This document shows, piece by piece, positions 1 to 58,286 of a DNA stretch of 58,286 bases (position 1 is its first letter; each line of letters opens with the position of its first letter). The DNA comes from Chrysochromulina tobinii. Taxonomy: Eukaryota > Haptophyta > Prymnesiales > Chrysochromulinaceae. Under the pieces are notes generated by a model. That model saw only the letters and a list, made by a program, of their open reading frames with translations, was not told the origin of the DNA and did no database searches. Where the stretch lies: NCBI GenBank assembly GCA_001275005.1, contig JWZX01003336.1, forward strand, positions 1 through 58,286, written 5' to 3'. The translations under genes and the position numbers were made by a program.

Positions 1-860
1 CGCGAACCGCTCCGCGGTTCACCCCAGCGACACCAGCGCAGCGGACGATCGAGCTCTGACAAGATGTGACATGACGACGTCTTCGCGCAAAAAAAAAAGA
101 AAAACAAAATCCGCAAAAATCGTTGCAGGATTGCAGTCTCTGATTTTTGATGAATTTCGCGGAATCCTGATTGACACCCCGAATCCATCGATTAAGTAAC
201 TGACACCCTGCAACCGATACCCGCGCAGGAACTTAACTAACCGTTAACTAACCCAATCTCGTCACCGCCCTCCCCCTCAGGGGGTGGGTGCGGCCGGCTC
301 CTCATAAGGGGTCGGTCATGACGAGGACCACCACGACACCGTCGCCCTACGGCGCGACGCCCCCCCATCCGGGGGCGGGCCGTGAAACGCATCGAAAAAT
401 CCTCCCCGGGGTGGATGGTTTTTCTACAACCTCCCGAACTTCCCCTACGGAAAAGGGGGGTTCGATGTGTCGGGAGGGGGGGGGTAAGGGGTCACCGGGT
501 GTCATCACACTGATGAACCCCGGACCGTATTGGCCGTTATACTTGTGGGGGTTCCACTTAGGGGGGGATCAACGAACCGCCCCCTGCCAAGGGGGAGTTC
601 TAGCCGCCCGAAGGTTACCCGCCTCGTTAGGTACGGTCCGGTGAGACAAAACAAACTTTTCTGAAGCTCATACTCAGTTTCTACGACATCCTCTCTCTCG
701 CTCTCGTCAGCCGCGCGGTCTCAGTGTCCCATACGACTACGTTCCCAATACATGACACTCGAGAGAGCGAAGTCCAAGAGCGAGTGAAGCGAGCGCGTGT
801 TGCTGCCACACGCCCTGCCGTCCGCTAACTGAATTGCCGTGCAGTCCTGCGGGTGAGGTT
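1..860. other. Left-edge region, no gene recognised
   Basis: I recognise no gene here. Positions 4-20 form a perfect hairpin (7-bp arms, 3-nt loop). An open frame at 288-644 (+) would give 118 residues rich in P, T and G with no family resemblance and no codon pattern like its neighbours, so I do not call it. The GC-rich stretch 265-620 has several runs of C and G. The stretch 690-860 is presumably the 3' flank of the DnaJ gene and has CT/GA-rich repeats (ctctctcgctctcg near 690 and gagcgagtgaagcgagcg near 780). Confidence 0.5.
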
Positions 861-2291
861 TTATCGGAATTGGACGTGCACGTGCTGGCCACCGTGGTGC
901 ATCCAGTGGCCCTGCTGCTGTTGCTGCTGACCCTCGCCTGGGTTGCCCGTCACGTCCTCGCCCGCATCGTACTTCTTGCGCAGGTCCTCGTCTGAAAGAA
1001 CCTCGTACGCCAGCGCGATCGCCTTGAACTTGATCTCCGCCTCCTCATCGCCCTTGTTCTTGTCGGGATGCCACTCGACGGCGAGCTTGTGATAGGCACG
1101 CTTGATCTCGCGTGCGGAGGCGCCGCGCGTCACGTTGAGTAGCTTGTAGTAGTCGACCTCCTTAGAGCGCTTGAAGAGCTTTTCCGCCTGCTCGAGCCCC
1201 TTGCGCGCGTCCTGTGAGTGCTCGTCCATCTCGAGGACCTGCTTGAAGCCGGCGATCGCCTCCTCAAACCTCTCGGCGAGCATGAGCGCCTCGGAGTGGA
1301 GCAGCCTCGAGGACATCGAGCCCGAGTCATGCTGCGTGTGCTGCTCGCACACCTTGAGAGCGTCCTCCGTCCGTCGCAGCCTGATGTTGCACGTGCAGAG
1401 ATCCCTATAAAGTGTGGAGCGGTACACGTTGGGAGGTGCGAGCGCGAGCGCCTCGTCGAGCAGCACGCGCGCCTCTTCGTACTGCTCCTCGCGTTCGAGC
1501 TGCTTCATGCGCCCCTTGCCCTCCACGTCCTTGCCCATCACCGCCTCAATCTTCTCGAGCACCTTGGCGACCTTTTTGGCATGCTTGTAGTCGGCTTTGC
1601 ACTTGGTGTGCTCGGGGTCGAGCTTGAGCGCCTCGCGGAAGTGGCGCAGCGCGAGCTCGGTGTTGCCCATCACCCAGAACTGCTTGCCACGCTTGTAAAG
1701 CTGGTTCAGTGCATCGTCCGCACTGAACTCCTCCTCCTTCTTCTCCTCCGCTCTGCCGCTCGGCTGCCGGTTGGCGCGCTGCTCGCGCAGCCAGCGCCAC
1801 TGCTGCTCGCAGCGGTCGTTGCACGTGAACTCCTCGTGCTCGCAGCTGGACTCGGCTGCGCGTACACCGCCTTCGCACTCGCAGTAGCCGCTCCAGCCGT
1901 GCTTGATCCGCACGTGGCAGTCTTGGTCCGACTGTGGCTGCCGTTTGCCGCTCGCGGAACAGTCGCCCGTCTGCCGCCACTTGACGCACTTCGTGGTGCC
2001 GGCACTAGCCGTGTCTCCCGCGGCCGCGCTCGTGCCATCGCACCGGCCGCACGTCATCTTGCACTCGGTCCACACCGCCGAGCTGCCGAGGCCCGGCGGC
2101 GGCGTCCGCCACACATCGCTGAAGGCTCGGTTGCAGTCGTTCTTGAGCTGTGGGCACGTGACCGACGGGCTCGGGCAGCCGTCCTCGTTGCACGGCCACG
2201 GGCCGCCGTCTTCGCACCCGGCGGCCGCCGCCAGGTCCGCGTAGAGGCCCGACGCGAGAAGAGCCAGCCTCGTAAGTACAGAGCCGGCCAT
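861..2291 (-). CDS. ER-lumenal TPR / J-domain co-chaperone (DNAJC3/P58IPK-like) with Cys-rich N-terminus
   Basis: Intronless, 476 residues. Residues 1-24 look like a cleavable signal peptide ([15 protein letters not shown]...). A cysteine-rich part follows: an ShKT-like module around 40-85 (six-Cys pattern ending TCGRC), then a module around 100-140 with the pattern [10 protein letters not shown]...SGYCEC that I associate with secretory proteins of secondary-plastid algae. Residues about 190-370 are TPR-like helices (for example [21 protein letters not shown]). A J domain near 380-445 has the HPD motif that stimulates Hsp70 (BiP). The tail is Q/H-rich. TPR followed by J matches P58IPK, which binds unfolded proteins in the ER lumen, but that family has no Cys-rich N-terminal modules. 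No KDEL signal is visible. Divergent from the CFAP65 gene. Confidence 0.85.
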
Positions 2292-2651
2292 GACACGTCA
2301 GCAAGAACCGCACCCATTTCTGAATCTTCGCGCGTTGTGTTGAACAGAACTGAGCTCTGCCATTATAGCGCCCGTGCGGCCCCCGTGCTTGGCGGGACCT
2401 CAAGTGTGTAGTGTCAGTGTAGTGTCTAGACGGACTGTCCTTCAAGCAGCAGCGCAACTCGGCACGTCCGCGTGGGCGCTCATCTACGGCGGCGGGCCGC
2501 CGCCGGACTCGCTGAGCAAGTTCCAGGAGATGGAGGAGTGTGAGATTGGCCAGGCTCTGTGTAGCTCTTCAAGTTACGATGTGCCCAATAAAACGCCTGA
2601 ATAAAACGCCCCCGTTTGTCGTTCTGACTTTTACTCGCTGCGAGCGCCAGG
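2292..2651. promoter_or_regulatory. Shared divergent promoter region, DnaJ gene (-) and CFAP65 gene (+)
   Basis: A 360-bp gap separates the two divergent start codons, so it must hold both promoters and both 5' UTRs. Near 2586-2606 the sequence taaaacgcc(t)gaa occurs twice in tandem (ataaaacgcctgaataaaacgcc). I see no clear TATA box or other named element. Confidence 0.5.
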
Positions 2652-5600
2652 ATGCCAGCCATCAAGCCTGTCGGCCTGGGCGGTGACCCGGCCTCGTGGC
2701 CTGCTGGCAAGGCGTCCTCGTTGGTCAAGTCGCTGCGCGCTGACAGGCCAGCGCCGCTGTCGCGCGCCGAGCGCATCCGGCGCTTTGGCGTCGACTGCGG
2801 CGACGGCCTGGTCTGGCAGCCGACCTGGGTGCCCGGCGGTGAGTACACGAAGACACTCACTGTCAAGAACGTATCCAAGCAGGCCGTCACCGTCAAGTAT
2901 AAGCTGCCGGACAGCAAATTCTTTAGCATGGCCTTTCCAGAGAAGATCATGCTCAATGCTGGCTTGTCGAAGACGGTGGAGGTTAGCTTCCGGCCGCAGC
3001 TGCTGGAGCCGTACGATGAAGTCATCGAATTCACGACGGACACGGGCTCGTTCGTCGTGCCCATCCGCGCGATGATTCCGACCGTCGCGTGCCACGTACC
3101 CACGCACCTCGACTTTGGTTTCTGCCCGGTGAATGACGTTGAGACGCGCTCCTTCCACGTGACCAACGATGGCGAGCTGCCCATCGAGTTTAGCCTGAGC
3201 TGCGAGGCGCCATTCACGCTGAAGCCCACGAGCGGCACGGTGCAACCGCGCCAGCACGCGAGCATTGAGGTCACCTTTATTCCCAAGGATGCGTCGGTCT
3301 TCGTCGCGCAGTGCGTGTGCACCGTGGCTGGCGACAGGTCGCACACGATCAAGATCGGCGGCATCGGCAAGTACCCGTTCCTCACGTGCTCATCGGAGCG
3401 CATCGACTGCGGCGCGGTGCTCACCAGCAACACGTTGACGAAGCACTTCAAGCTGCGCAACACGTCGCTCGTCTTCGCGCGCTTCGAGCTCGTGCGCGTC
3501 GACAACGACGTAGAGCCCAGCTTCGTCTTCCACCCGACGAGCGGCATCATCCCGCCCGACGGCGAGCTCGACGTAGGCGTGCAGTTCCGGCCCAAGGTGA
3601 CGGGCACGTTCACGTGCGACCACTACGAGGTGCGCACGCCCGGCGGCAACACGGTGCCCATCGAGTGCTCCGGCGAGGCCGTCGGGCCCGAGCTCGTCCT
3701 CTCCAAGGAGGTGATCAATTTCAACGACGTGATCATCCAGCTGCCGCGCCAGAGCTCGTCGCGCATCTTCGAGATCCACAACAAGTCGGAGATCCCGGTG
3801 CCGTTCCAGCTGCACTCGATCGAACCCAACGGACTCTTCACGCTCGAGCCCGCACACGGCGTCGTGCCCCCCAACCTCTCCGCGCATGTCACCTTCACCT
3901 TCTCGCCGCCGGAGCCGGGCAACTACTACCGGCGCGTCTACGTGCTCTTCCACAACGCGGCGCCCAAAGCGGTGGACCTGATCGGCTCGGGCTACACGGA
4001 GAAGCGGCGGCCCATGCCGATCGCGCCGCGCTTCGTGGCCGAGTACCTGCACCGCGAGCTGCGTAACCAGCATAGGCTGACACCGGACGAGCTGCAGGCC
4101 AAGGCGGACTTGCGCCGGATGGCGATGGCGTCGGGCGCCGTGGCCGACGACGATGGCGAGCTCTTTGACCCAACGGTCTCGGAGATGTCGACGATGGTGA
4201 CCGACCCGCGCTCCGAGGTGGCGCTCATGCGCGGCCTCTTCCGCGGCGCGTGCTGGCGCCAGGGCGCCGTCTACTTCGAGGAGGATAGGGTTGCCTTCGG
4301 CGAGGGCTCCCGCATCAAAATCTCCGAAGCGCGTACGGTGCGCCTGGTCAACCGGACCAACGGCAAGCTCACGGTGCAGTGGGCCGTGCCCAACGGCTAC
4401 GTCAACGGTGGGCCCAAGGACCTCAAGGCCGCCGTCTTCGCCGTCACGCCCGCGCAGTGCGACGTGGGACCCAACTCAACGGCCGAGTTCGCGGTCCAGT
4501 TTCGGCCGCAGTCGGATCAGCAATACTACGTGCAGTCCCTAGAGTGTTACTGCTCCTTCAAGTCGATGCGCACGTTCCGGCTGGTGACCGAGGACAGCTT
4601 TGCGCTGCCCTGGTGCCTCTCGCTCACCGCCTCAGGGTACACCTTCGCGGCGGGCGCTGAGCAGTTCATCCCGCGGGGGATCCTCTCTCACTCCTTGCTC
4701 ACCTTCCCCGCGGTGCACTGCGGCGACGCCTCCTTCCAAACGATCTCGATTCGAAACGACAACGACACGCCGATGCTCTTCGAGGTGTCCGACCTGGCCT
4801 CCTCCTTTGCCATCCTGCCCGCCGTCGGCGTCGTCCCGGCGGGAGAGACCCAGCTGCTCGCTGTGCGCTTCCAACCTGCCGATGCGAGGCGCTACCGCAC
4901 CACCGCGATGCTCACGCTCAACAACGACGGCGGCGCGGCCATCCCGCTTCAGCTCGTGGGCACCGGGTGCAAGGCTGCGCTCACGATGCCCTCGAAGCTC
5001 TACATGCCAACCGCGTGCGTGGGCGCCGCGTCGCATGCGAAGCTCACCTTGACGAACCCGAGCCGGCTGCCCCTCGCGTACGAATGGGATATCCCCGAGA
5101 AGCTCGTCGGGCTGCTCACCGTCGACTGCCCCGCGGGTGTGCTGCGTGGGCGCGAGTCCATCGAGCTCGACTGGAGGTTTGCGCCCAACGCAGACCGGAC
5201 GTACCTTGCCAAGGTGCCCTGCCTCGTCTCGCCCCTCGATGACGGCGTCGACGGCGGCAACCACGAGATCGTCAAGCAGATCTTGCACGTGAGCGGAGTC
5301 GGCTCGTCGGGCGTCATCCAAGCGGATCCGCCCGTAGTCGACTTCAAGACGGTGCTCGTGGGCAACTCGCACCGGCGCACGCTCACGCTGATCAACTCGA
5401 GCCCTGTCGACCTGTGGTACTCCCTCTCGTTCACGCGCGAGGGCGACCCGGCCTTGCACGTGTCTGGCCTGCGAGCGGACGAGCTGATCCACTGCGAGCA
5501 GAACGAGGGCCTCGTGCCCGCACGCAACACGATGGACGTGAAGCTGGTGCTGAAGCCGCCGCGGCGCGAGACGTTCGAGTTCTCGGTGCGCTGCACGCTG

Positions 5601-8162
5601 CGGCCGGGCAAGTCGGCCGGGCTCGGCAACTCGACACGGACCGCGGGCGGCGTGCCTCTGTCGCCTGAGCCTCCAGAGCACCACCCGTCGCTGCCGCTCG
5701 GGCTTGGTGAGCTGCTCGGCCCGCCGCGCGAGCTGTGCCGCGTGACGGCGATGGCCGACTTTCCGCAGCTGCAGGTCTGCGACGTGCGGCTCGCGGGCGT
5801 TTCGCAGGAGATCTTGTGGCAGCAGCTGCGAGTGCCCGAGCTCAACGCCGAGCTGCGCAGTATCTTGTCCGAGGCAGAGCTCAAGGTGATGAGCTCTGAG
5901 GGCGCCTCGAGCATGGGCGACATTGCGTCGCTTCAGGCGACGCTGCCGGTGGTCGATATGATGATGCCGCCCGCGCTGCCCGGCGACCCGACCATGACGC
6001 TCCACCTGCTCGTGCGCAACGTGGGCGAGCTCGGCGCCTCCTTCCGTCTGCGCTACCCGACCGAGATGGAGCTGCAGATCGAGCACTGGGCCGACAAGGG
6101 CGAGCCGACGGCCCGGGAGCTCAAGCAGCATCTGATCGTTGACAAGGGCGTGCTCGCGGTCTCTCCCAAGATGGCGGAGCTCGCGCCCGGCGAGGATGTC
6201 GAGCTGCTTGTCAAGATGCGTCACTTCCGCGCCGACGACTACGAGCTGCCCGTGCTGCTCCAGATCACGTCGGGACGGCAGCTCACGCTCAACATCAAGG
6301 GTCGGACGCTCGCGCTCGGCGAAAAGTACCTGCACATCCCGCTGCGCGAAGTCGTCCTTCCACCGACCCCGATCGGGCTGCAGACGCCGCAGCGGCACAC
6401 ATTCGAGCTGCCCAACTATTCGGACGTGCCGTTGCCTTTCGAGGTCCAGCTGCAGCAGGTGTATAACCTCAACGCGTCCAATTTCAACTTCCCCATCCTC
6501 GTGTGCGAGAACCCGTCGGGCATCATCCCGCCTGGCGGCGTGGCGCACGTCGCCTTCCGATTCAACCCACTCGAGGTTAAAGATTATCACGTGGCGCTGC
6601 CCGTCGCACTCGGCGCTGCGGGCACGCGCACGTTCGTGCTGCTTGCCTCGGGCTACCACCCACGCGAGCCCACGGAGTACGAGGCCTTCTTGAGCCGGCA
6701 GCGCGAGCTGATGCCGCCCGCGCAGCAGCTGATCCCCGAGAGGCAGCCTATGCGCCTCTCTTTTGATCGCGCGCTCTTTGGGCAGGTGCCGCAGGGTGCG
6801 ACCTTGCGCAAGCTGCTCGTGCTGCGCAACGTGCACTCAATGCCGTGCGACTTTGCTTGGGATACCACCCATCCCCTGTGGGGCACCATCCTCTCCATCT
6901 ACCCCTCCTCGGGCACCGTGGGCGCGGGCAAGCACCTGTGCTGCAAGTTGTCCCTCAACGGTATCGGGCCGCCCGAGGAGCTCCGCACGCACCTCACGTG
7001 CATGCTCTCGCCGCACATCGACCCGAACGCGCTCACTGAGACCGAGCGGCTCGCAGCTGCCAACGCCTTCGCCACGGGCACGCTTGGGCTGCTGCCAGCG
7101 ACCCACCCGCTCGCGGCGGGGACCGCGCTGCGCCCGCGATCAGACTCGCGCATCCCTGTGACCGAGCTTCAGCCCAAGCTGCGCGGGCTGCAGGCGCTCA
7201 TTCACATCGAGGAGCGAGAATCGCGCCGGCAGGCGGCCGCTGCGGGCATGACCGCGCAGGAGTACGCGATGACAGCCGCTGCGTCGCAGGTGCAGCAGGT
7301 GACGCTGCCGCCCTCGCAGGCGGGCGACCTCGGCCCAGCGCCGCCGCCGCCGCCGCCGCAGCTCCTGCTCGATGTGCGCGCGTGCATCTCACCGACCGAA
7401 GTGCTCGCAGCCGGCGGCGTCGACATGACGCGCTTCTACCTGCCGCGTGCGCTGCAGCCGACCGAGTTCCCGCCGCCGCCCTCGGCTGGCACTGCCACCT
7501 CGAGCCCGAGGACGCTGCCACCCGTGCAGGCGGAGCAACGCGAGACCGTCGAGGTGCTCGTCGCGATGATGCTTGATGAGGTGCTCAACGACAATACCAT
7601 CCGGCGCGCCATCAACTCCGTCGATGTCGAGCCCACGCCCTGGTTCCGCCAGATCACCGAGTCGCGCTTGCCCGGCGCCGCCGCGGCCGCGGCCGCAGTC
7701 GCAGCGGCCGAAGAGGACGCAGCGGAGGACGCAGCGGCCGCAGCCTCGCGCAGGCAATCTCGCAGGCCGAGCACGGAGGTCGTCAACGCGCCGACGGCGC
7801 AGGGCTTCGCCGCCGTCGCGGGTGCGACCGGCCAGGGCTTTGGAGCCGCCGTGCCGCCGCCCGCCGCCCCAGCGTCGGTGGCAGACGTGGACATTGCCGA
7901 CCAGACCCTCGAAGCTCAGATTGAGGCGGCCGATCGGCTCGCGCGCGCGCAGCGTCGAGCGGCGGAGGTGGAGCGCAGGCGTCGCGAGGCCGAGACGTCG
8001 GCGCGCGTGCGCGGCGGCGCCGAGTTCCAGGAGCTCGTGGCGTACGTGCTCGAGGGGACGCTCTTCAATCTCGTATCCGAGGTGTCGCTCGGCGAGTTCC
8101 CGCTCGACACGGTGCCGCGCCAGATAGTGAGATCCGTCGAGATCGCGCCGGAGGGGCCGTGA
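2652..8162 (+). CDS. CFAP65: CFAP65-like ciliary protein with many ASH/MSP (Ig-like) domains
   Basis: Single exon, 1,836 residues, close to the usual CFAP65 length. The protein is a chain of ASH/MSP-type beta-sandwich repeats. Each has the pattern 'F-G-x-V/C... R-x-F-x-L-x-N-x-S/T-x-x-P-x-x-F... F-x-L-x-P-x-x-G-x-V/I-x-P... V-x-F-x-P'; examples start near residues 55, 160, 250, 345, 545, 690, 870, 1110 and 1270. The opening repeat, with W-x-P-G-G-E-Y-T-K-x-L near residue 65, is the best match to CFAP65, a central-apparatus component of motile cilia. Residues about 1,560-1,580 are a proline run and 1,675-1,790 an Ala/Glu-rich probable coiled coil. Other ASH proteins (HYDIN, CFAP47, DLEC1) are alternatives but differ in length. 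The ATG at 2652 follows a stop-rich stretch. The gene implies a ciliated life stage. It has no introns, unlike the giant gene downstream. Confidence 0.75.
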   Translation: MPAIKPVGLGGDPASWPAGKASSLVKSLRADRPAPLSRAERIRRFGVDCGDGLVWQPTWVPGGEYTKTLTVKNVSKQAVTVKYKLPDSKFFSMAFPEKIMLNAGLSKTVEVSFRPQLLEPYDEVIEFTTDTGSFVVPIRAMIPTVACHVPTHLDFGFCPVNDVETRSFHVTNDGELPIEFSLSCEAPFTLKPTSGTVQPRQHASIEVTFIPKDASVFVAQCVCTVAGDRSHTIKIGGIGKYPFLTCSSERIDCGAVLTSNTLTKHFKLRNTSLVFARFELVRVDNDVEPSFVFHPTSGIIPPDGELDVGVQFRPKVTGTFTCDHYEVRTPGGNTVPIECSGEAVGPELVLSKEVINFNDVIIQLPRQSSSRIFEIHNKSEIPVPFQLHSIEPNGLFTLEPAHGVVPPNLSAHVTFTFSPPEPGNYYRRVYVLFHNAAPKAVDLIGSGYTEKRRPMPIAPRFVAEYLHRELRNQHRLTPDELQAKADLRRMAMASGAVADDDGELFDPTVSEMSTMVTDPRSEVALMRGLFRGACWRQGAVYFEEDRVAFGEGSRIKISEARTVRLVNRTNGKLTVQWAVPNGYVNGGPKDLKAAVFAVTPAQCDVGPNSTAEFAVQFRPQSDQQYYVQSLECYCSFKSMRTFRLVTEDSFALPWCLSLTASGYTFAAGAEQFIPRGILSHSLLTFPAVHCGDASFQTISIRNDNDTPMLFEVSDLASSFAILPAVGVVPAGETQLLAVRFQPADARRYRTTAMLTLNNDGGAAIPLQLVGTGCKAALTMPSKLYMPTACVGAASHAKLTLTNPSRLPLAYEWDIPEKLVGLLTVDCPAGVLRGRESIELDWRFAPNADRTYLAKVPCLVSPLDDGVDGGNHEIVKQILHVSGVGSSGVIQADPPVVDFKTVLVGNSHRRTLTLINSSPVDLWYSLSFTREGDPALHVSGLRADELIHCEQNEGLVPARNTMDVKLVLKPPRRETFEFSVRCTLRPGKSAGLGNSTRTAGGVPLSPEPPEHHPSLPLGLGELLGPPRELCRVTAMADFPQLQVCDVRLAGVSQEILWQQLRVPELNAELRSILSEAELKVMSSEGASSMGDIASLQATLPVVDMMMPPALPGDPTMTLHLLVRNVGELGASFRLRYPTEMELQIEHWADKGEPTARELKQHLIVDKGVLAVSPKMAELAPGEDVELLVKMRHFRADDYELPVLLQITSGRQLTLNIKGRTLALGEKYLHIPLREVVLPPTPIGLQTPQRHTFELPNYSDVPLPFEVQLQQVYNLNASNFNFPILVCENPSGIIPPGGVAHVAFRFNPLEVKDYHVALPVALGAAGTRTFVLLASGYHPREPTEYEAFLSRQRELMPPAQQLIPERQPMRLSFDRALFGQVPQGATLRKLLVLRNVHSMPCDFAWDTTHPLWGTILSIYPSSGTVGAGKHLCCKLSLNGIGPPEELRTHLTCMLSPHIDPNALTETERLAAANAFATGTLGLLPATHPLAAGTALRPRSDSRIPVTELQPKLRGLQALIHIEERESRRQAAAAGMTAQEYAMTAAASQVQQVTLPPSQAGDLGPAPPPPPPQLLLDVRACISPTEVLAAGGVDMTRFYLPRALQPTEFPPPPSAGTATSSPRTLPPVQAEQRETVEVLVAMMLDEVLNDNTIRRAINSVDVEPTPWFRQITESRLPGAAAAAAAVAAAEEDAAEDAAAAASRRQSRRPSTEVVNAPTAQGFAAVAGATGQGFGAAVPPPAAPASVADVDIADQTLEAQIEAADRLARAQRRAAEVERRRREAETSARVRGGAEFQELVAYVLEGTLFNLVSEVSLGEFPLDTVPRQIVRSVEIAPEGP

Positions 8163-8630
8163 CGAGCGACACAGGAGCCGTGCTGTGTGCGTGAGTGATG
8201 ACGGTGGTCGAGTGCTGTGTCCCAGTGATGTCTCATGAGTGTGACCGACCGAGTCGACCTACGATGTCGCCGGCGCAACGCGCTGCATGCGTCAAGTTGT
8301 TGAGTGTACCAGTCTCTGTGAGTCGCGCGTTTTAAGTTAACCGTTTATGGTTTATGATGAGTCGCCTGTCCGCGCAGGGCTCGAGCCCGCACACGCGCAC
8401 GACGTACGAGAGTCGCGGACTCAGTCTCAGAACGTCCTCAGAAGCGAGAAGGCAGCTGTCCACCTGACCACCTCGTCCAAACCTCGTCCATTCTCGTACG
8501 TGAGCTCGTTAATGGATATATTTTGAATGCCGCAGACGCTCGCCAGGATGTACAAATCAAAAATATCGAAATGTGGAATTTGCATGCGCGTGCGCGTGCA
8601 CCGGCCACAAAACAACAATCAAGATTCAAG
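8163..8630. other. Intergenic region between CFAP65 and ankyrin gene
   Basis: This 468-bp stretch holds the CFAP65 3' flank and the promoter of the ankyrin gene. An in-frame upstream ATG at 8523 would add 36 residues to the ankyrin protein, but would bury a good signal peptide, so I start that gene at 8631. It is AT-richer than the flanking genes near 8510-8580. No other element seen. Confidence 0.5.
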
Positions 8631-10106
8631 ATGAAGCTGGTCATCCTTGTCGGGATCGCACTTGTATCTGCACAAGATGTATATAGATTGCACGACGCTG
8701 CGAGAGAAGGCGACGTTGATAAATTGAAGGCTCTGGTGGCGGCGGGTGCATCGCTTGAAGCGCAGGCTGATAACGAAGCCACGCCACTGCACTTGGCTGC
8801 GATGCACGGCCAGACAGAGTCGATCAAGGCGCTGGTGGAGGCGGGTGCGTTGGTTGATGCGCAGGCTCGTGACAAATACACGCCACTGCACTTGGCTGCG
8901 GAGCACGGCCATACAGAATCGGTCGAGGCGCTACTCGCGGTAGGTGCGTCAGTTCATGCGCGGGCAGACCGTGGAACCACGGCGCTGCACAAGGCAGCGA
9001 TGAACGGCCACTCTGAGTCCACCAAAGCGCTGTTGGCAGCAGGCGCATCAGTCAATGCGCAGGGCGACAACAGAGCCCTGCCGCTGCACTGGGCTGCATT
9101 TCAGGGCCATTCGCATACTATCCTTGTGTTGCTGGAGGCGGGCGCATCGGCCGAGGCGCAGGATGACCAGAAAATCACCCCGCTGCACTGGGCTGCGGGG
9201 GGAGACCATACAGAGTCGATCAAGGTGCTGTTGGCGGCGGGTGCGGCTGTGGATATGCAGGATAAGAACAATGCGACGCCGCTACACTGGGCTGCGAAGA
9301 AAGGCCATACCCAGTCGATCATAGTATTGGTGTCGGCGGGTGCATATGTGGATGCGCAGGGCGGCGGCGCTTCGCTCGAGGCGCACGGTGACAAGAAGGC
9401 GACGCCCCTTCACATGGCCGCAATGCACGGCCACTCGGAGTCGATCAAGGCGCTGGTGGCGGCGGGTGCAACGGTGGATGCGCGCGACGACGAGAACGCC
9501 ACGCCACTGCACTGGGCTGCTGGGACGGGTGATCTCAACACTGATTCTCTCTGAGTCCGTCTGACTGAATCCGTCTCATCGCAGGCCTTTGTTGGTGTCT
9601 GTTGGTGTGACTGATTGCCTCCCTCATCAAGTAGCAGGTACCAAGGAGCACCTGATGACCTCTGATGACCTATGATGACCTCTGATGACCTCTGACGGCC
9701 TTATTCCTCAGGTACCCCGGAGTGGTCCAGCAATGCGGAGTCGATCGAGGCGCTCGTGGTGGCGGGTGCGCCGCTCGAGGCGCACAACGACAAGAAAGCC
9801 ACCCCGTTGCACTTGGCGGCGATGCACGGCTATCCTGACTCAGTCAAGGCACTGGTGGCAGCGGGTGCGTCGCTGGGGTCGCAGGGTGACAAGAAAGCCA
9901 CCCCGTTGCACTTGGCGGCGATGCACGGCAGACTGGATTCGATCATTGTGCTCCTCGCGGCAGGTGCGTCGGTCGATGCGCTGGACGACGAAAATTCCAC
10001 GCCGCTTCACATGGCCACGGAGCAGGGCCGTTCGGAGTCGATCGAGGTGCTGGTGGCGGCGCGTGCGGCGCTTGAGACTCGAACCGACGAAAAAGACGAA
10101 GTGTGA
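8631..10106 (+). CDS. Secreted ankyrin-repeat protein (two exons)
   Basis: Exons 8631-9528 and 9712-10106 join in phase (898+395 nt) to give about 430 residues. The first residues, MKLVILVGIALVSAQ, are a signal peptide, so the repeats are predicted to be lumenal or extracellular, which is unusual for ankyrins. About 13 repeats of 33 residues follow (T/A-x-L-H-x-A-A-x-x-G-H-x-E-S-I-K-A-L-L/V-x-A-G-A), about nine in exon 1 and four in exon 2. The repeats are also near-identical as DNA (about 99-bp period), which indicates recent tandem expansion. Around 9353-9385 a repeat boundary carries a partial duplication (VDAQGGGASLEAHGD), a scar of unequal recombination. The protein ends soon after the last repeat, in a charged tail. 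No enzymatic domain is visible, and the partner is unknown. Confidence 0.8.
9529..9711 (+). mobile_element. Introner (family A) forming the intron of the ankyrin gene
   Basis: This intron begins GTGATC and ends TTCCTCAG. Its body has the family-A repeats in the sense direction (TGATTGCC, CCCTCATCA, then four to five TGATGACCTC units at 9652-9700). Around 9636-9655 it contains a diverged copy of the downstream exon edge (caggtaccaaggagcacc against caggtaccccggagtggtcc at 9709-9728). Splicing joins exon phases 1 and 2 correctly and restores the ankyrin frame. The reading frame otherwise hits a stop at 9552. Confidence 0.8.
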
Positions 10107-10382
10107 TCGCAACTGCGTCGCGCCACGTCCGCGCCTCTGAAGCAACGTGAGCGAGGGGAGAGAGATGGAGGTTCACTCGACCGGTAGGAAACGAAAGTTT
10201 GCTTTGGGTGACCGGACCATACCCCCCCGGTACCTAGTACACGCACGCACCCTAGGGTCAGCATGCCTTCTCGAACATGATGGGCGCGTAGTATGAACTT
10301 ACAGGTGTTGAGACCAGACAGTATGGTACGCATGATGGTACGGTCTGCGGTGATACATGCACAGACTCTTTAGCCGCTCTCA

Positions 10383-11835
10383 CTAAGAGGGCGGCGACTG
10401 GCCGGGCGTGAGCAGCGTCAAGGCTGCTGGGAGCACAGTCGTCTTGAGGGGCGTAACTCCTATGATATCGCCGTCAACCATCAGCTCCAGTGGCGGCTGC
10501 CCAGCCGCCGTCGCGAGCTCGATTGAGGAGGTCGCGAACTTGTACGACACGAGCTTGTCGTGGATGTGCTTACCGCCGGCCTTGATCATGCCATCGAGCT
10601 TGAGCGCCTTGAGCACACCAATATGGCTGGGCGTGTACATGATGTCGATCTTGCCATCGTCGAGCTGCGCCCTCGGGCACACGCGGATCGAGGCGCCCGT
10701 GTGCTTGTTGTTCATCATGCAAATGACGAAACAGCCAAACTCGTGTTTCTCGCCGTCGATGGTGAACGTACACGGAGGGGACTTGCGACCAAATGCGAGC
10801 TTCACGATCTCGAGCGTCTGGGTGAACGAGTACCTGGTTCATCAGAGGCCATCAGAGGTCATCAGGTCCTCAGAGCAATCAGATGATGGGTGAACGAGTA
10901 CCTGGTTCATCAGAGGTCATCAGAGGTCATCAGGTCATCAGAGCAATCAGATGATGGGTGAACGAGTACCTGGCGGGGCCCATCCAGCGGCGCGTCTCGG
11001 CCTTGGCATTGATGACGACGCCAAAGCCCGCGGTCACAATGTTGATCGAGTACCGGGTGAGAGGCGTCGTGCCGTCCGGTCCGAAGCACTCCAGCCTGGA
11101 CAAGTCCACCTTGCGCGTGAGACCGCCCATGATGACGGCGACGGCCGCGCGCACGGCTGCCTCGCCGCGCTGCTTCTTGCCCATCACGTCGTGCATGAAC
11201 GTGTTGCCGGTGCCGCCGGGCAGGAAGCCGATGGCGCAAGATGGTTGCGGCTCGCGGCGCATGAAACCGTTGATTACCTCGGAGAGCGTGCCGTCGCCTC
11301 CAAGTGCGCAGAGAGCGTCCACTCCGGTCAAGTCCGCGGTTTCAGCGAGGCCCACGCCGTGGCCGGAGTGCTGTGTGGCCAGTGCAACCACCTCGACGCC
11401 GGCCTCCTTGAATGCAGGGTTCACCACGTTGTCCATGAGCTTCTGGCCGCGCTTGCCACCTGATACAGGGTTGTAAATGACAACGACCTTTTTAACCGAG
11501 ATGGCCTCGCTCGCCGCCGTAGTGAATGGCGCGAGTAGCGGCGGCTTGCCCTTTGTTGAAGCTGGTGGAGCTTCAGGAGGTCCCGGTGGTGGTGAAGCGG
11601 GCGTCACCGCCACCACCTCCGGGATCTCAACCGCCACCGCCGGGATCTCAACCGCCTCGGGTGTCACCGGCGCCGGAACCTCCTTCATCTCAGTTGAAGT
11701 GGGCATATCAACTACCGCCGCCGAACCCTCCTGAGCCTCGGTTGAAGCGGGTGGTGGTGGCGGATACTCCGGAGCCTCGGTTGAAGCGGGCGTGTCGACC
11801 ACTGCCACTGCGACTTCTCCAACCTCGGATGCCAT
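10383..11835 (-). CDS. Lipid kinase with diacylglycerol/sphingosine kinase catalytic domain
   Basis: Exons 11835-10970 and 10833-10383 join in phase to about 438 residues. The N-terminal 110 residues are a low-complexity linker of P/A/E/V with repeated PASTEAPE-like units. The DAGK catalytic fold starts near residue 130 with VVIYNPVSGG. It has the nucleotide-binding G-G-D-G-T near residue 190 and P-G-G-T-G-N-T near 215, followed by the C-terminal lobe in exon 2 (MMNNKHTGASIRVCPRAQLDDGKIDI). Such enzymes phosphorylate sphingoid bases or diacylglycerol at membranes; the sequence alone does not settle the substrate. An in-frame ATG at 11979 would add 48 residues. I prefer 11835 because the extension looks untranslated. 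Tandem with the upstream kinase gene on the same strand. Confidence 0.85.
10834..10969 (-). mobile_element. Doubled introner (2 x 68 nt) with exon-edge duplication
   Basis: The intron is two tandem 68-nt units, 10834-10901 and 10902-10969. A 15-nt exon-2 edge (10819-10833, plus strand tgggtgaacgagtac) recurs exactly at 10887-10901 and 10955-10969. Each unit alone would be a valid GT-AG intron: GTACTCG at the 5' end, TGATTGCTCTGATGACC repeats inside, AACCAG at the 3' end. This is what insertion with a target duplication followed by one tandem duplication would leave. Confidence 0.9.
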
Positions 11836-12420
11836 TGCGACACAGGGGCGGATCGGAATCAAATTCGGAATGGGGAGGAATCTTGCACAGGAATCTCCGG
11901 TTTTGAGGTCGTGCCCACAACCGCGCTCAAATTGCAAGAAAGCTCCGCTGCGTACGGTCAACGCTAGTACTGAGTACATTGTAATCGCTCTCGTGGGCTA
12001 GGGACCCTCGTAGGTCCCTTGGCTCGACTCGATCCCTACACGTTTCACAGGTCCTACGCATTCGAGCCCTGGGCGGGAACCTGACCCCACAGGATTGAAA
12101 CGACACGTCTCAGTCGCTGCGCCGGCAAAACTAACAACTGCCACCAGGCTCCCATCCCAGCACCATAGCGAGCTGCCGGGCACCCATAGCCGCGTCCTCC
12201 CGCGTCGGCAGCCTGCCGTGCACGCGCGCATACTCGTGCCCCCAGGCCGAGAGGGCGGCCTCCAGATTGACTGACGCGCTGCTACTTGGCGAGAGGAGGA
12301 GCGTATCGGGCAGTGGGTCCTCGAGGGAAGGCCATGGCTCGGGGCGTATCTCGGGGCGTATCTCGGGGCGTATCTCGGGGCGTATCTCGGGGCGTATCTC
12401 GGGGCGTATAGGCTCGAAAC
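11836..12420. other. Intergenic region between photoreceptor-kinase stop and lipid-kinase start
   Basis: It holds the lipid kinase promoter or 5' UTR and the 3' flank of the upstream gene. I see no gene. The in-frame ATG at 11979 is discussed under the lipid kinase. A six-copy 12-bp tandem repeat lies at 12339-12410. Confidence 0.5.
12339..12410. repeat. Six-copy 12-bp minisatellite
   Basis: Unit tcggggcgtatc, six near-perfect copies. It lies just past the proposed stop of the kinase-LOV gene (12421), so it would be in its 3' UTR. In the frame without the last splice it would instead encode a RPEI repeat. Confidence 0.9.
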
Positions 12421-15400
12421 TCACGACGGGTACACCCCCGACTCCTGCAGCGAGCTGAAGTCGGTGTCGTGCAGGTTGTCGCAAGGGATGGAGATCATGG
12501 CCAGGTACTCGTCGCGCACGATCCTGTAGTTGCACAGGCCTCATCCAATGCGCCATCCGGTACGCCATCGTGCGCTCGAAGATGAATCGCATCTCCACCT
12601 TGCTCAGACGGTACTGCACGCCGGCCATGTAGCGTGCGCGCGCATCAGGGTCGCTCGCCGCTGAGTCCGTACCGAGGGTGGAGCCGCGGGGCTGCTCGTC
12701 GATTGCATCATGGCTGCCTGGGCGGAGCGTGAGAAGAGTCCAGAAGCCCTCGCCGCCCAGCGCCTCGTTCCATAGGTAGACACGCGTGTGGATGCGCTTG
12801 TTCATCACACGGCGCATCTCATAGACGGCACCAAAGTCGGACGCGTCGGACTGAAGGAAGCGGCAGTTGCGACCAATGGCCTGGACCCTCGTGAAGCCGT
12901 TGAGCCGATAGAAACCCTCCGAGATCCAGACGAGGGGTGCATCCTCACCTCGCATGTCGGAGATCGAGATTCCAACCTGAGAGGCATGAAGCGCTGTCGT
13001 GAGCGCCGTGAGGAAGTTCTTGCCGCCAAACCAGCGCCACGACCTGGGCACGCAGTGGATGAAACGGTCGGCCAGCTCTGTCCGTGGCTGCGGGCCGCTG
13101 CGCCTGCTGTTCGCGTCCGCCGCCGGGTCCGACGTCGTGAGAGACGAGGTCTACAGGTGGCTTGCGTCCTTCAAAGTCGACATTGTGGAGTACGAGGTCG
13201 TCGCTCACGTCGGAGAGGAAAACGGAGAAGTAGTGGCGACGCTCGAAGACGAATGGGGCCAGATCGAGGACGTACACGCGGCCTGGCGACTGGTTGGTCG
13301 CCGGCTGCGCGGGGGCCTCCCCCCCATTGCCCTCGGCGCCCTGAGGGGCGCCATGGGGGGCGCCATGAGGGGCGCCCTGGGGGGTGCCGTTGGGGGAGAC
13401 GTGGGGAGCTTCGCTGGGCGCCGTCGCGTTGGCATCCTCGCCCGACATGTGCGCCTCGAAGACGCATCGAAAGGGCTCGCCACGCGCCACTGCCTCTGCG
13501 AGACCCTCGGCCACAGCAGGGCCCGTCGTGGTGGACGAGAGGGCTTGTGAGAGGATCTTGCAGAGGTCGGCGCGGAGAAGCTTATCGGCAGGACGGTGGA
13601 GAATGCGGGCAAACGCGTTCGAGCAGAGGATGATCGAGGTCTGCACGTCTGGTGTCAGCTCGGGACTACTTCTCTCTTGACTTTTGGTCTCGGCACTCAT
13701 GTCGTCGATAGGATCGCTCTGAGTTCTCGGCAGTAGCACGGCCGGTACATGTGGTACGGCCGACACCTCGCGACTACTTCCATTGTGCCCTTCGATCAAG
13801 CAGAAGCCGTCCGTGGAGAATTCGGCGACGAGCCCAACCATTTTGCTCGCAAAGTACTCTTCCATCGTCTCCATCATCTCGAGCTCGATATACGAATAAC
13901 GCGGAGCTGTGACGATCACGGGCCGGACCATGGCGCCGACGGCCACGTCACCGCCCCCAAGCTGCCTACGCACCGTTAGGTAGAGTTGCACGATGATCGG
14001 GCTGTTATTTGACGCGCGGTTATCAAGGGCGCGGCGCACGATGGAGCGCGTGTCGCGCCCACGCGAGCCCGTCGTCTTGAGCTCGAGCTGAGCTCGGATG
14101 GCGGCTTCGTCATAAAAGACGCTGTGGTCGACGATCTTGCCATGCGCCGAGAAGACGTCGACCGAGACGCCGTGCGTGTGCACCCGCGCACCGCTCGGTG
14201 GCATTTCGACCTCGTCGTCGTCCTCATTCTGGGCCCCGATGGTGTAAGGCCCAAGATGGGTTCCCGCCCACTGCCACGAGGTGAACACTGTTGTGCGCTC
14301 ACCCTCCGTTTTGGTCGTCTGCTCGAACATATTGAAATGGAGGTCGGGGAAGGCGATAAGCAGCACGCGACGCCGTTCGAGGTACGCACGCGCCCCAGAT
14401 GAGATCTTCGCAGAGGAGATCTCCGCGCTGCCTCCCGTCGGGAGGCTGCCCGATGGGCTGCGCGCGCGGCGCCCGACGGGCTGGTGCACCGACTTTTTGG
14501 ACACCTCATAAAGATGTGGATCCGCATGGGCGTGGAAGAACTCGATCAGGTCACTGTCCGGTACCTTGAGGTTGTACGCGAGCTCGTACCGCCGACGGAC
14601 GATCTCCTTCCTCCCCTCGGGCATCGTCACGTCGCGCATGTCCATCACCACGAGCCCTGCCGGCCCTCCAGTGTCAACTGCAAAGCTCGACTCAAGGGCA
14701 ACCACTTCAAAGGAAGCCTGAACGCACATGCGCCCGCCAACTGCTGTCCGGAGCCACACGGTTACCTCGCTCGTCACGGCCAGGTACTCGCGGGTATTGC
14801 GACCCTCGCGTCGCTCATCGCGACTCTCCTTGCCAGGCTCCTTGCCCTGCTTTTGCGCCACTTGCGCGAGACAATCGTCAAGCGCCTCGCGTGCCTTTTC
14901 AAACGCGTCGACGAACTTTTCGAGGTCCGCCGCCTCCACGAGTGATGCGCCCTGGTCGTCGAGCATGGAGCGGCCGAGCAGCTGCTGCTTACCTAGCTGA
15001 TTGTATCCGAGCGCGCGCACGAGCGAGTTCGAGATCGCCCAGATCGCACCTCGGCTCGTGAGCTCAAGCCGAAGCGCGCTGCTGCTCGTCCCTAGCGTCT
15101 CCCTGCTGTCCCTATCCGATCGCGGCCCGATAGACCCGTTCGAGGACCTCTCAGAGCTCTCGAGGTTCAATCCATGGACCTTTTCGGAGCCCAGCCCGAG
15201 CTCGAGCACTTCCTCGTCCGCGCCCACGTACGTCGTAAACTCGGCCTGCAGCCGGTCCACGCGCTGCTCGCGCGTGCTTGCTTTCGGAAGTGGCATCTCC
15301 GAGAACATCTCCCCGAGCGCACAAGGAGATGGCACCTCCTTGCGCAGCAGAGCTTCCCAGTCGAGCGCGTTGAAGAATGGGTGCTCCTTCATGCGCGCCG

Positions 15401-17121
15401 GCCCACCTGATGAGGGGTGGTGCGATCAGCGGTCATCAGCGGCCATCAGCGGCCATCAGCGGTCATCAGAGGTCATCAGAGGTCATCACTGGCATGTGCG
15501 GGCCCACCTGATGAGGGGTGCAATCAGATGCCATGAGGGAGGCAATCAGTGGCAGTTACCCAAGTTGGCACTCCCAAGCCGCGCGCTTGGATCGACAGTC
15601 ATGAGCTTGTGCAGCAGGTCCTGGAGCGTGGCGGAGCAACACTCGTCGTCGAAGGTGATCTTGCACTTCTTGATCATGTTGATGAGGGAGCCCATGTCGA
15701 CGGAGCGAAAGGGGCGCTTTCCGTGCACCATCTCGTACAGGACGCACCTGATGAGGCAGGCCATCAGACGCAATCAGCACGCACCCAGTGGCAATCAGCA
15801 TACACTCAGACGCACTCAGCTCGCACCCAGACGCAATCAGCATGCCCACGCAATCAGCCACGCACCCAAAGGTCCACCAGTCGACCTCATAGCTGTACTC
15901 TCGGCCCATGAGGACCTCGGGCGCTATGTACTCGGGTGTGCCGCAGATCGTCGCCGTGCCCCGCTTCTTTTGCTTCTCGCCGTCGGCGTTCACATCGCCG
16001 AGCTGCTTCGAGAGCCCAAAATCGGTCAGCTTCAGGTGGCCGTCCACCCCGATCATCACGTTCTCGGGCTTGAGGTCGCGGAAGATGACGCCGTGCGCAT
16101 GCACATGCTCGAGCGCGAGCGCAATCTCAGCGGCGTAGACAACGACCCAGGCCTCACGCAGTCTCCCTTTGGCCTCAAGCAGGTTATGCAGGTCGCCGCC
16201 GCCCATAAAGTCCATGACCAGGAAGATATTCTCATCCGTCTGGAAGGCGAAGCGCAGAGAGATCACATACGGATGCGGCCTGGCTGCCATCTGCTGCATC
16301 ACCTGCTTCTCGGCGATGGCCTGCGTCACGCGCGTCGCGTCGCTGTAGAGCAGCTCCTTTCGGATCACCTTCATCGCGTACACCTTCTGCGTGTCGATCT
16401 TGGTCGCCATCATGACCTTCCCAAACGTGCCCTCGCCGCACAGGCCGTGCACCTGAAAGTGGTCGAGCCCCACCGTCGTGTCCAGAGGCGTCGTGGGCCT
16501 GGCACGACGCGTAGCCAGGTTCTCGGGCGGGCTCGAATGCGGCGAGAGAGCCTCCAGCTCCTCTCTCGACGTGCGCAGTTCTCTCGACCTTAGCTCCTTC
16601 GAGTGATTCCTGGACGGTGTCCTGGACGGTGTCCTGAACGGCAACTCGCTCGTGGCTTCTGGGGCTGAGTCGCTGTCGTGGCTGGTCGAGGCACCTGCAG
16701 CACCATCCACGTGGCTGCGCGGCTTGATCTTCCTCAAATGCAAATGCCCAGGGTAGGCCGCGAGTTTATTCCACGTCAGGCCGCGCGTCGCAACCTGAGC
16801 TTGCGCCTCGCCCAGCTGCTGGAAGAACTCGGACTTTACCAAGCCACGCTCCTCCTGGTAGTGCGATTCGGTGTACCAGAGAGCATCGGCGCCTGCCATC
16901 TCGCCTGTGTCGAGCGCAACGAGAGCCGACGGGATATAGCTCTCTTCCAGATCCAGGAAGCTAGAGTAGCCTTTTGATCCATGCGCTTCAAAGTCTCGCC
17001 ATCGTACACTCTTACCCTTGGGGCGCTCTTTGGGTTGGGGGGGCGGTTCGTTGAGCGCCATGGGCGGGTGCTCGCTGCCATCCCAGCCCGAGCGTACGCG
17101 CCGACGGCCGTTGAGCTGCAT
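12421..17121 (-). CDS. AGC kinase - PAS - SnoaL-like - PAS - LOV fusion protein (photoreceptor candidate)
   Basis: Exons 17121-15866, 15747-15560, 15406-13155, 13087-12564 and 12523-12421 chain in phase to 1,440 residues. An AGC-type Ser/Thr kinase spans about 216-530: glycine loop G-E-G-T-F-G-K-V, FRDLKPEN catalytic loop, DFG, CGTPEYIAPE, and the AGC C-tail with FTTY. Then come a PAS-like domain (about 590-700, ALGYNQLGKQQLLGRS), a SnoaL/NTF2-like fold (about 770-905, AFPDLHF...GTHLGPYT...GKIVDHS) and a second PAS (about 1055-1180). Last is a LOV domain (about 1250-1360) with GRNCRFLQ. It holds the cysteine that forms the flavin adduct in phototropins, and keeps the WN...FW segment. Phototropins have LOV before the kinase; here the order is reversed. 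The last intron (12524-12563) is only 40 nt and may instead be a frameshift. An alternative start is 17268. Confidence 0.8.
15407..15559 (-). mobile_element. Introner (family A), intron 2 of kinase-LOV gene
   Basis: 153 nt, donor GTAACTGCC, 3' end CACCCCTCATCAG. Midway (plus 15490-15515) it carries a second CCCTCATCAG terminus followed by a diverged copy of the exon-3 edge (GTGGGCC...GCACATG against GTGGGCC...GCGCATG). It looks like two nested or tandem insertions. Splicing restores the AGC motif RLGSANLGGPARMKEHPFF. Confidence 0.85.
15748..15865 (-). mobile_element. Introner (family A), intron 1 of kinase-LOV gene
   Basis: 118 nt. It interrupts the kinase between WWTFG and CVLYEM. The donor begins GTGCGTGG and the downstream exon begins GTGCGTCC, so the first six bases of intron and exon match. 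The interior has GCTGATTGCGTCTGAGTGC-like repeats, and the 3' end is TGCCTCATCAG. Confidence 0.9.
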
Positions 17122-17404
17122 GACGTGTGTGTAATGACGATCACGCGGTGACGTCCACTCGCAAATGATGTCACGGAAGGATCGAAGCGAAGAGAAGGGA
17201 GTCTTCTGTGAATGCGCTGACGCTTTTTCGTGAAGGAGACGTAACGACGTTACTGAAAAAGCACACATGCGACGTCACCTGACTCAAGACACACTGTCCT
17301 GATCGACGCGATGATATGCGCTCCCCGCGCTCGGGTTGCCTCAGCTCGAGATCGAGATCGCGAAATCCACTTTTGCATTGGCACATGTGAACCTGAACCC
17401 TGGT
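17122..17404. other. Short intergenic region upstream of kinase-LOV gene
   Basis: This 283-bp gap lies between the oxygenase-fusion stop and the chosen kinase-LOV start. Both genes are on the minus strand, so it holds the promoter of the kinase-LOV gene. An in-frame ATG at 17268 would extend that protein by 49 residues. No other element seen. Confidence 0.4.
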
Positions 17405-19018
17405 CTATGCGGCTGCCGCGGTGCCCGGGCGCTCGTAGACAGCATACAGGTTGTAGCGGATGCCAGCGGTCAAGCAAGAGACGCCGTGCACGATGCGGCA
17501 GTCGTGTGCTGTCGCGCTTCCGGCGCGCCGAGTCGGGCACACGATCCTTCCATCGAGAGCAAACAGAAGGTGTGCGCCTTCAAAGTCGTCGTTGAGTGCG
17601 ACGTTGACGACGACGAGGCTCGAGTCCCGGTGGAAGGGGACCACCTCATCGTGCGTACCCTCGAGCGCAGCACGCCGGCGCAGCTTGAATGTGGCGCGAA
17701 CCGCAGCAGGGTCAGCACCGAGGGCCTGTAGCTGTTGCTCGCCCAGTTCGAGCATGTTTCGTATCGCATCGGTGCCCACGAGGGCGCCGAGCTCATCGTC
17801 GGCAATGTCAAGCTTCAGATCACGCGGCGCATCGGGCGAGGCGCTCGATTTGAGCTGGAGCTCAACGTGATCGACCAGCTTGGCGCGCTGCATGCCGTCC
17901 AGCAGCGGCGTGCCCAGCTCGAGGAACGGGGCGATGCCGCCAGTAGCAAGTGGCTTGGCGAAGGGCGGTGGCGGTGGGCCAGCAGCGGCAGCGACCACCT
18001 TGGCGACGTCAGTCGGAGAGGCGTTGGTAGCTGCGTGAGCGTCTACCAGTAGGTGGCGCTCGACGTCAGAGGGCGGCAGCCACTCGCCGATGTCGCCGCG
18101 CATCTTCAAAGTTGCATGAAGCATGCTGTCTGGCTCGATGTTGTAGTCTGCGAGCGTGCGCTCGTCCTCGTGCATGTCAGACCTATCTGGTTTCCCCGAG
18201 CCAAGGAGTCGCCCTCCTCCGATTAGATTAAGTTGATCTGGTGGCACGCCCTCCTTGTACATGTACTTGGCCTTGACGTTGCCGATCGTGTCAGACGGCT
18301 CGACCTCGAGGGTGATCGTCTTGCCGGTGAATGTCTTGACAAAGATCTTTTTGCCGCGCACTCTGAGGACCAGATGAAGCGTCGCCTCCTTCTGTATTTT
18401 GTAGTCCGAGAGGGTGCAGCCGTCCTCGAGCTCCTTGCCCGCGTAGATCAGGCTCTGCTCGTCGGGCGGGATGCCCGCCTCGTCCTGGATCTTGGCCTTG
18501 ACGTTGTCGATCGACATAGAAGGCCTGACATCGAGGGTGATCGTCTTGCCGGTGAGCGTCTTGACAAAGATCTGCATACCACTGCGCAGTCTGAGGACAT
18601 GATGAAGCGTCGACCCCCGCTGGATGTTGTAGTCCGAGAGGGTGCAGCCGTCCTCGAGCTCCTTGCCTGCGAACATCAGGCGGTTCTGGTCGGGCGGGAT
18701 GCCCACCTTGTCCTGGAACTTGACCTTGACGCTGTCAATCGACTCAGACGGCTCGACCTCGAGGGTGAGCGTCCTGCCGGTGAGCGTCTTGACAAAGATT
18801 TTCATGAGTGCGTTGGGCCTGTTTGCTGCGATGGCGCGGGGCTGAAGCTCGCCATCCTGCGCAGTCGCCGATACCGCGTTCATGAGCGCGCCCCTCGGAC
18901 TGGTCAGGCCGAGAAGCACCTCGACTGCCGCCTCGACATTGCCGTTGCAGCTATCGAGGACGGCTTGCAGCGCATCCCGATCCATGTCTGGAAACATGGC
19001 GAGAAGAATTAACGCCAT
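17405..19018 (-). CDS. CUE - three ubiquitin-like domains - 2OG-Fe(II) oxygenase fusion
   Basis: Intronless, 537 residues. Residues 1-42 form a CUE-type ubiquitin-binding helix bundle (MFP near 8-10, [11 protein letters not shown] near 26-36). Ubiquitin-like domains run at about 72-147 and 148-223, close to canonical ubiquitin, and at about 224-307, diverged with an insert of about ten residues. The units end R-S-G and R-G-K instead of R-G-G, so deubiquitinase cleavage is unlikely and the domains should stay fused. The lysine equivalent to K48 is kept in units 1 and 2 (AGKELEDG). Residues about 350-537 resemble a prolyl-4-hydroxylase-type 2OG-Fe(II) dioxygenase: HRD supplies H and D of the iron triad, VHG the second H, and [11 protein letters not shown] the Arg that binds 2-oxoglutarate. 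The substrate is unknown. The fusion suggests an oxygenase acting on, or recruited through, ubiquitin. Confidence 0.85.
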
Positions 19019-19697
19019 GAGCGAGGGCGAGGGCCAAGAGCGAGCGAGAAGAAGCGAGCGTGAAAAGCGAGCATAACGCGTGTGAACCCTTTTTTTCTCA
19101 CCCGTTCACGTTAATTGGCCTTCACGGCGAGACGCACAGCCACAGGTCCCGTGGAGACCCATCGTGGGGGGCGCAAAGCGCGGCACACACACACATGGAG
19201 AGAGTTTTTTCTCACCCGAGCCAAAAGCAAGCGAGCGGTCCGCTTCCCGAATCTAAAGAGGTTTGTCGTGTTTGGCATGTTTTCGCGCCTGTGAGTGTTG
19301 GAGTTGGTTCTAGCAGGGGTTGATCGGCGCAGATTTTGACCTTGTTGCTCCTTGGGGCGGGAGGGTTTCACATGGGGTTTCAACAGAACACTTACGTACG
19401 TGGGGTTTCAACACTTACGTAATTACCCTTTGGTATTTCTCAACATAGTGTCGATGTGAAATAATGAAAACAGCAAGTTCCCTTTTCGCGTAAGAACAGT
19501 TCCGCTCGCCTGCCCCGGGCGATCGAGGCTCCTGCCTCCAAGCGTATGAGTTATTTCGTATGCAGGTATGCCGCGTACCCACCTGCGCGTAACTCGGGCT
19601 TACTTCATAGTTACTACGTAGTGGTTCCAGTAAGCCGTACGGTATGTCCGGTGTTCTCCGATGCACACCGGGGCCGTCAAGCGTCATCATTCCGTCA
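19019..19697. other. Intergenic region between giant-gene stop and oxygenase-fusion start
   Basis: This 679-bp region contains the promoter of the CUE-ubiquitin-oxygenase gene (right after 19019) and the 3' flank of the giant gene. Local base composition is AT-richer at 19380-19480, with a near repeat of 'acttacgta' plus 'ggggtttcaac' (19370-19425). Open frames on either strand here are short or overlap coding exons of the giant gene. I call no gene. Confidence 0.5.
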
Positions 19698-19834
19698 TCA
19701 TTCCGCATCCTCCTCATCCTCCTCATAGTCCTCATCCTCCTCGCTCTCGAAGTACGAGCCCAAATCGTCCGACTCGGACGCATCGTCCGAGCCCCAGTTG
19801 CACAGCTGCCACGCCTCGTCGTCGTACTCGCGCG

Positions 19835-19865
<31 letters not shown>

Positions 19866-21076
19866 CGCGTACGCGCCGTCGGCGGCGCCGATGGCACCGT
19901 CGGCGAGCTCAGTTTCGTCATCTTCAGAGGAATCCGACGACTCATCGAGCAGCGCCGCCTCGCGCCCGGCGCCATCAGCCGCCTCGCCGCTCGCACCCTC
20001 GACACCGCCCGCGCCGCCCGCGTCGCCCGCACCGCCCGCGCCGGACGTGCCGGACGCGCCCTTCCGCCGTCGCTGCCGGCAGATCTCATCGAGCTTGCGG
20101 AGTAGCTCGAGCGCCGAGCCTCCCTTGCGCCGGAGCAAGCTCATGGGTGAGTCCGTGCCACCTACCCCTACATAGAGCTCTGCGCCCGCCCGGACCAGTA
20201 AGCAGGCCACCTCCTCAAACTCGCGCCCGCACGCGAGGTGGAGCGCGGTCCGTTTCGTCGCCGAGAGAGCGTTCGGACGCGCACCTGTGGGGAGGAGGAG
20301 TCAGGGCGCCGTGGTGAGCGTATGCATGCATTCGAGAGAGCGTTCGGGCGCGCACCTGGCTCAAGGAGCCATCAGAGGCAATGAGGGTGGCAATCAGTGG
20401 CCCTCAGTGGCAATGAGGGTGGCACTCAGGGTGGCACTCAGTGGCAATGAGGGTGGCAATCAGGGGCACTCAGTGACAATCAGTGGCCATGCGAGCACAT
20501 GCGGCCACGCGCCTGCGCCGAGGTCATCAGTGATCATCAGAGGTCATCAGTGATCATCAATGGCCACGCGCCTGCGTCGAGGAGCCGTTGGCACACGGCC
20601 GCATGCCCGCCCGCGGCCGCCGCATGCAACGGCGTGCAGTCCGAGAGCATCCCCACACAAGAGACGAGCGCGCCTGCCTCGAGGAGTTTCGTCAAGAGCG
20701 GCTCCTCCCCGTGGTACGCAGCGCAATGGAGGAGCGTCTCGCCGTACGGCGGCGTCGACTCATCCGCATTGATCGAGCGGAACGTGAGCGGATCGCGCCG
20801 ACGCCAGCGCGCCGCCACCGCGAGGTCATGTGGCTCAAGCTCGGCGACGAGTTTCGTCAACCCCGACGCATCGCGCTCCATTAGGCAGCGCCAGAGCGTC
20901 TCGGCGCGCTGTGCCGAGCACCGCTTGAGCTCGCGCGCCGTCTCGAGCATCTCGCGCGTCGAGGCGAAGGGCGAGGCGCGGTGGCGTGCGCCGAGCGGCG
21001 GCTGTAAGCACTTGGGAGCGCTCGCGATTGCGTCCTCCATCAGAAGCTCGTGCAGCATCGCCGACTCGGCGCGCAC
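19698..21076 (-). CDS. Giant gene, exons 49-50: ankyrin repeats and acidic C-terminus
   Basis: Exons 21076-20572 and 20284-19698; stop codon at 19698-19700. About three ankyrin repeats: GETLLHCAAYHGEEPLLTKL, CTPLHAAAAGGHAAVCQRLL and RTALHLACGREFEEVACLL. The last is split by a GC-AG intron, and the join restores LLDAGARPNALS. After the repeats comes a helical segment (LRKLDEICRQRRRKG), a G/A/S linker made of GAGGA-type repeats, and an acidic tail ending EEDAE. Confidence 0.8.
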
Positions 21077-24000
21077 CTGCTCGCGCTCAAAGAGGCGATC
21101 AGAGAGGCAATCGGAGAGGCAATCAGAGAGGCGATCAGTGAGGTGATCAATGGCCATCAAGTGGCACGCACCTGAACGCGGTCGAGCATCCGGTTGTGCA
21201 CGCTCACCGAGCGCAGGTAGTAGTCGAATTCGAGGGCGGGTACTGGCTGCGAGTGCGCGTAGAAGACAGCGAGGCGCCCCTTGAGCGCATGCTGCCCGTC
21301 CTTGCACACCTGATGAGGGGACCGCAATCAGACACGATCAGCCGCGAGCAGCCGCAATCAGCCGCAATCAGCCATCTGTTGATGGACGCAATCAGACACC
21401 ATCAGAGAATAGCGGCACACTTTCAGACGGCACCTGCCGTCCGTCCCCCGTACAAATTTGCCTCGTCGGTCTCGCAATCAGTCGCAATCAGTGGCCATCC
21501 ATCACCATCCATCACCATCAGGGGCACCTTTGCCTCCTTGATCTCGGCCACTTCCACACCGTCGATGTAGGTTCGCATCACGCCGGCGATCGCATCGACG
21601 ACGCACGAGATCGCATGCCAGCTCGTGGGCTCGCACCTGATTAGGGAGGCACTCGCACGCAATCAAGACCCCATCGAGATCGCACGAGATCTCATGAGAT
21701 CGTACGAGATCGTACGAGATCGTACGAGATAGCAGATCGTGTGCTCGCACCGTGGCGATGTCGCGTCTCCGAAGATGCCATGAGCTCCGACGCCCCCCTC
21801 GTCGTCCACGAAGAGCTGCGCGTCGTCATCGCCCTCCTGCGTCCAGTGGGCCCCGATCAGAGGTCATCAGAAGCTATCAGAGGACGTCAGAGGTCATCAG
21901 AGGTCATCAGAGGCCATCAGAGGCCATCAGAGGCCATCAGAGGCCATCAGAGGGCGTCAGAGGTCGTCAGAGGTCGTCAGAGGTCATCAGACGCCAACAA
22001 AGGCCATAAAAGGCCATCAGAGGCCATCAGAGACACTCAGAGGTCATCAGAGGCACTCGGAGGCAATCAGTAGCACTCACCTGCATCGCATTCCATTGAT
22101 CCCAGCCTGCCGTGCACAGGAGGCCACGCATCCGAACCGCCGAGAGCTTGCAAAAGAGGGTGGCCGTGTACTGGTTCAGGTGCAGGCCGCCCCCATTCTT
22201 GCGAAAGGGCACACGCAGCACCACGAAGGTGGAGCCGTAGCCCTTGTAACATGGGACCCGGGCCGAGCCCTGACGCACATACAGCCACTTGCCGCGCCCT
22301 TCCATCCACATCGGCGCGCCTTCCTGGGTACCTGATGAGGGAGGCCGTCAGGGGCAATCAGAGGCCATCTGCCACTCCTGGGTGCCTGATGAGGGAGGCA
22401 CTCGAGCCGCAATTCGGGGCATTCATGATGGTCTACATAGCTCCCGTGCCGTGAACGCGCCCTCCCCACAGCGTACCCAGCTCGCCGCGTGTGAAGTCGT
22501 AGAAGCAGCTCGTGCGCGTCGTGCGCGGGTTGAGGCCTTTGTGCAGTTTCGTCAATCGCATCCACCCAAAGTCGGACTCGAGCATGTGCGCCTCGAGGTG
22601 CTTGCGTGCCTGCTTGGCGAGCGTTGCAATCAGTCGCAATCAGTCGCAATCGGTCGCAATCAGTCGCAATCAGTCGCAATTAGTCGCAGTCAGTCGCAAT
22701 CAGGGGCACTCGCCTGCTCGGCGAGCTCCGCCTCCGTCCGCACGAGCGCCGTCTCGAGCGCTCGTTCCGCTTCGAGCTGCGACGAGAGCAGTGATTGCAG
22801 CTCCACCTCTCCCTTGGGTATCACACGCGTCTGAGTGCGTCTGATGACGTCGGATTGCAGCTCCGCCTCTCCCATGGGCGCCATGTCGAGCGGCGCGGCG
22901 GCGAGTGCGACGACGTCGTCAGGGTTAGTCTCGGGCGAGGCGAGCAGCTCGATGAACTCGGAGTACGTCAGGTGAGGCTCATGCCCAATCGCACGCACGA
23001 AGAAGAGCACGTCGCGTGGCGTGACGCCGGGCACCTGATGAGGAAGGCAATCAGAGGTCATCAGAGGTCATCTAAGCACGTCGCGTGACGTGACAATCAG
23101 AGGTCATCAGAGCCCATCGAGCGGCACTCACCTGTAACCACTCAAGCGCGCCGTACACCTCCGCGAGAGAGAGTAGGCCGTTGCGATCGTAGTCGAACAT
23201 CAAGAACGCGTCGTGCAGCTGCAGGCCGCGTTGCAGGATCGCCTCGCGCACGCGTACCTGTGGGGAGGAGGAGGTCAGGGCGCCGTGGTGAGCGTATGCA
23301 TGCATTCGAGCGCAATGCCTCTCGCTGCGGCCGATCGCCTCGTCCCCAACGCGTACCGCCTGGGCACGCTGTAGCAGCATCGACCATTCATCATCGAGTG
23401 TGAACAGCTTCGCGACGGGCGTCTGCTCCCAACGCTTGGCGAGCCGCCGACGACACGCGACGATCGTGTTGAAGTAGAGCCGGCGCTGCACCGGCGGCGC
23501 CGGCAGTGAGCGCAGCAGCACCTGCATGCAATTGAAGGGGGCCATCAGCATGCAATCGGGGGAGCATCATCATGCAATCGGGGTCCATCCGGGCTAGAGC
23601 ACACATTGAGCTCATCGGGGCGGAAGTGCATGGAAGAGTCAAAGAATCGGAACGACGTGTGGGAGACGGTGCATTGGTATGCGGAGGCTGTGGGGAAGTT
23701 CGGGGTGCAGTCGAAGACGGCGTCGTGCGCAGGGATGCAGCGCAAGGCGATCGCGACGTCGGCCCCCGGGATGAGTGGTTTGCCCTGGCGCATGTGCAGG
23801 ATGCATCGGACCGTCTCGGCCTCGGCGAGGGAGAGGAGCACAAAGTAACGACCTCCATCCTCGAGGCGATACGCTCCGGATGTGAGGACCTGATGAGGGG
23901 CGCAATTGAATGCACTCAGAGACGATCAAAGGCGATGCGCTCCGAACGTGAGGGCCTGATGAAGGTGCACTCCGCGCTCATCGTCGCTCATCAGAGGCAA

Positions 24001-27000
24001 TCGGTCGCAATCAGTTCGATCTCCCCGAGCGAGCACTGATCGAAGTTGGTCGACGGACAGCGAGCTACGGCCACCGCTCGCGCTTCGCATGAGCTCGTTC
24101 AGCTCGGCTTCCGTCAGCGATGCATCCTCCGCCGCCCGCAGCGCCTCTCGCAGTGCATGCGCCCCCGTACTGGCCGTTGCCACTCAGGTCCAGGAGCGCG
24201 AGCGCCTTACGCAAGCGCGCCTCCTGCGCGGATGAGAGGGAAGCACTCAGGGACACACTGTGGCAATCAGGTACCATCGGGTGCACTCAGGTGCACTCAG
24301 TGGCGCACTCAAGTACCATCAGGTGCACTCAGGTGCACTCAGGTGCACACTCAGTGGCAATCAGAGGCACTCAGTGGCACTCGCCTGCTCGGAAGAGAGT
24401 GTGCGCGCGAGCGGGGAGGTGCGCCGGAGCTGCGCGACAGACGGCACCCACTCGAGCACCATGACAGCATTCTTCAACCGTCGCTCGCCCATCCATTCGA
24501 GATTGAAGTGGTTACGGCTGATGGCCAGACTTGGCGGGAAGGGGAGCGGCGCGCGCGAGTGCACACGAAACTCACTTGCCGGGTAGAACGTGCCGTCGCC
24601 AAAGAGTGGCAGCGCCCAACACGGCGCCCTCGAGGCTCGGGCGGCGGCCGTGCTGACGGTGGCGGCGTCGGCGGCGTCGGCGGCATCCGTTTTGGGCAGC
24701 TGGCCGAGCGTACAGAAGGCCCATCGCCGGGGCTCCTCGCCGTCGCGTTGGTACGCCATGTCGACGTAGCGCTCCATCTCGATCTCTTGCTCCTGCTCCT
24801 GCTCCTGCTCCTTCTCTTGCTCCTGCTCGCGGCACTGCTCGGTCTCGATGTCCGAGACGCCGCTGCTCGAGTTGAGCCCGGAGGAGATCGGAGGAGATCG
24901 GAGGAGATCGGAGGAGATCAGAGGAGATCAGAGGCAGTTTGGGGCCATCGAAGGCGCTCAGGCACTCAGGGGCACTCAGTGGCACTCGATGGCAATGAGA
25001 GGCAACTAGAGGAAGTGAATGGCACACTCCGGGACGCTCGCCTGTTCGAGTCGGAGACCATGGAAAGGATGCGCGCGCGTCGAGAGATGTCCTCCTCCGA
25101 GCAAATGAACGGGAGAAAGCGAGCGCAGTGCTCCTCGAGCACCTTGGCAAACGAACGATGGCGCGGCACGCTCGCCAGGACACTTGTGTCCACCGGCTCC
25201 ACGAAGGTGCGTAGGGCGCGCCGTAGCCGCTCTGGCAACCCGTCGTCCGTGGCAGGCTGAGACGGCTGGGGTGTTGCAATGGCCGACTGCACTGGCTGCC
25301 CGTCGGGCTGCTGCCCCTTCGGTGGCGATCCTTTGGCCGCCGGCTGCGGCGGATGCCCTTTGGCCGCCGGCTGCGGCGGATGACCCTTTTGCGCCGACTT
25401 GGGTGCCGATCCCTTGCTTGGCAGCTGTCCTGGATCCGGTGCTTGGGGCGGCGGGCTGTGCGGGCGGGGCGGCGGCAGCCGCTTGGCCGGCTGCGCTTCC
25501 GGTGCGGCGTGTGGCGAAGCCGCTTCTGCCGCCCCTTCGTCTGACGCAGCCTGCTTGGCAAGCTGCTGGGGCTGCTGGCGCTGCCATGCCTCCTCGGCGC
25601 ACAGCAGGTCGCGCAGCTCGATCGCCTGATGAAGGAGGTCATCCGAGCTCATCAAGGCCAACCAGCGGCCATCAAGGCCAATCAGGGGCGCTCACCTCGA
25701 AGAAGACACGCGAGTTGCGCTTGGTGAGCCCGTTCGACTCACACATGTCGATCAGCTTCGTCAGCTGTGGAAGCTCGCGCAGCCCGATGGCCTGACGAAG
25801 CTCATCCTCGCATTTGGAGCGCGGGCCGAAGGCGGCCTCCCAAGGAAAGTGGCACCATGGCTGCTCAAAGGCGAAGGGATCGCGTCGGAAGGAATGGAGA
25901 GGCATTCGTGCACCATCAGCGACATCAGGGGCGATTTGTGGCACTCAGAGGCACTCAGAGGCCATCGGGGCCATTTCAGAGGCACTCAGAGGCCATCGGG
26001 GGGAATGGGGTGGCATTCAAGTGGCACTCAGAGGCCCTCTGACCTGCTCAGCGGGGAAGAGGTCCATGGGCACGTTGAGCTTCGCGGCCCGTTCTGTTAT
26101 GACGAGCCGCTCCTCGAGCAGCTCCTTCTCGAGGTCGCGGGTCTTCTGCGCGAGTCGACGCTCGAGAAGGATCACCTTTTGCTCCTGGGGCTCAAGCTGT
26201 TTGCGCCGCTCAAAGTGCTCGCACACGGTGTGCACCCAGCGCAGCAGCAGCCTCTCTGCGCGGGAGATGAGCATCTCGTTCGCCTTCTTGTCTTGCTGGC
26301 TCGACGAAACTCTGAGGTCCTCTTTTGGGCCGCGCTTGGCACTCGAAGGTGGAGATGGCACACCGAGCACGTCGCTGCTGTCGATCTCGTCCTCGTCGTC
26401 CTCGTCGTCCTCGTCGTCCTCATCCTCGGCGTCGTCCTCATCCTCGTCCTCGTCCTCGTCCTCATCCTCGTCCTCGTCTTCCATGTCCTCTTCAAAATCG
26501 AACAACTCCTCCTCCTCTTCTTCGTCCTCGTCCTCGTCCTCGTCCTCCTCCTCGTCCTCCTCCTCCTCCTCCTCCTCCTCCTCCTCCTCCTCAGCATACC
26601 TCGGCGCCCTCCGAGCACCTCCTCGGCGCTTCTGGAGTACCGGACGCATCACCTGGGCACGACGCTTGATGGAGAAGCCGTTGCTGCGCGTGAGCCCCCC
26701 GGTGCGCCCCCCCCCGGTGCGTCCTCCTCCCTTGCGTGCTCTGCGCGAGTTTCCAAATTTGGACGAGGCTCCATGGCGCCTCTCCTCCTCACTTTCATCT
26801 TCACTGCCCTCACTCACACCCCTGCCTCCCTTGGCACCACCCTCGTCGTCGTCGTCCTCCTCCTCCTCCTCCTCCTCTTCGTCGTCGTCGTCGTCCTCCT
26901 CGATCGTGGTGTCACCGCCATCGCTCCCGCTCTTGCCAGCGTCGCTCGTCTCGCGTGACGAGAGTGCCTCCTCCTCAACGAGCTTCTCGACGAGCTCCTT

Positions 27001-30000
27001 GACGCCCTCTAAGCGCAATGCTGTCCGCACTTTGCGAACCTGTCGCGCGGCGCCCACATGCTGCCATCAGTGACACCCCTCCCTCGCAATCCCTGCAAGG
27101 CACTCAATAACACTCCGATGCAGTCCGAGGCACTCCGAGGATCAGAGGCAATTTGAGCCAAGGAGCGCACCTGCGCAGCCGTGACGCTCCCCAACTTCTC
27201 GCCCACAAACCCCTTGAGCAACCCTGGAGAGCGAAGGTACTCGAGCGCCAGCCGCGCGCTCGGCTGGCATGTGATCATCTCGACCGCGACCGACTCGTGT
27301 CCGTGGGAGCGCTTGAGAGCGAAGACGGCCTGCTCGCGCCGTACCTGATGAGGGAGGCGCTCAAGCCGCGATCAGTCGCAATCAGTCGCAATCAGCCGCA
27401 ATTCGGGCATTCATTCACAGGCGATCACGGCCTGCTCGCGCCGTACCGACGCGCCCGCCTCCCGCGCTGCCTTCATCACGGACTTGATGAGGGTCGGCGA
27501 GATCCCATCTGGCGGCTCGTCGCGGTCGAGGACCTCATCAAGCTCCTTCTGTGCCACTTGGAGCTCCTTCTTGAGAGCATCGTACTGCTTCTTCTTGGCC
27601 GTCAGCTCCGTAGAGAGCTCGTGATAGCCCGCCGCGGCGACGATCCACTCACACAGGTACGCGCACAGCTGCGAGCCCGCCCGGAAGCGATGCCCCTTGG
27701 CGTTCTGCGCGAGGTGGTCGGCGAGCCCTTTGACCTTTGACCAATCCTCCGGCTTGGTGCGCCCCTCGTTAATCTCCAGCTCGAGGCCGCGCACAGCCGC
27801 GTAGAACTTGTCCCATACCTGATGAGGGAGGCACTCGAGCCGCAATCAGCCGCAATCAGCCGCAATCAGCCGCAATCAGCCGCAATCAGCCGCAATCAAC
27901 CGCAATCAGCATGCAATGAGGGAGGCACTCAAGCCGCAATTAGGGCATTCATCAAGGCGATCACGGCGTCCCATACCTCGCGCTTCATCGGGTTCATCCA
28001 GCTCGCCGCAGCCTTGAACACGTCGCTCTCCTTGGCGAGAGCGTCCGAGTTGAGCATGAGCAGCAGGGCGGTGAGAGCTGCCTTAAAGAGGTCGTCGCCC
28101 ATGTTGCCGGAGAGCGCCGTGTTGAACGTATACCGGTCGTTCAGGTAGCTCACCTTCGTGCGCATATCGTCGCGCTTGGCGGAGGCGGCTGCTGAGGAAG
28201 CTTCGAGATCTTTATGGAGGATGAGCAGGAACTGCTTGAGTCGATAGACCTTCTGCTGTTGCCCTTGAGCTGCTGCTCCTGCTGCTCCTCCGCATTCGCC
28301 TGAGGAGGGAGGCCATCAGAGGTCATCAGCGGTCATCAGCGGACATCAGAGGTCATCAGAGGTCATCAGAGGTCATCAGAGGTCACCAGAGGTCCATCAG
28401 AGGTCATCAGAGGTCCATCAGAGGTCATCAGAGGTCATCAGCTCCTCCTCCTCGGCACTCGCCTTCTGCGCCGCCTCATCCACCTCTTTCGCCGCCTCCG
28501 CCACCTTCTTCGCCGCCTCCGCCGCCTCCGCCGCCTTCTTCGCCGTCGCCTCCTCCCTCGCCGCCTCCGCCGCCTTGTCCGCAGCTGCCTTCACCTTCTT
28601 GCCCTTCGCCGCAGCCTTCCCCGCCGCCGTCGCCGCTGCCCTCGCCGCCGCCGCCTTCGCCGCCGCCTCATCCGCCGCCCTCTTCGCGGCATCTGCCGCC
28701 GCCGCCGCCGTCTCCGCCTCCTTCTGCACCTCCAGCGAGGGGTACTTGGCGGCCATCTGCAGCACGCCCCGCAAGTCCTCCTCGATTGCATGCAGCCCGC
28801 ACAGGTCGCACAAGCACTCACACGCGGTTTGCATCGCCACGGTGCACGCATGCTGTTCCACTCTCATACGCGCCTCCTCACGCGCCAGGTCGTGCTGCAG
28901 CACCGCCGCTGCCCACTGGCGCAGCGCCGCTGCCACAGGCTCCAGCTCGGGCGGCGGCGCCGGCTGCTCGAGATAGCGCCGCAGCCGGCTCGGCGCCGTC
29001 TTGGGCACCGCGTCCAAATCGAGCGAGAGCATGCGGCGAATCAGCGCACTGGAGGATCCTAATTTGGATCCTAACTTGGATCCGAATTCGGCTTCAGATT
29101 TGGACGCGCTCGACAAGGCGCCATCTTGGGCGCGTGACGAGACGCGCATCAGGCGGTTCTGTACGGACGCAAAGTCGGGCTTCGTGTCGAGGAGCACGGC
29201 CACGGCCTCGACAGCCGCTCGCAACGGGTCGGACGGAGTGTCGGTGGTGCGCATCTCCTCGAGCGCCGTCTCGGGCAGCTGGCCAAGCGCCGTCTTGGCG
29301 GTCTCGAGCTCAGTGAGCGCCTGCTGCAGCGCCGCCTCGGTCGCACGCGCCGGCTGCGGCTCCATGATGAAGTCCTCGATCTCGGCGATCTCGGACGGGC
29401 GGAGCTTGGCGAGCTTGGCGGAGATATGGCCCAACTGCTTCTCGAGCGGACGGAGCGCGTGCATCAGCTCGTGGAGCTTCCCACGCTCTTTGTGCGCCTG
29501 TTCACGCTCCTCCCCGAACTCCTTCTCCTTCTTCGCCTTGGCTTTGAGAGAGCTCGAGCAGGCGTATGCGATCTCGAACAAATCTCGCGCCTCGCGCGTG
29601 ATCGTGTGCCCCTCGGGCGAGATGAGCACCACCTGATGAGGTACGCAATCAGTCGCAATCAGCACCAATCAGCTCGCCTTGCGCGTGATCTTGTGCCCTC
29701 AGGCGAGACGAGCAAACAGACGAGCAATCAGACGAGCAAACAGACGAGCGATCAGACGAGCACCTGTGTCGAGCTCGCGTCGAGCTCAAATAGTTGACGA
29801 AGCCGCGCGCGCCTCTGCGTGTGTGTGAACGGGATGGCTAGCCACGGCATCTCTCGGAAGCAGGCGGTGAACTCCTCGCTTGAGCTCGCGGACGAGATCG
29901 CGATCACCTGATGAGAGAGGCGATCAGTCGCTATCAGTGGCACTCATCGGCCATCTTTGGGACGTTCAGCCGACGAGATTGCGATCACCTCAAAGTCGCG

Positions 30001-33000
30001 GTCGGCACGGCCCTCGTGCACCTCCCGCAGTGCACGCAACACGTCCCCCGACTGGTCCCCCGAGTGGCAAAAGTAGAGCCCCAGCGCCTTCCCGTCCAGC
30101 TTGGCACGGCCCACCGCCCCTTCTCGATTCGAGAGGAAGGCCTCGCCCAACGCCTGATGCACGTAGGACGCGGCCACCTCTTTTGGCACTCTGAAGAGCG
30201 TGTGGCCCGCGAGGAGCTGCTCGTGAGCGCGCTGCCGCCAGATGTTGCACAGGTTCTGATGGCAAAGCTGGTCAAACTGAACCCGCTCGCTCTTCATGGC
30301 ATTGATCACGAGCCATGCTGCCACGTCGCGCAGCATGCGTTGCAGCTGCGCGCGCGTCGTCGTGGCCGCAGGGCGCGCCGTCATGGGCAGCGCCGCGGGC
30401 GGTAGGGTTTCGTCACGATTGAGCGCCGTCATGGGCAGCGCCGCGGGCGGCAGGGTTTCGTCACGCTTGAGCGCTGCCACGAGCACATTCGTCTCCGAGT
30501 CGATGTGGCCAGCCTTGGCGAGCTGACGACCCATCAGCTCGAGCACCTGGCCATCAGAGGTCATCAGAGGCGCAAACAGAGGAGTGAGGAGCAAACAGAC
30601 AGGCAAAAAAGGGGCCGTCAGAGGTCATCAGAGAGGCCAGCAGCGGATGAACACCTCGGGGATGATGAGGAGCGTAATTTGTTGGCCGTCAGAGATCCCA
30701 CGCATCCGAAAGGCGCCTTGTGCGAGGTCACGGAAGACCTGCCAAATAAAGGATATCATTAGGGGATATCGTTAGGGAGGTCATTAGCATCCAGAGAGCT
30801 TAATATTAGGGAAGGTCATTCGGGGAGGTCATTCGGTACTCACCATATCCTTGCCAAGCGTGAGGGCGGCTCTGGCCGAGAGGCAGTGCTTGATGTCCAT
30901 GCCGGTCGTGTGGATCTGGTCGTAGAAGGCGAAGCGCTGCTCGACGGCGATGCCGCACTGCGAGAGCTTGAGCACGCGCCCAGTCGCCCGGACCAGAATC
31001 ATCTTCTCATCATTCTCGTCGAGAAAAACGACACCCTCGCACCTAAATAGGGATGCACTTGCACGCCATCAGAAGCCATCAGAGGCAATCAAGGACAATT
31101 CGGGGCCTTCGCACCAGCGGCCTAATCCATTGGCGAGCAGATAGCGCGAGGCCATCACAGGCAATCAAGGACAATTGGGGGCCTTCGCACCAACGGCCTA
31201 ATCCATTGGCGAGCAGATAGCGCGAGGCCATCACAGGCAATCAAGGACAAATGGGGGCCTTCGCACCAACGGCCTAACCCATTGGCGAGCAGATAGCGCG
31301 CAACGGCTCGATTGGAGAGACCAGTGATGAGCGCCCCCGTGTCGATGAGCGCATGCAATCGGGGCTCGGCCGAAGCCACGTGGCGCAGCAGTGACGAGAC
31401 CGTCCAGCCCACGCGCGCAATCTCGACGCTCACCACGTCGGGGTCGGTGAGCACGTGGAGCATCTTACCATCGGAGCCCTTTTCGTACCCGCACCGGCCC
31501 AGGTCGAGCGGCAGCAGGTCCGAGGGCGTGCCGCTGAACCCGATGCGCTGGCCAAAGAGCATCTCGCCACCGAGGTCCTGGCCCGAAGCGGAGAGCTTGA
31601 GCAGCTGGTGCTGCATGAAGGACGGGAAGACGACCTGCTCGAGCAGCCAGTGCAGGCACGCGGGCAGCTTGCGCAGCAGCTCGTACAGCTTATTCATCTG
31701 CTCGTCGTTCGACTGCTTTAGGAGCCAGAGAGGCACGACCACACGCTCGTCCAAATTAGGATCGTCGTCCATCTCGACGACGGGCGCCGTGTCGGCGTCG
31801 GTCGCGCCCGCCCCGGCGCTCGCCACGGCGCCCGCCGCCGTGCCGACACCGCGCTGTGCTGAGCGCCCCTTGATCAGCCCACCCGCTTGACGAACCCACG
31901 ACTCGTACAGCAGCGAGCTCTTTCGTAACGGAAACGGACCCACTTCCTTTTCAAAGTCGGCGCGCAGCAGTGCGATCACGTCCTGCTCGAAGTCCACCTT
32001 GCGCAGCCCCTCGTACCGGTAGGCGAGCACCGTGAGACCTATGATGATGTCCGGGTGCGCAAACTCGGAAGCGCGGCTTGGTACGTCCTTCCCGACGAAG
32101 GGGATCGCGAGCTTAAATCTCGATCTCGGCATGTGAGGTTCGGTCTTTAGCAGCCGCTCGTACTCATGCGTCGAGAGCAGCCCGAAGCTCACCCGATCAA
32201 TCTTTTGCAGCGTGTGCGGCAGAAAGGTGCGCAGCCACTCGGTTGCCAAATTTAGCATCTTGAACGCCTTCGGGTCGAGTCGCGCCTCCATGTACGCCAG
32301 CAGCCGCTCGAAGGCGCGCGCGCTGGACGCTGATTGCCTTTGATGGTCGGCTGATTGCCCCTGATGAGGGCCGGCCGCTGCTCGGGCCGCCTCCCTCTTG
32401 GCGGCCGCCTCAAGCACCCAAGGCTCCCATTCGGTGTCTGCGAGCACATCGCCCTTGCCCGTAACGTACGCCTCGATCTGCTCGATCGCCAGCCCGGCGA
32501 CGTGGTTCGCCTCGAGCCAGAGCATCATCCACTGAGCCATCACGGGGCGCATGCATTCATGGTACCACTCGACGTTGAGCAGCACCAAATGGGGCGATCG
32601 CTGCAGCGCGCGCTTCGCGTAGCCACTCTCGATCACGCTCTGCAGCTGCTCCAAGATACGGTGCGCGCGACCCGACTGGTGGAAGGGCACGGCCATCGAC
32701 TGGCGTTCGACAAAGAAGACGGCGTCGAGGCAGTGGATGGCGCAAGTCCAGCGCTCAGGGCTGAAGTCGAGAGGGTGCTTGGCGCCGATAGGAAAGTTGA
32801 GCTCCGCCTTCAGTGGGTGCAACAGCAGGTCGACTTCGTCCATGATCAGGCAACCCGACTTGAAGAGCTTGATAACCCGAGCGAGGGCTCGCACGTCGTG
32901 CTCAATGGAGCGGTCGACGAGCTGCCCGTTGGGCTCGACCATCATCTCCATCTTCTCGAGCAGCTTGAGCTGCAACGACTTGATCGTGGACGCGGTGCAG

Positions 33001-36000
33001 AGCACGACACCATTGTTGCGCATCGCGCTCTGCAGCTTCTCGACCGTGGACCAGCGGAGCGCGGACGAGCGCTCGAACGAAAGCGTGAACACGCGCTTGC
33101 GTACGATCGACGAGAAGGTGGCGCGCAGCGTCGCCTTCGATTGCTCAAGGAGCGCAGGTGGCATCGTCTGCACCACAAGCGTCCGACCGTCCCCCAACAT
33201 GAGCGCAAGCATCGGCCCAACCACAGTCGTCTTGCCACCCCCCATGAGCATTTGCTTGACGAGCGGCCGGCCACCGCGCACCGCGTCCACGAACTCGCGT
33301 ACGAGCGCCACCTGCGCCTCGCGCAGCACAAGGTTGTGCGTGAACTCGAAGAGCAGAAAGCGCGGGTCGTATGCACGGTCCGTGCCTACGTAATGCCTGC
33401 CAGTGACCAGCTGCTCGGCAAATGTCTGCGCCTTGAGCGTGATCGCCGAGGCGGCCTGCACGGGGGGCGCCAGGGGGGCGCCAGGGGGGCGCCAGGGGGG
33501 CGATGGGGAGGCCATCGGACACTCAGACAAAAAAAAGTAGCACTCAGGCGCACACAATCGCATCAGGCGCTCTCAGGGAGGCCACCAAGTGCAATCACGC
33601 ACCTCTCGGAGCGCCGTCTCGGTCGTCCCGAAAGAGGGACCCGGCAGCGGCGGCCGAAGAAGACGGAGCAATCCATGCGCCTCCGAAAGGCATCGGTTGA
33701 TCTGCCCGACGCGTGAGGCATGCAAGATGGACGCGACGACGAGATCGAAGAGCTGCTCGACCTCTTCCGTTACCAGGAATGGTTAGCCATCCGTACATCC
33801 TCGGCCGAGCGCGCCGAGATGAGCAGGCAGAAGAGGAAGTCGAGCGCCGCCGTGGGCTCCTGCTCGGCCACTTGACGAAGCACGAAGAGCTCGCGCTCGC
33901 GCCGCTCGTGCGGCTGAAGCGACTTGAGATCTACCTCCACGAAGTTTGCGCGCTTCATGAGCTGTGGCAGCGCCTCGCGTACATAGGCCGCGTCGCGGTC
34001 TCGCTGCCTGATGAGGTCCGCCATCAGCGCGCCCAGAGCTTCCTCGGCCGCCTTGCACTTGGCCACATCGGCCAACAGAAGACCACCAGCGCCACCGCTA
34101 CCGCCGCCGCCGCCACCGCCGGTGCGCACGAGCTCATCCGCATCCATCACGAAGAGGCAGCGAGGCGCCGTGGCAATGGCGAGCTGACGGGCGTGCTCCT
34201 CAGCATCCATCTTGAGACGCTCTTGCATGTCGCGTGCCACCTTGGAGCGGGCGTCAGGGTGCGCCGACACATCGAAGCCGATCGCGGCGCCGTGCTGAGC
34301 ACTTGCATGCACGTCGATCGCGGCCCCAGAGTGGAGCTCCGACGTGTCTTCCTGCTGGCGCGCTACGAGGCGTGTGCTCGCATCGCGAAGGGCTGCGCTG
34401 ACTGCGAGTGGCACTCGCGCGACGACACGCGACAAGTCGAGCACATCGAGCGGAACGGTGCAGAAGCTCTGGAGCTGCGAGGCGGTGACGCCTGGCCCAA
34501 ATTCTTGGCGGGTGAACGGGCAGGTGGGCGGTTTCTCCTCGCGGCGCGCAGCGTCAAGGAGCTGCTCAAAGGCTTCGACGGCGATCAGGTGACCTCCCGG
34601 CAAGCGACGAACCTTTTCACCCTCCTCAAAATCCGTGAGTGAGATCGGGCACGAGGTATTGTACGCAGCGCAGGAGGAGCTGAAGGTCAGTTCGGGGCAC
34701 GACTCGACGGGTCGCATGGTGCGTGAGGCGCACGAGTGGTCACTCGTCGTCATTCCGCCGACCGGCACACCCATATCGGCACCGGCACCACCGCCAGGAC
34801 CGCCGCCAGCGCCGCTGCCATCACCGCCGCCAGCACCGCTGCCAGCACGGCCATTCGCGTCGCTGCCGACCGACGAGCGGCGGCCGTTGCCACGACCTGT
34901 GGGGAAAATGTACGTCGTCGGTGCGTCCAACCACGTGGCGGACGGCGGTGTCATCAATTCGAGCGATCTCCAGTCGGCGAGCTCGATCAGCTCCTCCGCG
35001 CACTGGCGCTCCGTCTCGACTGCAAGCTCCTCCATTCGTGCATACGACGCCTGCCCCCAGCCGCCGTCGCCCCAGCCGCCAGTATGGCCCCAGCCTCCGC
35101 GGCTCGCGTCGCCCCAGCCGCCGCCCCCCAAGCCTCCCCACATGCGCTCCTTCGTCAGTGCATCCACGCGCCGCTGGAGCATCGCCCGGGTCACCTGTGG
35201 GGTGATGGCGCCGTGGTGAGCACTGGCATGCAAGGCGCTCCCTTTGACATTCGATGGCACTTCGAGGCACTCAGGAAGCACCCAGGAAGCACTCAGGAGG
35301 GCACTCAGTAGTCACCTCCTCATGCCGACGCGCCGGCACGCTGATCATACAGCCCTGGTGGCGATCCCAGATGAGCTGTGACGAACCCAGATCCTGTAGC
35401 TCGCGCAGCGCCGTGCTGATCAGCTTGCCCAGCGGCGCCTCGGCCTCGTCAGGCAGCGGCAGGCCCGTGAAGACGTCGCGACGCTTGTACTTTCGCGTGT
35501 CGACGAATTCAGCCATGAACGGTCCGAGGAGGGGCTTGCGCGCGAGCGTGAGCAGCAGTGAGCCCAGCAGCGACGGCTCCTTGAGCTCGTTGGAAAAGAA
35601 GGGGAGCAGCAGCGTGGCGAAGGACTGCGGGCGAGTCGCTCGCATGCATGCACTCAGCAGGTACAATTGGTGGTACTCGGCTTCGCATGCAAAACAATCA
35701 GCAGGTCAATTGGTGGTACTCCGTGGCCATCAGTATGGTGGTGCACACCTGCGAGCAGTTGGATGAGTGCAAGCGGCACTGCGTCGCGCCCTGGAGCATG
35801 TTGTACAGCAAAAGGAAGCCTCCGGACGCGATGGACATGCCCGAGGGCAGCGCACCCTTGGCGTTGAGGGTCGTGAGCAGCGCGAGCATCCCATCAAGCT
35901 CGATACGGCGCGTGTGCACGTACTTTTGGGCGACTTCGGCGATGAGCGCCTCGAGCTGCGCGCTCGTGTGGTGGACCACCTGCGAGCTCGATGCGGAGAT

Positions 36001-39000
36001 CCACGGATGAGGGAGGCCATCAAAGACGTTTAAAGGCCATCAAAGGCCATCAAAGGCCATCAAAGACCACCTGCGAGCTCCAGGCGTAGATCCAACGGTT
36101 CTCCTCTGGGCGTGGCGGTAGCTCGACCGCGCACGAGAGGGAGCCCGCCTGCCGCGCACGGAGCGCCGAGCGCCGGTTCTTGCAGAGCAGCACCGAATGG
36201 ACCGAATGGAGTGCCTGCGAAGAGGAGCGGGCGCCGTGGTGAGCACTAACGCCGTGGTGAGCACTAACGCCGGGTGAGCACTGGCATGCATCGGTCGGCC
36301 TTCCGTACGCCTCCGAGCACTCTGTCTCTGTGTCTCTCTGGCGCGCGCGCGCGGCGCGCTCTCTGGCGCGCGTTCAGCCCCAACAGGGTCTGCCTTTGGC
36401 CGAGAGCGCGAGATGAGCAGTGGGGAGCGCACACCTCATCGAATCGACGGTCGGACGGATCGCACACGCAGCGGGAGAGCAGCGTGAGCTCTTCGTCGAC
36501 GGAGAGACGGCAGTTTGCGCTCACGTGTTGCAGCTTGCGCACGTAAGACGCCATCTCGACGGACAGGTCCCAGCCGGGCGAGACGGGCGAGTCGAGCATC
36601 ACCTGATGAGGGAGGCAATCAGGCACGCAATCAGGGAGGCTATCAGAGGCGCCATCAGGCGAGACGGGAGAACTTCGGGTGAGACCTCACCAACGAGATC
36701 TTGAGCCGGCATGCATGCGCATCTGGGTGGCCGTCGGCCGAATTCTTCGGGCTCGTCATGAACTGGAGCGAGGCGTTCTCCTCGAGTGTCAGGTTTGTGT
36801 CCGAGCTCACCTGCCAAATTTGGGGGAAGTACTCAGCCGCAATCAGACACTCATTGAGCGTCAGGTTTGTGTCCGAGCTCACCTGCCAAATTAGGGGGAA
36901 GTATTCAGTCGCAATCAGACACTCATTGAGCGTCAGGTTTGTGTCCGAGCTCTCCTGGTGAGGAGGCCATCAAGGGCAATCATGACCATCAGAGGCGTTC
37001 TCCTCAAGCGCCATATAAATCTGACCGAGCTCACCGTGTTTACGAGCTGCAGATGAGGCAGGCAATCAGAGGCCATCAGAGGTCATCAGAGCTCACCGTG
37101 TCCACGAGCTGCACCACGGAGCGATAATTCCTATTCAGGTACCGGAGCAGCAGCAGATAGAGAGCCGAGGCGAGCGTGGTCGAGTACCTGATGAGGAAGG
37201 CAATCAGGCGCCATCAGAGGTCACCAGAGGTCATCAGAGGTCATCAGTGGTCATCAGTGGCAAGCAACGTACAGAAAAGAGAGCGACACGTGCACTGGGT
37301 AGATGTAGAACGGGTTCTCGAGGTTGCTCAGCCATCGCTTATCCGAGCGCTCGAGCACGAGTTCCGTCGCGAAGGGCACGCTCGCGATCGAGGGGCGGAC
37401 GGGCGGCAAGGAGGGCACGAGGACGGACATCTCGCCTGAGGAGGCAGAAAATCAGGCATACTCAGGCGTACTCAGGACATACTCGGGCGCAATCACACGT
37501 CATTAGGAGGTCATCAGGTGATTACCGTTCGAGTTGGAGAGGAGCAATGAGTGCGGGATGCCCGCGAGCAGCTCGGTCGTCATCGAGTTGCGCTCGTTGG
37601 TGATGAACAGGTCGGCATGGTCGACCGAGTAGAGCCGCACCTGATGAGGGAGGCAATCAGGCACACTCAGGCACACTCTCAGGCGCCATCGGCCGCAATC
37701 ACAGGATCGGCATGGTCGACGGAGGAGAGCCGCGCTGATCCCTTACCTCCCGCGCAATCACCCGTCATCAGGAGTTCATCAGGAGGTCATCAGGAGGAGA
37801 GCCGCACCGATCCCTTCACCTCCCGCGCTTGGAAGGTCAGCTTGAGCCGCGGGAGAGAGACCAGGCACAGGTCGGACTGCGCGACCGATCCCGGCTTCGT
37901 TAAGTCGGTGGCGTCATCCCAGCGGGCCCACGCAAGCACCTGCGAGAGCGTCTCGAGGCGCGCCATCACGTCATCAAAGGTCATCAGAGGTCATCAGAGG
38001 CCATCAGCGTACCTGCGAGAGCGTCTCAATGCGCGCCATCACCGTCGCGAGAGAGTACAGGTACGAGTCAGCGGGCGCATGCAGCAGGTCGAGCAGCACG
38101 AGCTCCTCATCCTCGAGATCGGAAGCGGACATGGCGCGAGATCGCTCGAGATCGGGGGCGGCGGGGGCGACGCCTGACGAAACTGATGAAACTGACGGGC
38201 CTGACGAAACTGATGAAACTGACGGGCCTGACGAAACTGATGAAACCGACGGCGCGGCCGATGAAGGGGTGGCGACTGTCGCGTCCGAGGCGGGAGATGC
38301 GGGAGATGCCGCAGCCGCGGCCACCAAGCCGGCAGCTGCAGCCCGCTCCTCGTCTGCCTTTGCCATCAGCGCTGCCAGCGAGTCGAGGAGCATCGGCAGC
38401 ACCACGGCTGAGATGCGATGACGACGGCGGCGCCGCCGAAAGCCGTTCAAGTCGAGCAGCTCTAGCAGTGCTCGGAACGGCGCGAGCTCGGCGGCATTTG
38501 CGGCGATGACGGCGCTCGTCGTCGTCGACGACGACGATGAGGAGGTCGCTTGCCTGGGAGTGGCCTGATGACGAGCGCTCGTATCGCCGGCGGCGCCGCC
38601 GAGCGCCGAGCCCGATGGCGCCGTACTGGGCGTCCTGCCGGGCACCGCACCGGGGCCGTTCCCTTGAGTTGCATTCGCGGCCGCCTTGCGGAACGCGGGG
38701 TGCCCTTGGCGAGAGAGCAGCTGGCCGAGTGCCCGGCAGACCTGATGCGTGGGCTCAAACGGCCCGACGATGAGCTCCTCGTCGCGCACGAAGCGCTCGA
38801 GGGTCTTGAGAGCGCCCAGGACGACGTCCCGCTGCCTCGTGAGGCGTGCCGCCTTGAGTCGCAGGATGCATGCGCGCGCCGGAGGGAGCGCGTGGTCCCC
38901 AGGGCGCACCTGATGAGGGAGTCAATCGGGGGCAATATTTAGGGGCCATACGGGGCAAGTAGGGACACTTGGCACTCGGACGCAATCACAGGTTCGGCAT

Positions 39001-42000
39001 GGTCTCCGGACGCACGCGATCGAAGCGAGCGCCGTGGAAGGCGACGTGAGCGCCCGCGAAGAGCTGGATGAGGAGGATGCTCGAGCAGCTCGACACGTCC
39101 CGTGGGTAGCCGCGCACCTGTGGGGAGAGAGGGGCGGTCTCGCGCCGTGGTGAGCACTTGCATGCGGCGGGGGCCATCCCGCGGGGAGAGCCGCGCACAT
39201 GATCGTCCTCATCCTGCCAGAAGGCATGCGTGTCGAGGAGTGCCTGCGGTACGAGCCCGTAGAGGAGGCGCGAGGGGAGGTACGTCTCCCGCCCGAGCGA
39301 CAGATTGGCCTCGACCATCCAGTCTCGCGTAATCACGGCGGATTTCGTCTGGTTGTGCGAGTCGCCATAGGGATGGCCCGCGCCGTGCCGCTCCCACTCC
39401 GGCCACATGCCTTCGCGGTGCGCCGTGGACGGCTGCATGTCGCGACAGGCAGTAGCGCGCGTCGCTGCAGTACTCGAGAGAGCGGTAGAAGCGTCGGCCG
39501 TGCGTACTCAATGCGGTACTACGTGCTACCATACGCCGTGCGCGGTACACGAACAGCTCGCGCCACACGCCTGCCTGATCCGGTTGCTTGCCCACGAGGT
39601 ACGCGACCTGCGCGTCCTCATGTAACGGCTCCTCAGGGGCCATCAGGGCCATCAGGGCCATCAGGGGGGGCATCAAGCGCACTCACCTGCGCGTCCTCGG
39701 CTAACGGTTCTTCGGGCAGGTAGACCTCGAGCGGGCGCGGGAAGAGCAGGTACGTGCGCCGTACCGGCTCGAAGACGGACGGGAGCCATATCTTTTCGGA
39801 TGGGAAGAGCTCGTCGGGGTAGTACGCACGGTGGTGGTCGAGCAGCGGCAGCTTCGGATCCTTATTAGGCCAGTGCTCAATGTCGTGTGAGCGGCCGACG
39901 AGACGGTAGCACGAGCGCCAGGTACTCTGCTCCGTCAGGCACGCTTGCATGCTCACCTCTCCGAAGATGTCCACCACGTCCTTCAGCCGAGCGACATCTG
40001 TCGGTAGAGCCTGTGGGTGCGACGCACGCAGCGTGAGCTGCATCAGCTGAGCATCGACCTCGACGGCGAGCTCGGAATCTGCCATCAGAATGATCCTCTC
40101 GGGCTCCTCGGCCGGTGTCGCCGCGCTCATCGCCGGCACGATGCTCGGCACGACGCTCGACCTGCTCACTATCGGCGGCACCGGCGCGTGCTCCGCGGCG
40201 GCACTCGGCTGGCGGCTCAGAGCGGGCGCGCTCGCATCGCTTGCCTGTCGACTGAGCCCGGGCGCCGGAGTGGGCACAGCGGCCGCCGCCGCCGCCACCG
40301 CCGCCGCCGACGACAGCTGCTGCTGCGTCTTCGAACGCGACGAGTGCAGCGCAAAGCGCCCGTGATTCTGCTCGCCAGCCACGTAGGCCCACCGGTGGGG
40401 CACCTCGTCACTCGTCGGCTTGAGAGCGCCCGTCGAAGCGGACACACGAACGACCGAGTCCATGACCAGATCGAGCTGTCGCTGGTCGGCGCGCTCGCGG
40501 AGCCACGTCACCACCTTGCGCCGCAGCACGTGCACCGCCTCGTACACCTCCGTCTCGGGGATGCGCCACCCGCCGTATGACGAAACTCCGTCCTTGCGGT
40601 CGAGCAGCGCCATGTTCCACTCGTGACGGGTCGAGAGGAAGACGACTGCCGTCACCACCGTCGTGACGCGGCCCTCGGTGAGCGCCGTCGTGGGCACGTT
40701 GCGCAGCGTGAGCAGCAGGTGTGCATGGAGGCTGCACATGTGCTTCGTGTTCGTGTCGAGCACCTGCTCGTCGTCGGACGAATCGCTCGCAAGGTCGCGT
40801 CAATTGCAATCAGTAGCGATCCACAGCAATCAATAGCCATCCACAGCAATCAATAGCAGTTCGTCAGACAGCAGATGGAGTAAAGGACAGCAAGCAACAG
40901 CGCACCTGGTCGTCTTCGGACGAGTCGCACTCCTTCACGAGCTTATGGTACCACGCCTGGATGAGTCTCGTCATCTCTCCCCACAGGACATGGCGCAAGT
41001 GCTCCTGAGCGACGCGAAGCCGCGCCGCAACGCCCGGCGCGCAGCGCAGCCCCCGGAAAGGCTTGCCACAGATGCAGTCGTGCGTGCCCTCCTCGTACGC
41101 GAGCACAAAGGAGATGTAGTTCTCGAGGCGGCAGCACAGGCGCGCCACGTACAGGATGACGGTCGAGGTGGACGACTTGAGCGTGCCAGTGTCAAGGTCG
41201 CACGCCTGGAGCGAGGCCATTTGGGCCCATTCAGAGGCACTCAGCGGCCGTCCATCGCAATCAGTGGCCATTTGGGCCCATCGCAATCATCGTAATCAGA
41301 GGCCATTTGGGCCCATCGCAATCAACGCAATCAGTGGCCATTTGGGCCCATCGCAATCAACGCAATCAGTGGCCATTTGGGCCCATCGCAATCAACGTGT
41401 CTGACGGTGTCATATCTTCATATCTAATAGTGTCTGACGGTGGAGATCGCACCTGGCGTAGCAGCCGAAGCACCGAGTTGAGCAGCGTATCAGGCGATCG
41501 ACACAGCTCATTGAGGAGCAGATGATGCGCTGTGCCGAGCAGCTCGGGCGCCGAGGTGGGCACATCCACCGGCTCCATGGCCGCCGACGCGTGGGGCAGG
41601 TGCGCTCCGGGCTCGAAGAGGACAGCGTCGAAGAGCGCCTGGAGCTGTGGGGACTGGAGCGAATGGCACCGGTCGTCGGAGGCGAAGAAGGACGCGACGA
41701 GCGGGATGCGCAGGTAAGGGACCGTCAGGTAACTGAGCAGCAGCTCGGAGTCCTGCTGGCCAAGCGCGCGCGCGTGGGCCACGTCCAGCTCGCCAAAGTC
41801 GGGCAGCTCCCACCTGATGAGGGAGGCGACCAGAGGTCATCAGTCGCAATCATTGGCAATCAGAGGTCATCAGAGGCCACCCGAAGCAATCAGATGCCAT
41901 CAGTTGCCATCAGCGCTCATCAGCGCTCATTAGCGCTCATCAGCGCTCATCAGCGCCCTTGAGAAGAGCGAGAGGCAGGCAGCTCCACGCATGTGAAGCA

Positions 42001-45000
42001 CTCAGAGGTCATCAGAGGTCATCAGAGGTCATCAGAGGTCATCAGAGGGCAGCTCCCCACATGTGAAGCACGTCATCCTCGCTCTCAATGAAGTACGGGC
42101 GGGTGTACTCCGAGGGATGTGCCAGCGACGCAAACCGATGAACCGGGGGCATCTCGCCGCGCTTGACACGCGGGCGGCACGAAAGGGTCGAGTCCTGGAA
42201 CCCGGTCACGTAGAAGCGCTCCGATCCGTCATCATAGTGGAAGATGAGCTCGGCGTCTTTCTGGGTCCAAGGGTGCTTTGCGGGGAAGCGCCGGATGTCG
42301 GGGTTGAGGAAGAGCTTAAAATAGTACGCGATGTCGCGGTAGCCTGCAGCAGTTGATGAGCAGTTGATGAGCAGTTGATGAGCGAGAGGCAGTCAGACGC
42401 CATCAGACACAATCAGGCGCCATCAGGGGCGATTACATCGGAACTCGGGGTAGTTCTTGATCACGAGCTCGCGCGAGTCGGAGATGTAGCGCGGCGTGTT
42501 GTACCCGTCCGACGGGAAGGCGAGATCGGCGCAGATGAGCCCGAGCCACTTGGTCGTGCCCGACTCGAGCCGCTCGGTCTTCTCCCAATTATAGATGCGC
42601 GTGAGCGATGACTGGCAGTTGAAGTAGTCGAGCACGCATGCGCGCGCCGTATTGAGCTCGGGCGTGTGTACCGGTACGACGGCCGCCTGGAGAGCCAGCG
42701 CCGCCGCACCGAGCGTAAAGCCCTTGACGGGCCTCTCCTTGGTGCCCGTTACGGCGCCTGGCCTCGACGCGTCGGTGGCAGCGGCCGCGGTGGCAGTGGC
42801 CGCGGTGGGCGTCGCGCAGCTGCCGCCTGGCTCCTTCGCGCTGGTGGTGCTGGCGGTCGTGGGTGCGGCGGCTGTGGACGCGTTCGAGGCCATCGCCGCC
42901 GCGATAACGGCCGCGCGACTCGCCGCACGACTCGCCTTACTGCCTTTCGCATCTCTGCCGCCACCGCCGCTGCTGCCACCGCCGCTGCCGCCGCCGCCGC
43001 TGCCGCTGCCGCTGCCGCTGCCGCTGCCGCTGCCGCTGCTGCCGCCGCTGCTGCCGCCGCCGCTGCTGCTGCTTCGGCCGCTGAGGTGGATGCAAACCTC
43101 GGATGGCAGATCCACCGCAATCTGGCGCATGATGCAATCCGCGACCGCCGCGATGCATGCCGGCACGACCATCCGAACTGCATCGAGAGAGCGCGTGTGG
43201 TCGACGCCAAAGACAGATGCGGCGAAGTGCTCGACGAGCCGCTGCAGCAAGAGCATGGCGTCTAACTGCTGCGCGTAGAGCATCGGCGAGCGCCATACGC
43301 ACTCCTTCGCCGTCGGGTCGCCCTCGGGCCGCGGCAAAGGCAAGAGCACCGTCATCGTGTGCTGGATCATCGCGATCTTGAGGAAGTTCGTGTTCTTGAC
43401 GCAGTGCACCTGCACCGCGATCAGGGTGCACAGACGGTCGCAATGGCGCAGTGCGTTGACGGCCTCGTCAAGTGTGCGTACGATCGCGGGCTGCTGGAGC
43501 ATGTCGATTGGCGTGTACCGGGGCAGCCCGTGGGCGGTGCCCGCATCGACCGGCTCGCGGCGTAACAGGCGCTCGAGCAGAGGGTGGTGGTGCGCCGTCT
43601 CGGGCGGCTTGACGGACGACCACGGGAAGGAGCGCGCGTGCTTGCGCATCAGGCGCACGCCGTCCGTTGAGATGACGGAGCCATCTGAGGCGAGGAGCAC
43701 CTGTGGGGAAGCGAGGGCGCCATGGTGAGCACTCGCATGCAGGGCATGATGCAGGGCATGTCCAAGGCATGTTTCGAGGCACATGGGAGGGCGCCATGGT
43801 GAGCACTCGCATGCAGGGCATGATGCAGGGCATGTCCAAGGCATGTTTCGAGGCACATGGGAGGGCGCCATGGTGAGCACTCGCATGCAGGGCATGATGC
43901 AGGGCATGTCCAAGGCATGTTTCGAGGCACATGGGAGTACCAGGCACGGCATCGCGCCGACGTGGAAGACCTCGGCGAGCAGCGCAGGGTACGCTCCGCC
44001 GTGCGGCAGCGCAGGCCACGGCATCGCACGCCGGTAGACGTCAAAGTCGCTCTCGGACGCATCCTGCGAGACGAGGAGAATCTGAAGCCCCTTGCCGCGG
44101 TGACGAAGCGCATTGTAAGTGGAGGCGAGGAGCGGCGTCGTCGAGCGGCATGATGGACACCACGAAGCGGCAAAGTAAAGCCCGATCACCTGATGAGGGA
44201 GGCAATCAGAGGTCGTCAGAGGCCGTCCGAGGCAATCAGAGGTCTTCAGAGGTCATCAGCGGCCAAAGGAAAGAGCCCGATCACCTTCATCCCCTCGAGC
44301 GGTCATGAGAGGTCATCAGCGGTCATCAGAGGTCATCAGCGGTCATCAGAGGTCATCAGCGGTCATCACCTCCATCCCCTCGAGCGCCTCTTCGATCGAG
44401 ATCGAGGCGAGCTCACCACCGGCCGCGCCGTCCGCGCTCGACTGCGAGAGGGCGGCGATGCGCCGCTGGCGCTCCTGTGCCGTGATCTGGCCGCTCGCCT
44501 CGAGAGAGTATGCCTCGCGCACCGCAGCGGCAGCGCTGCCCACCGGCTGAGCCGAGGTTGACGAAACTGACGAGCCTGCCGAAACTGACGAGGCTCGCGC
44601 GCCGGCGGCCGCCGACGCGCCGCTGCCACCGGCCGGTGCGTGTGGGCTCCCTGGAGGCGCAACGTCCGCGCCGCCGCTCTCGCCGCCCGTGGTTGCACTG
44701 CTTGGTAGCAGCGGCCGCCCAGCTGCGCCCAGGAGTGCGGCTAGCGACGGGCGGCCGAGATGTGCATCGCTCTCGCAGAGGATGAGTGGAGGGGGGGCGG
44801 TCGATGAGGGCGCGGCGCCTGGCTTGGAGAGGAGAGTCGTTTGAAGCTTTTGAATGCGCTCGCGAGTGGCAGCGAGCTCTGCCACGCTGAGCGGCAGCCC
44901 CGCAGCGGCGGCGGCGGCGGCAGCAGCAGCAGCACCAGCAGCAGTAGCACCGGCAGCGGCAGGGGCGGCTCGCTCCTCGCCACCCTCGCATCCCAGCTTG

Positions 45001-48000
45001 GCCGCCTTGTACGCGAGCTGCCGGCACGCAATGTTCAAGATCGAGCGCTCCGCCGGCGAGACGTGTGGCACAAAGCCCAAGTCATGCTGTGCCATCTGGA
45101 GCAGCTCGGCACGCAGCAGGAGAGAGAGGCGTTTCCACTCAGGGACGCTCACGCCAAAGCCGCGTAGCAGGAAGCGCAGCGTGTGGCGCACGCAGCCGTA
45201 GTGAGCCGAGCCCGAGCGGCGCGCTGTGCGCATCTCGGGCGGCTCGTCGGCACGTGCGTTCGATCGCAAGAGGGCTTGCTCAAGAGAGTCCTGCGCCACA
45301 GACGAGAGAGCCATCAGAGGCGAGGCCGAGGCGATCAGAGGCCATGAGAGGCGATCAAGGCTCATGAGAGGCGATGAGAGGCGATCAGAGGCCATGAGAG
45401 GAGATCAAGGCTCAGGAGGGGCCATCAGGCGAGATCTCACCTCCGCCACAAACGAGAGGAGCAACTGATAGAGCACCTGGTGCGCCGAGAGCTTGCCGCC
45501 GTTGTCCACGCTGGCGGCGTACCAGAGGACGGCCCAGAAGGCTTCGTCACGGAGCCGCGCGAGGCGCACGTCGCGCAGCGTCAGGCAGGTGGCGAAGCGG
45601 ATCTTGGGCGGCGTGGCCGCGGCCTCGTGGTGCGCGAGAGCCTCTGGATCACAGGAGACCACGGTGAGCTGGCACAGCGCCTCGTGGGGGGTGCGCTGCC
45701 GCTCGACGAGCAGGATCAGAGGCCCACCTGATGAGGGAGGCAATCAGAGGTCATCAGAGGCCGTCCGAGGCAATCAGAGGTCATCAGAGGCGTCATCAGC
45801 GGCGTCATCAGCGGCAGCCCACTGGCATGCGATGAGGGGAAGCATCAGCGAGGCCATCCGAGTCATCACATGCACTCGCAGGCAATCGCAGGCGCTCAGC
45901 GGCCCACCGCCGACGGCACAGGGCAGCACGAGCATGCCGCCAGGCTCGAGGGATTCGAGAGCCTTGAGGGCCTTGGATAAGTACATGCGCTGCTGCCCCT
46001 GGTGGCCCATTGCATGCGCCAGCTTATGCGCGAGCTTCTTTGCGTCTTCGAGCAGCGTACACGTCGTGTTGAGTGCGGCGCGCTGCGCGTGCGGCAGCGA
46101 ACAGGCGGCGCCGTGCGGCTCGGCGAGCAGCCGCTGCAGCGTCAGCACGACCACCTCGAGCGAGATGTGCAGCGAGCCACCGTCGAGGCCCGTCCCAGCG
46201 ATGAACGCGTCGCCCACTTCGGCCGCGAAGGCGGGGTGCAGCCAGACGGGCGGCGGCTTGGCATAGAGCGGCTGGAGAGAGAGCTGCTGCGAGCGCGCCG
46301 CCTCGGCCTCGTCAAGGAGCTCGGCCTCCTCATCCTTTCCTCGCAGGCTGTGAAGCTCCTCGCGTACCTGTGGGGGGAGGGCGCCGTGGTGAGCACTTGC
46401 ATGCATGCAGGGCCTGATGCTTTCCTCGCAGGCGGTGAAGCTCCTCGCATACTTGCTCTTCAGTCCAGACGCTTGAGACGAGCTTCACGTACCTGTGGGG
46501 GGAGGGCGCCGTGGTGAGCACTTGCATGCAGGGCCTCCTGCAGTCCAGACGCTCGAGACGAGCTTGACGTACCGCACCGCCAGGCCGCGCTCGCTGCCGC
46601 CGTCTTCTCCGCCGCTCAGCAGCGCCGCGCTCATCAGCGAGGCGCCGTGCTGGGCGAGACCCGCCGAGACGCCGGCCGCCGCGCCGCCCGCCGTCGCCGC
46701 CGAGGAGGCGAAGGCGCTCGACACGGCGCTCGAAGATGCCCCGCCGGAGGACGCGGCGCCCAGCACGGCGCCTCCCCGCGCGGCGAAGAGCGCCACGTGC
46801 TGCGGATCGAGGCAGAAACGCTCCGGAGGGGGGGCGCCGTGTTGGGCGCCGTCTTTGCCGCCCTTGCCGCCGCCGCCGCCCTTGCCCTCCTTATCCACCT
46901 CCTTCTCCACCCCCTCCTCGGCCGCGCGCGCCGTGCCGGCGGGCTTGAGCTTGGACTTGTCGAGCAGCTTGGCCGACTCGAGTTTGATCTCCGCGCACAG
47001 CCGGCCGTTGACGTACGTCTTGAGCTCGCCTTTCTTGCGGGTGACTGCCACCCAGGCCCAACGCTCGGCACGGACCGTCGCGTCCTGGCTGCACGCACGA
47101 AACGCGAGCGAGCACTCAGGGCGCACTCAGGATGCACTCAGGGCGCAATCAGGACGCAATCAGGACGCACTCATGACGCACTCATGACGCAATCAGGGCG
47201 CAATCAGGGCGCAATCAGGACGCAATCATGACGCAATCATGATGCACTCATGACGCAATCAGGGCGCACTCATGACGCAATCAGGGTCATCAGCGTACCT
47301 GCCCATCTGGCCCAGCGCGCCGACGCCGCCATTCTTGTACACCTGCACCTGGTCGAGCTGCTCGCCCTGGGTCGGCGGGCCGCCGCCGTGGAAGAGCGGC
47401 AGCGTCGCCGTGGGCAGCCGGTCAAGCCGCAGCGCGAGCAGCAGCGAGTACCGATGCAGCTTGCCATCGTCTTCGAGCGTCCACGCGTTGACGTAGGGCA
47501 TGCTGAGCTTGAGGTAGCCGCCCTCGGGCATCACGAGCGCGGCGCTGCCGTCCTCCTGCTCCTCGAAGCTCGCGTCGCCGCCGATGACCTCGAGCCCCTC
47601 GGGCAGCTGGCTCTGGCTCTGGCGCAGGTCAGCAGTCACGAGGGTCAGGGTCTGGCCGCTGCCACTGCCGCCCCACTCCATATCCCTGCCGCTGCCGCCG
47701 CTTCCACGCCCGTTGCGGCCGGTCGGCTCGCCGGCGCGGCCCTTGCCGTTGCCGCAGCTGCGCTGCTGCTCTGCCTCTCGCACGTGGTCTTCGCTCGTGC
47801 CGCCGGCTCCGTTGCGGCCCGGTGAGGTGGCGGCCGCGCGCATCAGCGCCGTCGTGGTCGTGTCATCGTCGTCGTCGTCAAAGCCGAAGCCATCGGTCCA
47901 GATGGAGAGGCCACCGATCCCGCCGAGTCCGCCGAGCCGGCCCTGCCGGCGCGACATCTTAGAGTCCGCCGCGTTGTCGAAGGCCGAGCGCTCCTCCCGG

Positions 48001-48104
48001 TTGGTCGGTTCGAAGGGCTTCTCGTCCTTCTGCCTGCCGCGAGGCGTGTCCTCCAGCTCGTCCTCGTCGTCGTCGAAGTCGCCTCCGTGTTTGCGTCCCG
48101 GCAT
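19698..48104 (-). CDS. Giant multidomain DUF3638-type protein, about 52 exons, about 7,091 residues
   Basis: One minus-strand gene. I chained exons by splice signals and frame. Every junction is in phase, apart from one extra base in a C5 run (24162-24166) that needs correcting. Domain order: LamG-like (about 170-450), thioredoxin-like with WCPSC (about 1010-1110), long unassigned middle, GW-rich and U-box-like CP-x(n)-CP module (about 3150-3370), DUF3638/DUF3645 P-loop core (3649-4470), degenerate thioredoxin-like (about 4590-4740), Ala-rich coiled coil (to 5100), acidic tract (5387-5719), QE-rich segment (about 5975), EF-hand-like helices (6130-6400), second LamG-like (6490-6730), ankyrins (about 6820-6930), acidic tail. 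DUF3638 giants occur in fungi, oomycetes and other protists and are often labelled ubiquitinyl hydrolase; the activity is unproven. No signal peptide, so cytosolic. The mini-introns 39465-39522 and 33762-33796 are the least certain. Confidence 0.8.
20285..20571 (-). mobile_element. Composite family A + family B introner with a GC donor, last giant-gene intron
   Basis: 287 nt. The 5' part (plus about 20358-20571) is family A. The 3' part (plus 20285-20357) is family B, with its own 23-nt copy of the exon-50 edge at plus 20335-20357. The donor is AG|GCGCGT, not GT. The upstream exon edge is also copied near plus 20500-20523. It records at least two insertions at the same site. Confidence 0.85.
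21172..22609 (-). CDS. Giant gene, exons 44-48: LamG-like domain 2
   Basis: Exons 22609-22477, 22331-22081, 21836-21751, 21636-21528 and 21309-21172. APMWMEGRGKWLYVRQGSA...HLNQYTATLFCKL..., then QLFVDDEGG, SWHAISCVVDAIAGVMRTYIDG and KGRLAVFYAHSQPVPALEF describe a second concanavalin/LamG sandwich, with the same 'W-H-A-I...M-R-T-Y-I-D-G' hairpin as domain 1. LamG-like domains usually bind glycans or proteins; having one near each end of a cytosolic giant is unusual. I skip a possible 37-nt mini-exon (21434-21470) because it breaks the frame. Confidence 0.7.
22714..25625 (-). CDS. Giant gene, exons 37-43: Pro/Gln-rich linker, QE repeat and EF-hand-like motifs
   Basis: Exons 25625-25042, 24862-24385, 24223-24037, 23889-23605, 23521-23357, 23257-23132 and 23034-22714. 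Exon 37 has a P/K/Q-rich linker with PPQPAAKGH repeats. Exon 38 starts with CREQEQEKEQEQEQEQEIEM, a segment also typical of other DUF3638 giants. EF-hand-like motifs: LLDLSGNGQ(Y)GA across the C5 frameshift at 24162-24166 (exon 39), FDYDRNGLLSLAEVYGAL (exons 41-42, a good calcium loop D-x-D-x-N-G), and HLTYSEFIELL (exon 43, loop degenerate). Exons 38 and 43 end at GC donors. Confidence 0.7.
25696..28299 (-). CDS. Giant gene, exons 32-36: helical region and long acidic tract
   Basis: Exons 28299-27977, 27818-27447, 27344-27171, 27039-26044 and 25860-25696. Exon 33 has GSQLCAYLCEWIVAAAGYHE then KKKQYDALKKELQ, which resembles the start of the dynein heavy-chain stalk; I do not claim dynein. Exon 35 encodes a basic linker and two runs of Asp/Glu totalling about 110 residues (plus strand 26385-26600 and 26840-26920), encoded by ctc/cgt triplet repeats. 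Such tracts are often histone-binding or chromatin-associated, but that is only a suggestion. Confidence 0.65.
27345..27446 (-). mobile_element. Introner (family A) with perfect 20-nt target duplication
   Basis: 102 nt. The 20-nt edge of the downstream exon (minus strand GTACGGCGCGAGCAGGCCGT; plus 27325-27344) is copied exactly at the 5' end of the intron (plus 27427-27446). The body has repeats of GATTGC-type units and the 3' end is CCCTCATCAG. The perfect duplication suggests a recent insertion. Confidence 0.93.
28459..30546 (-). CDS. Giant gene, exons 29-31: degenerate thioredoxin-like domain 2 and Ala-rich coiled coil
   Basis: Exons 30546-29989, 29907-29764 and 29632-28459. KALGLYFCHSGDQSGDVL aligns with the nucleoredoxin start 'K-x-x-G-L-Y-F-x-x-x-W-C-x-x-C', but the CxxC is lost. 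FEVIAISSASSSEEFTACF then REMPWLAIPF and LRQLFELDASSTQVVLISPEG complete the fold. So it is a non-redox thioredoxin fold. The rest of exon 31 is a long charged coiled coil ending in a run of A/K/E heptad-like repeats (plus strand 28460-28720). Confidence 0.75.
30655..33455 (-). CDS. Giant gene, exons 26-28: DUF3638/DUF3645 P-loop core
   Basis: Exons 33455-31267, 31042-30844 and 30738-30655. Key motifs: KQMLMGGGKTTVVGPML (Walker A, about residue 3720); CLIMDEVDLLLHP (Walker B-like DE-x-D) followed by HPLDFSPERW; AIPFVGKDVPSRASEFAHPD; RIGFSGTPSDLLPLDL; then IHTTGMDIKH..ARAALTLGKDM and VFRDLAQGAFRMRGI. In this order these are the hallmarks I know for DUF3638 (PF12340) and DUF3645 (PF12359). They imply an ATP-binding, helicase-like engine. 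Most family members read HTRGTDLKLP where this has HTTGMDIKH. An unusual in-frame introner-like fragment lies at 32331-32370. Confidence 0.85.
31043..31266 (-). mobile_element. Triplicated introner, giant-gene intron in DUF3638 core
   Basis: 224 nt. A 76-bp unit, containing a near-exact copy of the preceding exon end plus the donor (plus landmark gcac at 31111, 31187 and 31263), recurs three times counting the genuine exon edge. The intron ends CCCTATTTAG. Splicing joins ANGLGRW to CEGVVFLDEND in phase. Reading on through the copies stays open for two units. Confidence 0.9.
32331..32370 (-). repeat. Introner-like fragment retained in coding sequence
   Basis: Within the DUF3638 exon, the minus strand reads CCCTCATCAGGGGCAATCAG and then further GGCAATCA units, i.e. 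the family-A 3' terminus followed by inverted family-A repeat words. It has no GT donor, stays in frame, and encodes about 14 residues (PHQGQSADHQRQSA) that interrupt an Ala/Arg-rich helix. It looks like an exonised or failed introner. Confidence 0.65.
33603..35194 (-). CDS. Giant gene, exon 25: GW-rich segment and U-box/RING-like module
   Basis: Coding 35194-33797 and 33761-33603, split by a proposed 35-nt intron. The segment opens with GGW/GDGGWG repeats (about 25 residues), then a Gly-rich linker. A module follows with SCPISLTDFEEGEKVRRLP, about 30 residues, then CPFTRQEF. This resembles a U-box/degenerate RING, which binds E2 enzymes; only about four Cys positions are visible, so a zinc-free U-box is more likely than a RING. 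The C-terminal helices run directly into the DUF3638 core. Its position just before that core would fit a ubiquitin-pathway role, but this is inference. Confidence 0.6.
33762..33796 (-). other. Possible 35-nt intron (or frameshift) in giant gene
   Basis: The frame hits TAA after ...RMANHSW. A GT-AG segment of only 35 nt (donor GTACGGATGGCTAACC, acceptor AAGAG) restores SAEDVEQLFDLVVASILHA in phase 0. It includes a CTAAC branch-like word. Such short introns are rare, so a one-base error or a real frameshift remains possible. Confidence 0.5.
35316..42343 (-). CDS. Giant gene, exons 9-24: long unassigned middle region
   Basis: Exons 42343-42061, 41813-41453, 41205-40906, 40763-39687, 39607-39523, 39464-39199, 39117-39016, 38909-38013, 37939-37808, 37640-37526, 37435-37273, 37187-37097, 36810-36691, 36602-36435, 36214-36071, 35979-35749 and 35624-35316. 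About 1,600 residues that look like genuine folded protein: hydrophobic periodicity, Trp/Cys conservation-like spacing, few low-complexity tracts apart from an A/S/P linker near 40150-40330 and an S/V-S-S-G repeat near 38170-38250. I recognise no family. Similar regions precede the P-loop core in other DUF3638 giants. The junction 39523/39464 uses a 58-nt intron without introner features. Confidence 0.65.
36811..37096 (-). mobile_element. Composite introner with three exon-edge copies, giant-gene intron 19/20
   Basis: 286 nt. The downstream exon edge (GTGAGCTCGGACACAAACCT...) recurs diverged near plus 36860-36890, 36925-36955 and, more remotely, 36985-37040. Two copies end with the acceptor-like TTTGGCAG. 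It is a serial duplication of an introner together with its target. Each copy could offer alternative splice sites. Confidence 0.85.
37940..38012 (-). mobile_element. Introner (family A) with duplication of the upstream exon end
   Basis: 73 nt. Here the copied host sequence is at the 3' end of the intron: plus 37940-37970 matches the end of the upstream exon (plus 38013-38043), with three mismatches in 31. The acceptor CTCGCAG is thus a copy of the exon's own CTCGCAG|GT. Only about 40 nt of family-A repeat is left between donor and copy. Confidence 0.9.
41206..41452 (-). mobile_element. Introner with expanded internal repeats, giant-gene intron 10
   Basis: 247 nt. A unit of about 35 nt (ggccatttgggcccatcgca plus atca-acgcaatca) recurs four to five times at about 41215-41400. 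Donor AG|GTGCGATC and acceptor CTCCAG restore the reading frame. The family-A GATTGCGATGG words are visible inside each unit. Confidence 0.85.
42437..44189 (-). CDS. Giant gene, exons 7-8: thioredoxin/nucleoredoxin-like domain 1
   Basis: Exons 44189-43941 and 43700-42437. VIGLYFAASWCPSCRSTTPLL opens a nucleoredoxin-type thioredoxin fold with an intact CPSC redox pair. It continues through ILLVSQDASESDFDVYRRAMPWPALP to the cis-Pro-like GAMPCL|VLLASDG across the exon junction. The rest of exon 8 is helical, plus a Gly/Ser homopolymer linker (plus strand 42955-43075, gccgct-rich triplet repeat) and an Ala/Thr-rich stretch, then a well-ordered C-terminal part (DYFNCQSSLTRIYNWEKTERLESG) of unknown family. 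Confidence 0.75.
43701..43940 (-). mobile_element. Triplicated introner (family B), giant-gene intron 7
   Basis: 240 nt, three tandem 74-bp copies (the catggtgagc landmark is at 43721, 43795 and 43869). Donor GTACTCC matches the downstream exon start GTGCTCC. Each copy carries the family-B landmark GCGAGTGCTCACCATGGCGC. It interrupts the thioredoxin-like domain 1. Confidence 0.92.
44190..44369 (-). mobile_element. Nested introner (family A), giant-gene intron 6
   Basis: 180 nt, family-A repeats. In the middle (plus 44255-44310) it contains a diverged copy of the spliced exon-exon junction: the upstream edge (CTCGAGGGGATGAAG) joined directly to the downstream edge (GTGATCGGGCT). That is what a second duplication spanning the empty target would leave. 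3' end CCCTCATCAG. Confidence 0.85.
44370..48104 (-). CDS. Giant gene, exons 1-6: acidic N-terminus and LamG-like domain 1
   Basis: Exons 48104-47299, 47088-46573, 46492-46453, 46367-45908, 45727-45441 and 45290-44370. The start MPGRKHGGDFDDDEDE has an acidic, disordered lead of about 150 residues. A concanavalin-like/LamG-type sandwich spans about 170-450: ...GGYLKLSMPYVNAWTLEDDG, then RAERWAWVAVTRKKGELKTYVNG, the usual 'W-x-x-V-A-V-T...L-x-x-Y-V-N-G' hairpin. Exon 3 is only 40 nt. Exons 4-6 are helical, with an Ala/Ser-rich linker near 860-960, and are not recognised. Exons 2-4 are separated by two family-B introners. Confidence 0.75.
46368..46452 (-). mobile_element. Introner (family B), giant-gene intron 3
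   Basis: 85 nt. Its first 33 nt (plus 46420-46452) copy the start of the next exon (plus 46335-46367) with two mismatches. The 3' body is almost identical to that of the adjacent introner at 46493-46572. The exon between the two is only 40 nt, so two insertions landed 40 nt apart. Confidence 0.92.
46493..46572 (-). mobile_element. Introner (family B), giant-gene intron 2
   Basis: 80 nt. Its first 32 nt (plus 46541-46572) copy the start of the next exon (plus 46461-46492) with two mismatches. The rest is the family-B body ending GCACTTGCATGC-complement, CACCACGGCGCCCTCCCCCC and ACAG. The copied coding sequence stays open in frame into the intron. Confidence 0.92.
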
Positions 48105-48459
48105 CTTCGCCGCGCGGGAGTGCTCGAGAACCGCGGTTCACACCTCCTAACACCCCCAAAAAGTGAGGGATAGGAGGACTTTCTTGTAGGGGTGACACAT
48201 GATGAGGTGATTGACGATTTGGGGAGCAGGAGTCACGGCCGCCGGCTACATGCGTGTTTTCATACATGTACCAAAAGCACACCGCACACAAAGTCGCTGC
48301 TCGGTCGCTCGCACCGTCGCGCCGAAAGGGTTACTGTATCCACGTGTTGGACGGGAAAAGTGTGGTTGACTGATTGTCCTGATTGCCAGATCGCCCTCCT
48401 GATTGGAGAGCGAGGAGAACTGCGAGGAGGTCGGACGCACGCACACGTGGAGTCCATCT
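48105..48459. promoter_or_regulatory. Divergent promoter region, giant gene (-) and Mbb1-like gene (+)
   Basis: A 355-bp gap between the two divergent start codons. No clear TATA box. An upstream in-frame ATG-free extension of the plus gene begins near 48403 but would place residues before its signal peptide. I see no repeats of the introner type here. Confidence 0.45.
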
Positions 48460-50172
48460 ATGCGCCGCCTTCTGCTCCTGACGCTCGCGGTCGTCTCCGG
48501 GTGGCAAGCTGCGCCCCGCGTCCGTTCTCCCGTCGGCCCGTCACGAACGGCATCACCGCTGCTCAAGCTGCCCGTCTCTTCGGGCGTCCGGCTGACCACA
48601 GCCACCGGGGTGGTCGCACCCAAATTTCAGCGCCCGGCAACGGCGCCGGGCGGCGTGAGCACCATCCTGCCGACGGGCACGCCGACGGGCACGCTCAACG
48701 CGACGGCGCTCTACGCGCAGGCCAGCCTGTTGCTGCAGATGCACTCCGACAAGGAAGCCGCCGTGCTGCTGCAGCGCCTGACTTTGCTGACCCCCGAGAA
48801 CGGCAAGGTGTGGATGAAGCTCGCGAACGTGTACCGCAACCAGCGCGATTACAAGATGGGCGAGCGCACCCTGCGGCGCGCCATCGACGCGTGCCCCACC
48901 AATGCGCTCCTCCGCCAGGCCCTCGCCGACCTGTGCCGCGAGAGCAGGCGCTACCCCGAGGCGCGCTCGCACTACCGCGAGGCGATGAAACTCGAGCCAG
49001 CCCTATCGTCAGTGTACGACTCGTGGGGGCGCATGGAGGCGCAGCTCGGTCACTCGGCGGCGGCGGCGGCGCTCTACGAGCGCGGCCTCAAGCACGCTCC
49101 CAACGCACGCCTCTGCCACGCCCTCGGCGTGCTACTCGACCGGCAGGGCGCCGCAGAAAAGGCGCGCTCCGTACTCAAGCGCGGGCTGGGCCTGCCTAAT
49201 GAGGACCGCAACCCGCAGCTGCTGCACGCGCTCGCGATGGTGGACGTGCGCGCGGGCGACATGGGCTCAGCGCGCAAGCTCCTAAGCGCCGTGCTCGAGC
49301 ACCACCCGCGCTTCACCCTCGCGTACCTCTCGCTCGGCCAGCTCGAGGAGCGCTTAGGCAACCTGCAGGCGGCCCGGCGACACTACGAGGCGGGCGCGAT
49401 CACGCCGCAGCCTGGCGGCAACCTGGGCGCCGTGCAGCTCTGGCAGTCGTGGGCGCGCATCGAGCAGCGGCTCGAGCGTCCCGCCCTCGCCCTCGCCACA
49501 TACAAGCGCGCCACCCAGCTGTACAAGGACGACGCGCAGCTTCTCGTCGGCTGGGCAAAGCTCGAAGGCGAGCACGGCGACGTGGGCACGAGCCGCGCCC
49601 TCTTCGCGCGCGCCGTGAGCTCCGTCGCCAAGCACTCTCCGTACGCGTACCAGTGCGCCGCCGCGCTCGAGGTGCGCTGTGGGGAAGTCCAGGCCGCGCG
49701 GGCGCTGTACGCGGCGGGCGCGGCGGTGCGAGTGCTGCCTCAAGGGCCGACGGCGACCGAGCGCATGCCGCTGCTGCATGCGTGGGCCGTGCTCGAGTGG
49801 CGCCATGGCGAGCGCCGCGAGGCACGCCGCCTCTTCGATGAGGCCGAGGCCGCGTCCGACTCGGCCTGCGGATGGCTGCTGCAGTGGCGCGCACGGTTCG
49901 AGTCAGAGTCGTCGCTCGTGCTCGCGCGCCACTACTACGGGCGCGCGGTGAACGCGGCGCCCATGGACAGCTCGGCATGGTCCATGTGGGCCGAGCTGGA
50001 GGCCGAGCACGGCAACGAGGAGCGCGCTACCGCGCTCTCTCGCCACGCGCAGCAGGTCGAGACGAAGGCCCTCCTCGCGAATGCTCTCGGTGGCGGTGCA
50101 CGCACCCGTGGGAGCCCTCTCTCGGCCGCCGACATGTACCAATGGGCCAACCCGCCCAGCAACCGCCAGTAG
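48460..50172 (+). CDS. TPR/HAT-repeat RNA-maturation factor (Mbb1/HCF107-like), probably plastid
   Basis: Intronless, 570 residues from the ATG at 48460. MRRLLLLTLAVVSGWQAAP is a signal peptide, and a basic, Ser/Thr/Pro-rich stretch to about residue 60 could be a transit peptide, as expected for a complex plastid. The rest is a TPR/half-a-TPR array. It has repeated 'W-x-x-W-A-x-L/I-E-x-x-x-x-x-x-x-x-A-R-x-L-F/Y-x-x-A' units, for example LWQSWARIEQRLERPALALATYKRA, LLHAWAVLEWRHGERREARRLFDEA and WSMWAELEAEHGNEERA. This matches Chlamydomonas Mbb1 and Arabidopsis HCF107, which bind and protect the 5' end of psbB/psbH mRNA. It ends with a short YQWANPP tail, also seen in that family. RNA target unproven here. 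Confidence 0.8.
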   Translation: MRRLLLLTLAVVSGWQAAPRVRSPVGPSRTASPLLKLPVSSGVRLTTATGVVAPKFQRPATAPGGVSTILPTGTPTGTLNATALYAQASLLLQMHSDKEAAVLLQRLTLLTPENGKVWMKLANVYRNQRDYKMGERTLRRAIDACPTNALLRQALADLCRESRRYPEARSHYREAMKLEPALSSVYDSWGRMEAQLGHSAAAAALYERGLKHAPNARLCHALGVLLDRQGAAEKARSVLKRGLGLPNEDRNPQLLHALAMVDVRAGDMGSARKLLSAVLEHHPRFTLAYLSLGQLEERLGNLQAARRHYEAGAITPQPGGNLGAVQLWQSWARIEQRLERPALALATYKRATQLYKDDAQLLVGWAKLEGEHGDVGTSRALFARAVSSVAKHSPYAYQCAAALEVRCGEVQAARALYAAGAAVRVLPQGPTATERMPLLHAWAVLEWRHGERREARRLFDEAEAASDSACGWLLQWRARFESESSLVLARHYYGRAVNAAPMDSSAWSMWAELEAEHGNEERATALSRHAQQVETKALLANALGGGARTRGSPLSAADMYQWANPPSNRQ

Positions 50173-50453
50173 ACGGGGGGACACATCCGCCTCGATGTAC
50201 AGTATGAACTACATTGTATGAAGTGGGAGCGTGGGAGCGTCGCGGCGGTCAAGCGGAATCATCTCAGAGAGCCGCGGAGAGACGAGGCATGCTCCATGGG
50301 CGTCATGCCGCCGCGCCGACGACTCTAGAGTTCTAGACACCAAGATTTTGATTGGGGTACTTGTACTTGACTTGACTTGACTTGACTTGACTTGATTAGA
50401 TTCTTGATGTCATCACGCGTTGGAGCTGCCGCCCGCGAGGACGGGCATCGGCC
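50173..50453. other. Intergenic region with ACTTG pentamer repeat
   Basis: 281 bp between the Mbb1-like stop and the next ATG. The pentamer ACTTG is repeated six times at 50365-50394, about 60 bp upstream of the ATG. The same pentamer array precedes the gene at 55577. No other element seen. Confidence 0.6.
50365..50394. repeat. (ACTTG)6 tandem repeat upstream of a start codon
   Basis: Six exact copies, followed by attag. It lies in the presumed promoter/5' UTR of the gene at 50454. Confidence 0.9.
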
Positions 50454-51182
50454 ATGCGCACCACAGCCTTGCTTCTTCTGATCATCCCCTTGGCGATTGC
50501 CGCCGACGCGCCACCGACGCTGCCAAAGAGCGCTGCCTCACGCAAGCCCGCCTCGCGTCCGGTGCTCAAGCGCGGCGGAGTGCTATCCGCCGCTGATGCC
50601 GCTGCTGCTGCTGCTCTTGCAGATGCCAAAGCAGAGGAGCCGGCCGTCGTCATCGTCGACGGCGACGCGACGGACGCTGCACCCCTCCCCAAACCTGTAG
50701 GGAGTGGAGGCTGGATCCCCGGCGGTCCGGTCGTGCAGCAGCTCGTGCTGTTGGCCGTGTAGGTCCTCATGCGTGTTGGGCTGGCCCTATGGAAATCGCA
50801 TTTCAAAGGCCGTGCACTGCCCTTTGCTTCCGCGCTAGAAAGCGTTCCGTTGCTCGGCAACGCGCTCCGCCTGGTCCAGCAGGCGCAGGCCAAATTTGCG
50901 GAGCTCGCGCGGTCGCCGCAGGGTGCACCGGTCATGATGGTCTTGCTCATCATCGCCACCAAGCTCGTGTCGCGCGCGGACGCACGTGCGATGGACGCCG
51001 AGGCAGCAGCAGCAGAGGAGCCGGGCGTGGAGGAAGTGACGGACGCCGAGAGTGCAGCCGAGCGCGAGGCGGACGCCGACGCAGACGTCGGTGGCGCCAA
51101 TGTGTTGCTGCCAGATGCAGAGCAGGAGGCTGAGGACGAGGGCGAGGGCGAGGGCGAGGACGAGGCTGATCCCTACGAATGA
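50454..51182 (+). CDS. Small secreted/membrane protein interrupted by an in-frame TAG
   Basis: The frame from ATG 50454 runs 102 codons to TAG at 50760-50762, then stays open in the same frame to TGA at 51180-51182, 242 residues in all if the TAG is read. Residues 1-17 (MRTTALLLLIIPLAIAA) are a signal peptide, then an Ala-rich stretch. The TAG sits inside what would be a hydrophobic segment, QQLVLLAV-stop-VLMRVGLALW. A second hydrophobic helix follows (APVMMVLLIIATKLV), and then an acidic tail (EDEGEGEGEDEADPYE). Both halves share base composition. A TGG to TAG change, a sequencing error, or stop readthrough could explain it. I recognise no family. An antisense frame of 234 codons overlaps but lacks a convincing product. 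Confidence 0.6.
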
Positions 51183-51557
51183 CCTCAGGTGGCCGTGGTT
51201 GGGCTCTGGACGGCGGTGCGATCAGCTTGCTCGCGCCACATGGACCTGGGCGGGCGAGCTTGCTTGAGCCTCGAGGAGGAACGACAATTCTATAATCGTA
51301 AATGCACATCGGCAGCCGAGCATGAAGGTTTGCGCGTAGGTTTCCCCCCTTTTATACGTTTTATATACGTTTTAAGTTCGACTAAAGTACCAAACCTAGT
51401 ATAGAGCACCAAACAGTCTGCCGCAACATCGACGACGACGTGCAATCTGCAAAGGCCAAAGCCAGTGCACGCGGCACTGCCGGTCTACCGACAAGTTCTA
51501 CTCGATCATGACTCGGCGGGGTCGCCGCGCACAATCCATCTAGCGCCGACTGGCGAC
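51183..51557. other. Convergent 3' intergenic region
   Basis: 375 bp between two convergent stop codons. It contains a short AT-rich patch with gttttatacgttttatatacgttttaag (near 51350), a possible poly(A) or matrix-type element. No gene or repeat family seen. Confidence 0.5.
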
Positions 51558-52574
51558 TCACTCCTCAGAATCTGCAGCCAGCTGCCCCGCCTCCTGCTGC
51601 TGCGCTCGAAACCGCTCGTTGCGCTCGCGGGTCAGCTGGTCACGTAGCAGAGCCTCGAGCTGCTCGGTCCGTGGCGGACGGTCGAAGCGGCCCGCGTAGC
51701 GCCACGGGCGCGTCGGCTTTGCCGGCGCCCCTGCACCCTCACGCCCGCCAGCCCCAATTGACGAACCCGGAGGTTCGAAGAGGACTTGCCATTCGTGGGG
51801 GTAGCAGCGCAGGACACACGCTCGGACACGGGCGACCTTATCGGCATATTGATCCTCGAGAAAGGCGAGCGAGAGCGGGCGCATTAGGTAGGCCGGCTCG
51901 AAACTGTCGAGCAGCAGCGGATTCGCGCCCAGCTGCGGGTTGATGAGTACCACGAGCCTCCCCGCCGCCTGCTGCAGCAGCTGTTCGACTGCCGCGTTCG
52001 CGGCCGCTTCCGAAGGCAGCGTCTCGTCATTCGTGCTGGGCGCGACGATGACAAAGGCGCCGTCGCGCGGACCGACGGCGTTCGGATGGCCCAGCATTGA
52101 GACGGGCAGCCGCGTGTCGAATATGGACGCGCCAGCAAACGTTGCGTCCGCCGGCGATGAAAACAAGAGCTTGACCATCGGAAGGCTGGCCGGCAGGAGT
52201 CCTGAGGTGAGAATGGGTTGTGCGACGTCCAGCGCGAAGCGTGTCAGCTCGGGTAGCTTGCATCGTCCAGAGGCTGGGTCCAGCTCGGGCGCCACGGCCT
52301 GCACCAGCACGCGCCGGTGGCCACCTTGCCGTGCCGCGCCAAGGACTGAGCGGCGTGTCTGCTCAGCGAGCGACTCGAATGAGGTTGGAACGCTCACGTA
52401 CCACTGCTCCGCGGCGGCTGCGCGTGCTGGCGGCGGTGCTGATGCTGGCCCTATTTGCATTACGACCGCACTGCGCATTGTGCCGGAGCGCAAACCTAGC
52501 CCGAGGCCGCACAGAAGTGCGCCTGATGAGATGAAGAGCAGCGACATGGTGTAAAGTAGAGTTGCCGTTGCCAC
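51558..52574 (-). CDS. DUF1995-domain protein, probably plastid-targeted
   Basis: Intronless, 338 residues. The N-terminus (MATATLLYTMSLLFISSGALL) is a hydrophobic signal, then a short basic segment, which fits a bipartite plastid-targeting sequence. The body starts WYVSVPTSFESLAEQTRRSVLGAARQGGHRRVLVQAV and contains VKLLFSSPADATFAGA, VIVAPSTNDE, LVVLINPQL and LEDQYADKVARVRACVLRCYPHEWQVLFE. This is the DUF1995 pattern of proteins found in algae and plants, some linked to photosystem assembly (LPA3). The charged, Gln/Arg-rich C-terminus is probably a coiled coil. No catalytic residues are known. Tandem with SAM50 upstream, 108 bp apart. Confidence 0.8.
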   Translation of the reverse strand: MATATLLYTMSLLFISSGALLCGLGLGLRSGTMRSAVVMQIGPASAPPPARAAAAEQWYVSVPTSFESLAEQTRRSVLGAARQGGHRRVLVQAVAPELDPASGRCKLPELTRFALDVAQPILTSGLLPASLPMVKLLFSSPADATFAGASIFDTRLPVSMLGHPNAVGPRDGAFVIVAPSTNDETLPSEAAANAAVEQLLQQAAGRLVVLINPQLGANPLLLDSFEPAYLMRPLSLAFLEDQYADKVARVRACVLRCYPHEWQVLFEPPGSSIGAGGREGAGAPAKPTRPWRYAGRFDRPPRTEQLEALLRDQLTRERNERFRAQQQEAGQLAADSEE

Positions 52575-52682
52575 GTGTTTCGTCGCGGGGCGCCATGCCG
52601 GGCATGAACGTGCCGTGAAAAAGGGCTATTACCGTTACGCGGAGAGAAGCCCCTCAACCGTGTATGCGCACCTGCACGCAGT

Positions 52683-54197
52683 TCAGCTGAACCCGGCGGT
52701 CACACCAAGCTGCAACCCGTTTCCAACGCTGGCGTCGCTCGGCGCCTTGCGCAGCACGTGCACCATGTTGAGCTCGAGCCGACCGAGCGGGGTGGGCAGC
52801 GCAACGCCTGCGCCCACGCTGGCCCGCAGGGACGGCACCACGCTACCCGCCGCGCGCACGGCGGCGAGCCCCTGCAGCCCGCCCACGGACGCGAATATGT
52901 GCGCATGGCCATCGGACTTGGCTAAGTTTCCTGGAAGGGTTGTCGAGAGAGAGGCAGTGGCGACGCCGAGGAGGTCTCCTCCGAGCGCGTCGTGCGACGA
53001 GATGCTCGGCGGCTTCTTGGGCGCCGCGGCCGTGGGCTCAGCCGCCGACGCCGCCGGCGATGCGAGGCTATGACGTTCATCACGTGGCCCAACGCCGCGC
53101 GTGCGGAATCCCCACAGAGAGCCAGGCCCGCCGCAGAAGAAGCGGTCACAGATGTGGCTCTCGGTCGGCCCGCCGAGCAGCCCGCCGAAGAGCCCGCCCA
53201 GCGGCAGCAGCACGCCCGCGTGCACCTGCACGCTGGCAGTGAGCCGACCATTCGCCATCAGCGGTGTGAACGCTGCGGCGGTGAACGTGCTCTTGACGAA
53301 GCGCGCGTCGCCGAGCGGGAACGGCGCGAGGCCTGCGAGCTCCGTGTGCAGGCGCAGCAGCGCGCCGCTCGTGGGCACCAGTGGATGGTCCACCTGATGA
53401 GGGAAGCAATCAAGGGCGTCATCAGAGGTCATCAGAGGTCATCAGAGGTCATCAGAGGTCGTGGGCACCAGTGGATGGTCCACCGTCGAGCGTGCGTAGC
53501 TATGAGAGAGGCTACTCTTCAGGCTCTGCCCACGTTGCTGCAGGATTGCCCACGAGGCGGTGTGGGGTGTGAGCCGGCAGACGTCGCGCAGCTCGAGCGC
53601 GTACGTGAGCTCGTGCCGACCGCCGGCCGCGCCGGCCGATCCCACGCGCACGCTCGCGCTCGCGCCGAGCAGCTTCTGCACGAAGGACGAGTGTTTGATG
53701 TGCGAGATCGCCTGCTTGCTCACATCGGCGCTGAGCTGCGCGTCCTGGCCCATCCAACGCGGGCGCACGGCGCTCAGCTTGAAGGAAGAGCTCTTTTGCT
53801 GGCCCATCTCCATTTGCGCCTCGAAGATCTCCGCGCGTCCGAGCTGGTTGCGCACCGCCACCTTGGCCTCCATTGTGTTCTCCGACGACTGCGTCGCTAC
53901 CATCGTGCTCGCACTGGTCAGCCGCTTCTTCTCGGTGACAGTACACACGATGTCGACGAGCGCCGCGCCGTGGGGAGTCGCGCCCTGCGCCGTGTCCATA
54001 AGCAGGTCCGCCGAGTCGAAGATGCCGAGCGACTGCAGCGCACCCGCCACGGCGAGGCAGCCCTGGTGGAGCTCACCGAGCGTGCGTGCCTTGTTGAGGC
54101 TGGCAAGCTCCTGCCGAACGACGCTCTCGTGCGTCTTCTGCAGCCCGCGCACGCGCATGCGGCGCACAGCGACCGGATGCTCGAGTTGGGTACCCAT
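52683..54197 (-). CDS. SAM50: SAM50-like Omp85 outer-membrane beta-barrel insertase (mitochondrial)
   Basis: Exons 54197-53484 and 53393-52683 join in phase to 474 residues. Residues about 10-75 form one POTRA-like domain (VRGLQKTHESVVRQEL...LGIFDSADLLMD). The barrel follows: VTEKKRLTSASTMV, LGRAEIF, then QRGQSLKSSLSHSYARST and SGALLRLHTELAG. The Omp85 signature is RFFCGGPGSLWGFRTRGVGPRD, and the protein ends in the beta-signal-like QLGVTAGFS. The SLKSSLSH and ELAG elements are closer to SAM50 than to Toc75/OEP80. SAM50 inserts beta-barrels such as VDAC and Tom40 into the mitochondrial outer membrane. Divergent from a Tic22 gene. Its only intron is a clean introner. Confidence 0.88.
53394..53483 (-). 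mobile_element. Introner (family A) with 25-nt exact target duplication in SAM50
   Basis: 90 nt. The 25 nt at plus 53369-53393 (exon 2 edge) recur exactly at plus 53459-53483, which is the 5' end of the intron. The body is four copies of gaggtcatca plus an AGGGCGTC variant; the 3' end is CCTCATCAG. Removing the 90-nt element restores one uninterrupted frame. Confidence 0.95.
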
Positions 54198-54379
54198 GAT
54201 CCAGCCCTTCGTCTACCGCGGGAGCACCGCCGCGAAGAGCACGCGTGTCTTCACGCGTGGAAGCGACCGCCCCTCAGGTCCAAACTCCCAACCTTGTTCG
54301 TTAGGGTGAAGCTCGAACCCAAACCGCCGCAAACGCCCACTTGGTCGGTCTGTCGTTCACAGACCACTCCTGCCGCCCA
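54198..54379. promoter_or_regulatory. Divergent promoter region, SAM50 (-) and Tic22 (+)
   Basis: Only 182 bp separate the two start codons, so the two organelle protein-import genes almost certainly share regulatory sequence. No TATA box seen. Confidence 0.55.
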
Positions 54380-55171
54380 ATGTTCGGCAGCTCTCTCGCT
54401 TTCACTCTGCTGTTCGTGCTTTTCGGCAGCTCTCTCGCTTTCACGTCGCACGCACGCACACCAGCTTTTCATCATGGCTTTGAGACACGCATGTGCGGTC
54501 CAGTAGTAGAAGAGAGCACAGAGTGGCAGCAGGTGCTCAGGGATCTTAACTCTGCGCCTGTGTTTGTGCTCACGGACGCCGCCGGCCTGCCACTCCACCA
54601 GCGAATGCGCGACGATGGGCAGAAGCTGGTGATCTTTTACGCAGAGATTGACCGAGCAATGGACGAGCTGGCGGCTGCTCGTCGGAAGAGTGCCGAGCTC
54701 AATCTGCAGCTTGCGCCTGTGGGGCTGGGCGTAGCGTATGCCGAGGTGAGCAAGGGAACGGCTCTGCTCGTCCCAGGCTTTCAAGAACTGGCCAGTGCGC
54801 AAGGCATGCAGCTAGCCGCCCCTACGGAAGCAGCAGCTATGCTCGCGAGTGCCGGCGTCGACAGCCCCAGCCTCGACTGGCCGAGCGACGTGCTTCCGGT
54901 CTTTGGGTGCTTCGAGATGGTGCGGCGGCGCGCTGACGGCAGCGTGTTCACTCCCGTCTTCATGAGCTGCGCGGACGCGCAGGCGGCCTTGGACAAGGCC
55001 AGGGCGGCCGACCCGGAGCGCGCGGCCAACTTTGAGGTCGACGTCGTGCCGCTGCCCGAGCTCCTCAAGATCGCAGTCAGTGGCGAAGCCAAGGTCCCGC
55101 CGCGCGTCGTCCCGCCGAGCTCGAGCATGCTCTTCCTGCAGGGCAAGGGCAAGCACCACCCAGCGCTGTGA
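54380..55171 (+). CDS. TIC22: Tic22-like plastid import protein
   Basis: Intronless, 263 residues from the ATG at 54380. The leader MFGSSLAFTLLFVLFGSSLAFTSHARTP is a signal peptide, with a Phe just after a likely cleavage site (SLA|FTSHA), as in transit peptides of complex plastids. At the DNA level the leader holds a 23-nt duplication (54383-54405 and 54422-54444). The mature part (EWQQVLRDLNSAPVFVLTDAAGLP...VIFYAEIDRAMDEL...VGLGVAYA...LPVFGCFEMVRRR...TPVFMSCADAQAALD...FEVDVVPLPELLKIA) follows the Tic22 pattern. Tic22 is a chaperone in the plastid intermembrane space that supports preprotein import. Divergent from SAM50. Confidence 0.85.
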   Translation: MFGSSLAFTLLFVLFGSSLAFTSHARTPAFHHGFETRMCGPVVEESTEWQQVLRDLNSAPVFVLTDAAGLPLHQRMRDDGQKLVIFYAEIDRAMDELAAARRKSAELNLQLAPVGLGVAYAEVSKGTALLVPGFQELASAQGMQLAAPTEAAAMLASAGVDSPSLDWPSDVLPVFGCFEMVRRRADGSVFTPVFMSCADAQAALDKARAADPERAANFEVDVVPLPELLKIAVSGEAKVPPRVVPPSSSMLFLQGKGKHHPAL

Positions 55172-55403
55172 GAGCTCGAGTGCGGACAGATGAGCGGTGA
55201 GGAAAATATGGGTCTTGCGTGCGTGCCGCACTCTCTTTTTTCGGGATACCTTATACCCTTTGTAGCTTTGTTATAAGACCACCACAGATTGCCTCCTTTT
55301 TTCTCTCAATGTAGCCTGTTTTTCGCCGGCGTCTCCGCCAGGGCCAGCGCCGCCTGTGCCGCGCCGTTACATTATTCTCGTTCGTCCTCGTGGGGACCTC
55401 CCC

Positions 55404-55436
55404 CTGTGGCTTTCCTGTGGCTTTCCTGTGGCTTTC
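55404..55436. repeat. Three-copy 11-bp tandem repeat
   Basis: Unit ctgtggctttc, three exact copies in the presumed promoter. Confidence 0.9.
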
Positions 55437-55514
55437 CATTTTTATACGGATTTATGGGATGGAAGGGATTAAACGGAGATTGGCGGAGGGTGTTCATCTA
55501 TTTGACTTTATTGA

Positions 55515-55539
55515 ACTTGACTTGACTTGACTTGACTTG
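55515..55539. repeat. (ACTTG)5 tandem repeat upstream of a start codon
   Basis: Five exact copies, then a (TG)n run. Same unit as at 50365-50394, and again within about 60 bp of a start codon for a signal-peptide protein. Confidence 0.9.
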
Positions 55540-55576
55540 TGTGTGTGTGAATTGACTAAACTTTCCATTGCGTGAC

Positions 55577-58186
55577 ATGCGCAGGTTCAGCTTGGAATTG
55601 GTAATTGTCGTCGTTCTCCTCGCGCGTCAAGCTGCGGGGCAGGGATGCACCGACTCCTGCTTCGCCTCCGACGGAAACTGCGACGATGGTGGCTTTGGCG
55701 CGACTCCGTTTGCGGACGGCGAGCGTCGTGAGACGTGCCTCTCGTTCAACCAGCTTCGCACCTTTTCGATCGCCACGAGCGGCAGTTCGAACGCGACCCT
55801 CCACGTGTCGCTCAACAAGCCCATCTCCGCCATCTACGCCCGGCGCGACTCGCTGCCTGACGTGGCCAACCGCCTGTACGACGCGTCGATCACGATGGCA
55901 AACACCGTGCGCTGGGGCTGTGCGGACGCCCTGTGTGCACAGCCACGCACCGCCTTCGCGCTCACCGCCTCCAGCTGCATGCCCGAGGTGCCCGGCTTTT
56001 GGTACGTGTCACTCGCACTTCATAGCGCTGCGCAGACGGCTCTCGAATCGGAGATTGCCAGTGCGGCTGGGGCGAACGGGACAGAGCCCGTCCGCGTGCA
56101 GCCGGCGCGCTTCCACGTGACGATGGTCCTCTTCCCTTCTATCCCAGACGAGCTCGTGCCCCGTGCCGAGAACTCGAGCGCGCCGCCCACCACGGCGGCG
56201 CCGCCGCCGCCCACGGGCACGCTGTTCACACTGCCCACGCTGTTCACACTGCCGGCCGCGCAACTGCTCGGCAAGCTCGGCGCCGACGCCGACGCGGCCG
56301 CGGCCACCCATGCCGACGTGTACGCAGCCGCCGTCGCGGGGCGCACCTTCCTCGGAGGTGGCGCCATCCGGCACCTGCGCTTGTCAGGCATCCCGCGCTC
56401 GCTCGCGCCGCGCGTCTCCGTGCATCTGAGCGCGGGCACGCTGCGCGCAATCTACCTGCAGCCAGGCCGATGTGCCACGAGCTCCACGGGACTCAACGAC
56501 GCCGGGACCGCCGAGTCCATGCTTTGCGGTGCCGCCAACGACGCCGACTGCCAGATGGCGTGGATGACACGCTTCAATCCCTTCGACCACACTGCACGCC
56601 TGTATGAGGGACAAGCGGTGGTGCAAGCTCAGGCCCTCTCCGAGCTCGCCGCGGCCGCGCTGCCGCCGGTCGATTGGTGGATCGCGATCGAATCGACGAC
56701 GGAGGATGTGGCCGACGTCAATCTGACCATCTCACTGCTCCGGCGCCCTGCCGTACCCGCGTCGCCCCCGCCGCCCGACACGACGGTCAATGACACGATG
56801 GTCAATGACACGACGGTCAACGTCACAACGGTCAATGACACGATGGTCAATGACACGACGGTCAATGACACGACGGTCAATGACACGATGGTCAATGACA
56901 CGACAGTCAACGTCACGACGCCATGCATGGTCAACGACACGACGCCGCCCCCGCCGCCCAGCCCCCCCTCACTCCCCACGTACAACCCGCAGATCTGCAT
57001 GGGGAACGTCACGACGCCGTGCTTAGTCAACGGCACGACGCCGTGCATGGGCAACGACACGACGCCGTGCTTGGTCAACGGCACGACGCCGTGCTTGGTC
57101 AACGGCACGTCGCCACCACCGCCCTCGCCGTCACCACCGCCGCCGCACTGGCCTCCGGCGCCGCCGCAAACGCCTCCACACCAGCGCCCGCCACCGGCGC
57201 CGCCCGCACCACCCGTGCCGACATCGCCTTTCGGCTCATGCTGGATGCGGCACCCGCATGGCTGTCCGTGTGCGGCTGGCAGCAACTGCACCAGCTTCGG
57301 CGGACACCCGTACTACCCACCACCAGGGTGGAACCGCGACTATTATAACGAGACGAACAGCTCGTTCCCGGATTTTTCGCACACGTACGACGACTGCATG
57401 GCGCGTGGTGCGAACGAGAACGCGTGGTGTGGCACGACGGACATAGCGACGCACTACGTGCCGTTCCCGCCGCCGCGGCCACCGCCCTCGCCTCCGCCTC
57501 CGTCACCGTCGCCGCCACCGCCCTTGCTGCCACCGCCGCCGCCCTTGCTGCCGCTCTCCGTACCGAGCGGCCTCTCCGCTGGCGCTGGTGGAGGTGTTGG
57601 GGCCGGGGCTGCCGTCGTCGCCACCGTGCTGGTGCTCGCCCTGCTGGGCGCCGTCGTGAGTGCGCTCCTGTTTCGCCGCCGCCGCCTTCGCCTCGTCAAG
57701 CTGCGCGAGCGCGTCGAGAGCGCCACCGCAGCCGCCTCGTTCTACGGCGGCCGCAGCTCCACCTCAGGCTCCATCGAAGTGTCCCTCGGCACGCGCCGCT
57801 CTCGCAGCCAACGCACAGCGGAATGGGGACAGGAGCTCGGGGGGAGTGCCATCGCTCGCGCCGCTGCAATGAGAGCTCCCGGCCCACGCCTCTTCAAGAA
57901 GCCAGGCTTCTCCCAACTCGAACCGAAGACGATGTCAGAGAAGGTCGCGTTCATAGCATCGGAGCTTGGGCTCGAAGAAGGGCTACCCGTCGCGAAGGTG
58001 GTAGCTGCTGCCAACGAGTCGTTGGGCATTGTCGCGCGTCCAGATTTGACGATGGCCGCACAGGTGGCGAGGCTGATGACTGAGCTCGGGCGGAGCGGCG
58101 ATGGCGCCCGGAGGAGCGGCGATGGCGTCGAAATTTCGAGGGAAACAGGCCTGAACTCGGGTCTTCTAGCGATGAGAGATTTGTGA
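55577..58186 (+). CDS. Type I membrane glycoprotein with Asn-Xaa-Thr repeats and proline-rich stalk
   Basis: Intronless, 869 residues from the ATG at 55577. MRRFSLELVIVVVLLARQAAG is a signal peptide; then CTDSCFASDGNCDDGG, a Cys-rich module common in secreted proteins of algae and oomycetes. The ectodomain (about 30-390) is not recognised. Residues about 395-455 are a degenerate repeat of V-N-D-T-T/M (15-bp DNA unit), giving about 12 N-glycosylation sequons. A second set, NGTTPC/NDTTPC, follows to about 515. Proline-rich tracts (about 455-475, 515-550, 635-660) flank a Cys-containing module (SCWMRHPHGCPC...DDCMARGANENAWC). A single membrane helix lies near 673-697 (GAAVVATVLVLALLGAVVSALLF), then RRRR and a cytosolic tail of about 170 residues. 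Pherophorin- or mucin-like surface role is inferred; no family named. Confidence 0.8.
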   Translation: MRRFSLELVIVVVLLARQAAGQGCTDSCFASDGNCDDGGFGATPFADGERRETCLSFNQLRTFSIATSGSSNATLHVSLNKPISAIYARRDSLPDVANRLYDASITMANTVRWGCADALCAQPRTAFALTASSCMPEVPGFWYVSLALHSAAQTALESEIASAAGANGTEPVRVQPARFHVTMVLFPSIPDELVPRAENSSAPPTTAAPPPPTGTLFTLPTLFTLPAAQLLGKLGADADAAAATHADVYAAAVAGRTFLGGGAIRHLRLSGIPRSLAPRVSVHLSAGTLRAIYLQPGRCATSSTGLNDAGTAESMLCGAANDADCQMAWMTRFNPFDHTARLYEGQAVVQAQALSELAAAALPPVDWWIAIESTTEDVADVNLTISLLRRPAVPASPPPPDTTVNDTMVNDTTVNVTTVNDTMVNDTTVNDTTVNDTMVNDTTVNVTTPCMVNDTTPPPPPSPPSLPTYNPQICMGNVTTPCLVNGTTPCMGNDTTPCLVNGTTPCLVNGTSPPPPSPSPPPPHWPPAPPQTPPHQRPPPAPPAPPVPTSPFGSCWMRHPHGCPCAAGSNCTSFGGHPYYPPPGWNRDYYNETNSSFPDFSHTYDDCMARGANENAWCGTTDIATHYVPFPPPRPPPSPPPPSPSPPPPLLPPPPPLLPLSVPSGLSAGAGGGVGAGAAVVATVLVLALLGAVVSALLFRRRRLRLVKLRERVESATAAASFYGGRSSTSGSIEVSLGTRRSRSQRTAEWGQELGGSAIARAAAMRAPGPRLFKKPGFSQLEPKTMSEKVAFIASELGLEEGLPVAKVVAAANESLGIVARPDLTMAAQVARLMTELGRSGDGARRSGDGVEISRETGLNSGLLAMRDL
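56776..56925 (+). repeat. 15-bp tandem repeat encoding N-glycosylation sites
   Basis: About ten units of gtcaatgacacgacg-type sequence (V-N-D-T-T/M). Each unit adds one N-x-T sequon. Unit-to-unit differences are mostly third-position or ATG/ACG swaps, suggesting slippage and unequal crossing-over. Confidence 0.85.
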
Positions 58187-58286
58187 CTGGACAAGTTCGG
58201 CTACACGACAGTACAGGAGCGGAAATAGAAACTGCTCTCTGTAATCTGGAATCTCTCCCTACGTTGGTAAGTCCCTAGGTATGGAC
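58187..58286. other. Right-edge flank
   Basis: The last 100 bp are the 3' flank of the glycoprotein gene. No feature seen. Confidence 0.5.

Follow-up and report, generated by a model that had tools for sequence, protein, structure and literature searches.

Probable introners in Chrysochromulina tobinii duplicate a stretch of the target exon that becomes part of the new intron

In a stretch of 58,286 nucleotides from the haptophyte Chrysochromulina tobinii—hereafter the window—two families of introns share sequence across unrelated genes. These elements are likely introners, i.e., short mobile sequences that create spliceosomal introns where they insert, with an insertion process that duplicates part of the exon. 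An insert E is bracketed by two direct copies of the local exon sequence T, giving the order U–T–E–T–D. Judged from the sequence, what appears to be new with respect to known introners is that these duplications are long and variable and form part of the intron itself.

Two mirror-image types of this architecture occur. In the common type R, GT opens T and CAG closes E; the intron consists of one T copy followed by E, so that the exon-derived GT serves as the 5′ splice site and the 3′ splice site lies where E ends. Type L reverses these roles, E supplying the GT and the end of the T copy the AG. Both types are present in the same genome and are even stacked at one site. The E of family B measures about 42 bp where it has no preceding filler; it contains a pyrimidine tract and a CTCAC resembling a branch point, and CAG forms its end. 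The E of family A is a variable array of CTGATNNCC units with the end CCCTCATCAG—lacking a constant 5′ end, it is hardly a single element.

The families are recognized by their motifs, CTGATNNCCT units and a CCCTCATCAG end for family A, GCATGCAAGTGCTCACCACG and a CCCCACAG end for family B. The window holds 72 matches to the family A unit TGATKRCCTC (0.42 expected), 16 to CCCTCATCAG (0.19 expected), and, allowing up to three mismatches, 11 to GCATGCAAGTGCTCACCACG (0.02 expected). These counts bear out the original prediction of two sequence-sharing intron families, including the units and 3′ terminus ascribed to family A. For family B, GCATGCAAGTGCTCACCACG is borne out, but not GCGCCCTCCCCACAG alone, which at up to three mismatches gives 12 matches in the window versus 6.03 expected, no significant excess. 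Its sole exact copy lies on the plus strand (position 22457), so this tail is not diagnostic by itself. Throughout the 53-Mb genome, which named protein matches assign probably to a haptophyte, 1014 exact copies of the family A 3′ end GCCTCCCTCATCAGGT (a 16-mer), 587 of a family B 20-mer, and 81 of a family B 28-mer were found, compared with 0 matches for reversed (read-backwards) patterns of both families. The similarity thus extends far beyond this locus, and by window and genome counts alike introns of similar sequence sit at non-homologous positions in many genes, as introners do. Within the window they occupy at least five unrelated genes on both strands, as had been predicted, with most copies in one stretch (Table 1).

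At locus L023, the mirror arrangement holds an insert that looks by eye unlike either family. Two families are therefore probably a lower bound. A mixed bin was considered as the source of the patchy motif density and rejected, since tetranucleotide distances of motif-rich and motif-poor stretches overlap. Viral spread was likewise considered and rejected: in IMG/VR, the family B 20-mer was found at one contig end only (L129), and a family A 18-mer had no match. The lone genome_contigs match (L130) shows no T–E–T architecture by eye and looks like a coincidence.

Table 1. Host genes and insertions in the window. A dagger marks rows read from the sequence only; P0001 and P0003 are database proteins.
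Position	Strand	Feature	Details
9529–9711	+	Family A intron, ankyrin-repeat gene	Donor GTGATC; acceptor TTCCTCAG; joint ATPLHWAAGT/GTPEWSSNAESIEALVVAG; T not clear
10.4–12 kb	−	DAGK/YegS-like gene	
10834–10969	−	Family A intron, DAGK/YegS-like gene	Two 68-bp T+E units in tandem
15.1–17.3 kb	−	AGC kinase gene	
15407–15571	−	Family A intron, AGC kinase domain	Joint SARLGS/GPARMKEHPFF; two 3′ ends stacked
15748–15865	−	Family A intron, AGC kinase domain	Joint DWWTFG/CVLYEM; no evident T
about 19.7–48.1 kb	−	Giant DUF3638/DUF3645 gene	
20285–20355	−	Family B-like intron GCATGCATACGCTCACCACG, type R†	T 23 bp, one mismatch
27345–27446	−	Family A intron, type R†	T 26 bp
29908–29988	−	Family A intron, type R†	T 20 bp
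35195–35315	−	Family B intron, GCATGCCAGTGCTCACCACG...CCCCACAG	T not clear; joint gap-free in P0003
35980–36070	−	Family A intron, type L	T 24 bp; CCCTCATC in insert; P0003 gap-free
36811–37096	−	Repeatedly struck intron position	By eye: L-type, diverged R-type, two tandem R-type units; T = GTGAGCTCGGACACAAACCTGACGCTC; joint VDT/VSSD without gap in P0001 and P0003
37940–38012	−	Type L intron	T 30 bp, 28/30 identical; P0001 gap-free
39118–39198	−	Family B intron, type R by eye	Diverged T GTGCGCGGCT..., below score threshold; joint WQDEDDH/VRGYPRD matches contiguous WQDEDDNVRGYPRD in P0001 (by eye)
39608–39686	−	Type L intron	T 30 bp, 80% identical; CCTGATGGC units in insert
40764–40905	−	Type L intron	T 23 bp; upstream exon end repeated at intron 3′ end
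43713–43937	−	Three identical 74-bp tandem units	B core GCATGCGAGTGCTCACCATG
44190–44369	−	Stacked family A insertions, one intron position	L-type 44369–44285 and R-type 44284–44190
45291–45440	−	Family A intron, type L	Insert begins GTGAG; final 18 nt repeat 45458–45441, where the upstream exon ends
46368–46452	−	Second family B insertion, adjoining downstream of 46493–46572†	Own T copy GTATGCGAGGAGCTTCACCGCC... vs exon GTACGCGAGGAGCTTCACAGCC..., by eye
46493–46572	−	Family B intron, type R†	T copy GTACGTCAAGCTCGTCTCGAGCGTCTGGACTG; insert GCATGCAAGTGCTCACCACG...CCCCCCACAG
52.4–54.2 kb	−	Sam50/Omp85 gene	
53394–53483	−	Family A intron, type R, Sam50 gene	T copy 53483–53459 (25 bp) = exon 53393–53369; E 53458–53394 ending CCCTCATCAG

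Homology of the kinase, Sam50, DAGK-like, and giant DUF3638 proteins predicted from the window supports the reading of the A and B segments as spliced introns. Once spliced, the product of the Sam50 gene is an Omp85/Sam50 protein by homology. Uninterrupted frames in relatives were read from database proteins. At the Sam50 intron, P0142, a Sam50 with 98% identity, and P0143–P0145 show a contiguous frame, which is continuous in P0143 (from a 9.4-kb contig) and in P0144 (from a cluster with a contig of ≤42 kb). The gene finder split the giant DUF3638/DUF3645 gene into two adjoining models with 60 introns together; P0001 spans both, and P0003, which comes from a 52-kb contig and has an open frame, shows no gap at 7/7 joints covered. 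Such frames point to the absence of the insertions in relatives. For genome loci, an open frame across the joint was observed in 35/46 spliced, 22/46 unspliced, and 37/46 antisense sequences and in 65/92 shifted joins, a test that does not discriminate in a genome this rich in GC. The proposal of mobile introns fits the similarity across genes, the genomic copy number, the homology-backed joints, and the uninterrupted frames in relatives.

For the duplication statistics, genome loci were chosen solely by an A or B motif, and a bracketing T–E–T was counted at a score of ≥13. It was detected at 42/60 B loci (41/58 after removal of two near-duplicates) and at 22/40 A loci, versus 14/711 and 15/467 (2–3%) in hybrid controls of unrelated loci. 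No T was found at 17/58 B and 18/40 A loci, which we tentatively ascribe to decay. Clear cases, i.e., those with a GT ≤6 nt from the 5′ edge of T and an AG at the matching place, account for 47 of the 98 non-redundant loci (30 B, 17 A). Their T copies span 11–47 bp overall, with a median identity of 0.96, and 12/47 are identical; measured from the GT, the median length is 30.5 bp in family B (14–47) and 22 bp in family A (11–42). Family B introns of clear loci are 68–93 nt long, and the lengths of T and E are inversely related (rho −0.68, p 3.5e-5, n = 30). Nine B and five A loci bear a scored T without GT…AG at the matching place, and two further B loci have their GT…AG inside T. By eye, several of the scored T without matching GT…AG are indel-shifted R-type copies, and others may be chance. 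Among the introns of the window, 22/63 reach an exon-copy score of ≥13 versus 8/743 mismatched pairs, for an intron list that is not motif-independent, as the gene finder scored a bonus for A/B acceptor ends. Exon duplications flanking clear insertions were absent from the original prediction.

A motif-free direct-repeat scan of the window and 20 further stretches (255,742 bases) yielded 18 matches versus 11 in reversed sequence at threshold 13—a weak excess—and 24 versus 17 at threshold 11; two other such scans were also weak. Part of the 24 matches is evidently background, e.g., four on the plus strand of the window. Given this weak motif-free signal, loci were anchored on the A/B motifs instead, which resolved the problem.

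With the introners of Micromonas and Aureococcus—reportedly described by Huff in 2016—and with other introners, the elements share similar introns at unrelated positions, one carried splice site, seamless splicing, and lineage-specific gain. They differ in the insert, which in family B measures about 42 bp and in family A is a tandem array, in the large share of the intron that the duplicated exon contributes, and in the coexistence of types carrying the 5′ and the 3′ splice site. The suggested likeness to Micromonas and Aureococcus hence applies to the introner-type spread and not to the duplications, which are variable in length, nor to the ends of family B, which lack inverted termini. According to PMC9860276, characterised introner families show duplications of 3–9 bp (4 and 8 bp in examples), carry one splice site and take the other from the target-site duplication, and mostly splice seamlessly. 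The introners of a Chrysochromulina sp. MAG (PMC9860276, Fig. 2C) have no TIR, carry the 5′ splice site, take the 3′ one, and duplicate 4 bp. Haptophyte host and carried 5′ splice site agree with type L here; the six type L cases of the window bear 17–30 bp instead. In PMC11782384, direct repeats near the borders of spliceosomal introns have a mean of 11 bp, with similarity often 70–90%. Those are likewise interpreted as insertion footprints, whereas the duplicates here, set against matched controls, have median lengths of 22 and 30.5 bp and a median identity of 96%.

The long, variable duplications would fit a staggered-nick process (TPRT-like or break-repair) better than a DDE transposase, and a target-site duplication of variable length, as present here, is a trait of LINE/SINE-like target-primed insertion. 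In such a process, strand breaks some 20–45 bp apart would open the exon, E would be joined at the break, and filling of the gap would duplicate T—comparable to target-primed reverse transcription or an intron-copying break repair. Selection would then retain only insertions that total about 67 bp or more and in which an edge of T coincides with a GT or AG fit for splicing. Since splicing restores the exon exactly, the insertion would be nearly silent. The genome contains 26 reverse-transcriptase (RVT_1) matches, 22 of them above the cut-off, which indicate no more than the presence of an enzyme source and establish no tie to the A/B elements. A more speculative reading, which we rather doubt, takes the inserts as halves of excised introns: the RNA of a 3′ end (...CAG) would be joined at a proto-splice G/GT, or a 5′ half after AG, and copied into DNA at a nick staggered by 20–45 bp.

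Repair of double-strand breaks with filler, as proposed for Daphnia, would generate direct repeats when staggered breaks are filled, catch random or intron-derived filler, and leave the spliceable outcomes to survive; we regard it as possible but not probable. The variable length of T and its far edge, which is slightly C-rich and bears no strong motif, agree with it, and so do further incomplete copies of T within E at three loci (L082, L102, L127), which resemble templated slips, a T–E–T that lacks splice dinucleotides and whose E is truncated at its 3′ end (L060), and differing inserts within one architecture, as at L023. However, a 20-mer recurring 587 times marks the insert as a copied family, and in 19/30 cases the first base of the family B E lies −2 to +4 nt from GCATGC. 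At the T/E joint, T overlaps this motif by 1–2 nt in 6/30 B loci, a possible microhomology. The leading filler is closer to its own T than to 90% of other Ts at just 9/28 loci, clearly so in only three; a genome search with the 28-nt filler of L069 returned the self match only and traced no donor. In PMC4202315, Daphnia neo-introns bear repeats of just 4–12 bp, are credited to staggered break repair, and do not derive from one shared insert family, whereas the present repeats are longer and enclose a repeated family rather than unrelated filler.

A DNA transposon that moves by cut and paste, with a transposase and terminal inverted repeats like those of Micromonas and Aureococcus, would also explain the introner-like spread, yet we consider it very unlikely. 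That one splice site stems from the duplication is common to other introners in PMC9860276, but their 3–9 bp duplications stand against 11–47 bp here. Inverted termini score ≥6 at 0/30 family B loci (mean 3.2 versus 3.5 in shuffles). The ends of family A give a weak inverted match in favour of a transposon (4/17 loci at ≥6 versus 3.5% of shuffles), in which TCATCAG at the terminus is reverse-complementary to CTGATGA within the array. Tandem genomic duplication of an AGGT-containing exon, which would produce introns entirely of exon sequence, matches the large share of exon copy in every clear intron; as a full account it is refuted by E, a family dispersed over hundreds of loci and not local exon, and we give it next to no credence. 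Equally implausible is a long branch-point and acceptor consensus selected separately in each intron. The conserved cores do hold CTGAT or CTCAC plus a CAG end, but exact copies reach beyond signal positions (hundreds for the 16-mers and 20-mers, 81 for the 28-mer), GCATGCAAG is conserved on the 5′ side of the branch-point-like motif, and the exon duplications stay unaccounted for, which refutes this explanation.

How new introns appear in large numbers is a long-standing question. For the likely introners described here, the footprint of insertion is legible in hundreds of copies, with 12/47 duplicates still identical. About 42 bp can suffice for an introner insert if the remainder of the intron comes from the target exon. 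The length and variability of the duplication speak against the known transposase route, and the break-and-fill step is testable by strain comparison. Should the inserts be halves of excised introns, gain would proceed via RNA, would be general rather than family-specific, and would recruit the exon's own duplicate into the new intron.

Motifs of two sequence-similar intron families—family A with arrayed short units, family B with a shared core—which the original prediction had named as introners generating the introns of this window, do exist here in counts far above chance expectation; the GC-rich tail taken alone is not beyond chance. Across the 53,154,812 bases of the genome (2253 contigs, of which the window is one), the A 16-mer occurs in 483+531 exact copies, the B 20-mer in 290+297, and the B 28-mer in 38+43, while the backwards versions of these three patterns, used as a control, have no match in the genome. 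The motifs are patchily distributed: 20 other stretches, 197,456 bases in total, contain CCTCATCAG 10 times, 6 of them within a single stretch, together with four B cores at up to three mismatches. Introns are likewise highly unevenly distributed in the window. CFAP65 (2628–8162; top named match Diacronema lutheri, 37% identity in a protein search) is intron-free over 5.5 kb, whereas the region of a giant DUF3638 gene (19700–48100) bears 60 predicted introns. The latter is described by two adjoining home-made models, bridged by P0001, a database protein; its product matches named entries from Pavlovales and, at 69% over 23% of the query, from Prymnesium polylepis. By such matches the proteins of the window are haptophyte-like. 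A 228-bp tandem repeat on the minus strand (18265–18799) reads as a diverged polyubiquitin-like gene.

As the genome is GC-rich, reading frames alone are no proof of splicing. Judged by protein homology, the A and B segments can be taken to act as introns. Without 15865–15748 and 15571–15407, the AGC kinase shows its full domain (Pkinase 2–263 of 263, E 1.6e-65); against ribosomal S6 kinase (3ubd), the first joint is gap-free, and a 3-residue gap lies 3 residues past the second. When three alternative donor sites for the first kinase intron were compared, only 15865–15748 gave an open frame all the way to the stretch's end. Excision of the Sam50 intron gives Omp85 1–312 of 325 and a PDB Sam50 alignment unbroken across the joint, excision of 10969–10834 a protein with DAGK and YegS_C, and excision of 9529–9711 unites two ankyrin-repeat halves (ATPLHWAAGT|GTPEWSSNAESIEALVVAG). 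In a 550-residue spliced piece of the giant protein, 10/10 joints are gap-free against P0001 and P0002, a second such protein, taking the better match per joint; P0001 has a 4-residue insertion near 37807–37641 and P0002 a 1-residue insertion near 36434–36215. A 14-residue stretch exclusive to the window's protein, ending about 6 residues ahead of 35315–35195, may be an unrecognised intron.

The clear introns of the window, inspected first by eye and then by scan, are flanked by direct copies of exon sequence: a duplicated exon piece, T, stands on either side of an inserted piece, E. The Sam50 intron is the cleanest case in the window, the 65 nt behind its 25-nt exon copy consisting of CTGATGACCT units and the terminus CCCTCATCAG. 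For 100 genome loci chosen by motif only (40 A, 60 B) among the matches listed in the genome searches, with no selection by eye, a bracketing direct repeat with a score of at least 13 was found in 42/60 B and 22/40 A loci, compared with 14/711 and 15/467 when the upstream half of one locus was combined with the downstream half of an unrelated one. L055 and L090 are near-duplicates of other B loci, without which B stands at 41/58; T went undetected in 17/58 B and 18/40 A loci. In 47 of the 63 T-bearing loci (30 B, 17 A), a GT lies no more than 6 nt from the 5' edge of T, with AG at the matching place; there the predicted intron is the T copy plus E (type R, T supplying the GT). G directly precedes the GT on the exon side in 42/47 and CAG terminates the intron in 46/47; no strong motif was found at the far edge of T in the 47 loci. 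Counted from the GT, T spans 14–47 bp in B (median 30.5) and 11–42 bp in A (median 22), and its copies have a median identity of 0.96, with 12 of the 47 pairs identical. Intron lengths are 68–93 nt (B) and 67–141 nt (A), and T and E lengths correlate negatively (rho −0.68 for B, −0.50 for A)—the trade-off that selection for a minimum intron length would bring about.

In family B, E starts −2 to +4 nt from GCATGC in 19/30 loci; in the other 11, the filler is 6 to 28 nt long. At three loci (L082, L102, L127), the filler clearly represents an extra partial T copy. Comparison of the ends of family B gave no terminal inverted repeat; in family A a weak one arises, since the terminal TCATCAG is reverse-complementary to the CTGATGA of its array. 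The family A bodies at 21856–22070, 28309–28441, and 44298–44368 are tandem 10-bp units, each with a branch-point-like CTGAT. In the window itself, 63 introns were scored, 59 predicted (two of the 60 merged as 37096–36811) plus 15865, 15571, 10969, and 53483 added by hand, the T of the last two being already known. The exon-copy signal is found in 22/63 versus 8/743 controls, and at least two of those 22 are not T copies (46492–46368, an E–E match, and 42979–42872, low complexity). Outside the genome, an IMG/VR contig end (L129:4330–4554) bears GCATGCAAGTGCTCACCACGGCGCC...CCACAGGTGAG, a B core; the sequence immediately upstream of the core reads as a separate T–E–T with arrayed TGACGAACCC. A Pfam search of three frames of this contig gave no match. 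The contig may have arisen in metagenome assembly as a chimera with a related alga; a real transfer is also conceivable.

The arrangement has a mirror form, type L, in which E opens with GT and the intron closes with a copy of the upstream exon's last 17–30 nt. L and R insertions can also be stacked at one position: by eye, 37096–36811 holds one L copy, one diverged R copy, and a tandem pair of R units, and the last T alone is coding. Outside the window, L023:4416–4538 is a type L candidate (T of 38 bp); judged by eye, its insert is unlike both A and B, so that further families probably exist.

Introns and repeat units of the window, with continuity in the relative's protein P0003
Positions	Strand	Feature	Basis
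53483-53394	-	Sam50 intron; first 25 nt identical to first 25 nt of next exon	
45440-45291	-	type L intron	scans
44369-44285	-	type L intron	scans
40905-40764	-	type L intron	scans
39686-39608	-	type L intron	scans
38012-37940	-	type L intron	scans
36070-35980	-	type L intron; joint continuous in P0003	scans; protein alignment
37272-37188	-	joint continuous in P0003	protein alignment
37096-36811	-	joint continuous in P0003	protein alignment
36690-36603	-	joint continuous in P0003	protein alignment
36434-36215	-	joint continuous in P0003	protein alignment
35748-35625	-	joint continuous in P0003	protein alignment
35315-35195	-	joint continuous in P0003	protein alignment
10819-10973		T+E-like units, 68-76 bp	tandem repeats
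31075-31300		T+E-like units, 68-76 bp	tandem repeats
36784-36957		T+E-like units, 68-76 bp	tandem repeats
43713-43937		T+E-like units, 68-76 bp	tandem repeats

Database protein frames of relatives point to gain of the window's introns. P0003, a 949-residue open frame (75% identity in the aligned part), is unbroken at 7/7 covered joints of the giant protein. Its sole contig of 52,221 bases is hardly a transcript and its C-terminus reads as an unspliced frame continuing into other sequence; hence, its genome most likely lacks the seven introns covered. The Sam50 joint is continuous in P0143 (one contig, 9,351 bases) and in P0144, where the longer of two contigs has 42,480 bases. P0142 (71 members), 98–99% identical to the window's Sam50, has a contiguous 477-residue frame, which would stem from a spliced transcript or else from an allele without the intron.

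A DDE transposase leaves a short duplication of fixed length. In the open-access PMC literature, earlier characterised introners have duplications of 3–9 bp according to section 7 of PMC9860276, whereas those of A and B span 11–47 bp and vary. Target-primed reverse transcription or staggered-break repair, by which intron sequence would be copied in, fits better than a DDE transposase; the reverse transcriptases of the genome (26 RVT_1 matches) are permissive and no more. Selection would account for the splice dinucleotides at the edges of T: an insert that carried both GT and AG and duplicated 30 bp would lengthen the mRNA by 30 nt, whereas the half-introns R and L would be seamless. The 408-bp locus L060, a family B copy with a 27-bp T, edges without GT/AG, and a truncated 3' end of E, is possibly an insertion not under splicing selection, and as a single case proves little. 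Since A, B, and the L023 insert all come with long, variable duplications, this duplication looks like a trait of the insertion process and not of one element.
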